A stretch of DNA of 44,488 bases, from positions 1 through 44,488 of IMG/VR virus record IMGVR_UViG_3300033153_014439. One strand, given 5' to 3'. Position numbers and translations under genes: made by a program. The DNA is from a virus. How positions within the stretch are numbered: position 1 is the first letter of the stretch; every line of letters begins with the position of its first letter. The notes under the pieces were generated by a model. That model worked only from the letters and a program-made list of their open reading frames with translations. It did not search any database and was not told the origin of the DNA. Of the stretch, positions 1-44,488 are shown piece after piece.

Positions 1-83
1 TCGATAATATCCTCGTGGCTGTCTGACCAGTCGAGATAGCGATTGTGGCGCCGAAGCGCGATGCCGCTGAATGACTTACACAT
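1..83 (-). CDS. Partial paralogue of the short protein at 648-953 (5' end only)
   Basis: The gene starts at ATG 83-81 behind a good AGGAGG site that lies in the end of the repeat gene 85-738. It runs off the left edge after 27 codons. The visible residues (MCKSFSGIALRRHNRYLDW, then SDSHEDII) match the N-terminus of the protein at 953-648 almost residue for residue, so this is a second copy of that gene. If the molecule is circular, its 3' part and the start of the second repeat gene lie in sequence missing between the two ends. Function unknown. Confidence 0.75.
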   Translation of the reverse strand, partial: MCKSFSGIALRRHNRYLDWSDSHEDII

Positions 84-84
84 T

Positions 85-738
85 TCACGCCTCCTTGCGG
101 TAATCATGCGCAATACGGGCTGAATCGCGCATGATAGCGATCTTGGCCGAATCGTACATGCGTTCGACGCGAGCCGAATCGCGCATGGTACTGACGCAGG
201 CCGAATCGTACATGGCCTCGATGTGGGTCCAACCGTACATGACGTCGATGTGGGCCGAATCGCACATGCCTTCGACGCGGGCCGAACCGCGCATGATCTT
301 GATGCGGGCCGACTCATACATGCTTTCGACATGGGCCGAATCGTGCATGGCCTCTACGCGGGCCGAATCGCACATGGTGCCGACGTGGGCCGAATCGCGC
401 GTGATAGCGATGTGGGTCGAATTGCGCATGATGTGGATGCGGGCCGAATCGCGCATGGTGCCGATGTAGGCCGAACCGTACATGGCGTTGATGCAGGCCG
501 AATCGTGCATGGCACCGACGCGGGCCGAATCGTACATGCTTTCGACGTGGGCCGAATCGCGCATGGTGCCGATGCGGGCCGAACCGCGCATGGCCTTGAT
601 GCGCGCTGAGCCATACATGCCGATAATGCGGGCGTTGACCGCACATTCTATTTCCGCGCCGTCCGCCAGAATCCAGGGGCCTCCGCCGAGTATCTTGCGC
701 TTGTCCGAGATGATGCAGTGGCTGACGCGTTCGGCCAT
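85..738 (-). CDS. Nonapeptide-repeat protein A, probable beta-solenoid
   Basis: This is a 217-residue protein. After about 40 unique residues (MAERVSHCIISDKRKILGGG then PWILADGAE) it consists of about 19 tandem 9-residue units of the pattern M-[YRHC]-[DGEN]-S-A-[RHCY]-[IV]-x-x, encoded by 27-bp units. It ends in a short tail DYRKEA. A 9-residue period with an alternating small and branched SA-x-I/V core suggests an 18-residue-per-turn beta-roll or solenoid; that is inference. There is no signal peptide, membrane segment or catalytic motif. It overlaps the 3' end of the preceding gene (648-953), and the next gene starts two bases after its stop. A second, frameshifted copy lies at 43799-44488. 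Because 27 is a multiple of 3 and the units lack stops, other frames are also open; this frame is chosen for its unique N-terminus and start and for the matching copy B. Confidence 0.85.
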   Translation of the reverse strand: MAERVSHCIISDKRKILGGGPWILADGAEIECAVNARIIGMYGSARIKAMRGSARIGTMRDSAHVESMYDSARVGAMHDSACINAMYGSAYIGTMRDSARIHIMRNSTHIAITRDSAHVGTMCDSARVEAMHDSAHVESMYESARIKIMRGSARVEGMCDSAHIDVMYGWTHIEAMYDSACVSTMRDSARVERMYDSAKIAIMRDSARIAHDYRKEA

Positions 739-953
739 TTGCGACTCGATTTCAACCTTGCGGTCAGATCGACGCGCAATTCGTATGACGCCGGATCGTC
801 GTAGCGGTCCTCGCGAGGGACATACTTATAGCGAACGATTTTCTCCGGGTCATCGGGCAAATCGAACCACTCGATAATATCCTCGTGGCTGTCGCTCCAG
901 TCGAGATGGCGATTGTGACGTTGCAAGGCAACGCCAGAGAACGGTGCGCCCAT
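648..953 (-). CDS. Short acidic protein preceding repeat protein A
   Basis: Starts at ATG 953 after an AAGGGGGA site. The first 60 residues are well formed (MGAPFSGVALQRHNRHLDW, then acidic DSHEDIIEWFDLPDDPEK). The last 30 residues overlap the start of the repeat gene in another frame and look like accidental coding. The true end may differ: upstream of the repeat gene's ATG 738 the repeat frame is also open (ending RKVEIESQ before the Met), so a frameshift fusing the two genes is possible but unproven. A paralogue starts at 83. No known family recognised. Confidence 0.6.
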   Translation of the reverse strand: MGAPFSGVALQRHNRHLDWSDSHEDIIEWFDLPDDPEKIVRYKYVPREDRYDDPASYELRVDLTARLKSSRKWPNASATASSRTSARYSAEAPGFWRTARK

Positions 954-956
954 TGG

Positions 957-1097
957 TTATCCCCCTTGCCTGAGGAGCCAGTAGACAGCGCCCGTCGCGA
1001 AGAGCGCGAAAAGCGCCGCCGCGAAGAGTATGCCCGCCAGCGTCGAATGGCAGCACGCAACCCGCGCGTTGCGTGCGAGTTTGTCAAGCCGATCCAT
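957..1097 (-). CDS. Small single-span membrane protein (46 aa)
   Basis: ATG 1097 to TAA 957, four bases before the next gene. The protein has a basic N-terminal segment (MDRLDKLARNARVACCHS) followed by a hydrophobic helix of about 20 residues (ILFAAALFALFATGAVYWLL) and a short tail RQGG. The charge pattern predicts N-in, C-out insertion in the inner membrane. It could be a small holin-like or superinfection-related protein, but nothing beyond topology supports a function. Position in a tightly packed leftward operon supports it being real. Confidence 0.6.
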   Translation of the reverse strand: MDRLDKLARNARVACCHSTLAGILFAAALFALFATGAVYWLLRQGG

Positions 1098-1114
1098 CGC
1101 ATATCCCCTTGCTT

Positions 1115-1591
1115 TTACCGGAGGGTTGTCAAGCGCCGCAAACGCTCTTCGCGTATCGTGGCCTCGCGGTCCTGGTCATAGGCATCTGCGAGCGCCATGA
1201 ACCACTTCGGCTCGGTGTCCTCCAAGTATTCGCAGAGCAGCGGCCACCCCTCCACTGCCGCCCATTCGGTGAAGCAGTCGTCAGCCCACTCGTCATCCCT
1301 GCGGTATGGCAGGCAAGCGAGCAGTTCGTCATCCGAGATGGGCAACGGCGTGTTTTTTATGCGCCGCGTGAGCAGTGCCTGGATGTAGCGCCTGATAGGC
1401 GACTGCTGATTCGCGTTGTCCACGCGGTGCCATGTATGCTCGGCGACGTGCTTCATATATTCGCGAATGATCGTGCGCCGCGCTTCGTCATTGTCATCGG
1501 CGAAGACGAGGTACTGTTGAACGCGCCGCGCGTTTTCGGCGCCGACGGATGGGCCGGAATGGTACGGTGCGCCGACGTGGGTCTTAGTCAC
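1115..1591 (-). CDS. Unknown protein, 158 aa
   Basis: Starts at GTG 1591 with a GGAGGTG site 7 nt upstream, overlapping the upstream stop as GTGA, so the two genes are probably translationally coupled. The protein is soluble and mixed charge, predicted mostly helical, with an acidic Trp-rich stretch (DDEWADDCFTEWAAVEGW) and a basic C-terminus. No recognised domain. Likely transcribed from the promoter at 1991-2019. Confidence 0.7.
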   Translation of the reverse strand: MTKTHVGAPYHSGPSVGAENARRVQQYLVFADDNDEARRTIIREYMKHVAEHTWHRVDNANQQSPIRRYIQALLTRRIKNTPLPISDDELLACLPYRRDDEWADDCFTEWAAVEGWPLLCEYLEDTEPKWFMALADAYDQDREATIREERLRRLTTLR

Positions 1592-1818
1592 TGGGAATCA
1601 CCTCCTTGCGCTTCCTCCGCGAACCAGGCTTCCAGTTCGCGGGCGGTTGGCACGCGCTCTGCCACGAGCATATGGTCAGGCAGAAACTCAAGCGGTTGGC
1701 GGGCAAAGCGCACGTACCACGGCTCTTCTATGCGCGCCTCGCACTCGTCGATGATGTCGCCCGTTTTGCGTATTAATGCCCTGATGTCGCGCAGAAGTCG
1801 GTCAAGCGGATTCTTCAT
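1588..1818 (-). CDS. Unknown small helical protein, 76 aa
   Basis: First gene downstream of the leftward promoter at 1991-2019. ATG 1818 follows a GGGGGTACGGG site. The N-terminal half is amphipathic and basic (MKNPLDRLLRDIRALIRK), the C-terminal half acidic. It ends in the GTGA overlap with the next gene. No family recognised; small phage accessory protein. Confidence 0.65.
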   Translation of the reverse strand: MKNPLDRLLRDIRALIRKTGDIIDECEARIEEPWYVRFARQPLEFLPDHMLVAERVPTARELEAWFAEEAQGGDSQ

Positions 1819-1990
1819 CCCGTACCCCCTTTTCGTGCGGGGGCGGCGTCGGCCACACCGCCCCCGCGGCCAGCATGCTCGGGAACGCCCCGAGACGGAG
1901 GAAACCCCTTTCGTTGATTTGCGCTTATGACTTTCGAAAGAGCAAAAAAAAGTACGTGGTCGAAACTAAGATACATTATACGACTATCCC

Positions 1991-2019
1991 AGCATATACC
2001 CGTCAGAAGCGCTTGTCAA
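1991..2019 (-). promoter_or_regulatory. Sigma70-type leftward promoter
   Basis: On the minus strand a perfect -35 box TTGACA (2019-2014) is followed by a 17-nt spacer and a -10 box TATGCT (1996-1991). It sits in the 235-nt gap between 2054 and 1818 and points at the genes 1818 to 85. A second TATAAT at 1980-1975 lacks a good -35 partner. The rest of this AT-richer gap shows no gene. A host vegetative sigma factor could read it, which fits early transcription. Confidence 0.7.
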
Positions 2020-2053
2020 GCACAAAAACCGTCAAAAGCGCAAATAAAGGAAA

Positions 2054-2518
2054 CTATTTTGCCGCATCTGCGCTTGTATCCTCGTTGAAGACGGCGGCCT
2101 GGCTGCGCATCATGTTGAGAAACTTCGCGATCATTTCTGGCGACGGCAAGCGCTCACCTTGCGGCATCGCACCCGCCGGTAATGCGCTCATATCCGGCGG
2201 CTTGTCGCGCTCGCGCTCGCGTGCTTGCGCCGCATGGTCGCGCTTCCAGGACTCCCAAGCGCGGTACAGGTCGTTCAGGCTGAAGCGATGGGTGCGCGGT
2301 GTCGGCTCATAGCGTGGCAGAATTCCCTGTTTAACCCACCGCCGCAACGTTGGTGCGGAGATGTGGAGAAACTTGCAGGCCGTTTTGGTGTCAACGAACG
2401 CATCGGGGACGTAGTGAAAGACCCCGTTTTTTTCCTGCACGATCCAGGCCCCCTTGTACTTGGCAATGGCGGCGCAACGTAAGCGCCGCATGCCTACCAT
2501 GACTTCGCATTCGAGCAT
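2054..2518 (-). CDS. MerR/excisionase-type helix-turn-helix protein
   Basis: This is a 154-residue protein with a central winged-helix-like DNA-binding segment at about residues 40-85: VDTKTACKFLHISAPTLRRW, then VKQGILP and THRFSLNDLYRAW. That is the layout of MerR-family or excisionase (helix_turn_helix_17-like) domains, where the helix reads DNA and the R-F-S turn forms the wing. A charged helical C-terminus (RERERDKPPD onward) may serve for oligomerisation. The start at ATG 2518 has a modest TAGGA site. It lies immediately upstream of the promoter at 1991-2019 and downstream of the GH10 gene, so it may regulate this accessory segment. It could also be a packaging or recombination directionality protein; a regulator is the simplest reading. 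Confidence 0.6.
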   Translation of the reverse strand: MLECEVMVGMRRLRCAAIAKYKGAWIVQEKNGVFHYVPDAFVDTKTACKFLHISAPTLRRWVKQGILPRYEPTPRTHRFSLNDLYRAWESWKRDHAAQARERERDKPPDMSALPAGAMPQGERLPSPEMIAKFLNMMRSQAAVFNEDTSADAAK

Positions 2519-2568
2519 TATTCAATCCTACCACTTCCGTGGCCCCTCCTAGTTTTCCCTGTCTACCA

Positions 2569-2589
2569 CTTGACGGGGCGCCCGTCAAG
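2569..2589. other. Perfect 9-bp stem-loop
   Basis: CTTGACGGG, loop GCG, CCCGTCAAG lies between the GH10 gene (ends 2609) and the HTH gene (starts 2518). There is no T-run, so it is not a classical intrinsic terminator. It could be an operator for the neighbouring DNA-binding protein or an mRNA stabilising hairpin. The word CTACCACTT occurs twice nearby (2528-2536 and 2563-2571). Confidence 0.5.
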
Positions 2590-2608
2590 GATGTGGTCGC
2601 CCATTTTT

Positions 2609-3637
2609 CTATGTTTTTTCAAAAAGTTGGCGCCACGCCGGTTTTGCACGTAACCGGGCGTCCGTCAAGCCGCCGCGGGGCATGACCGGCCAGACCGCCG
2701 CGTCGGTCAGCGTCCAGAACGTGATGCTGGTAGCGGCGGGATGGGCGCGGACGATTGCCAGCATGTCGCGATAGGCGAGAGCCTGGGCGGTTTCCGTCCA
2801 TGTTCCGAACGGCGCCAGGCCGAGCGTGGCACGCTCCCATTCCCGGCGATTACCGATGATGACCGGGCTGCCGTCACTGCGGAAGATATTTTCGGTGATG
2901 TGCGCCTGCAAGCCGGCGGCCTCGATTTCGTACAGCGTGCGTTCGACCTCTTCGCGCGTGTACCATCGGTGCCCGTGCGCCTGAACGCCTATCGTGTCTG
3001 CGCCGACAGCGCGTGCGTAATCGACAAGCGCACCCAAACAGCATCTGTCCGACTGGCCTTGTGGCGAATGGATTACGTCCCATTCGTTCACGGCGATTGC
3101 CGCGCCTGGCGTCAGTTCGCGCGCCGCTGCCACCATTTCGGCCACCAGCGTCGCCGGCTGCGCGAAATGAATCGGCTCATTCACTATATCCCAGGCGTAG
3201 GCTATATCGCCGAATTCGCGTGCGAGTTCTTCCACGTAGCCCACGGCCTTGTCACGCGGCGTTGCGCCCTGGGGGACACCCCAAAGCGGCGTGTGCAGGC
3301 GCAGCCGCTTGCGATACTCGCGGCAGTAGTTGGCTATGGCGTGCGCGTCGGCGGGGTTCGCATTGTAGTCGCGCCATTTAAGCGCATTACAGGGCGTAAT
3401 AGTATCGAACGCCAAAAGTCGCGGCCAAAGTGCGGGAAAAAGGTCGGTGCGGGATGGTGACGGGCACCCGCAGCCGATGAGCGTCTGGCCCGGGCGCGCC
3501 TGCTCGCGCAGGAGCGCCAGGGCCTCGGTATCAAGAGCCAGCGGATGCGCAGGGGGCGCATGGCGAGGCCACAGTCGCCCAAGTGCCCCCGCGCCGCATG
3601 CCGCAGCGCCGGTTGCCAGAAATTCGCGACGGTTCAT
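2609..3637 (-). CDS. GH10 family glycoside hydrolase (endo-xylanase-like) with Tat signal
   Basis: This is a 342-residue protein. Residues 1-20 (MNRREFLATGAAACGAGALG) form a twin-arginine signal, so the enzyme should be exported folded to the periplasm or beyond. The rest is a TIM barrel with GH10 hallmarks in order: NALKW (84-88, compare NEMKW), RLHTPLWG (113-120), the acid/base motif WDIVNEP (149-155, Glu154), IGVQAHGH (216-223), the nucleophile region ITENIF (247-252, Glu249, normally ITELD) and TFWTLTDAAVW (306-316). GH10 enzymes hydrolyse beta-1,4-xylan by a retaining mechanism. Length fits a single catalytic domain. Start ATG 3637 overlaps the upstream stop as ATGA. Such an enzyme is unusual in a phage leftward operon; substrate is inferred from family only and might be a host or environmental polysaccharide. 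Confidence 0.85.
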   Translation of the reverse strand: MNRREFLATGAAACGAGALGRLWPRHAPPAHPLALDTEALALLREQARPGQTLIGCGCPSPSRTDLFPALWPRLLAFDTITPCNALKWRDYNANPADAHAIANYCREYRKRLRLHTPLWGVPQGATPRDKAVGYVEELAREFGDIAYAWDIVNEPIHFAQPATLVAEMVAAARELTPGAAIAVNEWDVIHSPQGQSDRCCLGALVDYARAVGADTIGVQAHGHRWYTREEVERTLYEIEAAGLQAHITENIFRSDGSPVIIGNRREWERATLGLAPFGTWTETAQALAYRDMLAIVRAHPAATSITFWTLTDAAVWPVMPRGGLTDARLRAKPAWRQLFEKT

Positions 3638-3828
3638 GGTGCAAGCCCCTTGTGCTGTTGCCACTGCCGAAACGCGCCAGCCATGTACATATCGACCTGG
3701 CGTTTGCTATAGCCGATCTGGCGAAGTTTGATGGCGAATTCAGCCATTGTCGGCCGGTTGCCGTGCCTGTCCATCGGCCCTGGGCTGCCATAGAAGAGTT
3801 CAATGGTCGTGGGTTGTCGCGTCCCCAT
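3634..3828 (-). CDS. Unknown 64-aa protein upstream of the GH10 gene
   Basis: ATG 3828 has a GGGAGG site. The sequence MGTRQPTTIELFYGSPGPMD is followed by a helical region ending in a basic tail; YSKRQVDMYMAGAFRQW suggests a short helix pair. The stop overlaps the GH10 start (ATGA), so the two are probably coupled. No family recognised. Confidence 0.6.
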   Translation of the reverse strand: MGTRQPTTIELFYGSPGPMDRHGNRPTMAEFAIKLRQIGYSKRQVDMYMAGAFRQWQQHKGLAP

Positions 3829-3865
3829 ATTATGACCTCCCTGCGCTTGGGGCAAGTTCAAAATC

Positions 3866-4117
3866 TCAAGTCGCATGCGGGTCTGCGCCGTCGGCTATTA
3901 AATCCAAGGGCGCGATGTCCAGAACTTCGCATATCCGCAAAATATCCCGCTTGCGGTGTGGGGCAATGACGCTATGCCCGCGACACCAGAGGGATACGGT
4001 CACCCGCGACACGCCGACGGCCTCCGCGAACGTGCGTTGCGTATGTCCGCGCGCGGCGATCCAGAAGCGCAATTTGTCCGGGGCGATGGGCGCGGGCATG
4101 TAGTAGGGTTCAGTCAT
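3866..4117 (-). CDS. XRE/Cro-type helix-turn-helix regulator (83 aa)
   Basis: A small DNA-binding protein. After MTEPYYMPAPIAPDK comes a classic lambda-repressor-like fold at about residues 15-75: the segment GHTQRTFAEAVGVSRVTVSL carries helix 2, turn and recognition helix, then CEVLDIAPLDLI closes the bundle. Start ATG 4117 overlaps the upstream stop as ATGA. It lies in the leftward operon about 1 kb from the divergent regulatory region (5041-5277), whose inverted repeats are plausible operators. It could be a Cro-like early repressor. Confidence 0.75.
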   Translation of the reverse strand: MTEPYYMPAPIAPDKLRFWIAARGHTQRTFAEAVGVSRVTVSLWCRGHSVIAPHRKRDILRICEVLDIAPLDLIADGADPHAT

Positions 4118-4266
4118 TTTATGCACTCCCGCATGGCTTTTGCCAGACGCCGAGCCGCCGCCTCGTTTTTGCAGCGCAACCAGGCCAAGGTGCCGTCGAG
4201 TGGAAACTCGACGTACCAGCGGCCTTGCTCGTCCTGTTCGGCGCTGATGTTCACGGGCTTTGCCAT
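4114..4266 (-). CDS. Small 50-aa protein downstream of hammerhead ribozyme 1
   Basis: ATG 4266 with an AGGAGGTGAGAA leader; the stop overlaps the next start as ATGA. The protein (MAKPVNISAEQDEQGRWYVE...LAWLRCKNEAAARRLAKAM) resembles small phage proteins made of a beta-hairpin followed by a helix, of the kind that convert a cofactor- or ligand-like strand pair into a dimer; no named family recognised. The ribozyme at 4310-4373 ends about 44 nt upstream of the start, so the translated mRNA may begin at its cleavage site (4343). Confidence 0.6.
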   Translation of the reverse strand: MAKPVNISAEQDEQGRWYVEFPLDGTLAWLRCKNEAAARRLAKAMRECIK

Positions 4267-4309
4267 TTCTCACCTCCTGCTGCTTATGCGGCTGCCATGT
4301 GTTCGGCCT

Positions 4310-4373
4310 CGCCTCATCAGCGGGCGGTCGGCCGGGCCGCCCGGACGGGAACCTTCCGGCCCCCGTTTCGGCG
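4310..4373 (-). ncRNA. Type II hammerhead ribozyme, copy 1
   Basis: Read on the minus strand: stem II 5' arm CGCC, core GAAAC, stem III GGGGGCC-GGAA-GGUUCCC, cleavage triplet GUC (4346-4344), stem I CGGGCGG / 9-nt loop / CCGCCCG (4343-4321), core CUGAUGA (4320-4314), stem II 3' arm GGCG. Every invariant hammerhead nucleotide is present (CUGAUGA, GAAA with A15.1-U16.1, H17=C). The open stem is II, hence type II. Predicted cut is between 4344 and 4343. It lies between the 69-aa gene and the 50-aa gene. Stem II is only 4 bp. Stem III is capped by a GNRA loop. Established family: self-cleaving hammerhead RNAs; the assignment here rests on direct reading. Confidence 0.88.
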
Positions 4374-4400
4374 CGCGCTTCCTCAGTTCCGCCCTTGCAG

Positions 4401-4610
4401 TCAGGCGCCGAAATATTCGAGGACATTCCGCGCAGCCGTGCACTGGAAACTGCCCGCGGCACTCGCCGGGGCATTCCGCAGCCACGCGCGCGCCTGTCGC
4501 TCCGACAACCATATGTAATCGGCCGAGTGGTCGTCTGTCTCGATCGCCTCATAGGCGATCTGCCCCGCGCGCGTGCACTGTTGCGCATATACCGGGACTT
4601 CGGTTGCCAT
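4401..4610 (-). CDS. 69-aa protein encoded between two hammerhead ribozymes
   Basis: ATG 4610 follows a GGCAGGAGG site. The protein (MATEVPVYAQQCTRAGQIAY then EAIETDDHSADYIWLSERQA) is acidic and ends VLEYFGA. Nothing in it matches a family I recognise. It is the only gene inside the 343-nt RNA (4686-4344) that the two flanking ribozymes would release, so its mRNA should have a 5'-hydroxyl and a cyclic-phosphate 3' end, or might be ligated into a circle. That would set its expression apart from its neighbours. Confidence 0.65.
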   Translation of the reverse strand: MATEVPVYAQQCTRAGQIAYEAIETDDHSADYIWLSERQARAWLRNAPASAAGSFQCTAARNVLEYFGA

Positions 4611-4653
4611 TTCTGCCTCCTGCCGCTCATGCGGCTGTTGGGTTTTCGGCCTC

Positions 4654-4715
4654 GCCTCATCAGCGGGCGGTCCGCCAGGCCGCCCGGACGGGGACCTTCT
4701 GGCCCCCGTTTCGGC
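4654..4715 (-). ncRNA. Type II hammerhead ribozyme, copy 2
   Basis: Minus-strand reading: stem II 5' arm GCC (4715-4713), core GAAAC (4712-4708), stem III GGGGGCC-AGAA-GGUCCCC, cleavage triplet GUC (4689-4687), stem I CGGGCGG / CCUGGCGGA / CCGCCCG (4686-4664), core CUGAUGA (4663-4657), stem II 3' arm GGC. All core nucleotides are conserved. Compared with copy 1, changes fall only in the stem I loop (2), the stem III loop (1) and a C-to-U that keeps pairing as G-U, as expected of a functional RNA. The predicted cut is between 4687 and 4686. The TGA TGA inside CUGAUGA also forms the stop of the open frame at 4660-5040. The sequence similarity between the copies continues into the following leader up to the next start codon. 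Confidence 0.9.
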
Positions 4716-5040
4716 TAGATCTCATCGACGAGCCAGCGCTCGCTGAACCGCCTTTCCGCCGACTGAACCAGTCTTTTGCCAGAGCACTCCACGCGCACTT
4801 ATAGTGCATCAGGATATATCGACGACGTTTCGGATGGTACTGACCCCGATTCCCGTCTTCAACAGTGATGGGCTTCCCACAGACCGCGCAATTAGGACGA
4901 TGGAACTTGATGCCTTTGTCGGTAAGGCAAAAAAATTGCACCGTGCGCCTGCGGCCATAAAATTTGCGCATGCTGCTCAAGCGGTCGAAGGCATCATATC
5001 CACCCTGACTTTTATTCAAGTGCTTTAAGTTCCGGCGCAT
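4660..5040 (-). CDS. Small zinc-finger-like protein, probably frameshifted near its end
   Basis: First leftward gene after the divergent region. ATG 5040 has an AGGAGGAGG site. It is very basic (MRRNLKHLNKSQGGYDAFDR) with a probable metal site CAVCG ... HYKCAW, reminiscent of a treble-clef or zinc-ribbon fold. In the open frame the protein has 126 residues, but the last 35 are low-complexity and run through ribozyme 2. At the run GCAAAAG (4777-4774) a -1 shift would instead give AKRLVQSAERRFSERWLVDE-I and stop at TAG 4717-4715, exactly where the ribozyme begins. Either a base is missing in the sequence or the gene uses a frameshift. Function unknown; DNA- or RNA-binding is likely. Confidence 0.65.
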   Translation of the reverse strand: MRRNLKHLNKSQGGYDAFDRLSSMRKFYGRRRTVQFFCLTDKGIKFHRPNCAVCGKPITVEDGNRGQYHPKRRRYILMHYKCAWSALAKDWFSRRKGGSASAGSSMRSSRNGGQKVPVRAAWRTAR

Positions 5041-5106
5041 TTTGCCTCCTCCTGCCCTTGGGGGCTTGTGTGCGGGCAGCCAGCGCGATGCCAGGCCAAC
5101 GCGCAC

Positions 5107-5135
5107 ATTGTAGTGCGAATGCAAAGGAATGGCAA
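5107..5135 (-). promoter_or_regulatory. Leftward sigma70-type promoter of the early operon
   Basis: Minus strand: -35 TTGCCA (5135-5130), spacer 17 nt, -10 TACAAT (5112-5107), each one base off consensus. It fires toward the gene at 5040, with a leader of roughly 55 nt. A further -10-like TATACT lies upstream at 5147-5142 with a weak TTGAAA (5168-5163) 15 nt away, possibly a second start. Confidence 0.65.
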
Positions 5136-5157
5136 GAGAAAAGTATAAAAGTGGCCG

Positions 5158-5205
5158 ACTTTTTTCAAAAAGTGCGGATTTTCCGGATTTTTTTCGCAAA
5201 ATCCG
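5158..5205. promoter_or_regulatory. Nested inverted repeats in the divergent control region
   Basis: Two palindromes sit upstream of the leftward promoter: ACTTTTT-TC-AAAAAGT (5158-5173) and CGGATTTT-TTTCGC-AAAATCCG (5184-5205), the latter preceded by another direct copy of CGGATTTT (5175-5182). They are good candidates for operators of the HTH protein at 3866-4117, or a terminator stopping transcription through the divide. The remainder of 5041-5277 holds no gene; no convincing rightward promoter box was found. Confidence 0.5.
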
Positions 5206-5277
5206 TCGGCCTCGATGCGTTTATCTATAGTAGATTGCGCGAATGCGTGCAGCGCTTACGTGGCAACAGCGGATATC

Positions 5278-5643
5278 ATGGCTAAGCCCCGCAGCCCCAA
5301 GAACTTGCGCGTGGCGGTGCAAGGGGCGCGGGCGCGCGAGAGGCGCGACGAGAGGTTGCTCGCGGCATATCGCGCGCGATGCGTGCGTGCACGCTGGCGC
5401 ACATCGCGCGAGCGCGCGAGCGCGCGGCGTGCGCGAGTGCGCGGGGGGTGCGGGGGTGCTTGGAGTGCGGCGGGGGACGGGGGATGGAATCTACCCTGCG
5501 CTTTCACGCGGCCGGGGAAATCGCGTGGAATCCTACGCTGCGATAACGGGGTTCCCGCTGCAAATTGCGTGCCGGAATCCGACAGCGAAAATCGTGCCAA
5601 AAACGGTGCAGAGACATGCCCAAGAAACTCCACGAAGCGTTGA
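5278..5643 (+). CDS. Possible arginine-rich protein opening the rightward block
   Basis: ATG 5278 starts a 121-codon frame. The first 35 residues (MAKPRSPKNLRVAVQGARAR then ERRDERLLAAYRAR) look like a real basic helical protein. The following part is encoded by an extremely CG-rich run (5395-5480, many alternating CG) and reads as low-complexity Arg/Gly, so either the gene ends differently or this part is non-coding or structured RNA. The start has no clear ribosome site. Low confidence. Confidence 0.35.
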   Translation: MAKPRSPKNLRVAVQGARARERRDERLLAAYRARCVRARWRTSRERASARRARVRGGCGGAWSAAGDGGWNLPCAFTRPGKSRGILRCDNGVPAANCVPESDSENRAKNGAETCPRNSTKR

Positions 5644-5756
5644 AGCGACAAGCACGCAAGAAGGGGCTGAAGGGTAAGCGTGCCGACCGGTACGTTTACG
5701 GTGCTATGCGCAAGCGGGGATGGAAGCCGAAGCGGGAGCGCAAGCGCAAGAAGTGA
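5616..5756 (+). CDS. Small basic phage protein (46 aa)
   Basis: ATG 5616. The protein (MPKKLHEALKRQARKKGLKG then KRADRYVYGAMRKRG and a Lys/Arg tail) belongs to a type of very basic small protein often seen in tailed phages, with a conserved Y-V-Y-G-x-[LM]-R-K core. Likely nucleic-acid binding; the exact role is not established. It overlaps the end of the doubtful frame 5278-5643, which argues against the latter's C-terminus. Confidence 0.7.
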   Translation: MPKKLHEALKRQARKKGLKGKRADRYVYGAMRKRGWKPKRERKRKK

Positions 5757-5816
5757 TACTTGCGCGTAGTATTGGACACGTCTCGCACAGGAATTTCGCG
5801 CGAAAAGGGAGCGGCG

Positions 5817-5870
5817 ATGAATTTATGGGGTGAATACCGAGCCGCCGAGCGACATGGGCAACGCGGATGA
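5817..5870 (+). CDS. Short leader peptide coupled to the trigger-factor-like gene
   Basis: ATG 5817 follows the best ribosome site in the area (AAGGGAGCGGCG). It encodes 17 residues (MNLWGEYRAAERHGQRG) and its stop overlaps the next ATG as ATGA. The downstream gene itself lacks a good ribosome site, so translation may depend on this leader. Confidence 0.45.
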   Translation: MNLWGEYRAAERHGQRG

Positions 5871-6427
5871 GTTGGAAGGTTAAGCGCATCAACCCCTGCC
5901 GCGTGCGCCTGGAAGTCGAGGTCGAGGCTTGGGAGGTAAACGCGGCCTTTGACGACATGGTGAAGCATCTGCGCAAAACGCGCCATATTGACGGCTGGCG
6001 CGACCGAAAACGGCCCCATCGCGCCCCGCGAGGACATCATGGCGGTGTGCAGGCGCCTGCCGATTTCATCGAAAAGCGCTACGAGTGGGAAATCAAGGAG
6101 ACGCTCTGGCATCATCTGACCGCGACTCACTTCGAGCGGGCCTCGCGCCTGTCGGGCAACCTGCCGGTGCCATGCACCAAGCCCGACTTTCACTTGCCGA
6201 TAGGTGTCCTGCCCCGCCGCGATACGGCGTGGTGCTTTGCGGCGGAATACTACATCTATCCGGTGCCGTCGGCACTTGACCCGCGCTCTTTCCGGATGCC
6301 GCATTTTTACGACAACGAACCGATTGCGCCGACACTGGACGCCTATCATGGACTTTCTATTGCTCATCGGGATGACCCTGGGCGGGTTTGCGGTGGGCTG
6401 GTGCCTGAAGGGGCTCCTGCAATCTGA
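5867..6427 (+). CDS. Trigger factor N-terminal domain-like chaperone
   Basis: The 186-residue product aligns along most of its length with the ribosome-binding N-domain of bacterial trigger factor: a beta strand VRLEVEVEAWEVNAAFDD, helix, then the signature region HIDGWRDRKRP (trigger factor: I-x-G-F-R-x-G-K-x-P), a helix FIEKRYEWEIKETLWHHL (trigger factor QRYGxxVRxDVLxxL) and a final strand WCFAAEYYIYPVP. Differences are an extra loop of about 15 residues after the signature and loss of the PPIase and C-terminal arms. The signature loop docks on ribosomal protein L23 in the bacterial protein, so this version may act at the ribosome on nascent capsid proteins. It is followed closely by a GroES-like gene. 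The last 25 residues overlap the next gene and are uncertain. Confidence 0.7.
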   Translation: MSWKVKRINPCRVRLEVEVEAWEVNAAFDDMVKHLRKTRHIDGWRDRKRPHRAPRGHHGGVQAPADFIEKRYEWEIKETLWHHLTATHFERASRLSGNLPVPCTKPDFHLPIGVLPRRDTAWCFAAEYYIYPVPSALDPRSFRMPHFYDNEPIAPTLDAYHGLSIAHRDDPGRVCGGLVPEGAPAI

Positions 6428-6503
6428 CTACGAATGGACGCACCTGCGGGATGACCTGCGGGACGAAATCCGGCGACTCCATGATGACCTTGCGCAACGG
6501 TGA
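6348..6503 (+). CDS. Small membrane protein with charged helical tail (51 aa)
   Basis: ATG 6348. An N-terminal hydrophobic segment (MDFLLLIGMTLGGFAVGWCL) is followed by an acidic/basic amphipathic helix (TLRDDLRDEIRR-like). Predicted one-span inner-membrane protein with a cytoplasmic helix. It overlaps both neighbours (80 and 23 bp). Function unknown. Confidence 0.5.
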   Translation: MDFLLLIGMTLGGFAVGWCLKGLLQSDYEWTHLRDDLRDEIRRLHDDLAQR

Positions 6504-6777
6504 TAAATGCCGCAAATGCGGGCGATGTTGCTATTTTATGACCGTCATCGACGGGCAATTGGTGCGCACGAACGTCCCATGCCCGTACCTGGACGCCGAA
6601 ACGCACTTGTGCACGATTTTCAAAGACCGATTTTGGGTGAATCCGCGCTGTTTGACCCTATCGCAGGCCATTGCGCAACGGGTCTTGCCCGCGGATTGCC
6701 CGTATGTGGCCGATTTGGACTGGTATAAGCCGCCGATGGAATGGGAGGAGCACGAGAATGGGCGAAAAAACGGCTGA
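6481..6777 (+). CDS. CxxCxxCC zinc/iron-chelating family protein
   Basis: ATG 6481 gives 98 residues. The metal motif is CRKCGRCCYF near the N-terminus, followed by CPYLDAETHLCTIF, PRCLTLSQAIAQ and ADCPYV, the usual cysteine order of the YkgJ/CxxCxxCC domain family. The family binds Zn or Fe-S; its biochemical role is poorly known. It overlaps the start of the GroES-like gene by 20 bp and could belong with the chaperone genes only by position. Confidence 0.7.
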   Translation: MMTLRNGDKCRKCGRCCYFMTVIDGQLVRTNVPCPYLDAETHLCTIFKDRFWVNPRCLTLSQAIAQRVLPADCPYVADLDWYKPPMEWEEHENGRKNG

Positions 6778-7072
6778 TTGCGTCTATATACCGGTGAATC
6801 GCGCCGTCATCGTCGAGGACATCGAGCGCAAAGACCGCCGGACGGAGACCGGCATCGTCATTCCGGACACTTCGCGCCACAGGCGGTACCAGGAGGGCCG
6901 TGTCATTGCCGTTTCGCCGAATTTGCGCACGCGAGACGATTTGCCCATTCGTGTCGGGATGGTCGTCGGGTCGCTGGTGAACCACGGTGACGTGTTTTAC
7001 GACGACAATGGGCGCGTTTTGCGCAGGCTTTCGGTCGATTCGATTCATGTCGTGCGCGTGGAGGACAGGTGA
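6758..7072 (+). CDS. GroES-like co-chaperonin
   Basis: This is a 104-residue protein, close to the usual Cpn10 length. It has the Cpn10 beginning (VYIPVNRAVIVEDIERKDRR, compare RPLxDRVxVK), the mobile-loop region TETGIVIPD that contacts GroEL, a following turn YQEGRVIAVSP, and the late strands VGSLVNH and SVDSIHVV. A phage co-chaperonin would replace host GroES on host GroEL to enlarge or re-tune the folding chamber for the capsid protein, as T4 gp31 does; that role is inference. It follows a trigger-factor-like gene, overlaps the gene before, and its stop overlaps the next start (TGATG). Confidence 0.8.
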   Translation: MGEKTADCVYIPVNRAVIVEDIERKDRRTETGIVIPDTSRHRRYQEGRVIAVSPNLRTRDDLPIRVGMVVGSLVNHGDVFYDDNGRVLRRLSVDSIHVVRVEDR

Positions 7073-7425
7073 TGATACTCACGCTCTGGATTCTTGGCTG
7101 TATGGGCTTTTCAGCAATCATGCTGATACTCGGCGCGTTCTGCGGCTTTCTCTACTTCGGGCGCGGGTCATGGCGGGAATGGCTCGACCGCGAATTGCGC
7201 CCGCGTTCGATACCGTACCTGACGTCCGTGTACAAGGAACTCGTCGAAGAAGGCGTGTTGACCGACGAGCAGGTGCAGAAAATCGCCGAGCGACTGTGGA
7301 CGAAGGCCGTGCAGGAAGCGTATCGCGCCGAATTCGAGGAAGCCCAGCGGACGATGGCCCTTACCGAGGGGCGCAGCCGCGAGCAGGAAGACATAGCGAA
7401 TATACGGAAGGCACTTGCGCTATAA
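7072..7425 (+). CDS. Membrane-anchored protein with helical tail (117 aa)
   Basis: ATG 7072 overlaps the GroES-like stop. Residues 1-30 form a hydrophobic helix (ILTLWILGCMGFSAIMLILG). The remainder is charged and helical (YLTSVYKELVEEGVLTDEQV) with a segment resembling SHOCT-type C-terminal helices. Likely inner-membrane protein exposing a cytoplasmic coiled region. No family assigned. Confidence 0.6.
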   Translation: MILTLWILGCMGFSAIMLILGAFCGFLYFGRGSWREWLDRELRPRSIPYLTSVYKELVEEGVLTDEQVQKIAERLWTKAVQEAYRAEFEEAQRTMALTEGRSREQEDIANIRKALAL

Positions 7426-7493
7426 CGGCCTCAGACGACGGAATGGTTGTAATGCGCCGTGCGCACATCTGGTCGGTGTGACAGGCAATATTC

Positions 7494-7613
7494 ATGCCAG
7501 CCCACGTTCTCGACAAGCGCCGGCCAGACCACGATGCGTATTGGGCTGAGCGCCGGCGCGGTATCTACAAGCCCGCGAGCGAGTATGGCCCCACCCAAAC
7601 GCAATCCGGTTAA
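7494..7613 (+). CDS. Possible 39-aa protein before terminase small subunit
   Basis: ATG 7494 to TAA 7613, overlapping the next gene by 29 bp. The sequence MPAHVLDKRRPDHDAYWAER then RRGIYKPASEYG has normal composition. There is no strong ribosome site. It may be a real small protein or a leader; no family recognised. Confidence 0.35.
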   Translation: MPAHVLDKRRPDHDAYWAERRRGIYKPASEYGPTQTQSG

Positions 7614-7938
7614 GCACTATTACCCTTACCTCAAGCACCTGCGCCAACTTTGCGAGGAGTTCGGCGTGGACCGCAAGAAACAATCCCCCTCTATTGTTTG
7701 GATGCTCGTTGACTGTCTTGCGCAACAGTACGCCATGCTCGACTACGCCATGAACTTTATCGTCGGCGAGCCGGGTACGCGCAGGGAAGCGGAGGCGTAC
7801 TGCGCGAAACTCCACACCAAAATCCAGCGAACGATAAGCCAACTTGAGCGATACCGCCCCGAAAACACTGAAACCCCCAGCACGCAAAACGCCTACCAAA
7901 AGGCGGCGGCCCGCTTCGTCCAGGAAGCGCAAGGCTAA
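7585..7938 (+). CDS. Putative terminase small subunit
   Basis: This is a 117-residue helical protein (MAPPKRNPVKHYYPYLKHLR then QLCEEFGVDRKKQSPS) directly upstream of, and overlapping by 95 bp, the large terminase gene. Size, helical content and position fit a DNA-recognition small subunit that loads the packaging motor. There is no clear homology signature, so the call rests mainly on synteny; an unrelated head protein is possible. Confidence 0.5.
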   Translation: MAPPKRNPVKHYYPYLKHLRQLCEEFGVDRKKQSPSIVWMLVDCLAQQYAMLDYAMNFIVGEPGTRREAEAYCAKLHTKIQRTISQLERYRPENTETPSTQNAYQKAAARFVQEAQG

Positions 7939-9757
7939 ACGCCGAAAACGCCCCGGTCCCGAAAATCCCCACCTCACGTACTGGGGCGTCAAGCATGCCA
8001 GCAAATCCTATGACGAACTGACCCCGGAAGAGCGTGTGGAGTGCTGGTTTCATTTCCCGTCGTTCTGCCACTTTTTTCTCAAAATCTGGACGAAGCCTGA
8101 TGCGAACAACGAGCGGCGGCTCGTTCCGCTCGATTGGAACTATGCGCAACGCACCTTCTGGCCGAAGCGCAAGCATCGCAATTGGCACCTCAAGTCGCGA
8201 CAGGTCGGTTGGACGACCATCGAACTGGCCGAGGATTTCTGGATTGCCGTAACGCGCCCCGGCTCCAACGTGCAGGTGCTAACGCACTCGAAGGAACTGA
8301 CCGAGGATATGCGCCTGCGCATCCGCACCTTCATCGACCACCTGCCCGACGAGTTCGCGCTGGAAGTCACGAAGGACAACCGGGACGGTTTCGAGTTCAA
8401 GGGGGTACCCGGAATCGGTCTCGCGCTGAGAAGCCGTATCGGGCTGCAGACGGTTTCGGGTAAGCATAAGGGTATCGGCAAGACCCTCTCGAAACTGCAC
8501 ATGACCGAGGTCGCGCGCTGGGATAATGTCACCGGCGGCGTCGGGCACTACATCGCCACGGCGATCCAGGCGCTTCCGAAAACCGTGCCGGTCACGATTG
8601 AGACGACCCCAAACGGCCTCGGCCACCCGTCGTACCAATTGTGGGTCAAGGCGGAGTCGGGGGAGAGCGGTTTTGAACCCATCTTCATGCCGTGGTGGTA
8701 TGACGAGACCGCGGTCGCGGAGGTCGATGACGACTTCGCGGTGAAGGACGATAAGGAGGCGTGGCTCCTCAAGCAGGGCGCGACGCCGGGACATATCGCC
8801 TTCCGCCGCCTGTCTATCCGGGAAATGGCCTCGCGGCAGTACCCCGGTGAGGTCATCTTCAACCAGGAATACCCCTCCGACCCGCGCACGTGTTTCATCG
8901 CGGGCGGGCGCAGTGCGTTTCCCGCCGACCGGCTCGTCGAGCAGGAAGAGCATATCGACGTGGAACTGGCGCAGTGGCGCGCTGAAGGCCGCCGTTTCCC
9001 GCGTCAAGGGCGGCTGTACATGTCCGTGGACGGCATGCCGCTTTTCAACGAGTTGCCCGGTGGCGCGCTCACGCTATGGGAGTTGCCGCGCCCCGGTATG
9101 TCCTACATCATCGGCGCGGATGTCGGCAAGGGGCTTCCCACCGGCGATTTCTCGGCGGCCGAGGTGCTGTGCGCGGAGAGCCACGAGCAGGTCGGGGAAC
9201 TTCACGAGCGCGTGCCGCCCAAGGAATTCGCATACCACCTGAACCTCCTCGGCAGGATGTACAATGAGGCGCTCCTGGCCGTCGAGCGCAACGACGTTGG
9301 CTTCAACGTCGTCGAGGAACTGTACGAGGAACTGGTTTACCCGAACCTCTACACGGCCAAGAAGACCCAAAAGGGCTACACGGAAGATTCCTACTCTTAC
9401 GGCTGGCACTCGAACGCCACCACTCGCCCCATAGCCATCGCGGAAACCGCCGACCTGCTGTGGCAGCGAAGTATCCGTATCCGTTCCAAGGCGCTCATCG
9501 AGGAATTGCTCGCCTTTGTCGAGGACGAGAACGGCAAGTACCAGGCCCCGAAGGGCGCGTTTGACGACCTTGCGATGGCGTTTGTCATCGCTTGCTGGGT
9601 GATGACGCATGAGGCCGCCGTCCTACAGGCACCCTGGGTCGAAGGCGAAGAGCCGTGGGAAATCGAACGCATCAAGCAGGTCCTACAGCGCCAGCAGGCC
9701 GGCGAAGACATTTGGCAGGAGGACATTGACCCCGCCGTGGAGATGTTTCTGAGATGA
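7844..9757 (+). CDS. terL: Terminase large subunit
   Basis: This is a 637-residue DNA-packaging ATPase-nuclease. A very basic N-terminus is followed by the adenine/Walker A region HLKSRQVGWT (residues 115-124, a deviant P-loop typical of large terminases), Walker B LHMTEVARW (218-226, Glu222), and the coupling motif ETTPNG (253-258). The C-terminal RNase H-like nuclease has GADVGKG (424-430, Asp426), ERND (481-484) and FDDLAMA (573-579). It pumps DNA through the portal and cuts headfuls or ends. The start is TTG 7844; no ATG precedes the ATPase domain in frame, so a non-ATG start is needed. The stop overlaps the portal start (ATGA). Confidence 0.95.
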   Translation: MSDTAPKTLKPPARKTPTKRRRPASSRKRKAKRRKRPGPENPHLTYWGVKHASKSYDELTPEERVECWFHFPSFCHFFLKIWTKPDANNERRLVPLDWNYAQRTFWPKRKHRNWHLKSRQVGWTTIELAEDFWIAVTRPGSNVQVLTHSKELTEDMRLRIRTFIDHLPDEFALEVTKDNRDGFEFKGVPGIGLALRSRIGLQTVSGKHKGIGKTLSKLHMTEVARWDNVTGGVGHYIATAIQALPKTVPVTIETTPNGLGHPSYQLWVKAESGESGFEPIFMPWWYDETAVAEVDDDFAVKDDKEAWLLKQGATPGHIAFRRLSIREMASRQYPGEVIFNQEYPSDPRTCFIAGGRSAFPADRLVEQEEHIDVELAQWRAEGRRFPRQGRLYMSVDGMPLFNELPGGALTLWELPRPGMSYIIGADVGKGLPTGDFSAAEVLCAESHEQVGELHERVPPKEFAYHLNLLGRMYNEALLAVERNDVGFNVVEELYEELVYPNLYTAKKTQKGYTEDSYSYGWHSNATTRPIAIAETADLLWQRSIRIRSKALIEELLAFVEDENGKYQAPKGAFDDLAMAFVIACWVMTHEAAVLQAPWVEGEEPWEIERIKQVLQRQQAGEDIWQEDIDPAVEMFLR

Positions 9758-11640
9758 CGGACACCAAAGAACCGGAAATCCCGTTTGAAGCGCGCCTCGT
9801 GCTCAGCATGCGAAACAGTTACGCGGGCTTCATGGCGGAACAGCATACCAAGTGGAAAGCGCTGGAAAAGGTGCGCGAGGGGTCATACACGAACGACTAC
9901 CGCCGCGTGCCGTGGAAAACGCGGTACCGTTCCCCGCAGGGCATCGTCCAACTCGAACACCAGAAGGCCATCGCCCTTAAGGCGTTGCCGGTGCCGCGAG
10001 CGATTTCCGACAGCGAGGCCGACATCGCGGAAGGCCTGACCGACATCGCGAATGCCGCGCTGGACTCCGTGGCCGCTGCGATAGACTATAACCGGCTTTG
10101 TGACGGCGTGATGGACGACGCACATGTTTACGGTGCCGCCGTGCTCAAGATTCTCGTGCGTCCGAACCAAGACCTCGATGTGCGCCTTGTCAACTTGCGC
10201 AACTTGTACCCCCACCCCCTCGCCGAGAGCCTTGCCGACTGCGAGGCTCTCGTCGAGGACATCATCCTCCCCCTCTCGGCAGCGTTGCGCCGTTGGCCCG
10301 ACAAGCGCGCCGCGCTGTACAAGGCCGCGGCGCTTCGTTCCGAGGGGCCTGGGGCGGATAGCAAGGGGCAACAACTCTACCAGACGCCCAACGACTATGA
10401 CAAGGCCGCCGAACACGCCGAGGTGACGCTGCCGCAGGCGCTGACCGTGCCCGTGCGTCTCCACGAGGCATGGTTCAGGACGGACGAGTCGCTTGAAGTC
10501 GTCGAGGAATTTTTCGAGCCGGGAGACACCAACAAGGACGGTACGCCGAAGCGCAACGTGCGCAAGAAGAAGCGCAAGAAGTATCCCGGCGGGCGGCACA
10601 TCATCGTCACGTCGGAAGGCGACGTAATTCTTGACGAGCCGAACTACGACCCCGAGGGCCGCTTTCCATACGTTATGGTCGGCTGCTACTGGCGCCCGCA
10701 CAAGTTTTGGCCCAAGGGCGATCTGGAGTTCATGGCCCCGACGATCATCCTGCTCGACGAGATGGTTTCAGCCATAGCGGACGCGGCCAAGCACCTGGCG
10801 TATCCCAGTTTTGCGGTCGATCCGCGCCGCGCCAAGGTGGACAGGTCGCTGCTCATCTATCGGCCCGGCCAGTGGATTCCGATACTCGATCCGAACCATT
10901 CGCTGCGGCCGATTGACGTGCCGCCGATGCACGATTCGGTTTACAACCTTATCCCGCTTCTGCGGGGCAACCTTCGCGTCGGCAGCGGCACCCCGGACGA
11001 ATCACGCGGCGAACGGCCTCGCGGCGATGTTACCGGCAAGTCCATCGAGGCGATGGCGGCGCTGGCATCGATTCGCCCCGGTCTCAAGCATGCGAATTTC
11101 GAGCGCGCAATGGCCGAACTCTTCCAGCGGCTTTTCGCGTACATGCAGAAGTACTGGACGCGCCCGCGCAAACTCGTGGTCAATCCGCAAGCCAACGACA
11201 TCGCCATGCGGCGCATCATGCAAGACCCGCCGCCGACTACCACACCGAACCCGATCTCGCACAAAGTCCTGTGGTGGCAGCCCGACGCGATGCGGAACTC
11301 GCAGGTGCGTATCATAGTCGAGCCGGGAAGCGGCGCGCCAGAAGACCCGGAAATGGAATACCAGGCGCTCCTGTCCCTTGTCGAATTACTGGCAACACTC
11401 GACAGCAATCCGGCGCTTCTCGGTGCGCAGGAAATCATACCGAAGTCATATCTCATTTCCCACTCCCCGTTGCGCAACAAGGCCATGATTATGCGGCGCG
11501 CGTACCGGCAGGAGTTCAGGCGTGCGCGTGAGCAGGGCGTGCAGGAAGGCATGGCCGAGGCGCTGCGCAATATGTCCGCGCAAGACCTTCAGGCATTTTT
11601 GTATCAGCAGGCTGCGGGGAACGGTTCCCCGCAATCATAA
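9754..11640 (+). CDS. Portal protein (interrupted C-terminus)
   Basis: This 628-residue protein follows the terminase with an ATGA overlap and precedes scaffold and capsid genes, the standard portal position. The size fits podovirus portals, and the N-terminal helical region (MRNSYAGFMAEQHTKWKALE) and later wing/crown segments are consistent. It forms the dodecameric DNA channel at one capsid vertex. The TAA stop at 11638 is followed in the same frame by 26 sense codons rich in Pro, Asn and Asp that end at TGA 11721, which overlaps the next start as GTGA. The full-length gene therefore probably ended at 11721. Confidence 0.88.
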   Translation: MTDTKEPEIPFEARLVLSMRNSYAGFMAEQHTKWKALEKVREGSYTNDYRRVPWKTRYRSPQGIVQLEHQKAIALKALPVPRAISDSEADIAEGLTDIANAALDSVAAAIDYNRLCDGVMDDAHVYGAAVLKILVRPNQDLDVRLVNLRNLYPHPLAESLADCEALVEDIILPLSAALRRWPDKRAALYKAAALRSEGPGADSKGQQLYQTPNDYDKAAEHAEVTLPQALTVPVRLHEAWFRTDESLEVVEEFFEPGDTNKDGTPKRNVRKKKRKKYPGGRHIIVTSEGDVILDEPNYDPEGRFPYVMVGCYWRPHKFWPKGDLEFMAPTIILLDEMVSAIADAAKHLAYPSFAVDPRRAKVDRSLLIYRPGQWIPILDPNHSLRPIDVPPMHDSVYNLIPLLRGNLRVGSGTPDESRGERPRGDVTGKSIEAMAALASIRPGLKHANFERAMAELFQRLFAYMQKYWTRPRKLVVNPQANDIAMRRIMQDPPPTTTPNPISHKVLWWQPDAMRNSQVRIIVEPGSGAPEDPEMEYQALLSLVELLATLDSNPALLGAQEIIPKSYLISHSPLRNKAMIMRRAYRQEFRRAREQGVQEGMAEALRNMSAQDLQAFLYQQAAGNGSPQS

Positions 11641-11721
11641 CCCCATGACCACCCGCTGCGGAATCCGAACAACCGGCCGGACTCGGACGACCCTCAGGCG
11701 GAGTCAGGAGGTGCAACGTGA
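11641..11721 (+). other. In-frame extension of the portal gene after TAA
   Basis: Directly after the portal TAA the same frame continues PHDHPLRNPNNRPDSDDPQA then ESGGAT and stops at TGA 11721. The scaffold start GTG 11718 overlaps that TGA, matching the junction style of this genome. The stop is followed by C, a context known to be leaky. This is either a nonsense mutation, a sequencing error (CAA to TAA), or a readthrough extension. Confidence 0.55.
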
Positions 11722-12587
11722 GTGAAGAGACACAGGGTGAAGGGCAACTCGTTGAGGTGGAACTCGTCACCGGCGAAAAGGTGAAAGTCGCACCGGAACA
11801 CGCGGAAACCGTCAAGGCCCACGCATTCCGACAAGCGGACTACACCCGCAAGACCCAGCAATTGGCGCAAGAGCGGCAGCAACTCGCGGAAGAGAAGGCT
11901 CGGCTCGCAGACGTGCAGGCAAGACTCAACATCATCGACCGGAATCCGGGCCTGAAAGCACAATTCGAGCAGGCCTTCCGGAATCCGTGGACACCTGTCG
12001 CACCGCAAACCAGCGGCGAGGACGACCCGTTCGGCGCACCCGCGCAGGACGACGCACTCGCCAAGAAGATTGCCCAACTCGAAGGCTATGTCGGCAATCT
12101 CAGCCAACAGTTGACCGAGGAGAAACGGCAATCCATGCGGTTTGCGTTGCAGGCGGAACTGAGCAACCAGTTCGGAACGAAGCCTTATGTGGATATGGAG
12201 CAATGCCTTGTCTATGCTGAGGCGAATCCCGGGCTGTGGCACATGTCCGCCGACAAGATGGCGAAGGCCATCGTGACGCAACTCTACGCCGACGCATACG
12301 CTGAGGATTTGCGTAACGAGGGACGCGCTGAAATCCAGCGCGAACTTGAGAAACAACGCCAGGAAGAGGCGGAACAAGAACGCCTCGCGGCGAACACTCC
12401 ATCACAGATGACCATGCCCGACGGTGAAGTCATCCCGCCGGTTACGGAAATCCTGCGCTTGCAGAACGGGAGCGAGGAAGACCGGCGCAAGGCACGTGCT
12501 TACCTTGAGCGCATCGACGCCCTCGAAAAGGCGGCGGGCGAAGCGCGGGAAGCGCAATTGCGGAGGATGGCCATCGGCTCTGTGTAA
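11718..12587 (+). CDS. Scaffolding protein
   Basis: 289 residues, highly charged and largely coiled-coil (QADYTRKTQQLAQERQQLAE then EKARLADVQAR), ending in a basic helix. It lies between portal and major capsid protein, where tailed phages place the scaffold that guides procapsid assembly. Start GTG 11718 with a CAGGAGGTG site 5 nt upstream. No protease motif seen. Confidence 0.8.
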   Translation: MSEETQGEGQLVEVELVTGEKVKVAPEHAETVKAHAFRQADYTRKTQQLAQERQQLAEEKARLADVQARLNIIDRNPGLKAQFEQAFRNPWTPVAPQTSGEDDPFGAPAQDDALAKKIAQLEGYVGNLSQQLTEEKRQSMRFALQAELSNQFGTKPYVDMEQCLVYAEANPGLWHMSADKMAKAIVTQLYADAYAEDLRNEGRAEIQRELEKQRQEEAEQERLAANTPSQMTMPDGEVIPPVTEILRLQNGSEEDRRKARAYLERIDALEKAAGEAREAQLRRMAIGSV

Positions 12588-12604
12588 GAGCAGGAGTCTA
12601 AAGG

Positions 12605-13900
12605 ATGGCACTTTCCGACCTTGCGTTCCTTAGTCATGGCGCAGCGAGCGTTTCCGCGAACTACGCTATGGCATGGGCGCGGGAACTGCTCTTCGATGCC
12701 GAGGCGCAGACGTTTTTTGTCGCGCAGGATTCGGCGACGCTCGGGCGGCCGGGCGGACAGCAGTACGGCCAGGCCGCCGTCGTCAATTTTACCCGCGACA
12801 TAAAGCGTATCCGCGGCGACAGCGTGCAGATAAACCAGGTCGGCAACCTCAAGGGCAGGCCGACTTCAGGCGTACTGCGCGGCAACGAAGAGAACATTGC
12901 GTACAACTACATGACCATCGCGACCACGCGCAAGCGTAAGGCGATTGGTTATGAACGGTACGCCCAGGAGAAGTCGTTCTGGGATTGGCGCGCCACGGGG
13001 CGGAAGTTGCTCGCCCAGTGGCTTGCCCGTCAGCAGGACAAGCAGGTCTTTGACGCCATGATAAGCGGTACCAGCGTGATTTACGCCAACAGCGTAGACT
13101 CCCCCGCGTCCGCCTCTGTCATGGGCATGGCTTCGGGCGGCCTTGTCGTCAGCGATCTGTCGAAAGCCGGGAAGATTTTCACCGCACGCAACGCCAAGCC
13201 GCTTGGCTTCGGCGGGCGTGACGGTGTGCAGATTCCGGGCTATGCGGTAGTAATGCCTCCCGACCAGTATGCCGATGTGATGGACGAGACGTCCATGAAG
13301 TCGGCGTTTCAACTGGCCTGGGAACCGGGCGCGAACCACCCGTTGCGTCACGGCGCCATGACCAGGTACAAAAATCTCTGGATTTTCCAACTTGGCGGCG
13401 ACCTGTGGACGGGTGGCAGCCCGTTGCAGCCGCGTTGCAAACTGTACACGGACTGCAGCACCTCGACCGGCGTAGGCACGATTTTCGTCTCGACGTCGGG
13501 TTCGGCGGCTGCGCCCACGCAGTACTTCCCGTCCAGCGGGTACTTGCTGATGTATGACCCGGGCGGATCGAAGTACGAGCGTATCCACTACACGGCCAAG
13601 GACGATTACTCTTTTACCCTGACCTCCAAACGTGCGGCAGCCACACGCACCTCACACACCGCCGCGACGACCATCGTGGCGTACGAGATAGCACGTGTTG
13701 TCGCGTTTGGCGCGGAGGTCGTGGCGAAGGTGTCGCTTGTTGACCCGATGTGGATTTACGAAGACCAGGACTACCGGGAAAGGCTGGGCATGGGTCTCCG
13801 GTGGATAGACGGTTTCAAGAAAATCGACGATACGCTGGACAAAACGCCCGGCATCCTGGTCTTCGGCGCATGCCACGACAGAACAATCGAGATTATCTAA
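12605..13900 (+). CDS. Major capsid protein (N4 gp56 / DUF4043-like, HK97 fold)
   Basis: This is a 431-residue protein with a GGAGTCTAAAGG leader. The N-terminal half shows the conserved pattern of the Phage_capsid_3/N4-gp56 family: INQVGNLKGRPTSGVLRGNE at about residues 78-97, then a helix with KAIGYERYAQEKSFWDWRA and AQWLARQQDKQVFDAMISG. Around residues 280-365 a Thr/Ser-rich beta segment appears inserted in the fold. The C-terminus (DPMWIYEDQDYRERLGMGLR) is typical of the P-domain end. It builds the icosahedral shell. A UUCG hairpin follows the stop. Confidence 0.88.
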   Translation: MALSDLAFLSHGAASVSANYAMAWARELLFDAEAQTFFVAQDSATLGRPGGQQYGQAAVVNFTRDIKRIRGDSVQINQVGNLKGRPTSGVLRGNEENIAYNYMTIATTRKRKAIGYERYAQEKSFWDWRATGRKLLAQWLARQQDKQVFDAMISGTSVIYANSVDSPASASVMGMASGGLVVSDLSKAGKIFTARNAKPLGFGGRDGVQIPGYAVVMPPDQYADVMDETSMKSAFQLAWEPGANHPLRHGAMTRYKNLWIFQLGGDLWTGGSPLQPRCKLYTDCSTSTGVGTIFVSTSGSAAAPTQYFPSSGYLLMYDPGGSKYERIHYTAKDDYSFTLTSKRAAATRTSHTAATTIVAYEIARVVAFGAEVVAKVSLVDPMWIYEDQDYRERLGMGLRWIDGFKKIDDTLDKTPGILVFGACHDRTIEII

Positions 13901-13922
13901 TCTCGACATCCCGTGCGGTTCG

Positions 13923-13942
13923 GGGGCGGGTTCGCCCGCCCC
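13923..13942 (+). terminator. Very stable UUCG hairpin after the capsid gene
   Basis: GGGGCGGG-TTCG-CCCGCCCC forms a perfect 8-bp GC stem with a UUCG tetraloop 22 nt after the capsid stop. No T-run follows, so it more likely stabilises or partly terminates the abundant capsid mRNA than ends transcription fully. Its position also shows that the next gene starts downstream of it. Confidence 0.65.
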
Positions 13943-13972
13943 TGGCCCGCACATTTCACGGGAGTACATGTC

Positions 13973-15421
13973 TTGACGGTTGCGGTTGATGAACTGCTCG
14001 ACAACCCCGATGCGGCCGTCCGGAAATGGTTGCAAGCGGGCTTCAGGCCGGTGCAGGTCAACACCCTGCCCGACGGCGGGCGGGCTATTGGCTGGGACAT
14101 CCACGACTATATCGCGACCAGGGGCCGTGCCCCGGAACTACCGTCTGTCGCGGAAACCCCGCTGGCGGCTTTCGCGGGCAGCCCTTGGCGCACACCCAAT
14201 AATATTGCGTTCATCATCGTGTCCGGCAAGGCGCAGGGACAGGCGATAGAGATTTCGCGCGACCTGCTCGCACCCGCCAAACTTGCGGCGCGGGAACTCG
14301 GTACGCTGGCGGGAAGCGATATTCGCGAGCGCATCTGGTACAACAACATGATAGAGAATCGCCCGTACATCGAGAGCGGCGAGTGCATACAGCGCAACCG
14401 GTTTAAGGGGCGGCCCGTCATTATCGCCGGCGCGGGGCCATCACTCGAAAAGCAGGTCGATATGATCAATGAATGCAACGTGCCGGTGATTATGACCAAC
14501 CGCGCCGTCAAAGTCCTGAAGCCGAAACAGGGCTTTTATATGTCCATCGACTTCAAGGGCGAAACTGCGTGGTACGGCGATATTGACGTCGAGAACATCG
14601 AGGCCATTTTCGATACTGTGACTGCCGCGCGTTCCGTGGTGCAACCGTGGAAACGGCGCAGGTGGTTTCGCCAGACCTACGCGACGGGGCTGGCGAACAA
14701 GACCTCCGCCGAGTGGTATCCGCGTCTGCCGCTTCTCGACCCCGGCCATTGTGTCGCGTACGCGGCCTTGGGCCTCGCGCTTTGGTGGGGCGCCGACCCC
14801 ATCATCCTCGTAGGGCAGGACTTTTCCTTCGGCACGAACATGACCATGCACGCCGGCGAGGGGCCGAATTCCGTCGTTTCGAACCACGATCCCCGGCCTG
14901 TGCAGGACATCTACGGCGGCATGACGATCACGGACAAACTCTTTTTCGGGGCGGCCCGGCACGTCATGGCTTCGATTATGCTGTCGAGCGTGTACGGCGG
15001 CATGTGGTCGCGCCATGTGCCGCGCTTCATCAACTGCACCGAGGGCGGTATTCTCGCGATTCCCAATATCGCGCCCCTTGCCGAAACGCTTGAGCGTTGT
15101 GAAACCGACCTTCCGTCCGTGCAGGGCACATCCGTGCCCGCGTACACTTTCAAACCGCGCGCCAACAAGGCGAAACGTCGCGCGCGTGGGGGCGCACCCG
15201 CAGGATACGCCATGCGCCTACTTGACCCGAAACTTCGCAGGGCGGTGTGTAAGCCCGATTCGTACTGGTCAACCGAGTACTACGGCCCCAAAAACCCCGA
15301 CAAACTCGACCCCGGCGTCGTGTTCGTCAAGCACCCCGGCACCGGGCGCGAAATGATGATGTCGAAGGATGTGTATGAGCGGTTGGTGGCGGAAGGGAAA
15401 GCGCCGGATGTTGCGGAATGA
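13973..15421 (+). CDS. DUF115 / Maf-like (MptE-like) enzyme
   Basis: 482 residues from TTG 13973 (ACGGGAG 9 nt upstream). An upstream in-frame GTG at 13913 would place coding through the hairpin and is less likely. The domain begins near residue 145: RPVIIAGAGPSLEKQVD has the family's glycine-rich G-x-G-P-S-L loop, followed by FYMSIDFKG (SID) and ILVGQDFSFG (279-287). This is the PF01973 fold shared by archaeal MptE pyrophosphokinases and bacterial motility-associated factors, which transfer nonulosonic acids such as pseudaminic acid to flagellin. Encoded between capsid and tail genes, it may glycosylate virion or host surface proteins; substrate is unknown. Confidence 0.75.
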   Translation: MTVAVDELLDNPDAAVRKWLQAGFRPVQVNTLPDGGRAIGWDIHDYIATRGRAPELPSVAETPLAAFAGSPWRTPNNIAFIIVSGKAQGQAIEISRDLLAPAKLAARELGTLAGSDIRERIWYNNMIENRPYIESGECIQRNRFKGRPVIIAGAGPSLEKQVDMINECNVPVIMTNRAVKVLKPKQGFYMSIDFKGETAWYGDIDVENIEAIFDTVTAARSVVQPWKRRRWFRQTYATGLANKTSAEWYPRLPLLDPGHCVAYAALGLALWWGADPIILVGQDFSFGTNMTMHAGEGPNSVVSNHDPRPVQDIYGGMTITDKLFFGAARHVMASIMLSSVYGGMWSRHVPRFINCTEGGILAIPNIAPLAETLERCETDLPSVQGTSVPAYTFKPRANKAKRRARGGAPAGYAMRLLDPKLRRAVCKPDSYWSTEYYGPKNPDKLDPGVVFVKHPGTGREMMMSKDVYERLVAEGKAPDVAE

Positions 15422-16944
15422 ACTTCAAGTCATGGCAGATGGTAAGTTCGTCGGGGTGGCTGACCAAGGCGTATACCTACGGCGTCGATGTCCTGCAGTA
15501 CGGGTACGCTGACCGCTACACCTCCGGGGGTTTGCCGTATTTTGCGTCGCGCGTCCAAACGGATGCGGCGCTGGCGTCCGCCATCGGCGCTGACCTGCAT
15601 CTGTACGTTACCACTTACGGCACGCATCCCGTAACGACCGCGATGTTCGCGTCGGTCGGCACGTGGCCGTCGAACGTCACGGCCATCATGTTCGACTCGG
15701 AACTTTCGCCCCCGCGTGCATCGGGCTACTACGACGCCATGCTCGCGTCGGTGCCGTCGCGCATCAGCATCATCGCGCCCGAACCGTATCCCGATTTTTC
15801 GTCCTACGAGGCTTACACACACGGGCGCACCGTCGAATCGCAGGTGTGGCGGCGCGTGGATGGGTACGGCAATTCGACCGCGTGCAGGCGCGTTACGGAC
15901 TTGCCCGCCACGGTGTACGTCAACAACCGTCTGTATGGCAACACGCTTTGGTGCGGGCCGCAGGTATATTCGACCGCGTTGGGCGGCCCGGCCCCGCCGG
16001 GGCTGCTCAAGGCGGGGCTACTGCTGGTCGCGCAGGCTTCCGTCGGCCAGGCCCACGGCGTGCATTGGGGCCTTGATGACCCGTCCATAGGCGAGGAGAC
16101 CTGGGCCGCGCTCAAGGCCGCTTACGACGCGGTGGACGCCATCGACTGGACGGACTTGACGCCAGAGCCGGCCAAGGTGGGTGTCCTGTGCTATCCGTGC
16201 TTTTCGGTCGGCGCGGAGCGCAACAGCGGGTATCGCTTCGCGTGGGAGATGGCGATTCGCGCCAATATCCCCTGCGAAGCCATCATCGGGGCCGACTGCA
16301 CCGACGCCAACCTCGCGCAGTACGACGCGCTTCTCGTGCCCCGCCTGAACACCGCGACCCTGGCGACCCTCAGCACCACCGCCCAGGCCGCGCTTCAGAC
16401 CTTCGCGGCGACCAAGCCGGTGCTATGCGAATGCGCGGACGGCTCCGAATACGGCGGGGGCGCGCAACCCACCATCCCCGCGTGGGCCACCCCCCTGCTC
16501 TCTTCGCGCGCGCACGTGACGCCGCCGTCGTGGTACCCGTCGTTTCACGAATCGCGCGGGTACGAATACGACGCGGGTGTGCATTACAACGCGCGCATGG
16601 CCGCGCTCGTCGCGGACTACCGCGCAAAAACCGGCTGCACGGCCATCAGCACCACGCTCGACCATATCGTGCGCCGCTATCGCCGCGGCAGCACGGGATG
16701 CTGGGTGGTGTTTACGGTGCACGCCGCCACGGGCGAGTACGAGTGGGACGAAATCACGCCCGCAACGGTGACAACAAGCGCAACAACGGTTACGACAGGA
16801 GTAACGGCAGTGGGGCTTGAAGCGACAATTTGGCACGATGAGCCTCCAGGCTTGATTTACCGCTTCGACGAGGATTTCCAGTTCGATGTCGGTAAACAGT
16901 GGGACGGTGAGGACACCATCTGGTACGACGAAGAGGACACGTAA
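15418..16944 (+). CDS. Glycoside-hydrolase-like virion protein (TIM barrel plus GATase-like domain)
   Basis: 508 residues, ATGA overlap with the gene before. The first ~245 residues read as a (beta/alpha)8 barrel (VDVLQYGYADRY, IMFDSELSPPRA, HGVHWGLDD). Residues ~255-350 resemble the class-I glutamine-amidotransferase-like trimerisation domain of GH42 beta-galactosidases: KVGVLCYPCFSVGAERNSGY, then QYDALLVPRLNTATL and AATKPVLCECADGSEYGGG. A beta-rich Thr-repeat tail ends with an acidic stretch. No signal peptide. Probably a structural enzyme attacking surface glycans, or a sugar-binding relic. Catalytic acids cannot be fixed by eye. Confidence 0.6.
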   Translation: MNFKSWQMVSSSGWLTKAYTYGVDVLQYGYADRYTSGGLPYFASRVQTDAALASAIGADLHLYVTTYGTHPVTTAMFASVGTWPSNVTAIMFDSELSPPRASGYYDAMLASVPSRISIIAPEPYPDFSSYEAYTHGRTVESQVWRRVDGYGNSTACRRVTDLPATVYVNNRLYGNTLWCGPQVYSTALGGPAPPGLLKAGLLLVAQASVGQAHGVHWGLDDPSIGEETWAALKAAYDAVDAIDWTDLTPEPAKVGVLCYPCFSVGAERNSGYRFAWEMAIRANIPCEAIIGADCTDANLAQYDALLVPRLNTATLATLSTTAQAALQTFAATKPVLCECADGSEYGGGAQPTIPAWATPLLSSRAHVTPPSWYPSFHESRGYEYDAGVHYNARMAALVADYRAKTGCTAISTTLDHIVRRYRRGSTGCWVVFTVHAATGEYEWDEITPATVTTSATTVTTGVTAVGLEATIWHDEPPGLIYRFDEDFQFDVGKQWDGEDTIWYDEEDT

Positions 16945-17894
16945 TGGCTATTCCAAGTTCGTATGCTATCGCGCTTCGGGAAAACGCGACAAGCGAGAAG
17001 ATGAACACCATCATATCGTGGCTCTACGCCGCGATAGAAAATGTGGACGCCAAGACAGCCGACGCTTGGCTGCTCGGTGCGGCCCACTCTTTCGCGGGCA
17101 CCACGATACAGGATGCGCTCAACGAAAACTACTCCGCGATTGCAGCCGGCCTTACCGTCGGAAGCGGCACCCCGGAAGCCATGTGGTGCGTCAACACCGA
17201 CGTAACGGGCACGCCGACGCAAAACAGCGGGTTCGGTGTCGAGCGCGGCACCTCGCCCAACGTCGCCATTCGCTGGAACGAAACCGGCGATTACTGGGAG
17301 ATGCACAACGGTGCCGCCTATGAGCGCGTGGTCGGCACCTCTAACGCCGAATCGCTTATCGGCGGAATGATGGTACAGCCGTTCGACACGGTGTACAACG
17401 CATCCCTCTTCAACCCGCACGAATTATCGACCTCCAGCGCGACGAACGTGGCCTGGATAGCCACGAGCGACCCGACGTACCACTTCCCCACGCGGCGGCT
17501 TTACAGTTCGCAGACTTCGCTCAACTACTATTGTTTCGACCTGCTCATCAGACTCCCGACGGAATTCGCGGACTGGAAGTCGGCAACCGCCGCCGTCCTG
17601 TATTACCGCACGGAGACCGTCGCCGATTCGCAGAACCACCTCGACATCAGCATCCGGCACAAGGACGACATCCTCGCCTCCGGCACGTCGTGTTCCAGCG
17701 CCACGCGCACGAACCAGGTGGCCACCGCAAGCGGAACATGGACGATCCTGGCGCTGGACAAGTCTGACCTGACGAATGCCGGAAGTGTGTCGTGGGCCGC
17801 AGGCGATTTCTTGCATATCGACATCAAGATGGAGTCGAAATCCTCGAAGTACTGCGAATTCGGCCCGCTCGTGTTATTCGGAGAACGGACGTGA
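16944..17894 (+). CDS. Tail or head-decoration protein, beta-rich (316 aa)
   Basis: TAATG overlap with the preceding gene. A helical N-terminus (MAIPSSYAIALRENATSEKM) could attach to the particle. The rest is Ser/Thr/Gly-rich and beta-structured, and residues ~80-110 resemble a phage fibre repeat (VERGTSPNVAIRWNETGDYW, EMHNG). The C-terminal half looks like a jelly-roll binding domain. Likely an adsorption protein; no named family. Confidence 0.55.
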   Translation: MAIPSSYAIALRENATSEKMNTIISWLYAAIENVDAKTADAWLLGAAHSFAGTTIQDALNENYSAIAAGLTVGSGTPEAMWCVNTDVTGTPTQNSGFGVERGTSPNVAIRWNETGDYWEMHNGAAYERVVGTSNAESLIGGMMVQPFDTVYNASLFNPHELSTSSATNVAWIATSDPTYHFPTRRLYSSQTSLNYYCFDLLIRLPTEFADWKSATAAVLYYRTETVADSQNHLDISIRHKDDILASGTSCSSATRTNQVATASGTWTILALDKSDLTNAGSVSWAAGDFLHIDIKMESKSSKYCEFGPLVLFGERT

Positions 17895-18133
17895 TAAAGC
17901 GCCTCAGCACGAAGGGCCTTGACCTCGGCAAGACCTTTATCGCCTTTTCGCACCGTAGCGATGAGGCGACACTGAATACCGCCTTGCGTCTCGTTTCGCC
18001 GGTGGGTAAGGCGCTTCATATTCACAAGAACGACGCCGGGGAAATCGACGCCGTGTGCCTCGGCAAGCCCCCGCACGACGAATGGTGGAAAGGAACGCCA
18101 GATGGCGACGACCTACGGGTCAACAACGTGTGA
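17891..18133 (+). CDS. Small protein between two tail genes (80 aa)
   Basis: GTG 17891 overlaps the upstream stop (GTGA) and its own end overlaps the next gene by 32 bp. Sequence VIKRLSTKGLDLGKTFIAFS then HRSDEATLNTALRLVSP. Basic and short; perhaps a small virion or chaperone-like protein. No family recognised. Confidence 0.55.
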   Translation: MIKRLSTKGLDLGKTFIAFSHRSDEATLNTALRLVSPVGKALHIHKNDAGEIDAVCLGKPPHDEWWKGTPDGDDLRVNNV

Positions 18134-18896
18134 CGGCAGCGGTACGTTTACGGGCCTCAACACGGGCGGCGATGGTTTGGTCGGGTTCGATAGTTCCAAC
18201 CAGCAGGAAGGCGTGGCCTGCCTGTATACCGAGATGAACGGCACGGCGGGCTACGCCTATGCGTACCTCGACCTCTCGACGCCTATTGGCAACGGGGACT
18301 ACTTTCATATCGGTGGCTGGCTTTGGTTTGCACGCGACTGGGATTTCGAGACTCCGCACAGCGAGCATATCGAGGGTTCCACAAGCGTACCGGCCATCGA
18401 GTTGTATAGCACGGGCAGTATAAAGCAGATACGCCTGATGTGCCGTCCCAGCCAACCCGCTCCCAGCCGCCATTATTGGTTGATACACTCGAATATAGGC
18501 AATAATATTGACATCTTCGACGCCGGTTGGCATTACGGCGCATGGTACTACATCGACATCTACGGTTACGTGGACAACACCGCCGGATGGGTACAGGTGT
18601 GGGAAAACGGCATCAAGCGGGCCGAAATTGCAGGCATCGACACGTACTCCGGCAGCGACTGGGACCGTCTGATACTCGGCGCGTCGTATGAAAACAGCGC
18701 GGGCACGGATATATGCTTCGTGTTTGATGACTTTGTGGTCAATGACGACGCATCGCCGAGCCCGCCCGCCGGATATGGCGGCACCTACGGTTCGCCCGGT
18801 AACCACAACATCATCGCCCCTTTCTATCACGATGGGCGGCACTGTCGCGGTGTCGTCAACAGCCACTGGCCGACAGTTCTTGAATGGAAGCACTGA
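18102..18896 (+). CDS. Concanavalin/LamG-like jelly-roll tail protein
   Basis: 264 residues, beta-rich. The run of segments YAYAYLDLSTPIGNGDYFHI, GGWLWFARDWDF, AWYYIDIYGYVDN, WVQVWENGIKRAE, DRLILGASYEN and CFVFDDFVVNDD follows the strand order and the closing D-D-F-V-x-x-D motif of LamG/concanavalin-A-like lectin domains in phage tails. Likely glycan binding on host or particle surface. Confidence 0.65.
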   Translation: MATTYGSTTCDGSGTFTGLNTGGDGLVGFDSSNQQEGVACLYTEMNGTAGYAYAYLDLSTPIGNGDYFHIGGWLWFARDWDFETPHSEHIEGSTSVPAIELYSTGSIKQIRLMCRPSQPAPSRHYWLIHSNIGNNIDIFDAGWHYGAWYYIDIYGYVDNTAGWVQVWENGIKRAEIAGIDTYSGSDWDRLILGASYENSAGTDICFVFDDFVVNDDASPSPPAGYGGTYGSPGNHNIIAPFYHDGRHCRGVVNSHWPTVLEWKH

Positions 18897-18906
18897 GGAC
18901 ACTCCC

Positions 18907-19608
18907 ATGCTCGTCTCGACCATGATAGACAAGATTATCCGCATGACCAATCTGCCCGCCACCGACATCCTCGGCGACAAGCGCGCGGTCATCATGGACT
19001 ACATTAGCGGCGTTCAGCAGGAATGGGCCGAGCGCACGGGTCGGTTCACGAAGAAAGCCTACACCACCACGCGCGCTTCGGGTGGTGAACGCGCGCAAGG
19101 CGAATACAACCTCGTGCGACAGCCTGGCGCAACCACCGGCGGCCTGCCCTATGGTCTGATTGCCGTACGCGGCGTGACCTGGAATAACCAGATGCTGGAA
19201 CCCGCAGTGTGGGCTTCTGAGAAAATCCGCAAGGAAATCCACGACGGCGCGTATTACGACGACCCGAAGTTCTACTGGGTCGAAAACAACGTCCTGCACC
19301 TCTGGCCGATACCCAAGACCGCCAAGACCCTATGGGTGATTTACAGCGCTAAGCCCAACGACATCGAGTCGGAAAGCGAGTACATCGTCATACCGGAAAC
19401 CACCACGCTCTTTTACGGCGTATGCTCCCTGCTCTACGCGCAACTCAAGGACACGGAAAACCACTTCGCTTTCAAACAACTCTACGAAAAGCGCATCAGG
19501 GAACAGACGCAACCCGTCGTCAGCCAAGGGGCAATCGCGCCATACGCCGACATCGACAACCCCAACGCGGCGCTGGGCAGCGAACTCGGCACCTTCTTCG
19601 GAGTCTGA
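18907..19608 (+). CDS. Head-to-tail adaptor protein
   Basis: 233 residues starting at ATG 18907 behind GAGGAC. The helical N-terminus (MIDKIIRMTNLPATDILGDK then RAVIMDYISGVQQEWAERTG) and central beta section ending IPETTTLFYGVCSLLYAQLK match the style of podovirus connector/adaptor proteins that dock under the portal. It directly precedes the nozzle-like protein, as P22 gp4 precedes gp10. Assigned by fold and synteny. Confidence 0.6.
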   Translation: MLVSTMIDKIIRMTNLPATDILGDKRAVIMDYISGVQQEWAERTGRFTKKAYTTTRASGGERAQGEYNLVRQPGATTGGLPYGLIAVRGVTWNNQMLEPAVWASEKIRKEIHDGAYYDDPKFYWVENNVLHLWPIPKTAKTLWVIYSAKPNDIESESEYIVIPETTTLFYGVCSLLYAQLKDTENHFAFKQLYEKRIREQTQPVVSQGAIAPYADIDNPNAALGSELGTFFGV

Positions 19609-19609
19609 T

Positions 19610-21490
19610 ATGGCTGTCCAGGAAGGCATTCTCCCGCTCAACCGGTTTTTCGGCGTTGACCGCTCCACCCCCGACCATGACCTTGCCGACGGTTGGCTGC
19701 GCACCAAGTGCAACTTCTCGACCGAAGACCGAGGCGCGCTCACCAAGTCGCGCGGCGCGATTCACGTCACCACCGTATCCGCAACTGCCATCGGCGACAT
19801 TCAGCAAATCTACCGCTATTACTACGGTACGACGGGCAAGCAATGGCTCGTCCAGGCAGGCACGTCGGTTTACCAGGTCGCCTCGAACAATTTCGCGGCC
19901 ATCGGGAGCGGCTATCACGCCACGCGCACGCGCAACTTTTGGGTTTTCGACGGCATCTGCTTTTCCGTCAACGACTACGACCCCATGCAGCACTACCACG
20001 GCAGCGATACGATGACCGCCGCGACCTATTCCACACCGTCTTCGCCCGTGGTCGCGACCGGAAGCGCGGGGGCGCTGACGGGCCAGTATGCATACAAACT
20101 GGCGTATCGCTACACGCACGACACCTATAACGCCGGACCAACATCAACGGTCTTGACGCTTTCATCGCACAAGGCCAACATCACCATCCCGGCAACCACC
20201 TCGCCGATTCTTGGCGTTGAAATATACAGGACGCGCGATTTGTCCACCGCGCCCGGTACGGCGGCGCAACTCTACTACATCGCATACGTGTCGGGCACGG
20301 CCTCGTCCACTTACGTCGATAATGCCACCGACGCGACGCTGGTAATCGACGCAAGCCAACTCGCCGCGTCCACCAAGATGAACGCGCCCACCTGCCAGTA
20401 CGGGTGCTTCGCGCAACGGCGCAATATCGTCGGGGGCGGCACGGTGCATCCCGACCGGTTCTACGCCTCCGAGTTCGACAAGCCCTACACGTTTTACCCC
20501 ATGAACTATTACCGCGTCGATGACGATATCACCGGCATCGGCGAACGCACCGGCGATATTTACATCTTCCAGCGCGCCTCCATCGCCAGGCTGTCGGGCA
20601 TAATCGGCGTGAACGAAACGCTCAAGCGCAACATCACGCCCGGTATCGGCGCCATCGCCCCGCGCGCGATATGTTTCACCGATTACGGCGTGTTCTTTCT
20701 TGCCAACGACCGCACCGTGCGCCTCTTCGACGGGTACAGCGCGCAGTCGATTTCCGAACCGGTCAAGGACTACCTGGAAAGCGCCCTCGCGACGTACCTG
20801 CCGTCCGCGACGGCCGTTTTCGTTGACAACAAGTACAAACTGTGGTTCTCTGTCACCGGCGCATCGCACACCTGTTGCGTGGTCTATGACGTTGCGGCCA
20901 AACAGTGGTACACCGAGTACGGGTATTTCCCTGTGGCCGCGGACGTGGCCGACAAGGGCGGCGATCGTGGCGAGGTGTATTTCTCGTACGGGGGACAGGT
21001 GTACCAGGCCGAAACGGGCAACTGTATCTACATCATGAGTTCGCTTGCTTCGGGCACCGCCACCATGTCGCAGTATTCCATATCCGCCACGGCGCTCTCT
21101 AAGGTTTACGACATGGGCATCCCCGGCAAGACCAAGCAGATTCGCAAAATCGAGGCGACGTGGACGGGCGGCAACGGCACCGAAATCATGGAAATCATCG
21201 CCGACCGCGGCCTGCGGCGCATCACGGTGACCCTGCCCAGCGACACCACGGATTACGTGTGGGGATCGTCCGGCTCTGCGGGCACCGCTTCCGTCGGCGT
21301 GTGGGCCAACTCGTACGCCGATGACTACGCGATTTGCTGGGGGCGCGACTCGGGCGAACCGCAACAGGAATATATCGGCATACCCGGCGGCATCTCGGGC
21401 AAACTCTTTCAGTTCAAAATAACCGCCACCGGCACTTCCGAATTCTCCCTCAAACAACTTCGCATCTACTACTGGCATTACGAGGTATAG
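19610..21490 (+). CDS. Tail nozzle / stabilisation protein, P22 gp10-like
   Basis: 626 residues, one base after the adaptor stop. The protein starts PLNRFFGVDRSTPDHDLADG and proceeds through repeated beta blades (IGDIQQIYRYYYGTTGKQWL, TGQYAYKLAYRYTH, GERTGDIYIFQRASIARLSG, ICFTDYGVFFLANDRTVRLF, KYKLWFSVTG, CVVYDVAAKQWYTEYGYF). This is the beta-propeller nozzle that closes the portal channel in P22-like particles. It supports short-tailed morphology. The C-terminal ~100 residues add a beta sandwich. Confidence 0.75.
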   Translation: MAVQEGILPLNRFFGVDRSTPDHDLADGWLRTKCNFSTEDRGALTKSRGAIHVTTVSATAIGDIQQIYRYYYGTTGKQWLVQAGTSVYQVASNNFAAIGSGYHATRTRNFWVFDGICFSVNDYDPMQHYHGSDTMTAATYSTPSSPVVATGSAGALTGQYAYKLAYRYTHDTYNAGPTSTVLTLSSHKANITIPATTSPILGVEIYRTRDLSTAPGTAAQLYYIAYVSGTASSTYVDNATDATLVIDASQLAASTKMNAPTCQYGCFAQRRNIVGGGTVHPDRFYASEFDKPYTFYPMNYYRVDDDITGIGERTGDIYIFQRASIARLSGIIGVNETLKRNITPGIGAIAPRAICFTDYGVFFLANDRTVRLFDGYSAQSISEPVKDYLESALATYLPSATAVFVDNKYKLWFSVTGASHTCCVVYDVAAKQWYTEYGYFPVAADVADKGGDRGEVYFSYGGQVYQAETGNCIYIMSSLASGTATMSQYSISATALSKVYDMGIPGKTKQIRKIEATWTGGNGTEIMEIIADRGLRRITVTLPSDTTDYVWGSSGSAGTASVGVWANSYADDYAICWGRDSGEPQQEYIGIPGGISGKLFQFKITATGTSEFSLKQLRIYYWHYEV

Positions 21491-21491
21491 C

Positions 21492-22121
21492 ATGGCCACC
21501 ACGTATTCCTATACTCCGGTAGTCGCGGGCAACAAAATCATCGTTGATGACGTGAACGTGCCCTTCGCGACCATCTTCGCCGCGCTCAATTCCTTCGACG
21601 GTGGGAACATCCAGTCCAACTCGATTTCCGGGGATGCGCTCCGGGCGGGCACTGTCGCGGGCAGTAAACTCACCGACGCCTCGGTGCCGGGCACGAAATT
21701 GCAGAACGCCACCATTGCGGGCACCAAACTTATCGCGGGCACGGTGGACACCACGCAAATCGCCGACTACGCCATCGAAACCAGCAAACTGGGCACCGCC
21801 GCCGTCACCGCCATCAAACTGGCAACGGGTTTCGGGCGCATCAAGGTCAGCACCTTCACCGGCGACGGCGCGGGCACCCAGGCGATTACGGGCGTCGGGT
21901 TTCAGCCGATTTTCCTGGCTGTCCTGTCGCTGGGCACGGGCTACCTGTACATCAAGACCGGGGACATGGCGGGCGGCGACGCCAAGAACGTGACGGCGAA
22001 CAATACCGCGTCCAACGTGCTCGTCTCGCTTGACGCGGACGGGTTTACCGTGGGCCTAGTGGCATCCCACATGAACGTGGCGGGCACGACCTATTACTAT
22101 CTTGCGCTCGGCTCGACATAA
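21492..22121 (+). CDS. Tail fibre protein with G-x-K-L repeats
   Basis: 209 residues. The middle shows a degenerate 10-12-residue repeat (SISGDALRAGTVAGSKLTDA, SVPGTKLQNATIAGTKLI, IAGTVDTTQIADYA, ETSKLGTAAVTAIKL) of the kind that forms trimeric beta-helical fibre shafts. A C-terminal knob (FTGDGAGTQAITGVGFQPIF) looks like a receptor-binding tip. Start and stop overlap or abut neighbours. Confidence 0.7.
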   Translation: MATTYSYTPVVAGNKIIVDDVNVPFATIFAALNSFDGGNIQSNSISGDALRAGTVAGSKLTDASVPGTKLQNATIAGTKLIAGTVDTTQIADYAIETSKLGTAAVTAIKLATGFGRIKVSTFTGDGAGTQAITGVGFQPIFLAVLSLGTGYLYIKTGDMAGGDAKNVTANNTASNVLVSLDADGFTVGLVASHMNVAGTTYYYLALGST

Positions 22122-22414
22122 TGCTCGGCAAGGCCTATGACCCCGACGCGGTACAGACCGCGATTGATGAGCGGCGCGATTTCGCGCTCGCGAATCTCAC
22201 CGACCGCATACTGACCATCACGTCACCCGCAAGCGCCGCGCAGGAATTCAAGGTTGCGCACGGCCTCGATGCGCCACCCGTGTACTGGCTCGTGATATGG
22301 CAGAACAAGGCGGGAAGCGTGTACGCGGGAGACCGCGCTGCCGACAGAACCTACGCATACCTCAAGACCGACGCGGCGGCGTTGACATTCAAAATCATCT
22401 TCTTCGGTAAGTGA
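22121..22414 (+). CDS. Small fibre-associated protein (97 aa)
   Basis: ATG 22121 overlaps the fibre stop. A helical start (MLGKAYDPDAVQTAIDERRD) is followed by a compact beta domain (AQEFKVAHGLDAPPVYWLVI). Likely a fibre attachment or tip protein; no family recognised. Confidence 0.55.
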   Translation: MLGKAYDPDAVQTAIDERRDFALANLTDRILTITSPASAAQEFKVAHGLDAPPVYWLVIWQNKAGSVYAGDRAADRTYAYLKTDAAALTFKIIFFGK

Positions 22415-22424
22415 GGATACGACT

Positions 22425-23105
22425 ATGGGACTTGGAGTTGGTGCAGGCTTGGCAATCGCCGGAGGGCTTTCTGGCCTCGGCTCCGTGCTCGGTGGGCTGG
22501 CCTCTTCGACGGGCGATTATGAAATGTTCCCTCCCCCGCTTGGATGGCGCGCACGCCGGCAATGGATGGGGCCGCTTGCCAGTCAACTCGGCAAACTCGC
22601 AATGGGCGAAGGCGGCTTCGGCAAGGGCTACATGGGCCGCGCATTCCAGCAGGCACATTCCATGCTTGCCCCCGCGATGCGCGAGGCCAACAAGTCGCTG
22701 AATTTCGCGCAGATGCGGCGGGGGATTTACGACAGCGGCGTCGCGCAACAGCAACAGGCCGCACTGCAGGGCGGGTTTCTCAATGCGCTTTCGCGCAGTG
22801 CGATGGATATTGTCCTTCAGAACGAAGTCCGGCGGCGCATGGAGATGATGCAAGCGATGCAGATGCTCATGGGCGGCATTACCCCCGGCGGCACCGTGCA
22901 GACACCTGGCGGCATGAGCGATGCGGGCGTCATCGCGCAGGGCACGCTGGGTACGCTGGGCGATATGATGGCGCTGTACTCGCTGGGCAATATGTTCGGC
23001 GGGGCCAACGTAGGAGGCGATAGGTACGGGGCGGCCAATCCGATGCGGACGTTTGGGCCTGGTCTCGGCCCACAGTATGCCAACTATGGTGCGGTAGGCG
23101 GGTGA
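22425..23105 (+). CDS. Internal virion (ejection) protein 1, glycine-rich
   Basis: 226 residues. The N-terminus is a hydrophobic glycine zipper (LGVGAGLAIAGGLSGLGSVL), followed by Met/Gln-rich helices (MRRGIYDSGVAQQQQAALQG, RRRMEMMQAMQMLMGGI) and a Gly-rich tail. This layout matches small pilot proteins of short-tailed phages that insert into the host envelope during DNA delivery. It opens a three-gene cluster of increasing size, typical of ejection proteins. Confidence 0.65.
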   Translation: MGLGVGAGLAIAGGLSGLGSVLGGLASSTGDYEMFPPPLGWRARRQWMGPLASQLGKLAMGEGGFGKGYMGRAFQQAHSMLAPAMREANKSLNFAQMRRGIYDSGVAQQQQAALQGGFLNALSRSAMDIVLQNEVRRRMEMMQAMQMLMGGITPGGTVQTPGGMSDAGVIAQGTLGTLGDMMALYSLGNMFGGANVGGDRYGAANPMRTFGPGLGPQYANYGAVGG

Positions 23106-23109
23106 TAAA

Positions 23110-23997
23110 ATGCCACATCCCGTAGAACCACGGCCTGTCGATATAGGCCGCTATGTCGGATACATGACCACGGTTATGCAATTGCGGCAGGCTCGCGAAC
23201 AATTTGAATTCGCAAAGCAGCGCGCAGCGGAACAGTCCGCGCTCGACTGGATGCGTATGCAGAACGCGCGGACTGCGCTCGAAATACAACAGGCCAATCT
23301 CGCTTTACGGCAACGCGAATTGGGGCAACGCCAGGCGGAGTTCCAGGCCGAGGCCCCACAACGCAAGGCCCAACTCCAATACACGCAAGCCCAAACCGCC
23401 AAGACGCAAGAGGCCATCGAGAATGAGCAGGAAATGGACGCGCTGCGTCCCGTACCCGAGGATTTACTTGACTATATCCACAGGGTTGGGGGCGCCGTCG
23501 AGAGCAATTATGAGCGCCAATATCCCGCCCTGCCGGGCGCACGGGGCGCGCACACTCTCGTGCATCGCGCCCGCAAGGAGGACATCATCAAGGCGCTGGA
23601 TGAGCGCCATCGCGACAAGCAACTTGCCTTGCGGGAAGGCGCGGCGGAGGAGAAAGGCCCTGCGCTGACAGCGCTGCAAAATGCGCAGTCGTATTTCGGG
23701 CAATATGCCGCCGCCGCTCGCCCGAAGGTGATGGAACACTTGGGCGAATTTGATGCCGCGCACCCCGAGGAATTCCACCGGCGTGTCCTCGATGCCGCCC
23801 AGTGGTACATGGACAACTACACCCGCAACGCCACGGCCGCAGGCGTTGATATGATACCCGACGCCTTCAAGGAATACATCGAGGAAATCCGCACCCTGTA
23901 TCCGGCCTACTACGGCTGGGTGCGCCAGCAATCCGGCGCCAAGGACCCCATGACCGTGCTCGCGGAGACGATTGCCGCGCGGGTCGCCAATGAGTAA
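23110..23997 (+). CDS. Internal virion (ejection) protein 2, coiled-coil
   Basis: 295 residues, strongly helical. Residues ~20-110 form a long Gln/Glu/Ala coiled coil (QLRQAREQFEFAKQRAAEQS, AEAPQRKAQLQYTQAQTAKT). The C-terminal half is globular helical (YFGQYAAAARPKVMEHLG). It lies between the glycine-rich protein and the giant ejection protein and overlaps the latter by 8 bp. Probably part of the ejected trans-envelope conduit. Confidence 0.6.
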   Translation: MPHPVEPRPVDIGRYVGYMTTVMQLRQAREQFEFAKQRAAEQSALDWMRMQNARTALEIQQANLALRQRELGQRQAEFQAEAPQRKAQLQYTQAQTAKTQEAIENEQEMDALRPVPEDLLDYIHRVGGAVESNYERQYPALPGARGAHTLVHRARKEDIIKALDERHRDKQLALREGAAEEKGPALTALQNAQSYFGQYAAAARPKVMEHLGEFDAAHPEEFHRRVLDAAQWYMDNYTRNATAAGVDMIPDAFKEYIEEIRTLYPAYYGWVRQQSGAKDPMTVLAETIAARVANE

Positions 23998-26900
23998 GTT
24001 CACCTTCACGCCGTTCGCCAGTGCCCCCGTCGCCGAATTCACCTTTACCGATTTCGGCGATACCGGGGGTTTTGTGTTTTCGGACTTGCCCTCAACGTAT
24101 AAGAGCCCCCCGTCCCCTGCCGCTGCCATTTGGCAAAAGGCGGTCGCGGAATCCCCCACCGTGCCCATGAGCGAAGCCCAGGCACGGCACGCCGCGCCGA
24201 TGTTGCCTGACGAACAGGCCGAGGGGGTAGCGACGGGGCGTGAAGCACTCGAAAAGTTGTACTTCTGGACGTTCAAGCAGGTTTTTCCGCAGCAAGCCCG
24301 CCGCGTCGAGGAAATCGCCGATGACCCGTCTGTCCTGCTCCAGCCGTGGAAGCGTGCGGCGGAAAACATGCGCGCGCGTGGGCGCAAGCCGATTTGGGAG
24401 CCGGGCCTGGACTGGGGCGCAATGGGCAACTGGCTCTGGCAGGGCGGCAAGGCCGTCTTGTCTACCTTTGGCGAAAACATCGGCCCGATACTCAAAGACG
24501 TGAATATCCCCGCGCGCGTGCTCGGCCCCATCGTCGAAGCCGTCGCGCAAACCGAAGAGCACGCACCGTACAGCAGCCCCGCGAACGAAGTGCTCTTGAT
24601 GCTGCAGAAATCGCCGGAAATCGCAAAGAAGGCGTGGGAGATATTCGTCGATGTGCAACTCAAGGACGGTGACGCCGACCTCGTGAAACAGGCCGTGGCC
24701 GCATACGTGGACAAGGGTGTCATTGAACCGGACAACGCGGGTTACCTTGCGGCGTTCTTCGGGGTCTTCTCCAATCCCGTCATCATGCACTCGGTGCTTA
24801 CGCGCGATCTTCCCGCGCTCGAACAGGCCATCAAGCGCCGGTTCCCGAACGCGATGGCCAAGATGCAGGCGCGCGCCTCGCTCATCGAAAAAGGCGTTGA
24901 CCTCGACAGCGGGTTTTCCATCCGCGCCGCGCTTTCCGGATGGCGAGGCAAACTGTCGCGCGGCGAACGCGCGTTCCTGAAATCGGAACTCGCCAAGTGG
25001 CAGGGCCGGTTCGGTATGGGCGTCAAAGGTCGCGGCTTTGAAATGATCGATGCGAACCGCTGGCAGGTCGAAAACGAAGCCCGCTGGTTGCAGGCGAAAC
25101 AACCGCGCGGCATGAGCGGTGTGGCGGGCTTCCCACACGAACGTCCGCCCCTTATGTCAGCCAGGCCGTTGATCAATATCGAGCGGCCTGCGCCACCGGA
25201 GATCCTGCCGGTGTCTGTGATTAAACAGGCCGCGCCGACTCCCGTACCCGCCACCCAATTCGAGCAGCCAGCGTGGTTTCAGCCGACGGGCCTCGTCGGC
25301 CCCGCCAAGGACATCATGGGGGCGGAGATTGTCGATGCTCTTGCCGTTACCGCCGAAGCGGACATGCTCGTAACGCGCGTGCCCCCCGTACCGGCAACGC
25401 TGGCGGAAACTCCCGGCGCGCCAGCCGCCCCTGAGGCAGATATTGAGGGGAAGCAACCGTGGGAGATGACGCGCGACGAGTTTCGCGCGTACTGTAGGCA
25501 GTCGCTCGCCGAGCGGGACTTGCCAGGTGCGCCAAACCAGGCAACAGCCGAAGCACACATTGCGAAACAATTAGAAGCATTTGATGTGGGCGCAATGGAT
25601 GATACCGTATGGCGATATCGTCGGGAACACATTCAACGTGCTCTCGCAGAAGGTAAACCCGTGCCTGCTGAAGTACTCGCGGATTATCCAGACTTGGCGC
25701 ACGGGGCCGAAGCCGAAGCGCCGGAGTCACCGACCGCACAGCGCGTGATTGCGGATGCCGAGGCCCACCTCAAGGCCCTCGACACGGCCGTCGCTAACGG
25801 CGAACACCTGCCCGCCCCGCCCGATTACCCTGATGACGAGCGCGCACCGGAACTCCCCGTCAAGTACGTCACAGTGCAACCGACCGAAGAGGGCGTCACC
25901 GCACGGCTTGCAAACATTGGGCCGGGCATTATCCGCAATCCGGTCGTCACGGATATCGTCAAGGAGACCGGTGCAGACCTGTACATCGAACGCACGCGCA
26001 ACCACGACAATCTCTACATCGTCAAGGAGGGCAAAATTGTCGCGGGCCTGCGGCGCGGTATGCGGGGATGGCGGCCCCGCATCGCCGGGCCGAATTACAA
26101 GGACGTGGCCGGGCAAACCTTTGCCATCGAGGGGATAGCCCCGGCGCGCGAAACGGACGGTGAGGCCATTGATGAACTCATGGCCGACTTGGCGTCAATG
26201 AAAATCCGCGACCTCGACGACGAGGTGACGAAGTTCTATGCGGGCCTACCGCCCGCAAGCGAACTGTGGGATGCCAAAACCGAATTCGTCAACTGGCTTG
26301 CGGGCATGGTGCCCCCCAACGGCTTGCGCACCAGAAGTGATATTGCCAACATGCAGATAGGTGCGCTCATGGGCGACATCTTCGGCGTACTGAACAAGCA
26401 TGAGTTCATGGCCGCGCGCGCACGCGACTACTGGGTTGGACAGTCCGAGCGGCTCCGCCACTATCTCAAACACCCGGCCCGGCTGAAGGGCAAACTCGCA
26501 AATATCTGGCGGGATACGCCGCTTACGGACGATGTGCGCATGGAGGTCTATCGCGGCGTCGAAGACCCCGACGCCCGCGACCTATCGGAATGGCAGCGCA
26601 AGGAAGCACGCAAATTCGCCGAACGCATGAACCGCTACTTCGAGATGGCGGTTGACGCCGGCCTCATGGACAGCGATTGGTTTCGCGACAATTACTTCTC
26701 ACACGTCATTGTCGGCTGGTCGCATGAACCGGGCGGTGAACCCATGCCCGCCAAGGAGTACGGGCGATACGCGCCGGGCTGGAAGAAAAAACAATTCTTT
26801 CAGCACCGCCGCCGTTTTGCCGGCACCATCGAAGAACTCGAAACGAACGGCGTCGAGCACACCGCCCCTGACGGCTCCTCCAAAACGCTGTACCCCATCT

Positions 26901-28870
26901 TCGTGAAAGACCCCGCCATCATCGAGCCGCTGTACGTGATGGCCCTGGGCCGCGGTATCGCCATGCAGTCGGTGATGAGCGGGCTGTACGGCCTGCCCAC
27001 CGCGACAGGCTACAACGGCGTGGTGAACAAAAACGTCTTTGCGTCCATGCCGGAAAACACGCGCGAGAAATATCGGCGGCTGGATATCGCTGGCTTGAGC
27101 AAGTGGCGCGTCATCGACAAGGAGCGCGATGCGGACGGCACGGTGCGCCTCATCAAACTCGCCGAACAGGAACTCTACATCAACAAGGAACTCTATGAGC
27201 CCCTCGCCCAACTTGCCAACGTGCCGATAGACGAGCCGCTGCCGATTGTGGGCAAGATATGGGGCAAGTTGGCCGCGCTTGCCAAGCGTGCCACGCTTTT
27301 CCTGACCCCCGTCCATTTTGCCACGCTTCTCTCGTATGCGCTCGTCGCGCCCAGCGGCTTCATGTTGCACCCGTTGCAGGTCGCCAATACGCTGGGTGAA
27401 TTCGGCTCGCTGTGGGAGCGCGACGATCCGGAACTCGTTGAAGCCGTCAACGCCGGCCTTCCCCTCCCCCAACTCGGTAACGCGGAAACGGAAATCCGTC
27501 GCGGGCTGATGCAGGCCGCCAATTTCAAGCAGGCCGCCGGTGTCATCTCGCAAGCCTTCAGGCGCTTTACCGAGACATGGGTTGGCAAGGGGCTGTATAA
27601 CACGTGGCGCACGCTCAAACTCCCGCTTGACGCCTGGGATTTCGTGCTTTTCGACCGCCTCCTCGGCTCCGCCACGTGGGAAAATTACAAGTACGCCCGC
27701 GATTTCTATCTCGACAAAGGCTATGACCGCAAGACCGCCGTGCGCATGGCCGTCGAGGAGGCGTCCACCTTCATGGGCGCGTTACAGAAGGTAATGACCT
27801 CGCGCAAAGGCAATTATTGGGCACGCCGCGCCTTTCTCGCGTCGTCCTTCCGCCGCGCCAATATCGACACGCTTGTCAAGGCTATCAGCGGCAAGGGCTA
27901 TGGCTGGAAGTTTCGGCCGGTGCAGGGCGCGGGCGGAACTGGCGAGGGCGGCGGCATGCGTCGCGAACCCACCGAACTACGCAAGTTGCAGAACCAGGTC
28001 GCGCGCCGCGCAATGGCGAAAATCCTCAAGGGCATCCTGTGGGCCATTATCGCAGCCGACATCCAAACCCTCGCCCATTACATGATGCGCTGGCGCGAAG
28101 AGGGCAAGCGACCCGACCCGAAGTACCTGTGGGACGCCCTCAAGCGCAACGCGCTGACGGGAGGCATCCACGTCTATACCACCGACTTCGACCGCGCCGG
28201 ACGCGGCCTGCGGCATGTCAACGTGGTCTTCCGGCCCATGACGGAACCCATCCGCTGGATGATTCGCTTCGGGCAACAGGCCGTCAGCATTCTCAACCCA
28301 TTCACGCGGGCGGCCGCCCAGTTGGCGGGCAACATTTTGGGTATCTCGCCTTCCGTTGACCCCAACCTGCCACCCAAGCGCCGCGCCATAGAAATGGCGA
28401 AGGAATTCCTTCGCAACACGACCTTCTACGGGCGCATGCCCTACGAACTCGGCGGCTCGAAAATCCCCCGCACGCCCAAAGAGCATTTCCTCATATGGGC
28501 GGGCATATATCCCAGCGCCTACGAGCCGCACAAGGCACTGCTCGACCCCTTGCGCGAAAAAGAGGCCCTGCTCGCCGCCGACCGCGCCGATGCGAGGCTT
28601 CGCGCATGGCGGCGGTGGTTGGAGGGCGATGACGCGGAAGCCATGAAACTGTTGCTGGCACAGTATCCGCCCAAGCGCGCCGCAGAAATCATGCGGGACT
28701 TCGGCAAGATGAGCCGCACGTGGTGGGCCTTCAGGCAGTTGCCCGCCGATATGCGCTTGCAATGGTTCATGCAGATGCCGCCCGAAGAACAAGACGCCTT
28801 TATGGAAGCCGTTGCGGAAGAAATGTTCATCCGCGCCGAACAGGAAGCCAAACTGCACGAGAAGCAATGA
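23990..28870 (+). CDS. Giant internal virion / ejection protein (1626 aa)
   Basis: Start ATG 23990, overlapping the gene before. The N-terminus has a short repeat (FTFTPFASAPVAEFTFTDFG). Residues ~490-570 carry a module seen in phage and plasmid polyvalent proteins: KQPWEMTRDEFRAYC ... ALAEGKPVPAEVLADYPDL. Its DNA (25540-25700) is visibly richer in AT and unlike neighbouring codon use, suggesting a recent insertion. Two hydrophobic stretches occur later (TLFLTPVHFATLLSYALVAP and KILKGILWAIIAADIQTLAH) and could span the host membrane. The rest is helical. No lytic transglycosylase or polymerase motif was recognised. It probably leaves the capsid with DNA. Ends in an ATGA overlap. Confidence 0.7.
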   Translation: MSKFTFTPFASAPVAEFTFTDFGDTGGFVFSDLPSTYKSPPSPAAAIWQKAVAESPTVPMSEAQARHAAPMLPDEQAEGVATGREALEKLYFWTFKQVFPQQARRVEEIADDPSVLLQPWKRAAENMRARGRKPIWEPGLDWGAMGNWLWQGGKAVLSTFGENIGPILKDVNIPARVLGPIVEAVAQTEEHAPYSSPANEVLLMLQKSPEIAKKAWEIFVDVQLKDGDADLVKQAVAAYVDKGVIEPDNAGYLAAFFGVFSNPVIMHSVLTRDLPALEQAIKRRFPNAMAKMQARASLIEKGVDLDSGFSIRAALSGWRGKLSRGERAFLKSELAKWQGRFGMGVKGRGFEMIDANRWQVENEARWLQAKQPRGMSGVAGFPHERPPLMSARPLINIERPAPPEILPVSVIKQAAPTPVPATQFEQPAWFQPTGLVGPAKDIMGAEIVDALAVTAEADMLVTRVPPVPATLAETPGAPAAPEADIEGKQPWEMTRDEFRAYCRQSLAERDLPGAPNQATAEAHIAKQLEAFDVGAMDDTVWRYRREHIQRALAEGKPVPAEVLADYPDLAHGAEAEAPESPTAQRVIADAEAHLKALDTAVANGEHLPAPPDYPDDERAPELPVKYVTVQPTEEGVTARLANIGPGIIRNPVVTDIVKETGADLYIERTRNHDNLYIVKEGKIVAGLRRGMRGWRPRIAGPNYKDVAGQTFAIEGIAPARETDGEAIDELMADLASMKIRDLDDEVTKFYAGLPPASELWDAKTEFVNWLAGMVPPNGLRTRSDIANMQIGALMGDIFGVLNKHEFMAARARDYWVGQSERLRHYLKHPARLKGKLANIWRDTPLTDDVRMEVYRGVEDPDARDLSEWQRKEARKFAERMNRYFEMAVDAGLMDSDWFRDNYFSHVIVGWSHEPGGEPMPAKEYGRYAPGWKKKQFFQHRRRFAGTIEELETNGVEHTAPDGSSKTLYPIFVKDPAIIEPLYVMALGRGIAMQSVMSGLYGLPTATGYNGVVNKNVFASMPENTREKYRRLDIAGLSKWRVIDKERDADGTVRLIKLAEQELYINKELYEPLAQLANVPIDEPLPIVGKIWGKLAALAKRATLFLTPVHFATLLSYALVAPSGFMLHPLQVANTLGEFGSLWERDDPELVEAVNAGLPLPQLGNAETEIRRGLMQAANFKQAAGVISQAFRRFTETWVGKGLYNTWRTLKLPLDAWDFVLFDRLLGSATWENYKYARDFYLDKGYDRKTAVRMAVEEASTFMGALQKVMTSRKGNYWARRAFLASSFRRANIDTLVKAISGKGYGWKFRPVQGAGGTGEGGGMRREPTELRKLQNQVARRAMAKILKGILWAIIAADIQTLAHYMMRWREEGKRPDPKYLWDALKRNALTGGIHVYTTDFDRAGRGLRHVNVVFRPMTEPIRWMIRFGQQAVSILNPFTRAAAQLAGNILGISPSVDPNLPPKRRAIEMAKEFLRNTTFYGRMPYELGGSKIPRTPKEHFLIWAGIYPSAYEPHKALLDPLREKEALLAADRADARLRAWRRWLEGDDAEAMKLLLAQYPPKRAAEIMRDFGKMSRTWWAFRQLPADMRLQWFMQMPPEEQDAFMEAVAEEMFIRAEQEAKLHEKQ

Positions 28871-29130
28871 TGAATGAGCAAGATGAACTCGCCATGCGCG
28901 AACTCTACGCCAATTTCAGCGACCGCGAACTCCTCATACGCCACGCCATCATGCTGCACGAATTGCGCGACGGCGACAGGCCGCCGTGCAACCGCCTCAA
29001 GCGCCTCACCGGAAACGGTAAACTCGGATATCTCCATTACCAGTTCGGCTGGCTTGGCCTGCTGACCATCGCGGTGTTCGGCAGGGACGTCATTATGCCC
29101 CTGTTGAAATTTCTTCTCGCAGCCCTGTGA
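28870..29130 (+). CDS. Small C-terminal-anchor membrane protein (86 aa)
   Basis: ATG 28870 overlaps the giant protein's stop. The N-terminal half is acidic and soluble (MNEQDELAMRELYANFSDRE); the C-terminal 35 residues are hydrophobic (HYQFGWLGLLTIAVFGRDVI then MPLLKFLLAAL). It could be a tail-anchored protein, perhaps a holin or antiholin partner of 30999-31217. Confidence 0.55.
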   Translation: MNEQDELAMRELYANFSDRELLIRHAIMLHELRDGDRPPCNRLKRLTGNGKLGYLHYQFGWLGLLTIAVFGRDVIMPLLKFLLAAL

Positions 29131-29148
29131 CTCACTTAAGCGATTAGC

Positions 29149-29313
29149 ATGTCCCATCCGATTATACCGCACACAGAGCAAGCCGTGTATCGAGGAAGGT
29201 GGTGCGTGCGGAACTCCCGGAATTATCCCGACAGCGCGCCGGTTGCCATACTCCGTGCCGCACACACCAATCCGGCGCGCTGTTCGCTTTCCCGAGGCCG
29301 CCCATGCAGGTAG
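29149..29313 (+). CDS. Possible 54-aa basic protein
   Basis: ATG 29149 to TAG 29313, overlapping the phosphoesterase start. Sequence MSHPIIPHTEQAVYRGRWCV then a basic Arg/Cys-rich tail. No ribosome site and a large hairpin inside the frame (29234-29280) make coding doubtful; the stretch may be an untranslated leader instead. Confidence 0.25.
   Translation: MSHPIIPHTEQAVYRGRWCVRNSRNYPDSAPVAILRAAHTNPARCSLSRGRPCR
29234..29280 (+). other. Long-armed inverted repeat ahead of the phosphoesterase gene
   Basis: GCGCGCCGG (29234-29242) pairs perfectly with CCGGCGCGC (29272-29280), enclosing a 29-nt loop. It lies 24 nt upstream of the next start codon, so it could be a transcription attenuator or a translational control hairpin. 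Confidence 0.45.
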
Positions 29314-30203
29314 CAGGCGCAGGCACCCATTATATCGTGTACAACTCGCGCAGTGACGTGCTGAGCCTAACCGTTTTCGCCGACGGGCACGAGGGGGCAC
29401 GTGGTGCGCGCACGGACAAACTCGACCGCGACATAGCCGCAATCCGCGATGATCCCAACGCCTACTGGCTGCACCTCGGCGATTACGCGGACTTCATCAG
29501 CACCTCGGACCGACGGCGCTTTGACCCCGCCGTCCTTGACCCCACCATCCCGATAGAGGCGATGGGGTACCTCGGCAAGTACCTTGTCACGCGGGTGCGC
29601 GACCGCTTCGCACCCATTGCGCACAAGTGTATCGGCATCGGATATGGCAACCACGAGTGGTACTACATGAAGGAGGAGGAGCAGCAGGATTTGCACGGCT
29701 GGCTCTGCCAGGAACTCGGCGTACCCAATTTCGGCTATTGCTTCATCACGGACGTGGCATTCATACGATGTTCCCGGGGTAAGCCGGGCCTGTATCGCGA
29801 GCGCCCGTACAAAAAGGGCGGGCAGACGTGGACGCGGCGCATATTCGGCCATCACGGGGCTTCATGCGCACAGACACCAGGCGGGCGCATCAAGCATATT
29901 GACGACGCCATGCACCAATATAACGCCGATATTTACCTGCTGGCCCACGTGCACGGCCAAGCCGTGGCCCCGCCGCACGTCGTGCTTGGGGCCAATCACG
30001 ACTGCTCGCGCATACAGCCGTATTACAAACTCGGCGCGATTACCGGTTCGTATCTCGAAACATATCCCGAGGGCGCGGGTGCGGGTTACGGCGAACGGCG
30101 CATGTATCGCCCGTCGCATCTCGGCGCGATAAAGGTCTATTTCGAGCCTGACAAGCGCAAGGCGTGGATACCGACGGTGGTGCAATGGGAGGATGCGACG
30201 TGA
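29304..30203 (+). CDS. Calcineurin-like metallophosphoesterase
   Basis: 299 residues from ATG 29304 (GAGG 6 nt upstream). All five metal motifs are present in order: FADGHEG (Asp27, His29), LGDY (59-60), GNHE (115-118), GHHG (182-185) and AHVHG (214-218). The family uses two metals to hydrolyse phosphomono- or diesters; phage members act on nucleic acid ends, nucleotides or second messengers. Substrate cannot be inferred. Ends in a GTGA overlap with a short leader. Confidence 0.85.
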   Translation: MQVAGAGTHYIVYNSRSDVLSLTVFADGHEGARGARTDKLDRDIAAIRDDPNAYWLHLGDYADFISTSDRRRFDPAVLDPTIPIEAMGYLGKYLVTRVRDRFAPIAHKCIGIGYGNHEWYYMKEEEQQDLHGWLCQELGVPNFGYCFITDVAFIRCSRGKPGLYRERPYKKGGQTWTRRIFGHHGASCAQTPGGRIKHIDDAMHQYNADIYLLAHVHGQAVAPPHVVLGANHDCSRIQPYYKLGAITGSYLETYPEGAGAGYGERRMYRPSHLGAIKVYFEPDKRKAWIPTVVQWEDAT

Positions 30204-30268
30204 GCCGAGCGCATATTGGCTTTCCCACCTATACGTGCAAGGAAGTTGCACGATACGAGGGATTCTGA
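30200..30268 (+). CDS. Possible 22-aa coupling peptide
   Basis: GTG 30200 overlaps the phosphoesterase stop and its TGA overlaps the next ATG (TGATG). It encodes VSRAHIGFPTYTCKEVARYE then GF. Both junctions match the style of this genome, which argues for translation, but the start lacks independent support. Confidence 0.35.
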   Translation: MSRAHIGFPTYTCKEVARYEGF

Positions 30269-30624
30269 TGCAACTCTCACGCGATGGTCTCCACTATCTC
30301 GCCGGACCGTATCGCGGTGCCGTGCGGCGCAATATTCGCGAAGCGGAGCGGTGGGCCGCCGCATGCGCAAGGCGGCGCATCGCCTTCATCTGCCCGCACT
30401 TGAACTCCGCATTCATGTCGGAAGGGACGCAGCCCGACGCACCGCCCGATTTCTGGCTTGAAATGGACAAGAAGATTCTCGCCAAGTGCGAACGGGTCTT
30501 GCTCCTGCCGGGGTGGGAAGGGTCTGTGGGTGCACGCGAAGAGAAGGCGCTGGCCGAGAGGCGCGGCATTCCCGTTTATCCCATCGAAGAGTATTTCGAA
30601 TGCTGGTATGCACTAAACCATTGA
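30268..30624 (+). CDS. DUF4406/DUF1937-type, nucleoside 2-deoxyribosyltransferase-like
   Basis: 118 residues from ATG 30268 with GAGGGA upstream. The motif YLAGPYRGAVRRNIREAERW starts a Rossmann-like domain, followed by ICPHLNSAF and an acidic FWLEMDKKILAKCERVLLLPG with a later EEKALAERRGIPVY. This is the small deoxyribosyltransferase-like group found in many phages; biochemistry of phage members is not settled. It could rework nucleotides or cleave a base-sugar bond in a signalling molecule. A second, different relative lies at 39375-39881. Confidence 0.7.
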   Translation: MQLSRDGLHYLAGPYRGAVRRNIREAERWAAACARRRIAFICPHLNSAFMSEGTQPDAPPDFWLEMDKKILAKCERVLLLPGWEGSVGAREEKALAERRGIPVYPIEEYFECWYALNH

Positions 30625-30636
30625 TCGAGGCATGGG

Positions 30637-31002
30637 ATGGTCAAACCTGATAACGGCGGCGCGCGTTACAGTGAAGGCAAGCCGCGCTTTGATTTATTGC
30701 CCCCCGACGTGTTGCGCGAACTGGCCAAAGTGTACACGATGGGCGCACGCAAGTATGGACACGAGCCGGGCGGCGCCCGGAACTGGGAACGGGGGATGCG
30801 CTGGGGCGAATGTTACCGCGCCGCGCAAAGCCATCTGAACGCCTTTTGGGCGGGCGAAGACTGGAATCACGCCGATGAAGGCGGTCGGCATCATCTCGAC
30901 CATGCAATATGGAACCTGATTGCGTTGCGAACCTATACGTTGCGCGGAATCGGCACGGATGACCGAAATATACTCACAAATGTAGCGGGAGACAACGAAT
31001 GA
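30637..31002 (+). CDS. dATP/dGTP diphosphohydrolase N-domain-like (DUF5664) protein
   Basis: 121 residues. Conserved features are GARYSEGKPRFDLLPPDVL, YTMGARKYG ... GGARNWERGM, a helix with AAQSHLNAFWAGEDWN, and GRHHLDHAIWNLIAL. This matches the small all-alpha MazG-like family annotated as dATP/dGTP diphosphohydrolase N-terminal or DUF5664. In some phages related enzymes trim the dNTP pool (for example toward modified bases). No purZ-like gene accompanies it here, so a role in base substitution is not supported. Confidence 0.7.
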   Translation: MVKPDNGGARYSEGKPRFDLLPPDVLRELAKVYTMGARKYGHEPGGARNWERGMRWGECYRAAQSHLNAFWAGEDWNHADEGGRHHLDHAIWNLIALRTYTLRGIGTDDRNILTNVAGDNE

Positions 31003-31217
31003 ACGGGCTGAAATCGCTGTTGCGGTCACGGAAATTCTGGATTGCCGTTGCCGGCGTATGCGGCGTGATACTGACCGAAACGTTCGGTTGGACGGAAGCC
31101 GATGCGCACACGGTGACCACGGCAATCGTAACTATTGCCAGCGTTCTCATCGGCTCTATCGCGCTGGAGGACGCGGCTACCAAGCGGCATGGTGATATGC
31201 CGGAGGACGGGGAGTGA
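30999..31217 (+). CDS. Putative holin (two-span membrane protein)
   Basis: 72 residues. A basic N-terminus (MNGLKSLLRSRK) is followed by transmembrane helix 1 (FWIAVAGVCGVILTETFG), a short loop and helix 2 (VTTAIVTIASVLIGSIALED), then a charged tail. The SRKFW...IALEDAA pattern is common in phage holin-like proteins. Start overlaps the preceding stop (ATGA), and a lipoprotein gene follows two genes on, fitting a lysis module. An endolysin was not identified. Confidence 0.65.
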   Translation: MNGLKSLLRSRKFWIAVAGVCGVILTETFGWTEADAHTVTTAIVTIASVLIGSIALEDAATKRHGDMPEDGE

Positions 31218-31546
31218 TGAACGCATGGGACAGGGCGCTTGACGTTATCGACCGTCAGCAACGGCAAATCGAAAGTCTGCAAGCCGAAGTGGAGCAGTTA
31301 CGCACCGACCTGCGCATGGCCCAGATGTATAAATGTATGCCCGCCGAGCGGCCCGCACCCAGCCCCGATGTGCCAAACCCAATCAGTTGGCCGGATTGGT
31401 ATGTCAGTGCCCCAACGACGGGTTTGCGACGCGGCGAAATGCGGATATACCAATGGCCGCGGTCGCCATATGCATATCCGGTAGGCCCTGTAGTGTATGC
31501 GGGAGGAAAGCAATCATGGAACACAAGCGGAACGCCAGTATCCTGA
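31217..31546 (+). CDS. Coiled-coil protein with Pro/Tyr-rich tail (109 aa)
   Basis: ATG 31217 overlaps the holin stop (TGATG). Residues 1-35 form a coiled coil (RQQRQIESLQAEVEQLRTDL); the rest is Pro/Trp/Tyr-rich. It overlaps the lipoprotein gene by 31 bp in another frame, an arrangement reminiscent of nested lysis genes, but it has no membrane anchor. Function unknown. Confidence 0.5.
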   Translation: MNAWDRALDVIDRQQRQIESLQAEVEQLRTDLRMAQMYKCMPAERPAPSPDVPNPISWPDWYVSAPTTGLRRGEMRIYQWPRSPYAYPVGPVVYAGGKQSWNTSGTPVS

Positions 31547-31980
31547 GCATCGTCTATGGCCTGATGCTCATCGGCCTTATCGTCGCGGCCGGCTGTGTCA
31601 CGGTCGAGCCCATGACCGCCGAGCGCGCGGCATATCTCGCGGGGAAGGACGCGACGTATGCGCTCTGGCGTTTCGAGGGCGTATCGCTGGAGGATTTGCA
31701 GCGCGCCAAGCCGCATATCGAAGCGCTGTACAATGCGATAACGGCCACAACCGAGGCCGAACTCGATGCAGGCCTGTCAGCGTACCTTGCCGAACAAGCC
31801 AAGGCCCTCCCGCTGGCATCAGACCGCGAAATCGTCATGGAACTTCTCAATCAGACCCTCGCCCAAGTCAAACTGAAAGAGCCCGCGCTTCTCGACAGCC
31901 GCAGCATGGAGATCGCGCGCTGTATCGTCGGCGGCATACTCGACGGCATTGCCCTGGCGGAGGAGGGTGCGGCGGAATGA
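31516..31980 (+). CDS. Phage lipoprotein
   Basis: 154 residues from ATG 31516. A basic start (MEHKRNAS) and hydrophobic helix (ILSIVYGLMLIGLIVAAG) end in a lipobox VAAGC with Cys27, giving a signal peptidase II lipoprotein. The mature part is helical and acidic (TVEPMTAERAAYLAGKDATY). Position after holin suggests a lysis role (outer spanin-like) or superinfection exclusion; mature spanins are usually shorter, so this is open. It implies a Gram-negative-type envelope. Confidence 0.7.
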   Translation: MEHKRNASILSIVYGLMLIGLIVAAGCVTVEPMTAERAAYLAGKDATYALWRFEGVSLEDLQRAKPHIEALYNAITATTEAELDAGLSAYLAEQAKALPLASDREIVMELLNQTLAQVKLKEPALLDSRSMEIARCIVGGILDGIALAEEGAAE

Positions 31981-32237
31981 CCGACCTCGCCGCCAGACTC
32001 TTGGCCATCGTGATTGCGCGCACGACACCGCTCACGCAGGCGGACGCGGCGATTCTGATGAATCTGGCCGCTGAAATCCGGAGGGCCGTGAGCGTGCGCG
32101 GCGTCCGGTGCCCCTACGGGCGCGAGGGCGACGACTTGTGCGTGCCGGACAAATGGTCACGGCAAGACCGGACATACCATGCGAAGATGTGCGCGCATTG
32201 TCCGGTGTTTCGCAAAGTGCGGGGGAAACGGGACTGA
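31977..32237 (+). CDS. Small Cys-rich protein (86 aa)
   Basis: ATGA overlap with the lipoprotein gene. An N-terminal helical part (MTDLAARLLAIVIARTTPLT) is followed by a possible zinc site C-P-Y-G-x5-LC and CAHCPVF near the C-terminus. No family recognised. Confidence 0.5.
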   Translation: MTDLAARLLAIVIARTTPLTQADAAILMNLAAEIRRAVSVRGVRCPYGREGDDLCVPDKWSRQDRTYHAKMCAHCPVFRKVRGKRD

Positions 32238-32278
32238 GCGACACACTAGGCGCGGAAGACGGTTGGACGCTGTGGAAG

Positions 32279-32539
32279 ATGCGCCCCCCCGACGGCTGGC
32301 AGGCCGTCGGGCTGACGCCACCGCCGACCAATGAAACTGTGCCAAGTCGCACAGTTAGGCGGCGGGGCGTTTCTTGGGGCCGTGGGATAATCAAAGCGGG
32401 CGGTTGTGACGCTTACCCGCCATCGCGTATATCGCGAAAACCAAATAGCGCCCCGGCAGTAACGCACTGCCGGCAACCCACGGCCCCGCAATTTATCAGG
32501 CGACAGCACCCTGCGAAACAACAGGGAGGAACAGCATGA
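32279..32539 (+). CDS. Doubtful 86-aa frame before the SDR gene
   Basis: ATG 32279 to TGA 32539, overlapping the next start as ATGA. The start reads MRPPDGWQAVGLTPPPTNET, plausible at first, but the rest is Arg/Pro-rich and the stretch is dominated by perfect hairpins. Either a small gene or untranslated leader. Confidence 0.3.
   Translation: MRPPDGWQAVGLTPPPTNETVPSRTVRRRGVSWGRGIIKAGGCDAYPPSRISRKPNSAPAVTHCRQPTAPQFIRRQHPAKQQGGTA
32288..32473 (+). other. Cluster of three perfect hairpins upstream of the SDR gene
   Basis: CCCGACGGC-TGGCAG-GCCGTCGGG (32288-32311), AACTGTGC-CAAGTC-GCACAGTT (32335-32356) and CCGGCAGT-AACGC-ACTGCCGG (32453-32473) occur in the 298-nt gap 32238-32535. Such density suggests a structured leader RNA, an attenuator or a small RNA. 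None has a T-run. Confidence 0.45.
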
Positions 32540-33411
32540 GCATCTACACCGATGCCACAATCCTCGTGACCGGCGGCACCGGCTCGATAGGTTCGCGTGT
32601 CGTCGCGGAACTCCTCAAGCACGCGCCGCGTGCAATCCGCATACTCTCCCGTAACGAGGAAAAGCAGTTCTGGATGCGCCGCAAGTACCTGGGCCGCACC
32701 CTGCGCTTCCTCATCGGCGACATCCGCGACCGCGACCGCCTATCCGACGCCATGCACGGTGTGGATTACGTCTTTCACTGCGCGGCCATGAAGCACGTGG
32801 ACATGTGCCAGTACAACCCGCAGGAGGCCAACAAGACCAACGTGGACGGCACGATGAACGTCCTGCGCGCCGCCACGCACGCCGGCGTCAAGCGACTGGT
32901 GCATCTCTCCACCGACAAGATCGTCCAGCCGAACTGCGTGATGGCGGCCACGAAACTCGCCGCAGAGCAAACGGTGCTTGCCCACAATCGCTGGCAGGAC
33001 AGGCCCGTGTGTATCGTGGCGCGGATGGGCAATGTCTTGTATTCGAGCGGGTCGCTTGCGCAAATCATTTGCCGTTGCGTACGCCTCGGGAAGCGGTACA
33101 CCTTGACCGACCCTGACATGCGGCGCTACTTCATCAGCGGTGAGGACGCTGCGCGGTGGTTATTGTGCGCGCTCATGGGGGGCGACGCGGGGGATATTTG
33201 GATTCCCCGCATGACGGAATGGCGTATCGGTGACCTTGCGCCGCGCATCGCCCGCCAATGTGCCGCCGCCTACAAGGTGCGCTACAAGTACGCGGACGAT
33301 TACTTGGTTATCGGCGCAAGGCCGTGGGAAAACATGCGCGAGGAACTCTGGACTGCGCACGAGGCCGTGCGATTGCGGGATGTGGACGGGGGTTGGGTGA
33401 TTCCGCTGTAA
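32536..33411 (+). CDS. UDP-sugar 4,6-dehydratase/epimerase-like SDR (PseB/CapD family)
   Basis: 291 residues behind GGGAGGAACAGC. An NAD(P)-binding Rossmann motif TGGTGSIG (12-19) is followed by GDIRDRD (61-67), CAAMKHVDMCQYNPQEA (82-98), TNVDGTMNV (101-109) and the catalytic segment LSTDKIVQPNCVMAATK (124-140). This is the polysaccharide-biosynthesis PF02719 group that includes PseB, which starts pseudaminic acid synthesis from UDP-GlcNAc. The usual Y-x-x-x-K has Met136 for Tyr, as in some CapD/WbpM-type members. It may feed a sugar to the Maf-like enzyme at 13973-15421. It is the last rightward gene. Confidence 0.8.
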   Translation: MSIYTDATILVTGGTGSIGSRVVAELLKHAPRAIRILSRNEEKQFWMRRKYLGRTLRFLIGDIRDRDRLSDAMHGVDYVFHCAAMKHVDMCQYNPQEANKTNVDGTMNVLRAATHAGVKRLVHLSTDKIVQPNCVMAATKLAAEQTVLAHNRWQDRPVCIVARMGNVLYSSGSLAQIICRCVRLGKRYTLTDPDMRRYFISGEDAARWLLCALMGGDAGDIWIPRMTEWRIGDLAPRIARQCAAAYKVRYKYADDYLVIGARPWENMREELWTAHEAVRLRDVDGGWVIPL

Positions 33412-33440
33412 TCACGCCGCTTTAGCGCACAATACAACCG

Positions 33441-33854
33441 TCACCGCGCCTCCCATCGCGCCTTGAGTGCATCGCGTATCTTGCGAGCCTTGTACTTGCT
33501 CCAACCCAGTTCCTCGGCGACCTTCTTCATCGTCGAAAAGTGGCACCGCATCTCCACGAACATCCGCTCGTCCTCGCTCATATCGAGAAAAAAATCGCGT
33601 ATGTTGCCCGTGAGCGCGTAAGGGTCTTCCATGTCCCCGCGCGGCACGGGTTTTTCCATGCTGCGGCGCTCCCGCATCGCCGCACGCGCCATCCGCATGA
33701 ACACCACCACGCCATAATAGCCCCGTTCCAGCGCTTCCAGGCCCGCCAGTGCCGCGGCCTGTCGCGCATCTTCCCGTATCCAACGGGGCTGCTTTCTCGC
33801 AATCGCGCATGCTATCTCCCATATTCGGTCACGAGTAATTTCGGCCCTTCCCAT
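33441..33854 (-). CDS. Small sigma-factor-like protein
   Basis: 137 residues from ATG 33854 with GAGGAG upstream. Two regions mimic a short sigma-70: a region-2-like helix set (WIREDARQAAALAGLEALER, FMRMARAAMRERR) and a C-terminal HTH (MSEDERMFVEMRCHFSTMKK then VAEELGWSKYKARKIRDALK). It overlaps the sigma gene upstream by 43 bp and ends 30 nt from the convergent SDR gene. It may be a second sigma or a sigma-derived regulator of late genes. Confidence 0.6.
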   Translation of the reverse strand: MGRAEITRDRIWEIACAIARKQPRWIREDARQAAALAGLEALERGYYGVVVFMRMARAAMRERRSMEKPVPRGDMEDPYALTGNIRDFFLDMSEDERMFVEMRCHFSTMKKVAEELGWSKYKARKIRDALKARWEAR

Positions 33855-34663
33855 GTTGTGCTCCTCTGCCAAAGGGCCGCACACACCGATTTTGCCGTAA
33901 GGTCGTCATCTATTTGCAGGCCGCAAGAGGCCGCAATCCGCCTGAGCGCGTCCATCGCCCCGCCGAGAATCTGCGAAATGCGCGACTCGGAGCATCCCAG
34001 GGCCTCGCCGATTTCCCGCATATACGCACCTTCAAGCCAGTACATCCGTAACGCCGTCTCCTCGCGCTCAGGCAATTGCCCCAAGAGCCAGTCTACGAAA
34101 TCCCGCGCATCCACGCCGTCGCCGTCAATATCGCCGCCGACAATCAGCGCCTCCACATCGACATCCTCCGGCCACCGCGCGGCAATGTCCCGCATCAGTA
34201 CGGGGCGCGGAGGCGTGAATGCGTTGTGCCCGTATGCCGCGCTTTGCGTGCGTTCCTTGCCAATGGCGAACACTTCCGTCTTGGTTGGTGGAATGCCCCC
34301 GTTGGCTTGCGTCAATTCATCGCGCACGTCCGTAAAAAGCGAGCGCTGTGCGCGCCTTTGCGGCCCGAACCGCCTCAGTGCGTCGATCACAGCGCCCGCA
34401 ACGCGCCGCCGCACCCATACCCGCAAAGATGCGGCGCCCCCGGGTGTCCACGAGCGCACGGCGTCCCATAACGCCTCCATGCAGGCGCTCTCGACATCCG
34501 CGTACCACGGCTGCCACCTGGACACATGCTTCGAAATAAGCCACAGCACGAGCGGGCGCAACCGCCTAATCATGTCGTTCATCGCCGCCTCGTCACCAGC
34601 CCGCCAACGCGCATGCATATCGCACAATGTAAAAAAAGTACCCCCGTTTTTGGGCTTGCCCAT
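33812..34663 (-). CDS. Phage sigma-70 family RNA polymerase sigma factor
   Basis: 283 residues from ATG 34663 (a TTG at 34693 is an alternative). Region 2 is visible at about residues 57-100 (YADVESACMEALWDAVRSW, SLRVWVRRRVAGAVIDALRR), and region 4 at about 190-240 (LGQLPEREETALRMYWLEGA then YMREIGEALGCSESRISQIL). This is the FliA/SigF-like four-domain minus region 1 layout. About 40 residues extend past region 4. Such a protein redirects host RNA polymerase, most likely to the rightward late promoters. It sits near the end of the leftward operon, as a timer gene would. Confidence 0.8.
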   Translation of the reverse strand: MGKPKNGGTFFTLCDMHARWRAGDEAAMNDMIRRLRPLVLWLISKHVSRWQPWYADVESACMEALWDAVRSWTPGGAASLRVWVRRRVAGAVIDALRRFGPQRRAQRSLFTDVRDELTQANGGIPPTKTEVFAIGKERTQSAAYGHNAFTPPRPVLMRDIAARWPEDVDVEALIVGGDIDGDGVDARDFVDWLLGQLPEREETALRMYWLEGAYMREIGEALGCSESRISQILGGAMDALRRIAASCGLQIDDDLTAKSVCAALWQRSTTWEGPKLLVTEYGR

Positions 34664-34741
34664 ATCATTGGTCGGGTTTTCAGAAATCGCCAATTTCGGC
34701 CCTTATTTTATGCGGGTTTGCGGCGACACTTTTTTTACATT
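34626..34741. repeat. 14-bp inverted repeat around the sigma gene start
   Basis: AATGTAAAAAAAGT at 34626-34639 recurs as its reverse complement at 34728-34741, 88 nt apart. Both lie in coding sequence at the junction of the zinc-ribbon gene and the sigma gene. Could fold the mRNA around the sigma start codon, or be chance. Confidence 0.35.
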
Positions 34742-35117
34742 CGACCCATGCTTTTGTACGATATCGGCGCACTCCGTCGCGCACCGCATTTCGATACCGT
34801 CGCTTGCCGCATGCCGCGCAGTAGAGTTTGGTCGGCGCGGCGTTCTGCGGGAGGGGTGCACCGCAGTCGCGGCACTTGCGCGTCGGCGCAACCTCATCGA
34901 ACATGGCATGATACGCATCACGCGCCTTGCGGTATGCCCGCTGGCGCCGGCGGTCGCCCACATCCATATCCGCAAGTGGCAAGACCGCGCGGCTGAAGTA
35001 CACGCACGCTTCCGGCGGCTTGCGGGATAAAGAGCAGGTCTCCTGCAGGTCGGACGCCAAGCAACGACCCTGGTCCCAATTCGCGCATTCCGCCTTCGCC
35101 ATCGCATGCGGCGTCAT
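34680..35117 (-). CDS. Zinc-ribbon protein, 145 aa
   Basis: ATG 35117 behind AAGGAGG, overlapping the upstream stop as ATGA. N-terminal cysteines (CANWDQGRCL, CSLSRKPPEACVYF) form a small knuckle like those in phage proteins reporting DNA-bound state. A zinc ribbon CRDCGAPL ... YCAACGKRRYRN follows. The tail is basic. Likely DNA- or RNA-binding. The run A7 near the 3' end is a possible slip site. Confidence 0.6.
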   Translation of the reverse strand: MTPHAMAKAECANWDQGRCLASDLQETCSLSRKPPEACVYFSRAVLPLADMDVGDRRRQRAYRKARDAYHAMFDEVAPTRKCRDCGAPLPQNAAPTKLYCAACGKRRYRNAVRDGVRRYRTKAWVECKKSVAANPHKIRAEIGDF

Positions 35118-35602
35118 CGCCACCCTCCTTCCTCACTTCGCATTGACGGGATGCGGGCGCGGGGCGCGTCGAACAGCGGCACGCCCGCCGCCGCACGCGC
35201 CCCGTACAGTCGCATCCGCGCTTCATGGCCAGGGTTGTTGTGCGACAGGGTCTTCCCCGCGCCTATCCAGTCTGGCCTGCTTTTCACCAACTCACGGCAC
35301 GCCACGCATATCCCCCGCACGGTCGTCTCGCGCCGCACGGGATAGTGGCAAACCCGGCACGCCACGTATGGCGCGCTGGCCGTCCGTTGCCGCCAGCGCA
35401 CCCGGCGTGCGCGCGCAACCGCACAACGGCGGCAGTATGAGCAGTACCCCCGCCGCCCGTTCTTGCGGCGTGTGGTTTCGCTGAACTCGGCAACCGGTTT
35501 CCACGTGCCGCAGTCACGGCATTGGAGTTTCAATTCGCCATCACGCATCACGGGTTGATGAATGCGCCGCCGCTTCATTTCACTGGTCGCTAGCGGCTCC
35601 AT
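35114..35602 (-). CDS. Multi-zinc-knuckle protein, possibly a nuclease-like factor
   Basis: 162 residues. ATG 35602 follows GGAGGCGTGTC. Four CxxC pairs: LQCRDCGTWKPVAEF, GYCSYCRRC, YVACRVCH and GICVACREL, in a strongly basic context. The first pair followed by W-K-P-x-x-E-F and a second C-x-x-C-R resembles the zinc module of endonuclease VII-type or HNH-associated phage proteins. No HNH or D-H-N active site is seen, so catalytic function is not claimed. Confidence 0.6.
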   Translation of the reverse strand: MEPLATSEMKRRRIHQPVMRDGELKLQCRDCGTWKPVAEFSETTRRKNGRRGYCSYCRRCAVARARRVRWRQRTASAPYVACRVCHYPVRRETTVRGICVACRELVKSRPDWIGAGKTLSHNNPGHEARMRLYGARAAAGVPLFDAPRARIPSMRSEEGGWR

Positions 35603-35946
35603 GACACGCCTCCTATCTCCACGTCCACCCGCCCGCCCTTCACCGGCTCCGCGCGCTCCACGCTATATCTCGTAACGAGCGCATCATCGTCAAACACCCC
35701 CGCATGTTCGAGCGCGTCAAACAATGCCTTGGTTATGTTGTCCAAGTCCCGCCGCCGCCTGTCCGGCGGATACGCCGTAATCCGCAACTCGCACGGTCCA
35801 GCGAAGTGCGGGCTCTTCGCCGCCAACACCGCATAGCCGACCGCCTTGCGAAACCGCTTGCCACGCGCAGTCACAAACGTGCGCTTCCCGCGCCGGCCCC
35901 AGTAGTGATTGACGCTCGGCGGCCACGGCAGCGTGAGGCGCACCAT
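35590..35946 (-). CDS. rusA: RusA-like Holliday junction resolvase
   Basis: 118 residues. The start LTLPWPPSVNHYW is the classic RusA opening. The conserved acidic cluster RRRDLDNITKALFDAL and a later DDDALV supply the metal-binding aspartates. RusA dimers cut four-way junctions formed in recombination-dependent replication, which fits the RecE/ERF pair in the same operon. Start ATG 35946 overlaps the upstream TAA. Confidence 0.88.
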   Translation of the reverse strand: MVRLTLPWPPSVNHYWGRRGKRTFVTARGKRFRKAVGYAVLAAKSPHFAGPCELRITAYPPDRRRRDLDNITKALFDALEHAGVFDDDALVTRYSVERAEPVKGGRVDVEIGGVSWSR

Positions 35947-36062
35947 TATTCGCTTTCCTGGATAAAGATGGTCGAAAGTTCGTCGTGGACGAACAAACCG
36001 GAAAGAGAATCTACGAGAAAGACGGCAAGCCGCGTCAATTTATAACGTTCGATGCATGCCAT
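35946..36062 (-). CDS. Small 38-aa protein upstream of rusA
   Basis: ATG 36062 or 36065 overlaps the upstream stop, and its TAA overlaps the RusA start (TAATG). It reads MACIERYKLTRLAVFLVDSL then SGLFVHDELSTIFIQESE. A compact hydrophobic-acidic peptide; no family recognised. Both couplings support it. Confidence 0.5.
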   Translation of the reverse strand: MACIERYKLTRLAVFLVDSLSGLFVHDELSTIFIQESE

Positions 36063-36832
36063 CATGCGCCTCCTTTCGGCCATTCCCGTATACCCGCGAA
36101 TTCCGGGAAATGCGCGACAACGTTGTCCTTCACAAATACCGCCACACCCGCCTCACGCGCCTGCGATACCGCGTCCGCAATCCATGCGCGCTCTGGCACA
36201 ACCTTGTCCCTGCGGTTGCCCGTCTCGGCACCGATGATGAGCCAGTTGATGAGGTCCCCGACATTGGTCGTCAGGCTGTGCCGCGTTGTACCCAAAAACC
36301 CAAACTCCACCGGGCCGTGCGCGGGTTCGTAGGACACGAATCGCACCGGCGCATTGCATTCCAGCAATGCCAGCATGCGCTCGTCGGCGTCCCCCTGATT
36401 CGTAACCGATACGCCAAGCCAGGCGTTCGGTATGGAATCACCGCGGAGGAGATATGGCCGCTCCGCCTCAATATCAACCCCGCGCTCGCCCCATAACGTG
36501 TCGTACATTAGGTCGGGCCGTTTGGTCAGTACCATGAAGGTGTGCCAGGGCGTGACCGCAATCTGCGCGACAACGCATAGCGTCGCTTCGACGGGTAATG
36601 CGGGGTCGAATAGTTCCCCCATCGAACACACGAATATCTTTGCCGGTGTCTTGCGCTGGAAGGGTTGGTCAAGTCGTTCCAGGTGCAAGTGCGGTTTGAA
36701 GCGATAACATTGCGTGCAGCGCTGCCTCATCCGCTTGGCCTGGCGCCGCGCATAGCACCATTCGCAGCCGCGTGAACAGCCCACGACAGGGTTCCAGGTG
36801 AAATCGCACCATTCGATTGGCGTCCTATTCAT
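36062..36832 (-). CDS. DUF5131 / phage Gp37-Gp68 family protein
   Basis: 256 residues from ATG 36832 (GTG 36838 possible). The family pattern is clear: TPIEWCDFTWNPVVGCSRGC, EWCYAR, FVCSMGELFDP, PNAWLGVSVTNQGDADERM, RFVSYEP and WLIIGAETG. The clustered cysteines (C-S-R-G-C-E-W-C-Y) resemble a radical-SAM-like iron-sulfur site and the fold is a TIM barrel. Biochemical role is not established; it is widespread in phages and mobile elements. Confidence 0.85.
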   Translation of the reverse strand: MNRTPIEWCDFTWNPVVGCSRGCEWCYARRQAKRMRQRCTQCYRFKPHLHLERLDQPFQRKTPAKIFVCSMGELFDPALPVEATLCVVAQIAVTPWHTFMVLTKRPDLMYDTLWGERGVDIEAERPYLLRGDSIPNAWLGVSVTNQGDADERMLALLECNAPVRFVSYEPAHGPVEFGFLGTTRHSLTTNVGDLINWLIIGAETGNRRDKVVPERAWIADAVSQAREAGVAVFVKDNVVAHFPEFAGIREWPKGGA

Positions 36833-36866
36833 CTCCACGCACCTCTTTTTTGATAAAACGCCCCAT
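36825..36866 (-). pseudogene. Remnant copy of the 37310-37720 gene start
   Basis: A ribosome site plus seven codons MGRFIKK, identical to the start of the gene at 37720, followed by six unrelated codons and TAG. The 33-bp identity (36846-36878 and 37700-37732) shows a recombination scar. It may still be translated as a 13-aa leader into the DUF5131 gene. Confidence 0.6.
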
Positions 36867-36983
36867 CACTCGCTCCCTTCCAATTCCGTTATGCGTGCTT
36901 TGAGTCCTGCGATTTGGATCGCCCGCCTAATGCTCGCGCTTGTTGGCTTCGCTGTACGTGCGGATGGGAATTTCAAACTCCAT
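36866..36983 (-). pseudogene. Frameshifted small gene (RusA-neighbour type)
   Basis: ATG 36983 behind GGAGGGG reads MEFEIPIRTYSEANKREH and stops at TAG 36927. A one-base shift at that point gives RRAIQIAGLKARITELEGSE and a stop at 36866 overlapping the next ATG. The I-P-I-R-T-x-S-E-A-N motif is a recurrent beginning of small phage proteins. Looks like a broken gene or a sequencing indel. Confidence 0.45.
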
Positions 36984-37146
36984 CACACCCCTCCGATCGC
37001 GAAGCGCCTTTCGGGTCAAACGTGAGTGCACCTCGCGACGCATCCCACGCGGTGCGAATTGTTGTCCGCGAGCGAACACGCTCGTCGGGTATGCGCCATA
37101 GCATCGACGAGAACCAGCGTAACCGCCGCCACCATCTGCTCATCAT
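36973..37146 (-). CDS. Small Trp/Arg-rich protein (57 aa)
   Basis: ATG 37146 overlaps the preceding TGA. It reads MMSRWWRRLRWFSSMLWRIP then DERVRSRTTIRTAWDAS. A basic amphipathic start suggests membrane or nucleic-acid contact. An alternative frame here (MVAAVTLVLVDAMAH...) is also open, so the call is tentative. Confidence 0.4.
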   Translation of the reverse strand: MMSRWWRRLRWFSSMLWRIPDERVRSRTTIRTAWDASRGALTFDPKGASRSEGCDGV

Positions 37147-37313
37147 TTCACTCCCTCCCACGGATAAACCTTCATAGCCTCCCAAAAGGCATCCTCGGCC
37201 TCGGCCTCGAAGCACTGGCGGCAGCCGTCGCCCTGTTCCAGGGGCCACGCCCTGGTCTCCGGCACCAGTCGGCCGCAACGCACGCACTTGAGAATCCCGT
37301 CACTCCGCATCAT
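37143..37313 (-). CDS. Small zinc-ribbon protein (56 aa)
   Basis: ATG 37313 overlaps the upstream stop (ATGA) and its end overlaps the next start. The cysteines form CVRCG ... CRQCF with 17 residues between pairs, a minimal zinc ribbon; the tail is acidic and aromatic (AFWEAMKVYPWEGVK). Related in style to 37720-37842. Confidence 0.6.
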   Translation of the reverse strand: MMRSDGILKCVRCGRLVPETRAWPLEQGDGCRQCFEAEAEDAFWEAMKVYPWEGVK

Positions 37314-37720
37314 CGTTTGCTCCCGTCCATTCGTACTATGCCGTGAGTCGTAAACACAAATCGCGCCAGATTGTGTGCGCCGACACTCGGGCAGCCCATA
37401 TAGTCACAGTTATGCCCCGTCTCCTCACCGTCGGACTCCGCCGGGATGCCGACGACCAGCACTGTGTGCCGATCATAAAATACGCCTTGCACCCTGCCTT
37501 TTACTTCCTGCATACTCACTCCTCCGTTCGCTGACTCTCCTACGGGTTCGTATGTCGCCTCGAAAATGTCCCGCTTGCATGGATACTTCTCGCCCCGTAC
37601 TCCAGTGATAAGCCAATCACCGGGCTCACCTGTCATTTGCCCTTCCAGTGTATCGATCACTATGCGCTCAGTTAGTTGCGCGGCATCCACCACTACAGGT
37701 TTTTTGATAAAACGCCCCAT
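37310..37720 (-). CDS. Conserved phage protein of unknown function (136 aa)
   Basis: ATG 37720 overlaps the upstream TGA. It begins MGRFIKKPVVVDAAQL and continues DTLEGQMTGEPGDWLITGVR then GEKYPCKRDIFEATYEP, a signature seen in many phage genomes as a small beta-rich protein of unknown role. The C-terminal half has Cys and His (GHNCDYMGCPSVGAHN) of unclear meaning. An in-frame ATG at 37747 belongs to the overlapping gene instead. Confidence 0.75.
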   Translation of the reverse strand: MGRFIKKPVVVDAAQLTERIVIDTLEGQMTGEPGDWLITGVRGEKYPCKRDIFEATYEPVGESANGGVSMQEVKGRVQGVFYDRHTVLVVGIPAESDGEETGHNCDYMGCPSVGAHNLARFVFTTHGIVRMDGSKR

Positions 37721-37842
37721 CACTCGCTCCCTGCGCGGAATATCCATCGCATCTCCTTTAGTTGGTCAAACCAGGTCTTGCCGCATTTTTCGCATCCATA
37801 CCGGCACACCCGTGGGCGGCCGTTGCAGAATTTGCAGACCAC
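37720..37842 (-). CDS. Small zinc-finger protein (40 aa)
   Basis: GTG 37842 behind GGAGGA. Reads VVCKFCNGRPRVCRYGCEKC then GKTWFDQLKEMRWIFRAG. The cysteine spacing C-x2-C-x6-C-x3-C-x2-C fits a zinc ribbon. The TGA overlaps the next ATG. Start by GTG is inferred from the ribosome site and lack of an alternative. Confidence 0.6.
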   Translation of the reverse strand: MVCKFCNGRPRVCRYGCEKCGKTWFDQLKEMRWIFRAGSE

Positions 37843-37843
37843 G

Positions 37844-39016
37844 TCATTCCTCCATTACAATCGGTGCGGCCGGCGTCCCAAACTGAGCGCGCACCCAATC
37901 TGCAAGCCGCCTTTCAATTTCGGCCAGGCGCTCGCCTTCGGTGCCGTCCGCGTCCGCGTGTTTCGCATGGTGAAAGCGGTCAAAAATCCACTCATCCTCC
38001 GCCGTCCACGGCAGGTCGGTGAATGAGAGCCGGCCGCCACCCGGTTCGTTCTTTGGATAGTAACCCGCCCGTGCGACCGCGCGGCATAGGACGCGAGCCC
38101 GGTTGAACCCGTCTGAATTGGTTGCCCTAAATGAAACGGGCAGCGGTTCACGGTACAGCGGCTTCTGTCGGACATCGCGCAGAGCCGCGAGAATCCCATT
38201 CAGGTCACCTTCGCAGGGCAACTCACCGGCCTTGGCCATCATGAGTTGTTCGAACTTCCAGCAGAAGAGGCCGTCGGCATAGTTGGCCGCGCACTGGAGG
38301 ACGCGGTGGAACTTCTCCACCGGCGGGAGGATTATCGGCGCGCCGGTTTCCGGATTGCCCTCCAGTCGGCAGGGCTGCACGGAAATTGCAATGGGTACCT
38401 CCCACCTTGCGGCATCGGCGAGCAGGTACCATAGATCGCCTTCGGGGAAATCATCGCCGATGTTCCCTGACCGGTCGCGGTGCCAACAGTTGACCCACGA
38501 CAGGATCGAGTCAAACATGTCATAGTCCCCCAGGCCCAAGCCATTTTCTTTCGGGTCATGGCGAAGGGGACCGGTGAAGATGTACACGCCAGCCAATGTT
38601 ATGTCCTGAATTACGTCAACTGCGTCTACCGTCCTCTGTGTCCACGCTACCTCGCAGTTCACGTTAAAGCCGAAGCAGGCGGGCGATTGCGCGTGAAGCG
38701 AAATGATGCGCTGAAACTCACTCGAATCCGCGTCATCCCACGACCTGCCTTCCTTCGTCTGGACCTCGCAAATGTAGGGCACGGAATCCCTCGCCCAGGG
38801 ACGCTTGCGCGGGTCCGTCTTGATAGACCAAAACTGCATGCCGCCGAAGTGGATGCCCGTCTTCTCCATCAGTGGCCAATACTTATCACCTGGGTAGAGC
38901 CAGGGCCATACGCCCTTGGGCCAGAAGCGGTTGTATTTTTGCGCCGCCTCGACCTGCGTCAGCGTACCCGTCCACTTCACGCCGTCATGTTCAACCGTCA
39001 CTTTCATCGTATCCAT
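37844..39016 (-). CDS. Unknown protein, 390 aa
   Basis: ATG 39016 overlaps the upstream TGA. Aromatic-rich protein (QKYNRFWPKGVWPWLYPGDK, HFGGMQFWSIKTDPRKRPWA, GLFCWKFEQLMMAKAGELPC) with alternating beta and helix stretches reminiscent of a TIM-barrel or hydrolase layout, but no family or catalytic motif is recognised. It is the largest unassigned gene of the leftward block. Confidence 0.7.
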   Translation of the reverse strand: MDTMKVTVEHDGVKWTGTLTQVEAAQKYNRFWPKGVWPWLYPGDKYWPLMEKTGIHFGGMQFWSIKTDPRKRPWARDSVPYICEVQTKEGRSWDDADSSEFQRIISLHAQSPACFGFNVNCEVAWTQRTVDAVDVIQDITLAGVYIFTGPLRHDPKENGLGLGDYDMFDSILSWVNCWHRDRSGNIGDDFPEGDLWYLLADAARWEVPIAISVQPCRLEGNPETGAPIILPPVEKFHRVLQCAANYADGLFCWKFEQLMMAKAGELPCEGDLNGILAALRDVRQKPLYREPLPVSFRATNSDGFNRARVLCRAVARAGYYPKNEPGGGRLSFTDLPWTAEDEWIFDRFHHAKHADADGTEGERLAEIERRLADWVRAQFGTPAAPIVMEE

Positions 39017-39228
39017 CAGTCGCCCTCCTTGCGCAGGCAGCACTTCTTAAATTTCTTGCCACTTCCGCATGGGCAGGGCTCATTGCGGCCGACCCGTGCG
39101 GGGTCCCTGCGTAATTGTTTTACTGTTGGCGGCACCAGCATACCGATACATTCCGCCGTACCCGCCTCGGCGTTGCGCCGTAATGCCTCCTCGGTTGAAA
39201 TGATATGCCCTGTCCGTGTGTCCATCAT
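39016..39228 (-). CDS. SEC-C zinc-motif protein (70 aa)
   Basis: The C-terminus carries [17 protein letters not shown], an exact SEC-C motif as in the SecA tail, which binds zinc through C-x-C-x8-CC. The N-terminal 40 residues ([20 protein letters not shown]) are helical. SEC-C in small phage proteins probably mediates protein contact; target unknown. Start abuts the preceding TGA. Confidence 0.8.
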
Positions 39229-39321
39229 TCACCCTCCTTGCGCGGCATATTTGCCACCACCAGTTTTTCCGGCTTCACGTGTTCCAACTCGCAACGCGAC
39301 CATTACACTCTCCTCCATCAT
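39229..39321 (-). CDS. Possible 30-aa peptide
   Basis: ATG 39321 (or 39303, which has GGAGGAG 6 nt upstream) to TGA 39229. Reads MMEESVMVALRVGTREAGKT then GGGKYAAQGG. It starts directly after one stop and ends directly before the next start. Another frame (C-E-L-E-H-V-K-P-E-K) is also open, so the assignment is tentative. Confidence 0.3.
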   Translation of the reverse strand: MMEESVMVALRVGTREAGKTGGGKYAAQGG

Positions 39322-39378
39322 TCACCGTCCTGTCGCGCAGAGAGCAGATTCTGCGTTCGGTCCCTTCGGCCAGGTCAT
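39322..39378 (-). CDS. Possible 18-aa peptide
   Basis: ATG 39378 overlaps the upstream stop as ATGA; reads MTWPKGPNAESALCATGR and ends directly before another ATG. Supported only by junction style. Confidence 0.25.
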   Translation of the reverse strand: MTWPKGPNAESALCATGR

Positions 39379-39881
39379 TTCCGCCTCGCCCGCAAGGAAT
39401 CGCCCTCGTCAAGGGACTCTCCCCGTGCGTCGCGGATTTCCTTGAGGGCCGCAATGAGTTCGGCGTGATTGTCGAACCAGTGGATGATACGCCGCATAAG
39501 GCCCCCCGGTTCGCCCTTTGCCCAGAGTCCGAGAACGATATTCCCTGCGCCCCACGCGATGCCGACCTCGGTCCAGGCGTCCGTTCCCGACGGCGAGATG
39601 TACACCGTCACCGGGCATGTCGCGGCCGCCGATGTGTCGTACTCGAATTTTTCGCGCCCCTGCTCGCCCCAAACCCATTCGTCGAAATCCATCTTTTTGG
39701 AGCGGACATTATGCTCCTCGGACCCTGCGTTCTCGATAAAGGAAAGCACCGTAAGTCCCTCGGCCCGGAGCCTTTCGGTGAGCATCCTAACGGCATGCTC
39801 ATTTCTCCACGAACTCGCGATATAGACCCTCATCGAGTATTTGTTCTCGCCGTCGTAACCAACCTTCATCACTTCCATCAT
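39375..39881 (-). CDS. Nucleoside 2-deoxyribosyltransferase-like protein
   Basis: 168 residues. The domain opens MRVYIASSWRNEHAVRMLTE (Rossmann-like strand and helix), then MDFDEWVWGEQG, SAAATCPVTVYISPSGTDAW and TEVGIAWGAGNIVLGLWAKG. In this fold the late E of T-E-V-G-I-A is the usual catalytic glutamate. Such phage proteins are predicted to cleave N-glycosidic bonds of nucleotides or act on NAD-like molecules; the substrate is unknown. ATG 39881 has AAGGAG; an inner ATG 39833 may be the family start. Confidence 0.75.
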   Translation of the reverse strand: MMEVMKVGYDGENKYSMRVYIASSWRNEHAVRMLTERLRAEGLTVLSFIENAGSEEHNVRSKKMDFDEWVWGEQGREKFEYDTSAAATCPVTVYISPSGTDAWTEVGIAWGAGNIVLGLWAKGEPGGLMRRIIHWFDNHAELIAALKEIRDARGESLDEGDSLRARRK

Positions 39882-40165
39882 TCACTCTCCTTTCGCACCA
39901 TCTCTGCGCGCACTTGCCGGCAAAAATTGCGATACGCAAACCGCAGGGCCGCGCGCGGTGTGCGGCGGTCGGGACAATTGCAGGTCATGGCGCAGAGATG
40001 ACCGTCGTGATAGATCGCTTCATAATCAGCCCTCCATCGTCTCGGCCCATCGCACAACACTTGCGCCAGCACTAGGGTGGCACCCGCACGCCGTGCGTAT
40101 TTCTTCGCGCGCCGCTGGTACTCGGCCACCAGCGCCTCAAGTTGCGCAACTGTTTCGATTGCCAT
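39878..40165 (-). CDS. Small unknown protein with CxC motif (95 aa)
   Basis: ATG 40165 behind GGAGGTG. N-terminal coiled helix (IETVAQLEALVAEYQRRAKK), then CDGPRRWRADYEAIY, CAMTCNCPDR and a basic end. The cysteine cluster may bind metal. No family recognised. Confidence 0.6.
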   Translation of the reverse strand: MAIETVAQLEALVAEYQRRAKKYARRAGATLVLAQVLCDGPRRWRADYEAIYHDGHLCAMTCNCPDRRTPRAALRFAYRNFCRQVRAEMVRKESE

Positions 40166-40176
40166 CACACACCTCC

Positions 40177-40650
40177 CTAAAACGGAATCCCGTGCTCATC
40201 GTCCACGTCACTCCCGTCGCCGTGGCCCACCTCCCGCGCACGCGCCGCCTGCGCTTCGCGCTCTTGGGGTGATTCGCCTTCCCGCTCCAATTCCCGCTTC
40301 GCCCGGCGTTTCGCATCCTCCCACGACAGCCCCTCGCGCAGTTGGAGCAGGCACGCACGGGCGCATATCTGCGATTGCGTGGGGTCGGGGGGTTGCGGGC
40401 GTTCGGCCGGCTTTCGCTTCGTGAGATTGCGCTCGCGCTGGGCCTCCACGCAACGCGCATGCACGGCCGAGATGCTGGGATACTGCGCTTCGACCTCGAT
40501 GCTGATTTCTTTACGGCAGATATCGAGGTCGATATGCGCGAATCGGTCAATCCAGTCCTCCGCCAGCATCTTGCACTCGTCCTTGGTGAAACCCGTGCGA
40601 TGGCGGCGCTCGAAGCGCAGCAACTGGGCGAGCAGTTCGACTTTATCCAT
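40177..40650 (-). CDS. Helical protein with SSB-like C-terminal tip (157 aa)
   Basis: ATG 40650 overlaps the methyltransferase stop (TGATG). N-terminal helical domain (MDKVELLAQLLRFERRHRTG) resembles the loader/primosome partner proteins of phages; a Lys/Arg/Glu-rich helix follows and the chain ends GDGSDVDDEHGIPF. The acidic stretch plus I-P-F copies the docking tip of bacterial SSB, which recruits repair and replication enzymes. It may bind the same host partners. Confidence 0.55.
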   Translation of the reverse strand: MDKVELLAQLLRFERRHRTGFTKDECKMLAEDWIDRFAHIDLDICRKEISIEVEAQYPSISAVHARCVEAQRERNLTKRKPAERPQPPDPTQSQICARACLLQLREGLSWEDAKRRAKRELEREGESPQEREAQAARAREVGHGDGSDVDDEHGIPF

Positions 40651-41522
40651 CAGCCACCTCCGAAAGCACTCCACAAAGTGCAGAACGCATACGCTGCCTG
40701 TAGCGGCACCACTCCGTTGCCGAGCATGCGAATTCTGTCCACCGGCGGGGCCATCCCATCAGCCATTCCACGAAGCGCGGGTTCAAGCGACGGGTCGATT
40801 TCGAGGATTCGCCGCCACGCATTGAGGGCGTCGGGGCCTGGCGGAAAAAGGGGCAGTTCTGCACCATGTTCGGCAGGGCATCCATCGGTGTAAACTCGCC
40901 GCGCTGACTCGGACCCTTCGCATCGCGGCTCTTCGGCGTCGGCCAATGCGCGGCCAAATCTTCCAGTTTGTGCAATCCTCCCCCCGGCGTGCGCCGTCGG
41001 CCCTGAGGGCCCCCCGATGGTTGTTTCGGCGTCTGCTAGTACACCGAGGATGAACAGGCGTTCCCGCTTATGCGGTGCACCGATTTCCGCCGCCGTAAAG
41101 AGACCCGCCGCAACGTCGTAGCCCAGTCCTTCCAGTTCTCGGATGACTCGCTCGGCACCGAGAACAAGGTGCCCTGCGACATTCTCGAAGAAGCACGCAT
41201 TGGGGCGGCACTCGCCGACAATTCGCCTAATATCCGGCCAGAGATGCCGAGGGTCGCGCGCACCCTTGCGCTTACCAGCGCACGAAAATGGCTGGCAGGG
41301 ATAGCCTCCGGTAAGGAAGTCGATTCGGTTGGCAAGGGGGCTTGCGTCAAACGTCCGCAAATCCGCCCGAAATACACCGTCAGCCAGGACACCCTTTGCA
41401 ATCGCATCTTCCAGAACCGCAAGGCAGAATGCTTCCCTCTCCACGTAAGCGAGCCAGCGAATATCCCCAAGGGCAAGTTGGAGCCCGATGTCGAGGCCCC
41501 CACCTCCGGTGCAGAGTGACAA
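40650..41522 (-). CDS. DNA (cytosine-5) methyltransferase
   Basis: 290 residues from TTG 41522; an upstream non-ATG start in the same frame is possible because LTDDTFTG precedes the first motif. Motif I is SLCTGGGGLDIGL (2-14), motif IV GGYPCQPFS with Cys76, motif VI FFENVAGHL (112-118), motif VIII EIGAPHKRERLFILG (146-160) and motif X LGNGVVPLQAAYAF near the C-terminus. It transfers methyl from SAM to cytosine C5; target sequence unknown. No cognate nuclease is next to it, so it probably protects viral DNA from host restriction. Confidence 0.92.
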   Translation of the reverse strand: MSLCTGGGGLDIGLQLALGDIRWLAYVEREAFCLAVLEDAIAKGVLADGVFRADLRTFDASPLANRIDFLTGGYPCQPFSCAGKRKGARDPRHLWPDIRRIVGECRPNACFFENVAGHLVLGAERVIRELEGLGYDVAAGLFTAAEIGAPHKRERLFILGVLADAETTIGGPSGPTAHAGGRIAQTGRFGRALADAEEPRCEGSESARRVYTDGCPAEHGAELPLFPPGPDALNAWRRILEIDPSLEPALRGMADGMAPPVDRIRMLGNGVVPLQAAYAFCTLWSAFGGG

Positions 41523-41538
41523 GCCTGTGAAGGTGTCG

Positions 41539-42294
41539 TCAATCAGCCTTTTCCCCCAGCATGCGCGCCGCTTGTTGTTCGACCGTCTCTGTTTGCGCGT
41601 CCATCGGCATAGCCTTCCCCACGGCCTTCCCCGCAGCGTACAATAATTGCGATGGCCACCGTATGGTTGGCGTCTTCAACGGCGCGAGCACATCATTGGC
41701 TACTTGCGTCGTATCGCCGTAGCGCTCCGCGCATACCTTGGCCCATGCCAGGCAGTAATCGCGAAATGCCTCCTCGGAAGGCAGGGGCTTCTGGCAAAGA
41801 CCGCAGGCGACGTTTACCCAGTTCTGCAGCCCAGTCGTTTCTTCGCGCGCGTGCGCGCGCGTGTGTGTGTTTATTCCCTTCCATTCCATTCCCTTCCCTT
41901 CAGCGCCACTTTTTGCCAACGCGTTGGGAGAATCTGCCAACGGGTCTGTAAGTACTTGCAACCAACCGACTTCGGGCGAGGAGAAAAATTCGAGCGCGCG
42001 CTCAATGATTTCTTCGGGGGCGCGGGTTTTCAGGGCGATTGCGCGGGCATCCAAAGGCGTGCCATCGCGCCGGCATAATCTCCCACGCGGTTGGCATTTA
42101 CTCCCAACCTGCAAGATGAGGTGCCATGCGCCGTAGAGCGCGCAGCCGTCGGGTTCGAGGAAAATGCGCCCAAAGCCTTCGCCGTCATGCTTGTTGGGGG
42201 TAGGCACCCAGTGCAGGGTTTTCAGTTTGCGGGTGTGTGCGTTTTCATAGATGGTGTTCCAGTCGGTGATCTGGTACATTACCCCTCGCGCCAT
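41539..42294 (-). CDS. Replication initiation / replisome organiser-like protein
   Basis: 251 residues. The N-terminal half is typical of phage replication proteins with a winged-helix: ITDWNTIYENAHTRKLKTLH, WVPTPNKHDGEGFGRIF, YGAWHLILQVGSKCQPRGRL, APEEIIERALEFFSSPEVGW. A low-complexity linker encoded by CG/GT and CCATT runs (41845-41900) separates a C-terminal helical domain (WAKVCAERYGDTTQVANDVL) that may load helicase. No helicase or polymerase gene is in the window, so host replication enzymes are presumably recruited. Confidence 0.65.
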   Translation of the reverse strand: MARGVMYQITDWNTIYENAHTRKLKTLHWVPTPNKHDGEGFGRIFLEPDGCALYGAWHLILQVGSKCQPRGRLCRRDGTPLDARAIALKTRAPEEIIERALEFFSSPEVGWLQVLTDPLADSPNALAKSGAEGKGMEWKGINTHTRAHAREETTGLQNWVNVACGLCQKPLPSEEAFRDYCLAWAKVCAERYGDTTQVANDVLAPLKTPTIRWPSQLLYAAGKAVGKAMPMDAQTETVEQQAARMLGEKAD

Positions 42295-42311
42295 ACCTCT
42301 CCCCCGCTTAG

Positions 42312-42584
42312 TCAGAACGGTATGTCGCTGTCATCGCCTGGTTCGCGCATGCCCCCCGCAGCCCCGTCCGGAGGCACCTCGCTGAGCGCTGGCTTGAACG
42401 ACACGCTCGCGTATTTCTCGCCCTTGCGTGACACACGGGTCCATATCGCGAGGTCAACCGTCCAGGTGAGGCCGCAGTGCGGGCATTCACCGAGGCCATC
42501 GCCCTTGAGCGACGGTTGCGATGCGTTCGTTTTGCGCTTGTTCTTGAACGCGGTGCCAGAGTTCGGTCGGTGTTGCCACGCCAT
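42312..42584 (-). CDS. Small SSB-tail protein (90 aa)
   Basis: ATG 42584 after AAAGGAGAGAGG. It contains CPHCG and a strand YASVSFKPALSEVPPDGAAG, and ends MREPGDDSDIPF, nearly the SSB consensus tip D-D-D-I-P-F. Lies directly after the ERF gene. Probably an accessory of ssDNA handling that docks to SSB-binding enzymes; the OB fold itself is not evident. Confidence 0.6.
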   Translation of the reverse strand: MAWQHRPNSGTAFKNKRKTNASQPSLKGDGLGECPHCGLTWTVDLAIWTRVSRKGEKYASVSFKPALSEVPPDGAAGGMREPGDDSDIPF

Positions 42585-42595
42585 CGCCTCTCTCC

Positions 42596-43060
42596 TTAAA
42601 GCAAGTCGTCTATGTCGGCATCGGGTGCGCTGGCCTTCGGCGGTTTAGTGCCGCCGTTACGGCGTTGCGCGCCGTCATCCTCGGGGTCATCGGTCGTGAC
42701 GAGGTTGAACGCAAGCGCGCGGGCATACTTACGCGCACCGGTCGTCGCCTTGTAAACGGCCTTGTCCTGCTGGTCGATGCCTTCCCCTACTGCGCGTATC
42801 ACCACGCTGTCGCCGGATTCGTCGAAGATGTGCATTTCGAGCGTAAGAAATACGCGGTTCGGGTTGCGCTCATCGGGCGTGATGCTCACCACGGATTCGA
42901 AGACGTATAAGCCTTCGGCCTCAAGCGCGGGGCGGATTACGCGGTCGTAATCCTCCATGTTGGCGTAAGAATACCCGTGATGTTTGTTCTGGCCGCTTTT
43001 GCCGACGGCGCACATTGCGGCCTGTGCGCGTCCGAGTTTTGCGAATAGTTCCTTACTCAT
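42596..43060 (-). CDS. erf: ERF family single-strand annealing protein
   Basis: 154 residues from ATG 43060 with AAGGAG. ERF hallmarks: SKELFAKLGRAQAAMCAVG, a KNKHHGYSYANMEDYDRVIR-like strand (here SGQNKHHGYSYANMEDYD), TPDERNPNRVFLTLEMHIFD and the GTDKQDKAxYKAxTGARKYA-type segment (IDQQDKAVYKATTGARKYA). ERF proteins coat ssDNA and pair complementary strands. Acts with the RecE-like exonuclease that precedes it. Confidence 0.88.
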   Translation of the reverse strand: MSKELFAKLGRAQAAMCAVGKSGQNKHHGYSYANMEDYDRVIRPALEAEGLYVFESVVSITPDERNPNRVFLTLEMHIFDESGDSVVIRAVGEGIDQQDKAVYKATTGARKYARALAFNLVTTDDPEDDGAQRRNGGTKPPKASAPDADIDDLL

Positions 43061-43802
43061 TTTCATGCTCCTTTTCGTATCGTTCGTAAAGCCGGAGAAT
43101 CGTCTGATAATACTTGCGGCCGAAGGCTTCGCGTTCATGTGAGCACCGAAGGCGCCATGTGTTGTACTGTGGCGGCCGCGTCGATACACAAATCCATTCA
43201 AATGGCAAATACTTACCCGTGACCGCCGCAACGTTGTCGATGTAGAAGGCGGCGCGGGCGGCATAGTTGTATTGGACGATGCTGTCGATAAACTCGTCGC
43301 GGTCGATGCAGTGAGTGGTTTTGAGGTCGATAATTACGTCGTCGCACAGTATATCAAGGCGCGCTTTCGTCAGGGTGTGGTAACCCTCTACTTGGGTTCT
43401 AATGCATACTTCACGCTTTGAGGGGCGGCCCAACGCTTTGCGGATATCCTCGCACGCCATGATGCTCTTGTACATGGCGACGACTTCCGCCCATTCGGTC
43501 GGCTTGATGGGCTGTTTGCCCGTCTTGGCGGCTACTTGCGCGACAGCCTCGCGGCCTTCGCGCATGCGCAAATCGTAATTCGCGTCGAGTTTGACGTAGC
43601 GGGCGGCGGTGGCGTCCTTGCCCTCCAGCACCAAGCAGTGCAGGACGGAGGGTACTAGGCCCCGGCGTCCGAGGTTTTTGGGCTTGCCGCGCACCCAGGC
43701 CTCGAGGTCGGAAAACGACAGTGCGTCGCTGGCTTGGTATGCGTCGAAGGGTAGCCCCTCGTAAATCCCGGGCGTATTTTGGGTTGTTGTCGCAGTCGTC
43801 AT
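43053..43802 (-). CDS. RecE/exodeoxyribonuclease VIII-like exonuclease (PD-(D/E)XK)
   Basis: 249 residues. GIYEGLPFDAYQASDALSFS is the usual RecE-domain start. The LHCLVLE helix (54-60) follows, and the catalytic signature LTKARLDILCDDVIIDLKTT gives D150 and D159-x-K161. A late Q/Y-x-x-Q helix (DSIVQYNYAARAAFYI) completes the core. It resects DNA to make 3' single strands for ERF. ATG 43802 overlaps the repeat gene's stop. Confidence 0.88.
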   Translation of the reverse strand: MTTATTTQNTPGIYEGLPFDAYQASDALSFSDLEAWVRGKPKNLGRRGLVPSVLHCLVLEGKDATAARYVKLDANYDLRMREGREAVAQVAAKTGKQPIKPTEWAEVVAMYKSIMACEDIRKALGRPSKREVCIRTQVEGYHTLTKARLDILCDDVIIDLKTTHCIDRDEFIDSIVQYNYAARAAFYIDNVAAVTGKYLPFEWICVSTRPPQYNTWRLRCSHEREAFGRKYYQTILRLYERYEKEHENE

Positions 43803-44488
43803 GCGCCCTGCCCCGCGGAGAGGGCCGAATCGTGCATGGTTTCGACGCCAACTGAATCGCGCATGATAGCGATCTCGGCCGAATCGTGCATGGTGCCGAT
43901 GCGGGCCGAATCGCGCATGGTACCGATGCGGGCCGAATCGCACATCCTTTCGACGTGAGCCGAATGGTGCATGGTATCAACGCGAGTCGATTCGTACATG
44001 ACACCGATGTGGGTCCAACCGTACATGCTTTCGACATGGGCCGAATCGTGCATGGCCTCTACGCCGGCTGAATGGTGCATGGCATCGACGCGGGCCGAAC
44101 CGTGCATGAGCCTGATGCGGGCCGACTCATACATGCCTTCGACGCGAGCCGAATCGTACATGCTTTCGATGCAGGCCGACTCGTGCATGGTGCCGATGTA
44201 GACCGAATCCCACATGGTACCGACGCAGGCCGAATCGCGCATGTGCCGATGCGGGCCGAATCGCGCATGGTGCCGATGTGGGCCGAACCGTACATGCTTT
44301 CGACGTGGGCCGAATCGTGCATGGCACCGACGCTGGCCGAGCCGCACATGGCCTTGATGCGGGCTGAACCGTACATACCGATAATGCGGGCATTGATCGC
44401 GTATTTCACCTCCGCGCCGTCCGCCAGAATCCAGGGGCCTCCGCCGAGTATCTTGCGCTTGTCCGAGATGATGCAGTGGCTGACGCGT
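43799..44488 (-). pseudogene. Nonapeptide-repeat protein B, frameshifted and cut by the window edge
   Basis: Second copy of the repeat gene: about 21 units of M-[YRHCW]-[DGEH]-S-A-x-[IV]-x-x. The N-terminus (RVSHCIISDKRKILGGGPWI) is identical in sequence to copy A at the edge. One G is missing at 44243-44244 (ATGTGCC for ATGGTGCC), so the downstream 15 units are in another frame than the upstream part. The stop at 43799 overlaps the exonuclease start. It may be a real phase-off state, a pseudogene or a sequencing slip. Confidence 0.75.

What the first reader, a model, noticed from the sequence alone, without database searches (positions are those of the whole stretch)
85..738. Undescribed 9-residue repeat protein family
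About 19 units of M-x-[DG]-S-A-x-[IV]-x-x follow a unique N-terminus. The period suggests an 18-residue beta-roll. Two paralogues lie in tandem, which suggests diversification of a binding surface.
Basis: partly seen in the sequence, partly recalled or inferred. Interest (0 to 1): 0.7.

Follow-up and report, generated by a model that had tools for sequence, protein, structure and literature searches.

The report
Phage binder built from repeating units
The repeat protein is the solenoid half of an undescribed phage protein family in which a constant head carries fast-changing recognition modules, either arrays of near-identical 8-9-residue units that vary at three fixed positions or, in relatives, a lectin-like domain mutated by a retroelement.

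Summary
The repeat is real: 19 units of 9 residues at 106-618(-), predicted beta-solenoid (mean pLDDT 85.9). The ORF just upstream in the -1 frame (648-953) is a head domain shared by about 70 viral contigs. A+B is therefore a split version of a family normally made as one chain: ~95-aa head plus C-terminal module. A second copy (A'-B') follows in tandem, bridging the contig ends; B' has a one-base frame break. The genes lie in an early recombination operon, away from head and tail genes.

In 71 head loci the C-terminal module is an 8/9-aa solenoid (35), a DUF6273 C-lectin-type domain (15; RT in all 4 contigs tested, none in 16 solenoid contigs), LRR-like (7) or other. Inside 24 solenoid arrays, units are almost identical except at codons 2, 3 and the last: pN at codons 2-3 exceeds pS in 24 of 24 arrays (mean 0.238 vs 0.027). 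Near-identical phages differ by whole units. Best reading: an intracellular early phage recognition protein with a self-diversifying array. Target and head function are unknown; the diversification evidence comes from relatives and is weaker for the window's own copies.

The parts
85..738 (-). B: repeat protein, 217 aa; residues 1-40 linker, then 19 nine-residue units
   Evidence: AlphaFold2 beta-solenoid, mean pLDDT 85.9
106..618 (-). array of 19 units M-[YRHC]-[DG]-S-A-x-[IV]-x-x; positions 2-5 are turn, 6 to 1 of the next unit are strand
648..953 (-). A: ORF with the head domain (homology over about 747-953), B lies at -1 to it and overlaps it by about 90 bases; its last ~30 codons show no homology
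   Evidence: head profile without the window: E 2.5e-5, best of 830 ORFs of the window; alignments; no slippery heptamer found in the overlap
1..83 (-). A': start of a second head (MCKSFSG...DSHEDII), cut by the window start
   Evidence: head profile E 0.0039, second best of 830 ORFs
43802..44488 (-). B': second repeat gene, about 21 units, broken by a one-base frame change near 44243 (pieces 44245-44487 and 43802-44242)
43053..43796 (-). PDDEXK-like exonuclease (DUF3799), directly downstream of B'
   Evidence: Pfam E 1.7e-11
42596..43066 (-). ERF-type single-strand annealing protein
   Evidence: Pfam E 1.7e-14
2054..2518 (-). helix-turn-helix protein (HTH_17) at the head of the leftward gene cluster
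   Evidence: Pfam E 5.3e-8
1991..2019 (-). promoter-like site facing the A-B-A'-B' cluster (consensus match only, at chance rate)
   Evidence: 2 found, 1.3 expected

Best explanation
A-B (and A'-B') is a split, duplicated member of a phage early-gene family: a constant ~95-aa head joined to an interchangeable C-terminal recognition module. Here the module is a beta-solenoid of 9-residue units. Each unit contributes one strand and one turn; the turn shows an x-[DG] pair on the surface. Units are gained, lost and homogenised by recombination, while the residues at positions 2, 3 and last are kept diverse by selection, so the array presents a changing binding surface to an opponent or host partner inside the infected cell. 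Shown: architecture, family, early location, unit-number change, excess amino-acid change at three codons (the last two in relatives). Inferred: that positions 2, 3 and last are exposed, that the surface binds something, that the partner is variable (for example a host defence or rival-phage factor), and that the head passes this on to a constant partner.
For: Head profile built without the window ranks A and A' first and second of 830 ORFs, and a full-family profile finds B, both pieces of B', A and, more weakly, A'. Solenoid predicted for B and for the one-chain relative L033 (pLDDT 90.8). 71 head loci; modules: 35 solenoid, 15 CLec, 7 LRR-like, 5 GGTV, 3 SGG/HGG, 1 Ala-rich, 2 other, 3 cut or broken, plus a MORN type at L059. 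Codons 2-3: pN above pS in 24 of 24 trimmed arrays, means 0.238 and 0.027; last codon pN 0.278; other codons 0.021. Near-identical pairs: L115/L116 differ by 6 units with aligned blocks 99.2-99.96% identical; L090/L091 by 2 units at 99.97%. The DGR relatives change the same end of the protein: TR/VR mismatches at template A 13/18, 15/18, 15/18, 15/18, 13/14, 8/9, 14/15. RT present in 4 of 4 CLec-type and 0 of 16 solenoid-type records, window included. Early location: exonuclease, ERF and methylase near the window copies, recombination, antirepressor and replication families near relatives, between a repressor gene and AAA/helicase genes in Dulem virus 35.
Against: No binding partner or head function is known. 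In the window both copies have a frame interruption, and A has lost head residues that most relatives keep (Cys2, Glu46, Trp61), so these copies may be decaying or work as two chains. In B the excess of amino-acid change at variable codons over pS is not secure (0.167, 95% -0.014 to 0.303); in B' it is (0.027 to 0.269). With edge units left in, the pooled syn/nonsyn count over 25 arrays is not significant (179 to 42, p 0.11). Arrays share ancestry, so 24 of 24 is not 24 independent events.
Confidence: 0.6

Rival explanations
1. Virion protein: a receptor-binding or decoration protein whose solenoid or lectin meets the host surface, as proposed for known DGR targets in phages.
For: DUF6273 CLec domains in DGR cassettes are proposed receptor binders (PMC10743442, PMC11792537, passages read). 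Solenoids are common in tailspikes; VIA-align lists adhesins and tailspikes.
Against: Window copies lie in the early leftward cluster with exonuclease and ERF, far from terminase, portal and capsid genes at 7.8-13.9 kb. In Dulem virus 35 the gene is in the early operon, more than 7 kb from the tail genes. None of the 25 neighbour families shown is structural (25 of 96 shown).
Confidence: 0.12
2. Nucleic-acid binder with a per-unit code, like TAL effectors: the variable pair in each unit reads one base or a short motif, and the head acts on DNA or transcription.
For: Two adjacent variable residues in otherwise identical units resemble TAL repeat-variable di-residues (recalled); early location beside recombination and repressor genes.
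Against: The residue pairs (such as YG, CD, WG, RD, MD, LD, KG) show no simple four-way code; the head also carries LRR-like and lectin modules, which points to protein or glycan recognition.
Confidence: 0.12
3. Relaxed or decaying repeat: a solenoid with unconstrained surface positions, homogenised by slippage, with no recognition role; the window copies are pseudogenes.
For: Frame breaks in both window copies; in B pS 0.281 is close to pN at codons 2-3, 0.340; pooled count with edge units p 0.11.
Against: In 24 of 24 relatives' arrays change at codons 2-3 exceeds synonymous change, about nine-fold on average, which free drift does not give. In the window structural codons 1, 4, 5 are held (pN 0.058 and 0.078).
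Confidence: 0.18
4. The variation is made by a targeted mutator acting on fixed codons rather than by selection among random mutants.
For: Many changes are A/G at the second base of codons 2 and 3 (TAC/TGC, GAC/GGC); relatives use a DGR on the same head.
Against: No reverse transcriptase in 16 of 16 solenoid-type records, and other arrays vary by transversions (ATG/TGG/AGG in L034).
Confidence: 0.08

Closest known systems
High-internal-conservation (HIC) WD40 arrays of fungal HNWD NLR proteins (PMC12222747, abstract and passages read)
   Same: Near-identical units kept alike by concerted evolution, length polymorphism, a few hypervariable sites under diversifying selection, recognition role
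   Different: Phage-encoded; 8-9-residue beta-solenoid units instead of WD40 blades; unrelated head; no shown ligand
DGR variable proteins with DUF6273/CLec domains (PMC10743442, PMC11792537, passages read)
   Same: Some members of this same head family are such proteins
   Different: The window and other tested solenoid members have no RT and vary by unit number and three codons per unit
E. coli YdhT family (NF007410/PRK09946)
   Same: Similar short repeat; match over residues 97-209, E 2.4e-5
   Different: 24 bits against a cut-off of 300; the head was not found in that model's match
DUF7666-headed repeat proteins (Roseomonas plasmid, WP_168550275)
   Same: 9-residue units that vary only at codons 2, 3 and 5 over 12 units, none synonymous
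   Different: Different head domain (DUF7666)
TAL effector repeats (recalled)
   Same: Two adjacent variable residues in near-identical units
   Different: 34-residue helical units, DNA code, bacterial effector
RTX beta-roll and pentapeptide repeat solenoids
   Same: Right kind of fold; MfpA and an RTX block are among VIA-align matches (rank 25, Z 10.3, 2.9 A over 151; rank 11, Z 8.2, 3.4 A over 128)
   Different: No shared sequence motif, no Pfam match; Foldseek finds nothing at E 0.001

Membership tests
Head-plus-module phage family (defined here) | head domain with SHxD motif and FVR-E--P--W---VDQD--P-W | tested here: met
   A E 2.5e-5, A' E 0.0039, best two of 830 ORFs with a profile made without the window; but A lacks Cys2, Glu46, Trp61 and the part after Val-Asp
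Head-plus-module phage family (defined here) | head and module in one chain | tested here: not met
   A and B lie in different frames and overlap; linker homology resumes in B
Head-plus-module phage family (defined here) | early, non-structural location | tested here: met
   relatives
HIC-type diversifying arrays | excess amino-acid change at fixed codons over synonymous change | tested here: inconclusive
   relatives 24 of 24; window B interval includes zero, B' does not
HIC-type diversifying arrays | unit number differs between near-identical genomes | tested here: inconclusive
   met in relatives L115/L116 and L090/L091; for the window no near-identical genome was found, only its two paralogues could be compared (19 and about 21 units)
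Diversity-generating retroelement target | reverse transcriptase in the same record | tested here: not met
   PF00078: none in the window record
Pentapeptide repeat proteins | five-residue period, A(D/N)LXX (recalled) | tested here: not met
   lag-5 identity 0.085 against 0.389 at lag 9; no Pfam match
RTX nonapeptide repeats | GGxGxDxUx calcium motif (recalled), Pfam hemolysin-type repeat | tested here: not met
   not among Pfam matches up to E 10; units hold no GGxGxD
YdhT (NF007410) | score above the curated cut-off | tested here: not met
   24.1 bits, cut-off 300
DUF7666 proteins | DUF7666 domain | tested here: not met
   no match in B or A

The most novel reading that the evidence does not exclude
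Phages carry an intracellular, anticipatory recognition system: one constant head with plug-in variable modules (combinatorial solenoid arrays, DGR lectins, LRRs, MORN repeats) that work like the sensor part of an immune receptor or like an antibody library, each array being a modular code written by the variable pair of each unit.
Probability: 0.3. Interest if true: 0.9.

Novelty: new variant of a known kind. Interest (0 to 1): 0.72.

Why it matters
It would give bacteriophages what was described for fungal NLR receptors: repeat arrays kept alike by recombination yet diverse at contact positions. Because the same head also sits on DGR lectins, two modes of making diversity can be compared within one protein family. 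The head has no significant Pfam, PHROG or PDB sequence match, so its constant partner is a concrete target for experiment. Solenoids with defined variable sites could also serve as small binders.

Tried and rejected
A close relative of the window genes was sought and not found: peptide patterns of B and of A in viral contigs, a degenerate DNA pattern for GGPW..DGA, phages and plasmids by tblastn (only distant matches), megablast of window 1-25000. So whether A-B is one frame elsewhere in this lineage is open.

PDB by sequence and by Foldseek gave no significant match. VIA-align shows the common solenoid arrangement (best Z 14.5 and 10.4, both antigen 43). The head was not predicted alone, so its fold was barely tested. 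PADLOC gave no match for six non-RT proteins. A programmed -1 frameshift between A and B was considered; no canonical slippery heptamer lies in the overlap. An opposite or shifted frame as the coding one was rejected because the family profile finds B's frame. Of 397 genomes of one family searched with the full profile, 10 matched at E 0.001; four of these had E 1e-4 to 1e-3 and most matched the repeat part only; apart from the known L040 genome I did not count them as members. L043 does not show the head and was not used. Searches of the literature for such phage arrays gave no description: (listings only, held library only).

Tests against my reading: one search pools 25 arrays with edge units and is not significant (p 0.11); its significant 'young arrays' subset was chosen after the fact and I do not rest on it. 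One search gives 58 to 6 over 11 arrays (p 0.002). One search drops L116, L158, L091, L135, L114, L129 as near copies or cut, trims the first and last unit, needs 4 units left, and picks units by a motif that limits positions 3-5 and 7 but not 1, 2, 6 or the last.

Full report
What is there. The window is a virus record of 44,488 bases, classed linear. On the minus strand, ORF 85-738 codes for 217 residues: 40 residues of linker and 19 units of 9. Identity at lag 9 is 0.389; 10,000 shuffles reach at most 0.159. Conserved positions are 1 (M), 4 (S), 5 (A) and 7 (I/V); positions 2, 3, 6, 8 and 9 vary.

The missing half. Only one phage record matches B by tblastn, Dulem virus 35. Its protein XCD05138.1 has the same kind of units behind a ~95-residue domain that B lacks. 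The ORF upstream of B, 648-953, resembles that domain. With a profile of 25 relatives and no window sequence, A is the best (E 2.5e-5) and A' (1-83) the second best (E 0.0039) of 830 ORFs of the window, and A beats 2,000 shuffles of itself. A full-length profile finds B (5e-31), the two pieces of B' (3.5e-28, 1.5e-10), A (8e-4) and, below the inclusion line, A' (0.055). Relatives carry head and module in one chain; here A and B are in different frames, B lying at -1, and overlap by about 90 bases. There is no canonical slippery site.

Tandem copies. The window's first 23 bases recur at 871 and its last 60 at 671, so A'-B' follows B across the contig ends with about 140 bases missing, if A' is as long as A. 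One relative, contig 3300037104_000240, shows the same layout: a full head at 404-697, the start of a second at 6-92, and the rest of a head at 40681-40788. Of the 71 genes, 16 run off the contig's end; near-identical units probably break assemblies, so unit counts from short reads carry risk.

Fold. AlphaFold2 gives B a solenoid of strands spaced by 9 (mean pLDDT 85.9, pTM 0.82, 12 sequences; low at residues 109-113 and 162-167), and the one-chain relative L033 a mixed head plus solenoid (90.8, pTM 0.85). By unit position, 6-9 and 1 are strand and 3-5 turn, with 2 mostly turn.

The family. Scans of viral contigs gave 25 loci, 25 and 71, overlapping; genome contigs gave 9, eight of them with the head, from Clostridia-type records where named. 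Among the 71 loci (70 contigs), modules by motif are: 35 solenoids with 8- or 9-residue units, 15 ending in GVRP[FI], 7 LRR-like, 5 GGTV, 3 SGG/HGG, 1 Ala-rich, 2 other, 3 cut or broken. L059 has MORN repeats. Two GVRPF members were scanned with Pfam: DUF6273 at E 0.0034 in L017, below its cut-off, and 2e-5 in L022, above it.

DGR members. L017 has the head-CLec gene, a small ORF, a template repeat and a reverse transcriptase in a row. TR/VR mismatches fall on template A in 13 of 18 (L017), 15 of 18 (L018, L019, L020), 13 of 14 (L022), 8 of 9 (L023) and 14 of 15 (L024); for L026 no TR was found within the locus. RT was found in 4 of 4 CLec-type records and 0 of 16 solenoid-type records including the window. 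These are 20 chosen records, some incomplete.

Diversification of arrays. In many relatives the units are the same to the base except at codons 2, 3 and the last. Over 24 trimmed arrays pN at codons 2-3 averages 0.238, at the last codon 0.278, elsewhere 0.021, and pS 0.027; pN(2-3) is above pS in 24 of 24, and 13 arrays have no synonymous difference at all. Codons 1 and 6 and, in 9-mers, 8, which the unit motif left free, stay near zero, so the pattern is not made by the motif. Pairs with near-identical flanks differ by whole units: L115/L116 by 162 bases, L090/L091 by 48. L012 and L014 share 91% of head residues but carry 11 and 6 units. In the window the arrays are older: pS 0.28-0.29, pN at codons 1, 4, 5 0.058-0.078, at 2-3 0.340-0.375, at 6, 8, 9 0.51-0.52; the excess over pS is secure in B' only.

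Context. B' is followed by a DUF3799 exonuclease and an ERF protein, and a cytosine methylase lies further on; terminase, portal and capsid genes lie at 7.8-13.9 kb on the other strand. Of 44 neighbours of relatives, the commonest families are Sak4, exonuclease and antirepressor. In Dulem virus 35 the gene lies between a repressor gene and AAA/helicase genes. This speaks for an early protein inside the cell.

Reading. A conserved head with modules that evolve by two unrelated routes, always at the C-terminal end, is best explained by recognition of something that changes. The nearest described mode is the HIC WD40 array of fungal NLRs (PMC12222747). Whether the partner is a host defence, a rival phage or a host factor is not known. 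For the window itself the split and the frame break leave open that these two copies are two-chain or dying members.

Noticed in passing
window 2609-3664 (-): Glycosyl hydrolase family 10 protein (Pfam E 1.7e-19) with a twin-arginine signal in a phage genome: a possible host-benefit gene.
   Followed up: no
window 40650-41522 (-): C5 cytosine methylase in the early cluster.
   Followed up: no
L006:2626-3588 (Roseomonas mucosa plasmid): DUF7666 head with 12 nine-residue units that vary only at codons 2, 3 and 5 and never synonymously: same variation habit on a different head.
   Followed up: partly
L101, L105, L106, L117, L118, L120, L125: The same head carries LRR-like repeats such as GCTSLTSLKADAA; variation within these was not measured.
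   Followed up: no
contig of L095 and L114: A second phage with tandem head-module genes across the contig ends, arrays of SGG-type repeats differing between copies.
   Followed up: partly
window 23972-28870 (+): 1632-aa ORF without a PHROG match.
   Followed up: no

Follow-up and report, generated by a model that had tools for sequence, protein, structure and literature searches.

Paired type II hammerhead ribozymes at gene junctions of a leftward phage operon: candidate sites of mRNA processing

What purpose might be served in a phage by two similar ribozyme motifs that lie in the same direction on either side of one small gene? The question is raised by the IMG/VR virus record IMGVR_UViG_3300033153_014439, which was analysed over its whole length of 44,488 nucleotides (hereafter the window). 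The window is a phage contig with terminase, portal and major head proteins encoded on the plus strand; no DNA similarity to known phages was found, and searches with the terminase or with gene A, the first gene of the operon described below, returned no relatives of this phage.

Both elements lie on the minus strand, copy 2 at 4646–4716 (core match 4657–4712) and copy 1 at 4303–4373 (core match 4314–4369), each including a 3′ pseudoknot tail. They share the order 5′-stem II-GAAA-stem III hairpin-GUC-stem I hairpin-CUGAUGA-stem II-3′, with a loop closing each of stems I and III, and with stem II open. Stems II, III and I measure 3, 8 and 7 bp in copy 2 and 4, 8 and 7 bp in copy 1, the stem III hairpin carrying a loop of four bases in each. 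The type II core (CUGANGA, GAAA and UH at the cleavage site) is exact in copies 1 and 2, and cleavage is predicted at 4687/4686 (copy 2) and 4344/4343 (copy 1). Exact matches to the pattern GAAAC..GUC..CUGAUGA numbered two in the window against a mean of 0.05 in 100 dinucleotide shuffles of it, none of which held two, and a chance origin of the paired cores is therefore excluded. Loop I pairs with the 3′ tail in a pseudoknot of 5 bp in copy 1 (CGGCC/GGCCG) and of 4 bp, including one G.U, in copy 2 (UGGC/GCCG). Four differences separate the copies across the folded part. One changes C to U in stem III, where pairing is retained as G.U; another falls in the tetraloop of stem III; and of the two in loop I, one preserves and the other breaks pseudoknot pairing. 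Immediately beyond the 3-bp stem II, a fifth difference provides the fourth stem II pair of copy 1. No third copy was found in the window by Rfam or by the R1 model described below.

A preliminary description of this DNA, from which the pseudoknot was absent, had already read these elements as two complete minus-strand type II hammerheads with the core intact and in the right order, with the same cut positions and with copy differences that fall in loops or keep pairing; all of this was borne out, core, stems and pseudoknot being found in both copies. The covariance search against Rfam that it proposed gave a divided answer: neither copy matched at the gathering cut-off, copy 2 reached 36.6 bits against RF02276 (Hammerhead_II; gathering cut-off 37) at an E-value threshold, and copy 1 was absent from the RF02276 matches even there. 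This shortfall is one of database threshold and no feature of the ribozyme itself. R1, a covariance model built from 51 aligned phage hammerheads of similar architecture, scored copy 2 at 51.6 bits and copy 1 at 44.0 bits, values that are not independent because copies 1 and 2 both served to train it. Like RF02276 (PMC3088659), the pair combines the permutation with open stem II, an intact core and a bacterial or phage setting, and it has the pseudoknot between loop I and the 3′ tail that is common but not universal in type II; it differs from RF02276 in being GC-rich, with an 8-bp stem III and a 7-bp stem I, and in scoring below the gathering cut-off in both copies. A reading of copy 2 as RAGATH-1 (RF03152) was rejected: the match, which overlaps copy 2 only and has no counterpart in copy 1, reached 31.7 bits against a cut-off of 56.3, the upstream core of that family is altered in copy 2, and the arrangement by which it was judged, CUGAUGA upstream of GAAA with a loop on stem II, was not found.

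Relatives were collected by pattern scanning, twice over viral contigs and once over genome contigs, which yielded about 178 loci. A descriptor requiring the core and all three stems returned 275 elements from these loci (273 after a second copy of the window had been dropped) and none from Markov-shuffled versions of the same DNA. The 273 type II hammerheads lie in about 165 loci, 48 of which hold several copies; the loci were picked for carrying the motif, and these counts describe the collection rather than a frequency among phages. Of the cells in the 51-row alignment, 89.7% pair, as against 64.8% when shuffled and about 40% when slid, and changes on both sides were seen in 6/6 pairs of stem I and 4/5 pairs of stem III, although pairing in stems I–III is partly built in because these stems were required for selection. 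The pseudoknot was no selection criterion; 74.5% of its cells pair in the 51 rows, with both-side changes in 5/6 pairs, and it pairs in 74% of 231 non-redundant elements against 32% with shuffled partners. The unpaired core bases are near invariant among the relatives. As predictions from sequence, the two window elements are thus supported as complete type II hammerheads by core, pairing, pseudoknot and covariation in relatives. A distinct subgroup (L002, L006, L008, L023, L029, L047 and L051) departs from the common architecture in having a stem I of 33–34 nt with a second hairpin inside. Among cultured relatives, no hammerhead arrays were found in Polewnik, Catdawg or ctfzr933; PaP3, for which a core-variant hammerhead has been reported, was likewise matched by neither R1 nor Rfam, and these negatives therefore carry little weight for hammerheads of variant or other types.

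The pair sits in an operon read leftward in the order promoter, gene A (start 5040), copy 2, gene B, copy 1, gene C, gene D. The candidate sigma-70-like promoter (TTGCCA-17-TACAAT, minus strand 5107–5135) is a consensus match only, at 10/12 positions. Gene B (4401–4610, minus; 69 aa) lies between the ribozymes; its ATG is preceded by an AGGAGG-type ribosome-binding site (RBS), its own frame has a coding score of 18.0, the two others −26 and −25, and it had no match in Pfam or PHROG. Gene C (4114–4266, minus; 50 aa), the first gene past copy 1, scores 17.5 in frame and had no match in Pfam; its stop overlaps the start of gene D (ATGA). Gene D (3866–4117, minus; 83 aa), also supported in frame by coding statistics, encodes a Cro/C1-type HTH regulator (Pfam HTH_31 and HTH_3; PHROG transcriptional regulators). 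Alignment of the copies delimits a leader with RBS from copy 2 to gene B (4611–4645, minus) and from copy 1 to gene C (4267–4302, minus). That the operon is early is plausible, given the promoter and the HTH regulators in it.

Gene A was assigned to 4715–5040 (minus) from coding statistics. The ORF that starts at 5040 (126 aa) stays open until 4660, inside CUGAUGA, but over codons 85–108 the starting frame scores −5.8 and frame 2 scores +5.4, and frame 2 closes at a UAG (4717–4715) that directly abuts copy 2 and is the probable stop of the gene. The long ORF running into the ribozyme may therefore not be the real reading frame, and a nonstop design with the stop of gene A inside CUGAUGA was rejected, as codon statistics favour the frame that ends before the ribozyme. 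The change of frame itself may reflect a sequencing error, a mutation or frameshifting, which are indistinguishable here.

Several other features of the region were recorded. A glycosyl hydrolase family 10 gene (2609–3664, minus; xylanase-like, predicted TAT signal, E 1.7e-19) belongs to the same leftward operon and is unusual phage cargo. Further along the minus strand, 85–738 encodes a 217-aa protein of short degenerate repeats (DSARI..M-like units), and the gene starts at 1–80 and about 800–953 have near-alike N-termini (FSG.AL.RHNR.LDWSDSHEDII), a gene duplicated in tandem and truncated where the contig ends. Upstream of the operon's promoter, 5330–5480 is a long alternating GC-rich stretch (CGCGCGCTCGCGCG...).

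Since same-strand copies flank gene B and the contig carries phage genes, the window is a case of clustered phage hammerheads. The preliminary description had thought a tandem pair bracketing a phage gene uncommon; this view did not hold, as Perreault et al. in 2011 (PMC3088659) reported prophages in which several hammerheads flank one gene or a short gene block, de la Pena in 2017 (PMC6155905) said likewise, and 48 of the about 165 related loci are multi-copy. In the 2011 work, tandem arrays cleaved in vitro and one did so in E. coli cells, while 4/18 consensus hammerheads were inactive in vitro. The prophage clusters of Agrobacterium tumefaciens, Azorhizobium caulinodans and Clostridium scindens (PMC3088659, Fig. 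3) resemble the window in that same-direction hammerheads flank genes or short blocks, and are unlike it in the genes flanked (ardA in A. tumefaciens) and in that cleavage was demonstrated. The HHphage variant of haloviruses HF1 and HF2, with a mapped mRNA 5′ end near the cut, likewise lies just upstream of an early viral gene (a helicase), but has a variant core, a single copy and an archaeal virus as its setting (PMC3088659). Type II hammerheads, their pseudoknot and their clusters around phage genes are thus already published, and the window pair adds members.

As to function, the ribozymes probably cut the polycistronic mRNA of the leftward operon at its gene junctions. Hammerhead cleavage leaves 2′,3′-cyclic phosphate and 5′-OH ends. 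The nascent transcript would be cut after 4687 and after 4344, at a gene junction each time; the 8-bp stem III hairpin and a 2′,3′-cyclic phosphate would then close the upstream message, and the downstream message would open with a 5′-OH and the stem I hairpin of 7 bp, behind which comes the next gene's RBS. The products would be messages A, B and C-D, capped by hairpins, separately stable and uncoupled from one another.

The placement of the relatives bears on this reading. In 77% of the 231 non-redundant elements, an upstream ORF (at least 35 codons) stops no more than 12 nt 5′ of GAAA, which holds for 10% of positions taken at random in these loci; when each locus contributes a single element, the count is 92/142. 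The stop codons peak 5–7 nt before GAAA, and the next start, searched for with a Shine–Dalgarno sequence (SD) required, follows at a median of 27 nt past stem II. All copies lie on one strand in 48/48 multi-copy loci. Whole records hold up to 13 hammerheads (G012), followed by 11 (G002), 10 (G023) and 9 (G003, G009 and G011), so that arrays in these wider phage records reach 13 as compared with the clusters of PMC3088659. The phage operons L180–L186 carry 6–13 same-strand hammerheads each, most of them 2–10 nt from an upstream stop codon. In seven array operons mapped with a simple home-made gene caller, the segments between ribozymes mostly hold one gene (24) or two (11). The array genes are mostly small and of unknown family, and also include clamp loader, topoisomerase, amidoligase and WhiB families; none of the families listed is structural. 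In a literature search mostly outside subscription journals, no paper was found that treats long arrays or the placement at stop codons, and this placement is new as far as that literature shows. A position at gene ends is by itself no proof of mRNA processing, because compact phage genomes put intergenic elements near stops.

The same placement is open to another reading, in which stem II and the core lie under the terminating ribosome, so that cutting tracks upstream translation and the ribozyme acts as a regulator instead of constitutive punctuation. The stop peak at 5–7 nt before GAAA is inside a normal ribosome footprint, and the probable stop ahead of copy 2 falls in the peak position; an equal spacing is, however, expected from compact genomes with minimal intergenic DNA, and such gating is considered unlikely.

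Comparison within and between records indicates what has been duplicated. Identity is 0.71 within against 0.63 between records for the ribozyme and 0.62 against 0.49 for the downstream leader, and barely differs for the upstream sequence (0.50 against 0.47); between the window copies it is 0.91 for the element, 0.77 downstream and 0.50 upstream. The duplicated unit looks like a ribozyme with its leader and RBS. A selfish cassette of ribozyme and RBS, spreading in the phage with no benefit to it from cleavage, would likewise leave copies alike in ribozyme and leader and unlike upstream. Against this, other arrays hold strongly diverged copies (elements 0.71 identical on average) in which pairing and core are kept, and copies are always sense and at gene ends, features which point to selection at each site and make a purely selfish cassette very unlikely.

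Among the points that speak against processing are a competing lower fold in both window copies, the pseudoknot of only 4 bp in copy 2 and the inactivity of some of the consensus hammerheads in the 2011 work. The nested hammerhead fold lies 7.5–7.9 kcal/mol above the computed minimum free energy in both copies, with the pseudoknot uncounted; the gap has a median of 2.3 kcal/mol in relatives and reaches 7 or more in 13% of these, so that the window copies exceed about 87% of them and may, by this calculation, fold less efficiently than most. The pseudoknot and co-transcriptional folding, both outside the calculation, would offset part of the gap. The favoured competing fold is what inactive remnants or plain stabilising intergenic hairpins might be expected to show, but both copies retain the unpaired core unaltered, relatives hardly vary there, and plain hairpins need no such core; this explanation, too, is held to be highly improbable.

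RtcB joins 5′-OH and 2′,3′-cyclic phosphate ends. Circularisation of the freed gene B mRNA by an RtcB-type ligase, for which cuts on both sides would yield the proper ends, appears extremely improbable, being weakened by the near absence of phage ligases (RtcB in 1/41 multi-hammerhead phage records and RNA_ligase above cut-off in 0, though hosts may supply them) and by the search of Perreault et al. for circular or spliced products, in which none were found (PMC3088659).

Processing at gene junctions is most likely on the strength of the intact cores, the covariation and pseudoknot pairing in relatives, the stop-codon placement, the confinement of copies to one strand, the one- or two-gene segments, the duplicated ribozyme with leader and the published cleavage of tandem arrays. 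A broader generalisation is offered tentatively and may well prove wrong: that there are ribozyme-punctuated operons, in which a cassette of hammerhead and RBS stands at most junctions of a non-structural operon, in up to 13 copies that begin only a few bases from the stop codon, with the window pair as a short example. Such operons might give single-gene, hairpin-capped messages without host nucleases, with cutting perhaps timed by translation termination. The function of hammerheads in bacteria and phages was termed an open question in 2017 (PMC6155905). The repetition of stop codon, ribozyme, RBS and start on one strand narrows that role to mRNA processing at gene junctions, and the placement makes exact predictions of transcript ends, of message length and of dependence on upstream translation.

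What the first reader, a model, noticed from the sequence alone, without database searches (positions are those of the whole stretch)
5817..7072. Virus-encoded trigger factor N-domain next to a GroES homologue
A truncated trigger factor and a Cpn10 homologue open the late block just ahead of terminase and capsid genes. Phage GroES analogues are known (T4 gp31), but pairing with a trigger-factor ribosome-binding domain suggests a complete folding route from ribosome to chaperonin for virion proteins.
Basis: partly seen in the sequence, partly recalled or inferred. Interest (0 to 1): 0.8.

Follow-up and report, generated by a model that had tools for sequence, protein, structure and literature searches.

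The report
Phage trigger-factor domain with GroES
An unnamed bacterial virus carries, just before its capsid genes, a small protein made only of the ribosome-docking domain of a bacterial folding helper, and close by a lid protein for the host's GroEL folding chamber; the pairing is real but rare, and the part that should touch the ribosome is altered, so its job is unproven.

Summary
ORF 5867-6427 is a stand-alone trigger-factor N-domain (Pfam Trigger_N, E 1.1e-9, 39.1 bits, cut-off 22.2); its model's best PDB matches are all trigger-factor N-domains. ORF 6758-7072 is a Cpn10/GroES (E 2e-8) with a GroEL-binding-type mobile-loop motif (TGIVIP). Both lie in one tightly overlapping operon ahead of terminase, portal and capsid genes. 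They are not adjacent: a small membrane protein and a YcgN-like cysteine-cluster protein lie between.

The Cpn10 probably works like T4 gp31 on host GroEL. The trigger-factor piece lacks the isomerase and substrate-cradle domains. Its ribosome signature GFRxGxxP reads GWRDRKRP and is followed by a ~14-residue insertion in the docking loop, where the codon signal sits in another frame. No GroEL is on the contig, and 0 of 50 terminase relatives carry either gene, so a complete folding route is not shown.

Viral trigger factors are not unique: four jumbo-phage-like contigs encode full-length ones (one with a GroES too), a Mu-like phage has a second stand-alone tip beside its head genes, and PHROG 26774 is an unlabelled trigger factor. 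New variant of a known kind; interest about 0.5.

The parts
5817..5870 (+). 17-aa leader ORF (MNLWGEYRAAERHGQRG) with a GGGAG ribosome-binding box; its TGA overlaps the ATG of the trigger-factor gene, suggesting translational coupling
   Evidence: sequence; inference for coupling
5867..6427 (+). stand-alone trigger-factor N-domain protein, 186 aa; domain covers about residues 1-132; the last ~26 residues overlap the next ORF and may not be meaningful
   Evidence: PF05697 E 1.1e-9; Foldseek ranks 1-11 trigger factor, VIA-align Z 8.2 to E. coli TF N-domain; codon signal in frame except 6003-6062
5993..6016 (+). degenerate ribosome-signature GWRDRKRP (canonical GFRxGxxP), residues 43-50 of the ORF
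   Evidence: alignments; motif definition from PMC11559001
6017..6058 (+). about 14-residue insertion in the docking loop; codon signal lies in another frame here (two compensating frame changes, natural or from sequencing/assembly)
   Evidence: leaving these residues out of the comparison raises the profile score from 29.1 to 40.7 bits; frame analysis; GC3 0.53
6348..6503 (+). 51-aa (or 43-aa from 6372) predicted single-membrane-span protein
   Evidence: translation; codon signal; no family match over cut-off
6484..6777 (+). YcgN-like cysteine-cluster protein (CxxCxxCC, putative metal binding), 97 aa
   Evidence: PF03692 23.3 bits, cut-off 23; YcgN model E 3e-14, below its equivalog cut-off
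6758..7072 (+). Cpn10/GroES co-chaperonin, 104 aa, mobile-loop motif TGIVIP, roof hairpin about 4 residues shorter than E. coli GroES by eye
   Evidence: PF00166 E 2.1e-8; phrog_3188 E 3.7e-7; PDB GroES chains
7072..7425 (+). 117-aa membrane-anchored, coiled-coil-like protein, overlaps the Cpn10 stop
   Evidence: no family match over cut-off
7585..7938 (+). 117-aa protein in the position of a small terminase (function inferred from position only)
   Evidence: no Pfam match
7844..9757 (+). terminase large subunit (true start probably later than 7844)
   Evidence: phrog_2 E 1.3e-17; tblastn to phage terminases
9754..11640 (+). portal protein
   Evidence: phrog_156 E 2.6e-20
11718..12587 (+). scaffold-like protein
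   Evidence: phrog_3927 E 2.6e-5
12605..13900 (+). major capsid protein
   Evidence: phrog_334 E 7.4e-18, PF13252

Best explanation
The phage carries a small chaperone operon at the start of its virion block. The Cpn10 most likely caps host GroEL in place of, or alongside, host GroES to fold a virion protein, as T4 gp31 does (inferred from homology and the mobile-loop motif). The stand-alone trigger-factor N-domain most likely acts as a small nascent-chain helper: a docking or holding module without cradle or isomerase, working at or near the tunnel exit on newly made phage proteins and sharing that site with host trigger factor (inferred, with reservations because the docking motif is altered). 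Shown: domain identities, operon layout, missing domains, altered loop. Not shown: ribosome binding, GroEL binding, any hand-over between the two.
For: Trigger_N E 1.1e-9 and Cpn10 E 2.1e-8; the model matches only trigger-factor N-domains at the top, though the alignment given to the model held trigger factors; overlapping starts and stops from 5817 to 7425; GC3 of both genes about 0.74-0.76 outside the insert, like the phage's own genes at 0.76-0.79, so they look like settled phage genes and not a fresh contaminant; a second stand-alone trigger-factor tip lies beside the head genes of a Mu-like phage; a 267-kb viral contig has both a trigger factor over the NCBIfam equivalog cut-off and a Cpn10; host trigger factor is needed by phage chi, over 95% loss of plating without it (PMC10399903); gp31 precedent (PMC6318259).
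Against: Ribosome signature degenerate and interrupted; no substrate cradle; no relative of either protein found by sequence in the viral contigs, nor of the trigger-factor ORF in bacterial genomes, so conservation cannot be tested; 0 of 50 terminase relatives carry either family; frame disturbance inside the gene.
Confidence: 0.45

Rival explanations
1. Fold kept, ribosome site lost: the N-domain was captured from a host tig gene and re-used as an off-ribosome assembly or holding chaperone for one virion protein, so it no longer docks at L23.
For: F to W and G to R changes in GFRxGxxP and a loop insertion, while the sheet and helices keep their match; place immediately ahead of head genes; the N-domain itself has holding activity according to PMC11559001.
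Against: The Arg and Lys of the loop (positions 45 and 48) are kept; the insert's sequence is uncertain because of the frame problem, so the true loop may look more canonical.
Confidence: 0.27
2. A decaying remnant: a captured tig gene that has lost its other domains and is drifting, with frame changes, and no longer does anything.
For: Two compensating frame changes in codon signal, altered motif, no detectable relatives.
Against: The frame stays open over 186 codons, codon bias is strong on both sides, the start is coupled to a leader ORF, and small phage genomes rarely keep dead genes inside a tight operon.
Confidence: 0.15
3. Host take-over factor: the isolated docking domain blocks the tunnel-exit site against host trigger factor or other exit-site factors, lowering host protein synthesis during infection.
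For: Overproduced N-terminal-complete trigger factor is detrimental in E. coli and removing the N-domain relieves it (PMC11559001); bacteria with several homologues almost always keep only one with the N-domain, the reverse of what this phage keeps.
Against: Needs ribosome binding, which the altered motif makes doubtful; sits with late genes, not with early take-over genes.
Confidence: 0.08
4. Assembly or contamination artefact: a piece of bacterial tig misjoined into a phage contig.
For: Records labelled phage do carry host tig by contamination, and the frame is disturbed inside the gene.
Against: The piece lies inside an overlapping phage operon with phage-like GC3, has no clpP/clpX neighbours, and its identity to known trigger factors is low (23% or less).
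Confidence: 0.05

Closest known systems
Bacterial trigger factor (Tig; PF05697-PF00254-PF05698, TIGR00115)
   Same: N-domain fold and order of elements (two strands, helix, docking loop, long helix, strands); profile and structure match
   Different: No isomerase, no cradle domain; signature GWRDRKRP instead of GFRxGxxP; loop insertion; 18.2 bits against the TIGR00115 cut-off of 180.2
Full-length trigger factors of jumbo-phage-like contigs (L019, L020, L032, L034; phrog_26774)
   Same: virus-encoded trigger factor; one record also has a Cpn10
   Different: full three-domain proteins, canonical signature, near DNA polymerase III and nuclease genes and not near head genes
Stand-alone trigger-factor tip of a Mu-like phage (L021:7935-8219)
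   Same: truncated N-domain without the other domains, placed between portal/MuF and the following head genes
   Different: only the helix-loop-helix part (profile 18-75), canonical GFRKGKVP, extra CxxC stretch at its start, no Cpn10 on the record
T4 gp31 and phage GroES families (phrog_3188; GroES is a core gene of HTVC023P-type pelagiphages, PMC9599517)
   Same: phage Cpn10 near or for head protein folding; GroEL-binding-type loop
   Different: clearly a Cpn10 by sequence (gp31 is only 14% identical to GroES, PMC6318259); roof shorter but not absent by eye; function not tested

Membership tests
Trigger factor (Tig) | N-domain homologous to PF05697 | tested here: met
   39.1 bits over cut-off 22.2; Foldseek and VIA-align top rows
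Trigger factor (Tig) | Ribosome-binding signature GFRxGxxP | tested here: not met
   GWRDRKRP, then ~14 inserted residues; caveat: frame disturbance at 6003-6062
Trigger factor (Tig) | FKBP-type isomerase domain | tested here: not met
   no PF00254 match in the record at E 1
Trigger factor (Tig) | C-terminal substrate domain (PF05698) | tested here: not met
   no match in the record at E 1
Trigger factor (Tig) | NCBIfam equivalog TIGR00115 cut-off | tested here: not met
   18.2 bits against 180.2
Trigger factor (Tig) | Binding to L23 at the tunnel exit | not testable with these tools
   needs experiment
Cpn10/GroES | PF00166 over curated cut-off | tested here: met
   34.5 bits, cut-off 21.1
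Cpn10/GroES | Mobile loop with hydrophobic GroEL-binding tripeptide | tested here: met
   TETGIVIPDTS aligns with GGIVL/GGIVLPDT of GroES chains
Cpn10/GroES | Complete beta-barrel including C-terminal strands | tested here: inconclusive
   single-sequence model is all-beta but pLDDT 46; Pfam match ends at profile 62 of 93
Cpn10/GroES | Heptamer that caps GroEL | not testable with these tools
   needs experiment
Phage GroES families (phrog_3188; gp31-type function) | Match to a phage co-chaperonin family | tested here: met
   phrog_3188 E 3.7e-7
Phage trigger-factor family phrog_26774 | Significant match of the window protein | tested here: not met
   E 0.19 over residues 1-53

The most novel reading that the evidence does not exclude
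Phages of unrelated head types (this podophage-like virus, a Mu-like virus) keep miniature trigger-factor docking domains inside their morphogenesis operons as a dedicated kind of virion chaperone; here it works with a phage Cpn10 as a relay that brings nascent capsid or tail chains from the ribosome to host GroEL.
Probability: 0.17. Interest if true: 0.75.

Novelty: new variant of a known kind. Interest (0 to 1): 0.5.

Why it matters
Phage co-chaperonins are well known, but my literature searches found no report of a virus-encoded trigger factor, and one survey says it found none in Southern Ocean viruses (PMC8407431). In bacteria the extra trigger-factor copies almost always lack the N-domain (PMC11559001); here a virus keeps only the N-domain. 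With phage chi needing host trigger factor (PMC10399903), small viral versions would make it directly testable whether phages manage co-translational folding of virion proteins.

Tried and rejected
Single-sequence relatives of the trigger-factor ORF, Cpn10, terminase and capsid in viral contigs: none. Trigger-factor ORF in phage records, plasmids and bacterial genomes: none. Trigger-factor hits in phage records: all fall in UNVERIFIED or unannotated assemblies or in the two Acinetobacter records; the one annotated neighbourhood is host tig-clpP-clpX, so I read them as contamination. Viral-contig hits L011-L018 and most of L023-L041: host-type full-length tig, several followed by clpP/clpX-type genes or at contig ends, discarded. 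Reading the 6003-6062 stretch in its better-coding frame did not improve the trigger-factor profile score (23.4 against 29.1 bits), so the insert is not simply a hidden canonical loop. BFVD fold search: no significant viral match. Cpn10 structure without alignment: too poor to use. Literature on viral trigger factor: nothing direct; the huge-phage paper has no mention in its main text.

Full report
What is there. The window is a whole viral record of 44,488 bases, classed as linear, 61% GC. The + strand from about 5.6 kb to 33 kb is mainly the virion block: terminase, portal, scaffold, Phage_capsid_3-type major capsid protein and further structural genes. The - strand on both sides holds recombination and regulation genes: RusA, Erf-like annealing protein, exonuclease VIII-like, sigma factor. 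So it is a tailed phage, probably podovirus-like by its portal and terminase relatives.

The operon. From 5817 the genes overlap: a 17-aa leader with a good Shine-Dalgarno box (5817-5870), the trigger-factor ORF (5867-6427), a 51-aa membrane-type ORF (6348-6503), a YcgN-type cysteine-cluster ORF (6484-6777), the Cpn10 (6758-7072) and a membrane/coiled-coil ORF (7072-7425).

Trigger-factor identity. Trigger_N E 1.1e-9. A profile I built from 23 trigger-factor N-domains gives 29.1 bits for the ORF as it stands. Leaving residues 51-64 out of the comparison gives 40.7 bits and one alignment through both helices. Most of the unaided score lies in residues 1-48 (25.9 bits); the part from residue 64 alone gives only 4 bits. 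AlphaFold2 with a 10-row alignment (pLDDT 58.5, so modest) gives strand-strand-helix-loop-helix-strand. Foldseek's top 11 PDB rows are all trigger factor (E 1e-4 to 9e-3), and VIA-align ranks seven trigger-factor entries first, Z 8.2 to 5.8, against 4.8 for the next fold. Caveat: the alignment contained trigger factors, which can bias the model; the profile result is independent of that.

The docking loop. In trigger factor the motif GFRxGxxP carries ribosome binding (PMC11559001). Here it reads GWRDRKRP, and about 14 residues follow before the second helix. In this stretch the phage's codon preference points to another frame: 13.2 against -12.4 bits, more reversed than any sampled window of ten confident genes; GC3 falls to 0.53. 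So either the gene has two compensating frame changes or the assembly has two errors. The flanks match trigger factor in the ORF frame, so the domain call does not depend on this; the loop sequence does. Ribosome binding should therefore not be assumed.

What is missing. No Trigger_C, no FKBP and no Cpn60 on the record. The stand-alone domain has no precedent that I could find in the literature held, and no detectable relative in the viral, phage, plasmid or genome collections. Among 50 viral records with related terminases (26-32% identity) none has Trigger_N or Cpn10. Many of those records are short fragments, so this shows that the pair is not a standing part of this terminase group, not that it never occurs there.

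Other viral trigger factors. Profile-guided scans gave mostly host tig genes. Four contigs are different: L019 (267 kb), L020 (74 kb), L032 and L034 have full-length trigger factors in phage-like surroundings with SbcCD-like, Cas4-like or DNA polymerase III-like genes (gene names other than the polymerase are my reading of the translations). The L019 protein passes the NCBIfam equivalog cut-off (208 against 180 bits), and the same record has a Cpn10 about 123 kb away. phrog_26774, listed as unknown function, is a trigger-factor family: E. coli TF N-domain E 4.7e-30, L032 E 4.8e-64. L021, a Mu-like phage (Portal_Mu, MuF), has a 95-aa ORF with only the helix-loop-helix tip, canonical GFRKGKVP, E 4.2e-11, between portal/MuF and the next head genes. 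So two unrelated phages place a truncated trigger-factor domain beside head genes. Two cases are suggestive, not statistics.

Mechanism. For Cpn10 the gp31 precedent is direct: gp31 takes over the role of GroES on GroEL to fold the capsid protein, and it lacks the roof loops (PMC6318259). The window Cpn10 has the loop motif TGIVIP, and by my reading a roof hairpin about four residues shorter than GroES; the automatic alignment does not settle this. For the trigger-factor domain, phage chi loses over 95% of plating without host trigger factor, and its authors suggest folding of phage proteins (PMC10399903); the N-domain is credited with both ribosome-binding and holding roles (PMC11559001). I therefore favour a small nascent-chain helper, with off-ribosome holding as the main rival. 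The relay from ribosome to GroEL is a hypothesis; nothing here shows contact between the two proteins.

Verdict. Observation confirmed; interpretation partly supported; a new variant of a known kind. It is uncommon and testable, but a single orphan case with a disturbed loop.

Noticed in passing
window 2609-3664 (-): Phage-borne glycoside hydrolase family 10 (xylanase-type) gene, PF00331 E 1.7e-19, with a twin-arginine signal just under cut-off; only 22-25% identical hits in the genome collection.
   Followed up: partly
window 85-738 (-) and about 43799-44409 (-): Two related genes made of 27-base (9-aa, like MYDSARVEA) tandem repeats, one at each end of the contig, 78.5% identical over 615 bases; function unknown.
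   Followed up: no
L019:7911-9158, L020:7869-9155, L032:7935-9224, L034:7989-9257: Full-length trigger factors in jumbo-phage-like contigs; the L019 record (267 kb) also has a Cpn10.
   Followed up: partly
L021:7935-8219: Mu-like phage with a 95-aa stand-alone trigger-factor tip just after portal/MuF, beginning with a CxxC stretch.
   Followed up: partly
PHROG 26774: Listed as unknown function but is a trigger-factor family (E. coli TF N-domain E 4.7e-30).
   Followed up: yes
CAKLQH020000005.1 (L006) and several MT83xxxx / OR84xxxx records: Records labelled as phage that carry bacterial tig; L006 has tig-clpP-clpX and is evidently host chromosome.
   Followed up: partly
window 36062-36838 (-): DUF5131 protein with a weak radical-SAM match (E 7.7e-51 and 0.0027), phrog_2045 of unknown function.
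   Followed up: no
window 32536-33411 (+) and 39375-39881 (-): Polysaccharide-biosynthesis nucleotide-sugar epimerase (PF02719 E 4.1e-71) and nucleoside deoxyribosyltransferase-like protein (phrog_12607).
   Followed up: no
window 6484-6777 (+): YcgN-like cysteine-cluster protein lying between the two chaperone genes (E 3e-14); whether it belongs to the chaperone function is unknown.
   Followed up: no

Follow-up and report, generated by a model that had tools for sequence, protein, structure and literature searches.

A Maf-like gene among the capsid and neck genes of an uncultivated phage: a candidate for virion glycosylation

To our knowledge, virion glycosylation has been documented in few phages. 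Mycobacteriophages, as cited in two papers (PMC12363180, PMC12619734), glycosylate their capsid and tail tube by means of their own transferases. The phages Che8, Corndog and Myrna have a phage-encoded glycosyltransferase for virion proteins in common with the locus described here, where the activity is predicted from the genes, whereas the accounts consulted describe no Maf-type enzyme accompanied by nonulosonate synthesis genes. In cells, Maf enzymes glycosylate flagellin in the cytoplasm, prior to export (PMC4065374). Phage genes that act on pseudaminic acid include epaA and epaB of an Acinetobacter baumannii prophage, and this is the likeness to the present case that we propose; these genes, however, modify the host capsule and have no reported link to a virion protein (PMC12053666). 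Stenotrophomonas phage DLP4 carries a NeuB_NnaB-like domain in its lysis cassette (PMC6469090). Our search of open-licence papers found no report of a phage-encoded Maf, DLP4 and epaA/epaB being the nearest cases.

The window analysed here is the whole of IMG/VR virus record IMGVR_UViG_3300033153_014439 (44,488 bases, 61% GC), which derives from an uncultivated phage with a SU10-like portal and adaptor, as judged from Pfam and PHROG profile searches. An earlier note had proposed that a DUF115/Maf-type protein encoded between the capsid and tail genes, together with a PseB/CapD-like short-chain dehydrogenase (SDR) at the end of the same block, forms a route to virion glycosylation. The features that bear on this proposal are as follows.

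7844-9757: TerL
9754-11640: portal
11718-12587: scaffold-like gene
12605-13900, plus strand: major capsid protein, a candidate acceptor (PF13252, 2.2e-10; phrog_334, 7.4e-18)
13905-13972, plus strand: RNA hairpin with a GC stem (13923-13942) and a UUCG loop, from RNA folding
13973-15421, plus strand: predicted DUF115/Maf-type glycosyltransferase (PF01973, 6.1e-19)
15418-16944, plus strand: 508-aa protein sharing 4 bases (ATGA) with the end of DUF115, a candidate for a virion protein or acceptor
18688-19608, plus strand: SU10-type adaptor (neck) protein (PF24175, 1.9e-11)
32536-33411, plus strand: UDP-GlcNAc 4,6-dehydratase-type SDR, intact (PF02719, 4.1e-71)

The placement given in the earlier note is borne out for both genes. 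The DUF115 gene directly follows the capsid gene (PF13252) and precedes the gene for the SU10-type adaptor, with the tail genes further on, and the SDR gene closes the co-directional late block, the next annotated genes being on the minus strand. The two are separated by 17 kb. Searches with the 508-aa product gave no Pfam or PHROG match, no significant PDB match and no phage match.

Other genes of the record include a C5 cytosine methylase (40650-41522), an ERF recombinase (42596-43264) and a DUF5131 protein (36062-36838), all on the minus strand of the right arm. A nucleotide-metabolism pair on the plus strand precedes the SDR gene, consisting of a DUF4406/DUF7768 gene (30193-30624) and a gene with the PF18909 N-terminal domain of dATP/dGTP diphosphohydrolase (30637-31002). 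Near the left end, a glycosyl hydrolase family 10 (xylanase-type) gene on the minus strand (2609-3664), with a weak TAT-signal match, lies beside an HTH regulator and represents host DNA flanking the phage or else cargo of the phage.

Family, fold and start of the DUF115 protein

The DUF115 protein matches PF01973 (6.1e-19) and, at 68.9 bits, exceeds the cut-off of 34.6; the domain spans approximately residues 144 to 400 as numbered from GTG 13913. It carries the motifs GAGPSL, GQDFSF and NCTEGG; when it is aligned to 22 further phage homologues, GPSL and GQD do not vary, and NCTEGG is nearly constant at its N, E and second G. The predicted core superimposes on the Magnetospirillum Maf structure 5mu5 with a Z score of 21.9 over 253 residues, a result with which Foldseek agrees, and on the CMP-sialyltransferases CstI and CstII with Z scores of about 9.

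The Pfam model is named MptE-like, and single-sequence searches of the PDB match only the archaeal pterin kinase HPPK (0.026 and 0.093), as might be expected if the protein belonged to the MptE side of PF01973 and acted as a pterin or nucleotide kinase. We consider this very improbable. The fold comparison with HPPK yields a Z score of only 13.2, on which ground the pterin-kinase role was dropped; a profile of the 23 DUF115 homologues also favours Maf 5mu5 (1.6e-18) over HPPK (4e-11), and the genes of relatives adjoin NeuB and cytidylyltransferase genes.

In comparison with the Maf/PseD enzymes of cells (Magnetospirillum Maf 5mu5 and Aeromonas caviae Maf1), the catalytic-domain fold and the conserved motifs are common to both. 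The N-terminal part of the window protein is shorter and different, however, and there is no recognised TPR tail; the regions flanking the core are predicted with low confidence (mean pLDDT 55). Of the 23 phage homologues, 22 have a match to the NCBIfam model for PseD (NF050051). The window protein scores 20.9 bits against this model, whose cut-off is 670, which indicates a Maf-like enzyme rather than a PseD orthologue. Thus, the protein is Maf-like by its modelled fold and by family, and transferase activity would be the predicted consequence.

The open reading frame begins at GTG 13913, just 5′ of the strong hairpin stem. Because a GGGAG ribosome-binding-like site lies 8 bases 5′ of TTG 13973, the latter codon is the better start and is likely the true one, as the earlier note also had it. 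The 80-base hairpin region has a folding energy of -42.5 kcal/mol (z -5.0 versus shuffles), and its stem is unique in the window. No T-run follows the hairpin at 13905-13972, and an expression step-down or mRNA-end element is therefore likelier than a terminator. We infer that the hairpin likely has one of these two roles, possibly setting capsid versus enzyme expression or shielding the end of the capsid mRNA.

Maf-type genes in other uncultivated phages

A search of IMG/VR with a degenerate DNA pattern based on the GQD motif of DUF115 returned 28 contigs, all with PF01973 above its cut-off. Among the 21 that are informative by having at least 1.5 kb of downstream sequence, the DUF115 gene lies directly upstream of TerL, on the same strand and within 2.6 kb, in 18, although such adjacency counts are not independent in a motif-selected set with many related members, and the tree suggests about five independent cases. 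Whole-contig matches add a 19th case of TerL after DUF115 (L025). The identity of TerL, portal and capsid was checked for representative contigs.

The neighbouring genes resemble those of the cellular Maf/PseD systems, as NeuB, PseB, PseC-type and cytidylyltransferase genes likewise occur beside the phage relatives, whereas the phage genes are viral and have capsid and terminase genes, rather than flagellin, as their neighbours. NeuB-type genes are present in 20 of the 28 contigs, and a PseB-type SDR (PF02719) is found close to DUF115 in 14. In Group A (e.g. L013, L018, L019 and L027), the order is an acetyl- or formyltransferase, a short NeuB-like gene, the PseB-type SDR and DUF115, followed by TerL, portal and capsid. 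Group B (L011, L017, L020, L022 and L024, with L015 and L025 incomplete) has a TerL and portal distantly related to those of the window. Separate cases outside both groups are L002, L029, L005/L023 and L164.

Two contigs carry longer sets of sugar genes. In L002 (5053-10328), genes for NeuB, a cytidylyltransferase, a NeuC-type epimerase, DUF115 and TerL follow one another with successive 4-base overlaps, forming what appears to be a compact sialic-acid-type operon fused to the packaging operon. L012 (1939-12718) encodes a cytidylyltransferase, an oxidoreductase, a DegT aminotransferase, a formyltransferase, a short NeuB-like protein, an SDR and DUF115, and we read this set as a near-complete nonulosonate cassette; its NeuB-like protein (216 aa) is shorter than known NeuB, and its reaction may differ. 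L164 (590-8851), a prophage within an assembly of Candidatus Poribacteria, has DUF115 5′ of the terminase and portal and is the only DUF115-terminase case with a named host group. Contig L054, which was found via its terminase and not via DUF115, has PF01973 above cut-off between genes that we read as tail terminator and tail tube from their sequences and gene order.

A phage Maf might instead have a host target, modifying flagellin or a different surface protein in the infected or lysogenic cell, which could for instance keep rival phages out; the SDR would then alter host surface polysaccharide. Cellular Mafs do modify flagellin (PMC4065374), the prophage genes epaA and epaB alter the pseudaminic acid of the host capsule (PMC12053666), and the phage relatives of the SDR are mostly annotated as nucleotide-sugar epimerase or dehydratase. 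However, DUF115 lies within the head-tail operon in the window and in L054, and it adjoins the terminase on the same strand in most contigs. Both positions suggest late expression together with virion genes, and we regard a host target as unlikely. The space 5′ of terminases is a common site for cargo genes. This weakens the positional argument where the other phages are concerned, but leaves it intact for the window and L054.

Peptide-pattern searches found no close kin of the window's DUF115, SDR, TerL or major capsid protein, and the DUF115, portal and major capsid proteins have no match in GenBank phages. Gene order, including any joint conservation of DUF115 and SDR, could therefore not be compared between near relatives. 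Of the co-occurrence in related phages to which the earlier note had looked, the part concerning the DUF115 contigs holds (NeuB in 20 of 28, SDR in 14 of 28), whereas the part concerning close kin of the window phage yielded no case. No window-like terminase or portal lies near any of 80 DUF115 loci from genome assemblies, and a search of 50,697 GenBank phage records yielded no homologue of the DUF115 of the window, of Group A or of Group B.

In a tree of 116 DUF115 domains, the viral label needs 7 changes, at least 5 of which are forced by supported branches. This suggests that phages probably recruited Maf-type genes from cellular Mafs repeatedly, although a change may also represent a loss. 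The window protein occupies a separate, very long branch with no firm sister. Of 80 contigs sampled through their related terminases, 1 carries DUF115 within the DNA fetched, so the gene is sporadic rather than core.

The SDR and the rest of the pathway

The SDR belongs to the UDP-GlcNAc 4,6-dehydratase superfamily by profile (PF02719, 4.1e-71) and by fold, and it has the NAD(P) motif GGTGSIG, an intact STDK and MxxxK. Its closest structures are CapE, WbjB, Pen and FlaA1/PseB, with which it shares the whole fold (TM about 0.8-0.87), GGTGSxG and STDK. It is, however, 31-38% identical to these enzymes, shorter (291 aa) and below the cut-offs for both PseB (TIGR03589, 218.5 bits against an equivalog cut-off of 407.75) and FnlA (194 bits, far under). 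A Met occupies the position of the Tyr in the YxxxK of PseB, as in CapE. In the SDR tree, the window protein lies on a long branch (2.8) and has no supported grouping with PseB, CapE or Pen singly. PseB, CapE and Pen initiate pathways that lead to Pse or L-FucNAc. For this reason, the class of the SDR is consistent with the idea in the earlier note, without amounting to proof of it. Judged by these comparisons, the SDR is a UDP-HexNAc 4,6-dehydratase-type enzyme whose product is unsettled between sugar pathways.

The earlier note had placed the two proteins at opposite ends of pseudaminic acid modification. Its Maf end stands on the fold (Z 21.9), whereas the PseB end fares less well, given a score of 218 bits against 408, the closeness to CapE, WbjB and Pen, the Met for Tyr and the 17 kb between the genes. 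The two genes could indeed be unrelated, with DUF115 glycosylating the virion from a donor made entirely by the host and the SDR making another sugar, such as one of FucNAc type for the host surface, or serving nucleotide modification. Consistent with such a separation, CapE and WbjB are closest to the SDR and share its active-site Met, and the SDR gene lies 1.5-2.3 kb from the DUF4406 and dATP/dGTP diphosphohydrolase genes. On the other hand, 14 of the 28 DUF115 phage contigs have an SDR of the same family near DUF115, and of 26 aligned SDRs from loci with DUF115, 7 have the same Met, which shows that this residue is compatible with the pathway. We therefore consider unrelated roles for the two genes possible but somewhat doubtful.

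The middle enzymes of the pathway, which the earlier note expected to be missing from the phage, indeed have no match in the record, which may be incomplete, whether by profile (NeuB, PF03102; cytidylyltransferase, PF02348; aminotransferase, PF01041) or by phmmer with the cassette enzymes. A complete nonulosonate pathway, comprising NeuB/PseI, a cytidylyltransferase and a PseC-type enzyme, was accordingly not found in this possibly partial record. The donor sugar would thus need a host source, or else genes in a missing part of the record.

A possible route to glycosylated virions

Glycosylation of virion proteins is the best explanation for the independent placing of Maf-type genes next to genes for packaging, head or neck, in many cases together with a CMP-nonulosonate pathway. 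Flagellin is modified by Maf while still in the cytoplasm, which makes a capsid protein a feasible target. We infer a scheme that includes the transferase activity, an acceptor in the virion, the identity of the sugar and a shared pathway for SDR and DUF115. DUF115 would be a cytoplasmic Maf-type transferase, made alongside the head and neck proteins and probably held at catalytic levels by the hairpin 3′ of the capsid gene. It would move a nonulosonic acid (pseudaminic, legionaminic or a relative) from its CMP form to Ser/Thr residues on a virion protein soon after its synthesis (the capsid protein, perhaps, or the product of 15418-16944), such that the particle bears acidic sugars. The SDR would open the pathway by making its 4-keto-6-deoxy UDP-HexNAc intermediate, and the host would supply the remaining steps.

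Glycosylation of the virion by the window's DUF115, with or without the SDR, seems to us probable. That the SDR also acts upstream in the same pathway is a tentative proposal, to which we give somewhat less than an even chance. The link to virion glycosylation made in the earlier note gains from the position of DUF115 directly 5′ of the terminase in 18 of 21 contigs, while its union of SDR and DUF115 in one pathway stays conjectural.

More broadly, several unrelated lineages of uncultivated tailed phages may independently have taken Maf-type transferases, often together with CMP-nonulosonate genes, from flagellin glycosylation islands to sugar their own virions, a proposal whose chances we judge to be evenly balanced. 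If it is true, the recurrent module of Maf and nonulosonate genes beside packaging genes would mean that a system for modifying flagella has been put to use on virus particles. Such a module would also predict acidic, sialic-acid-like particle coats that affect adsorption, stability or immune recognition.
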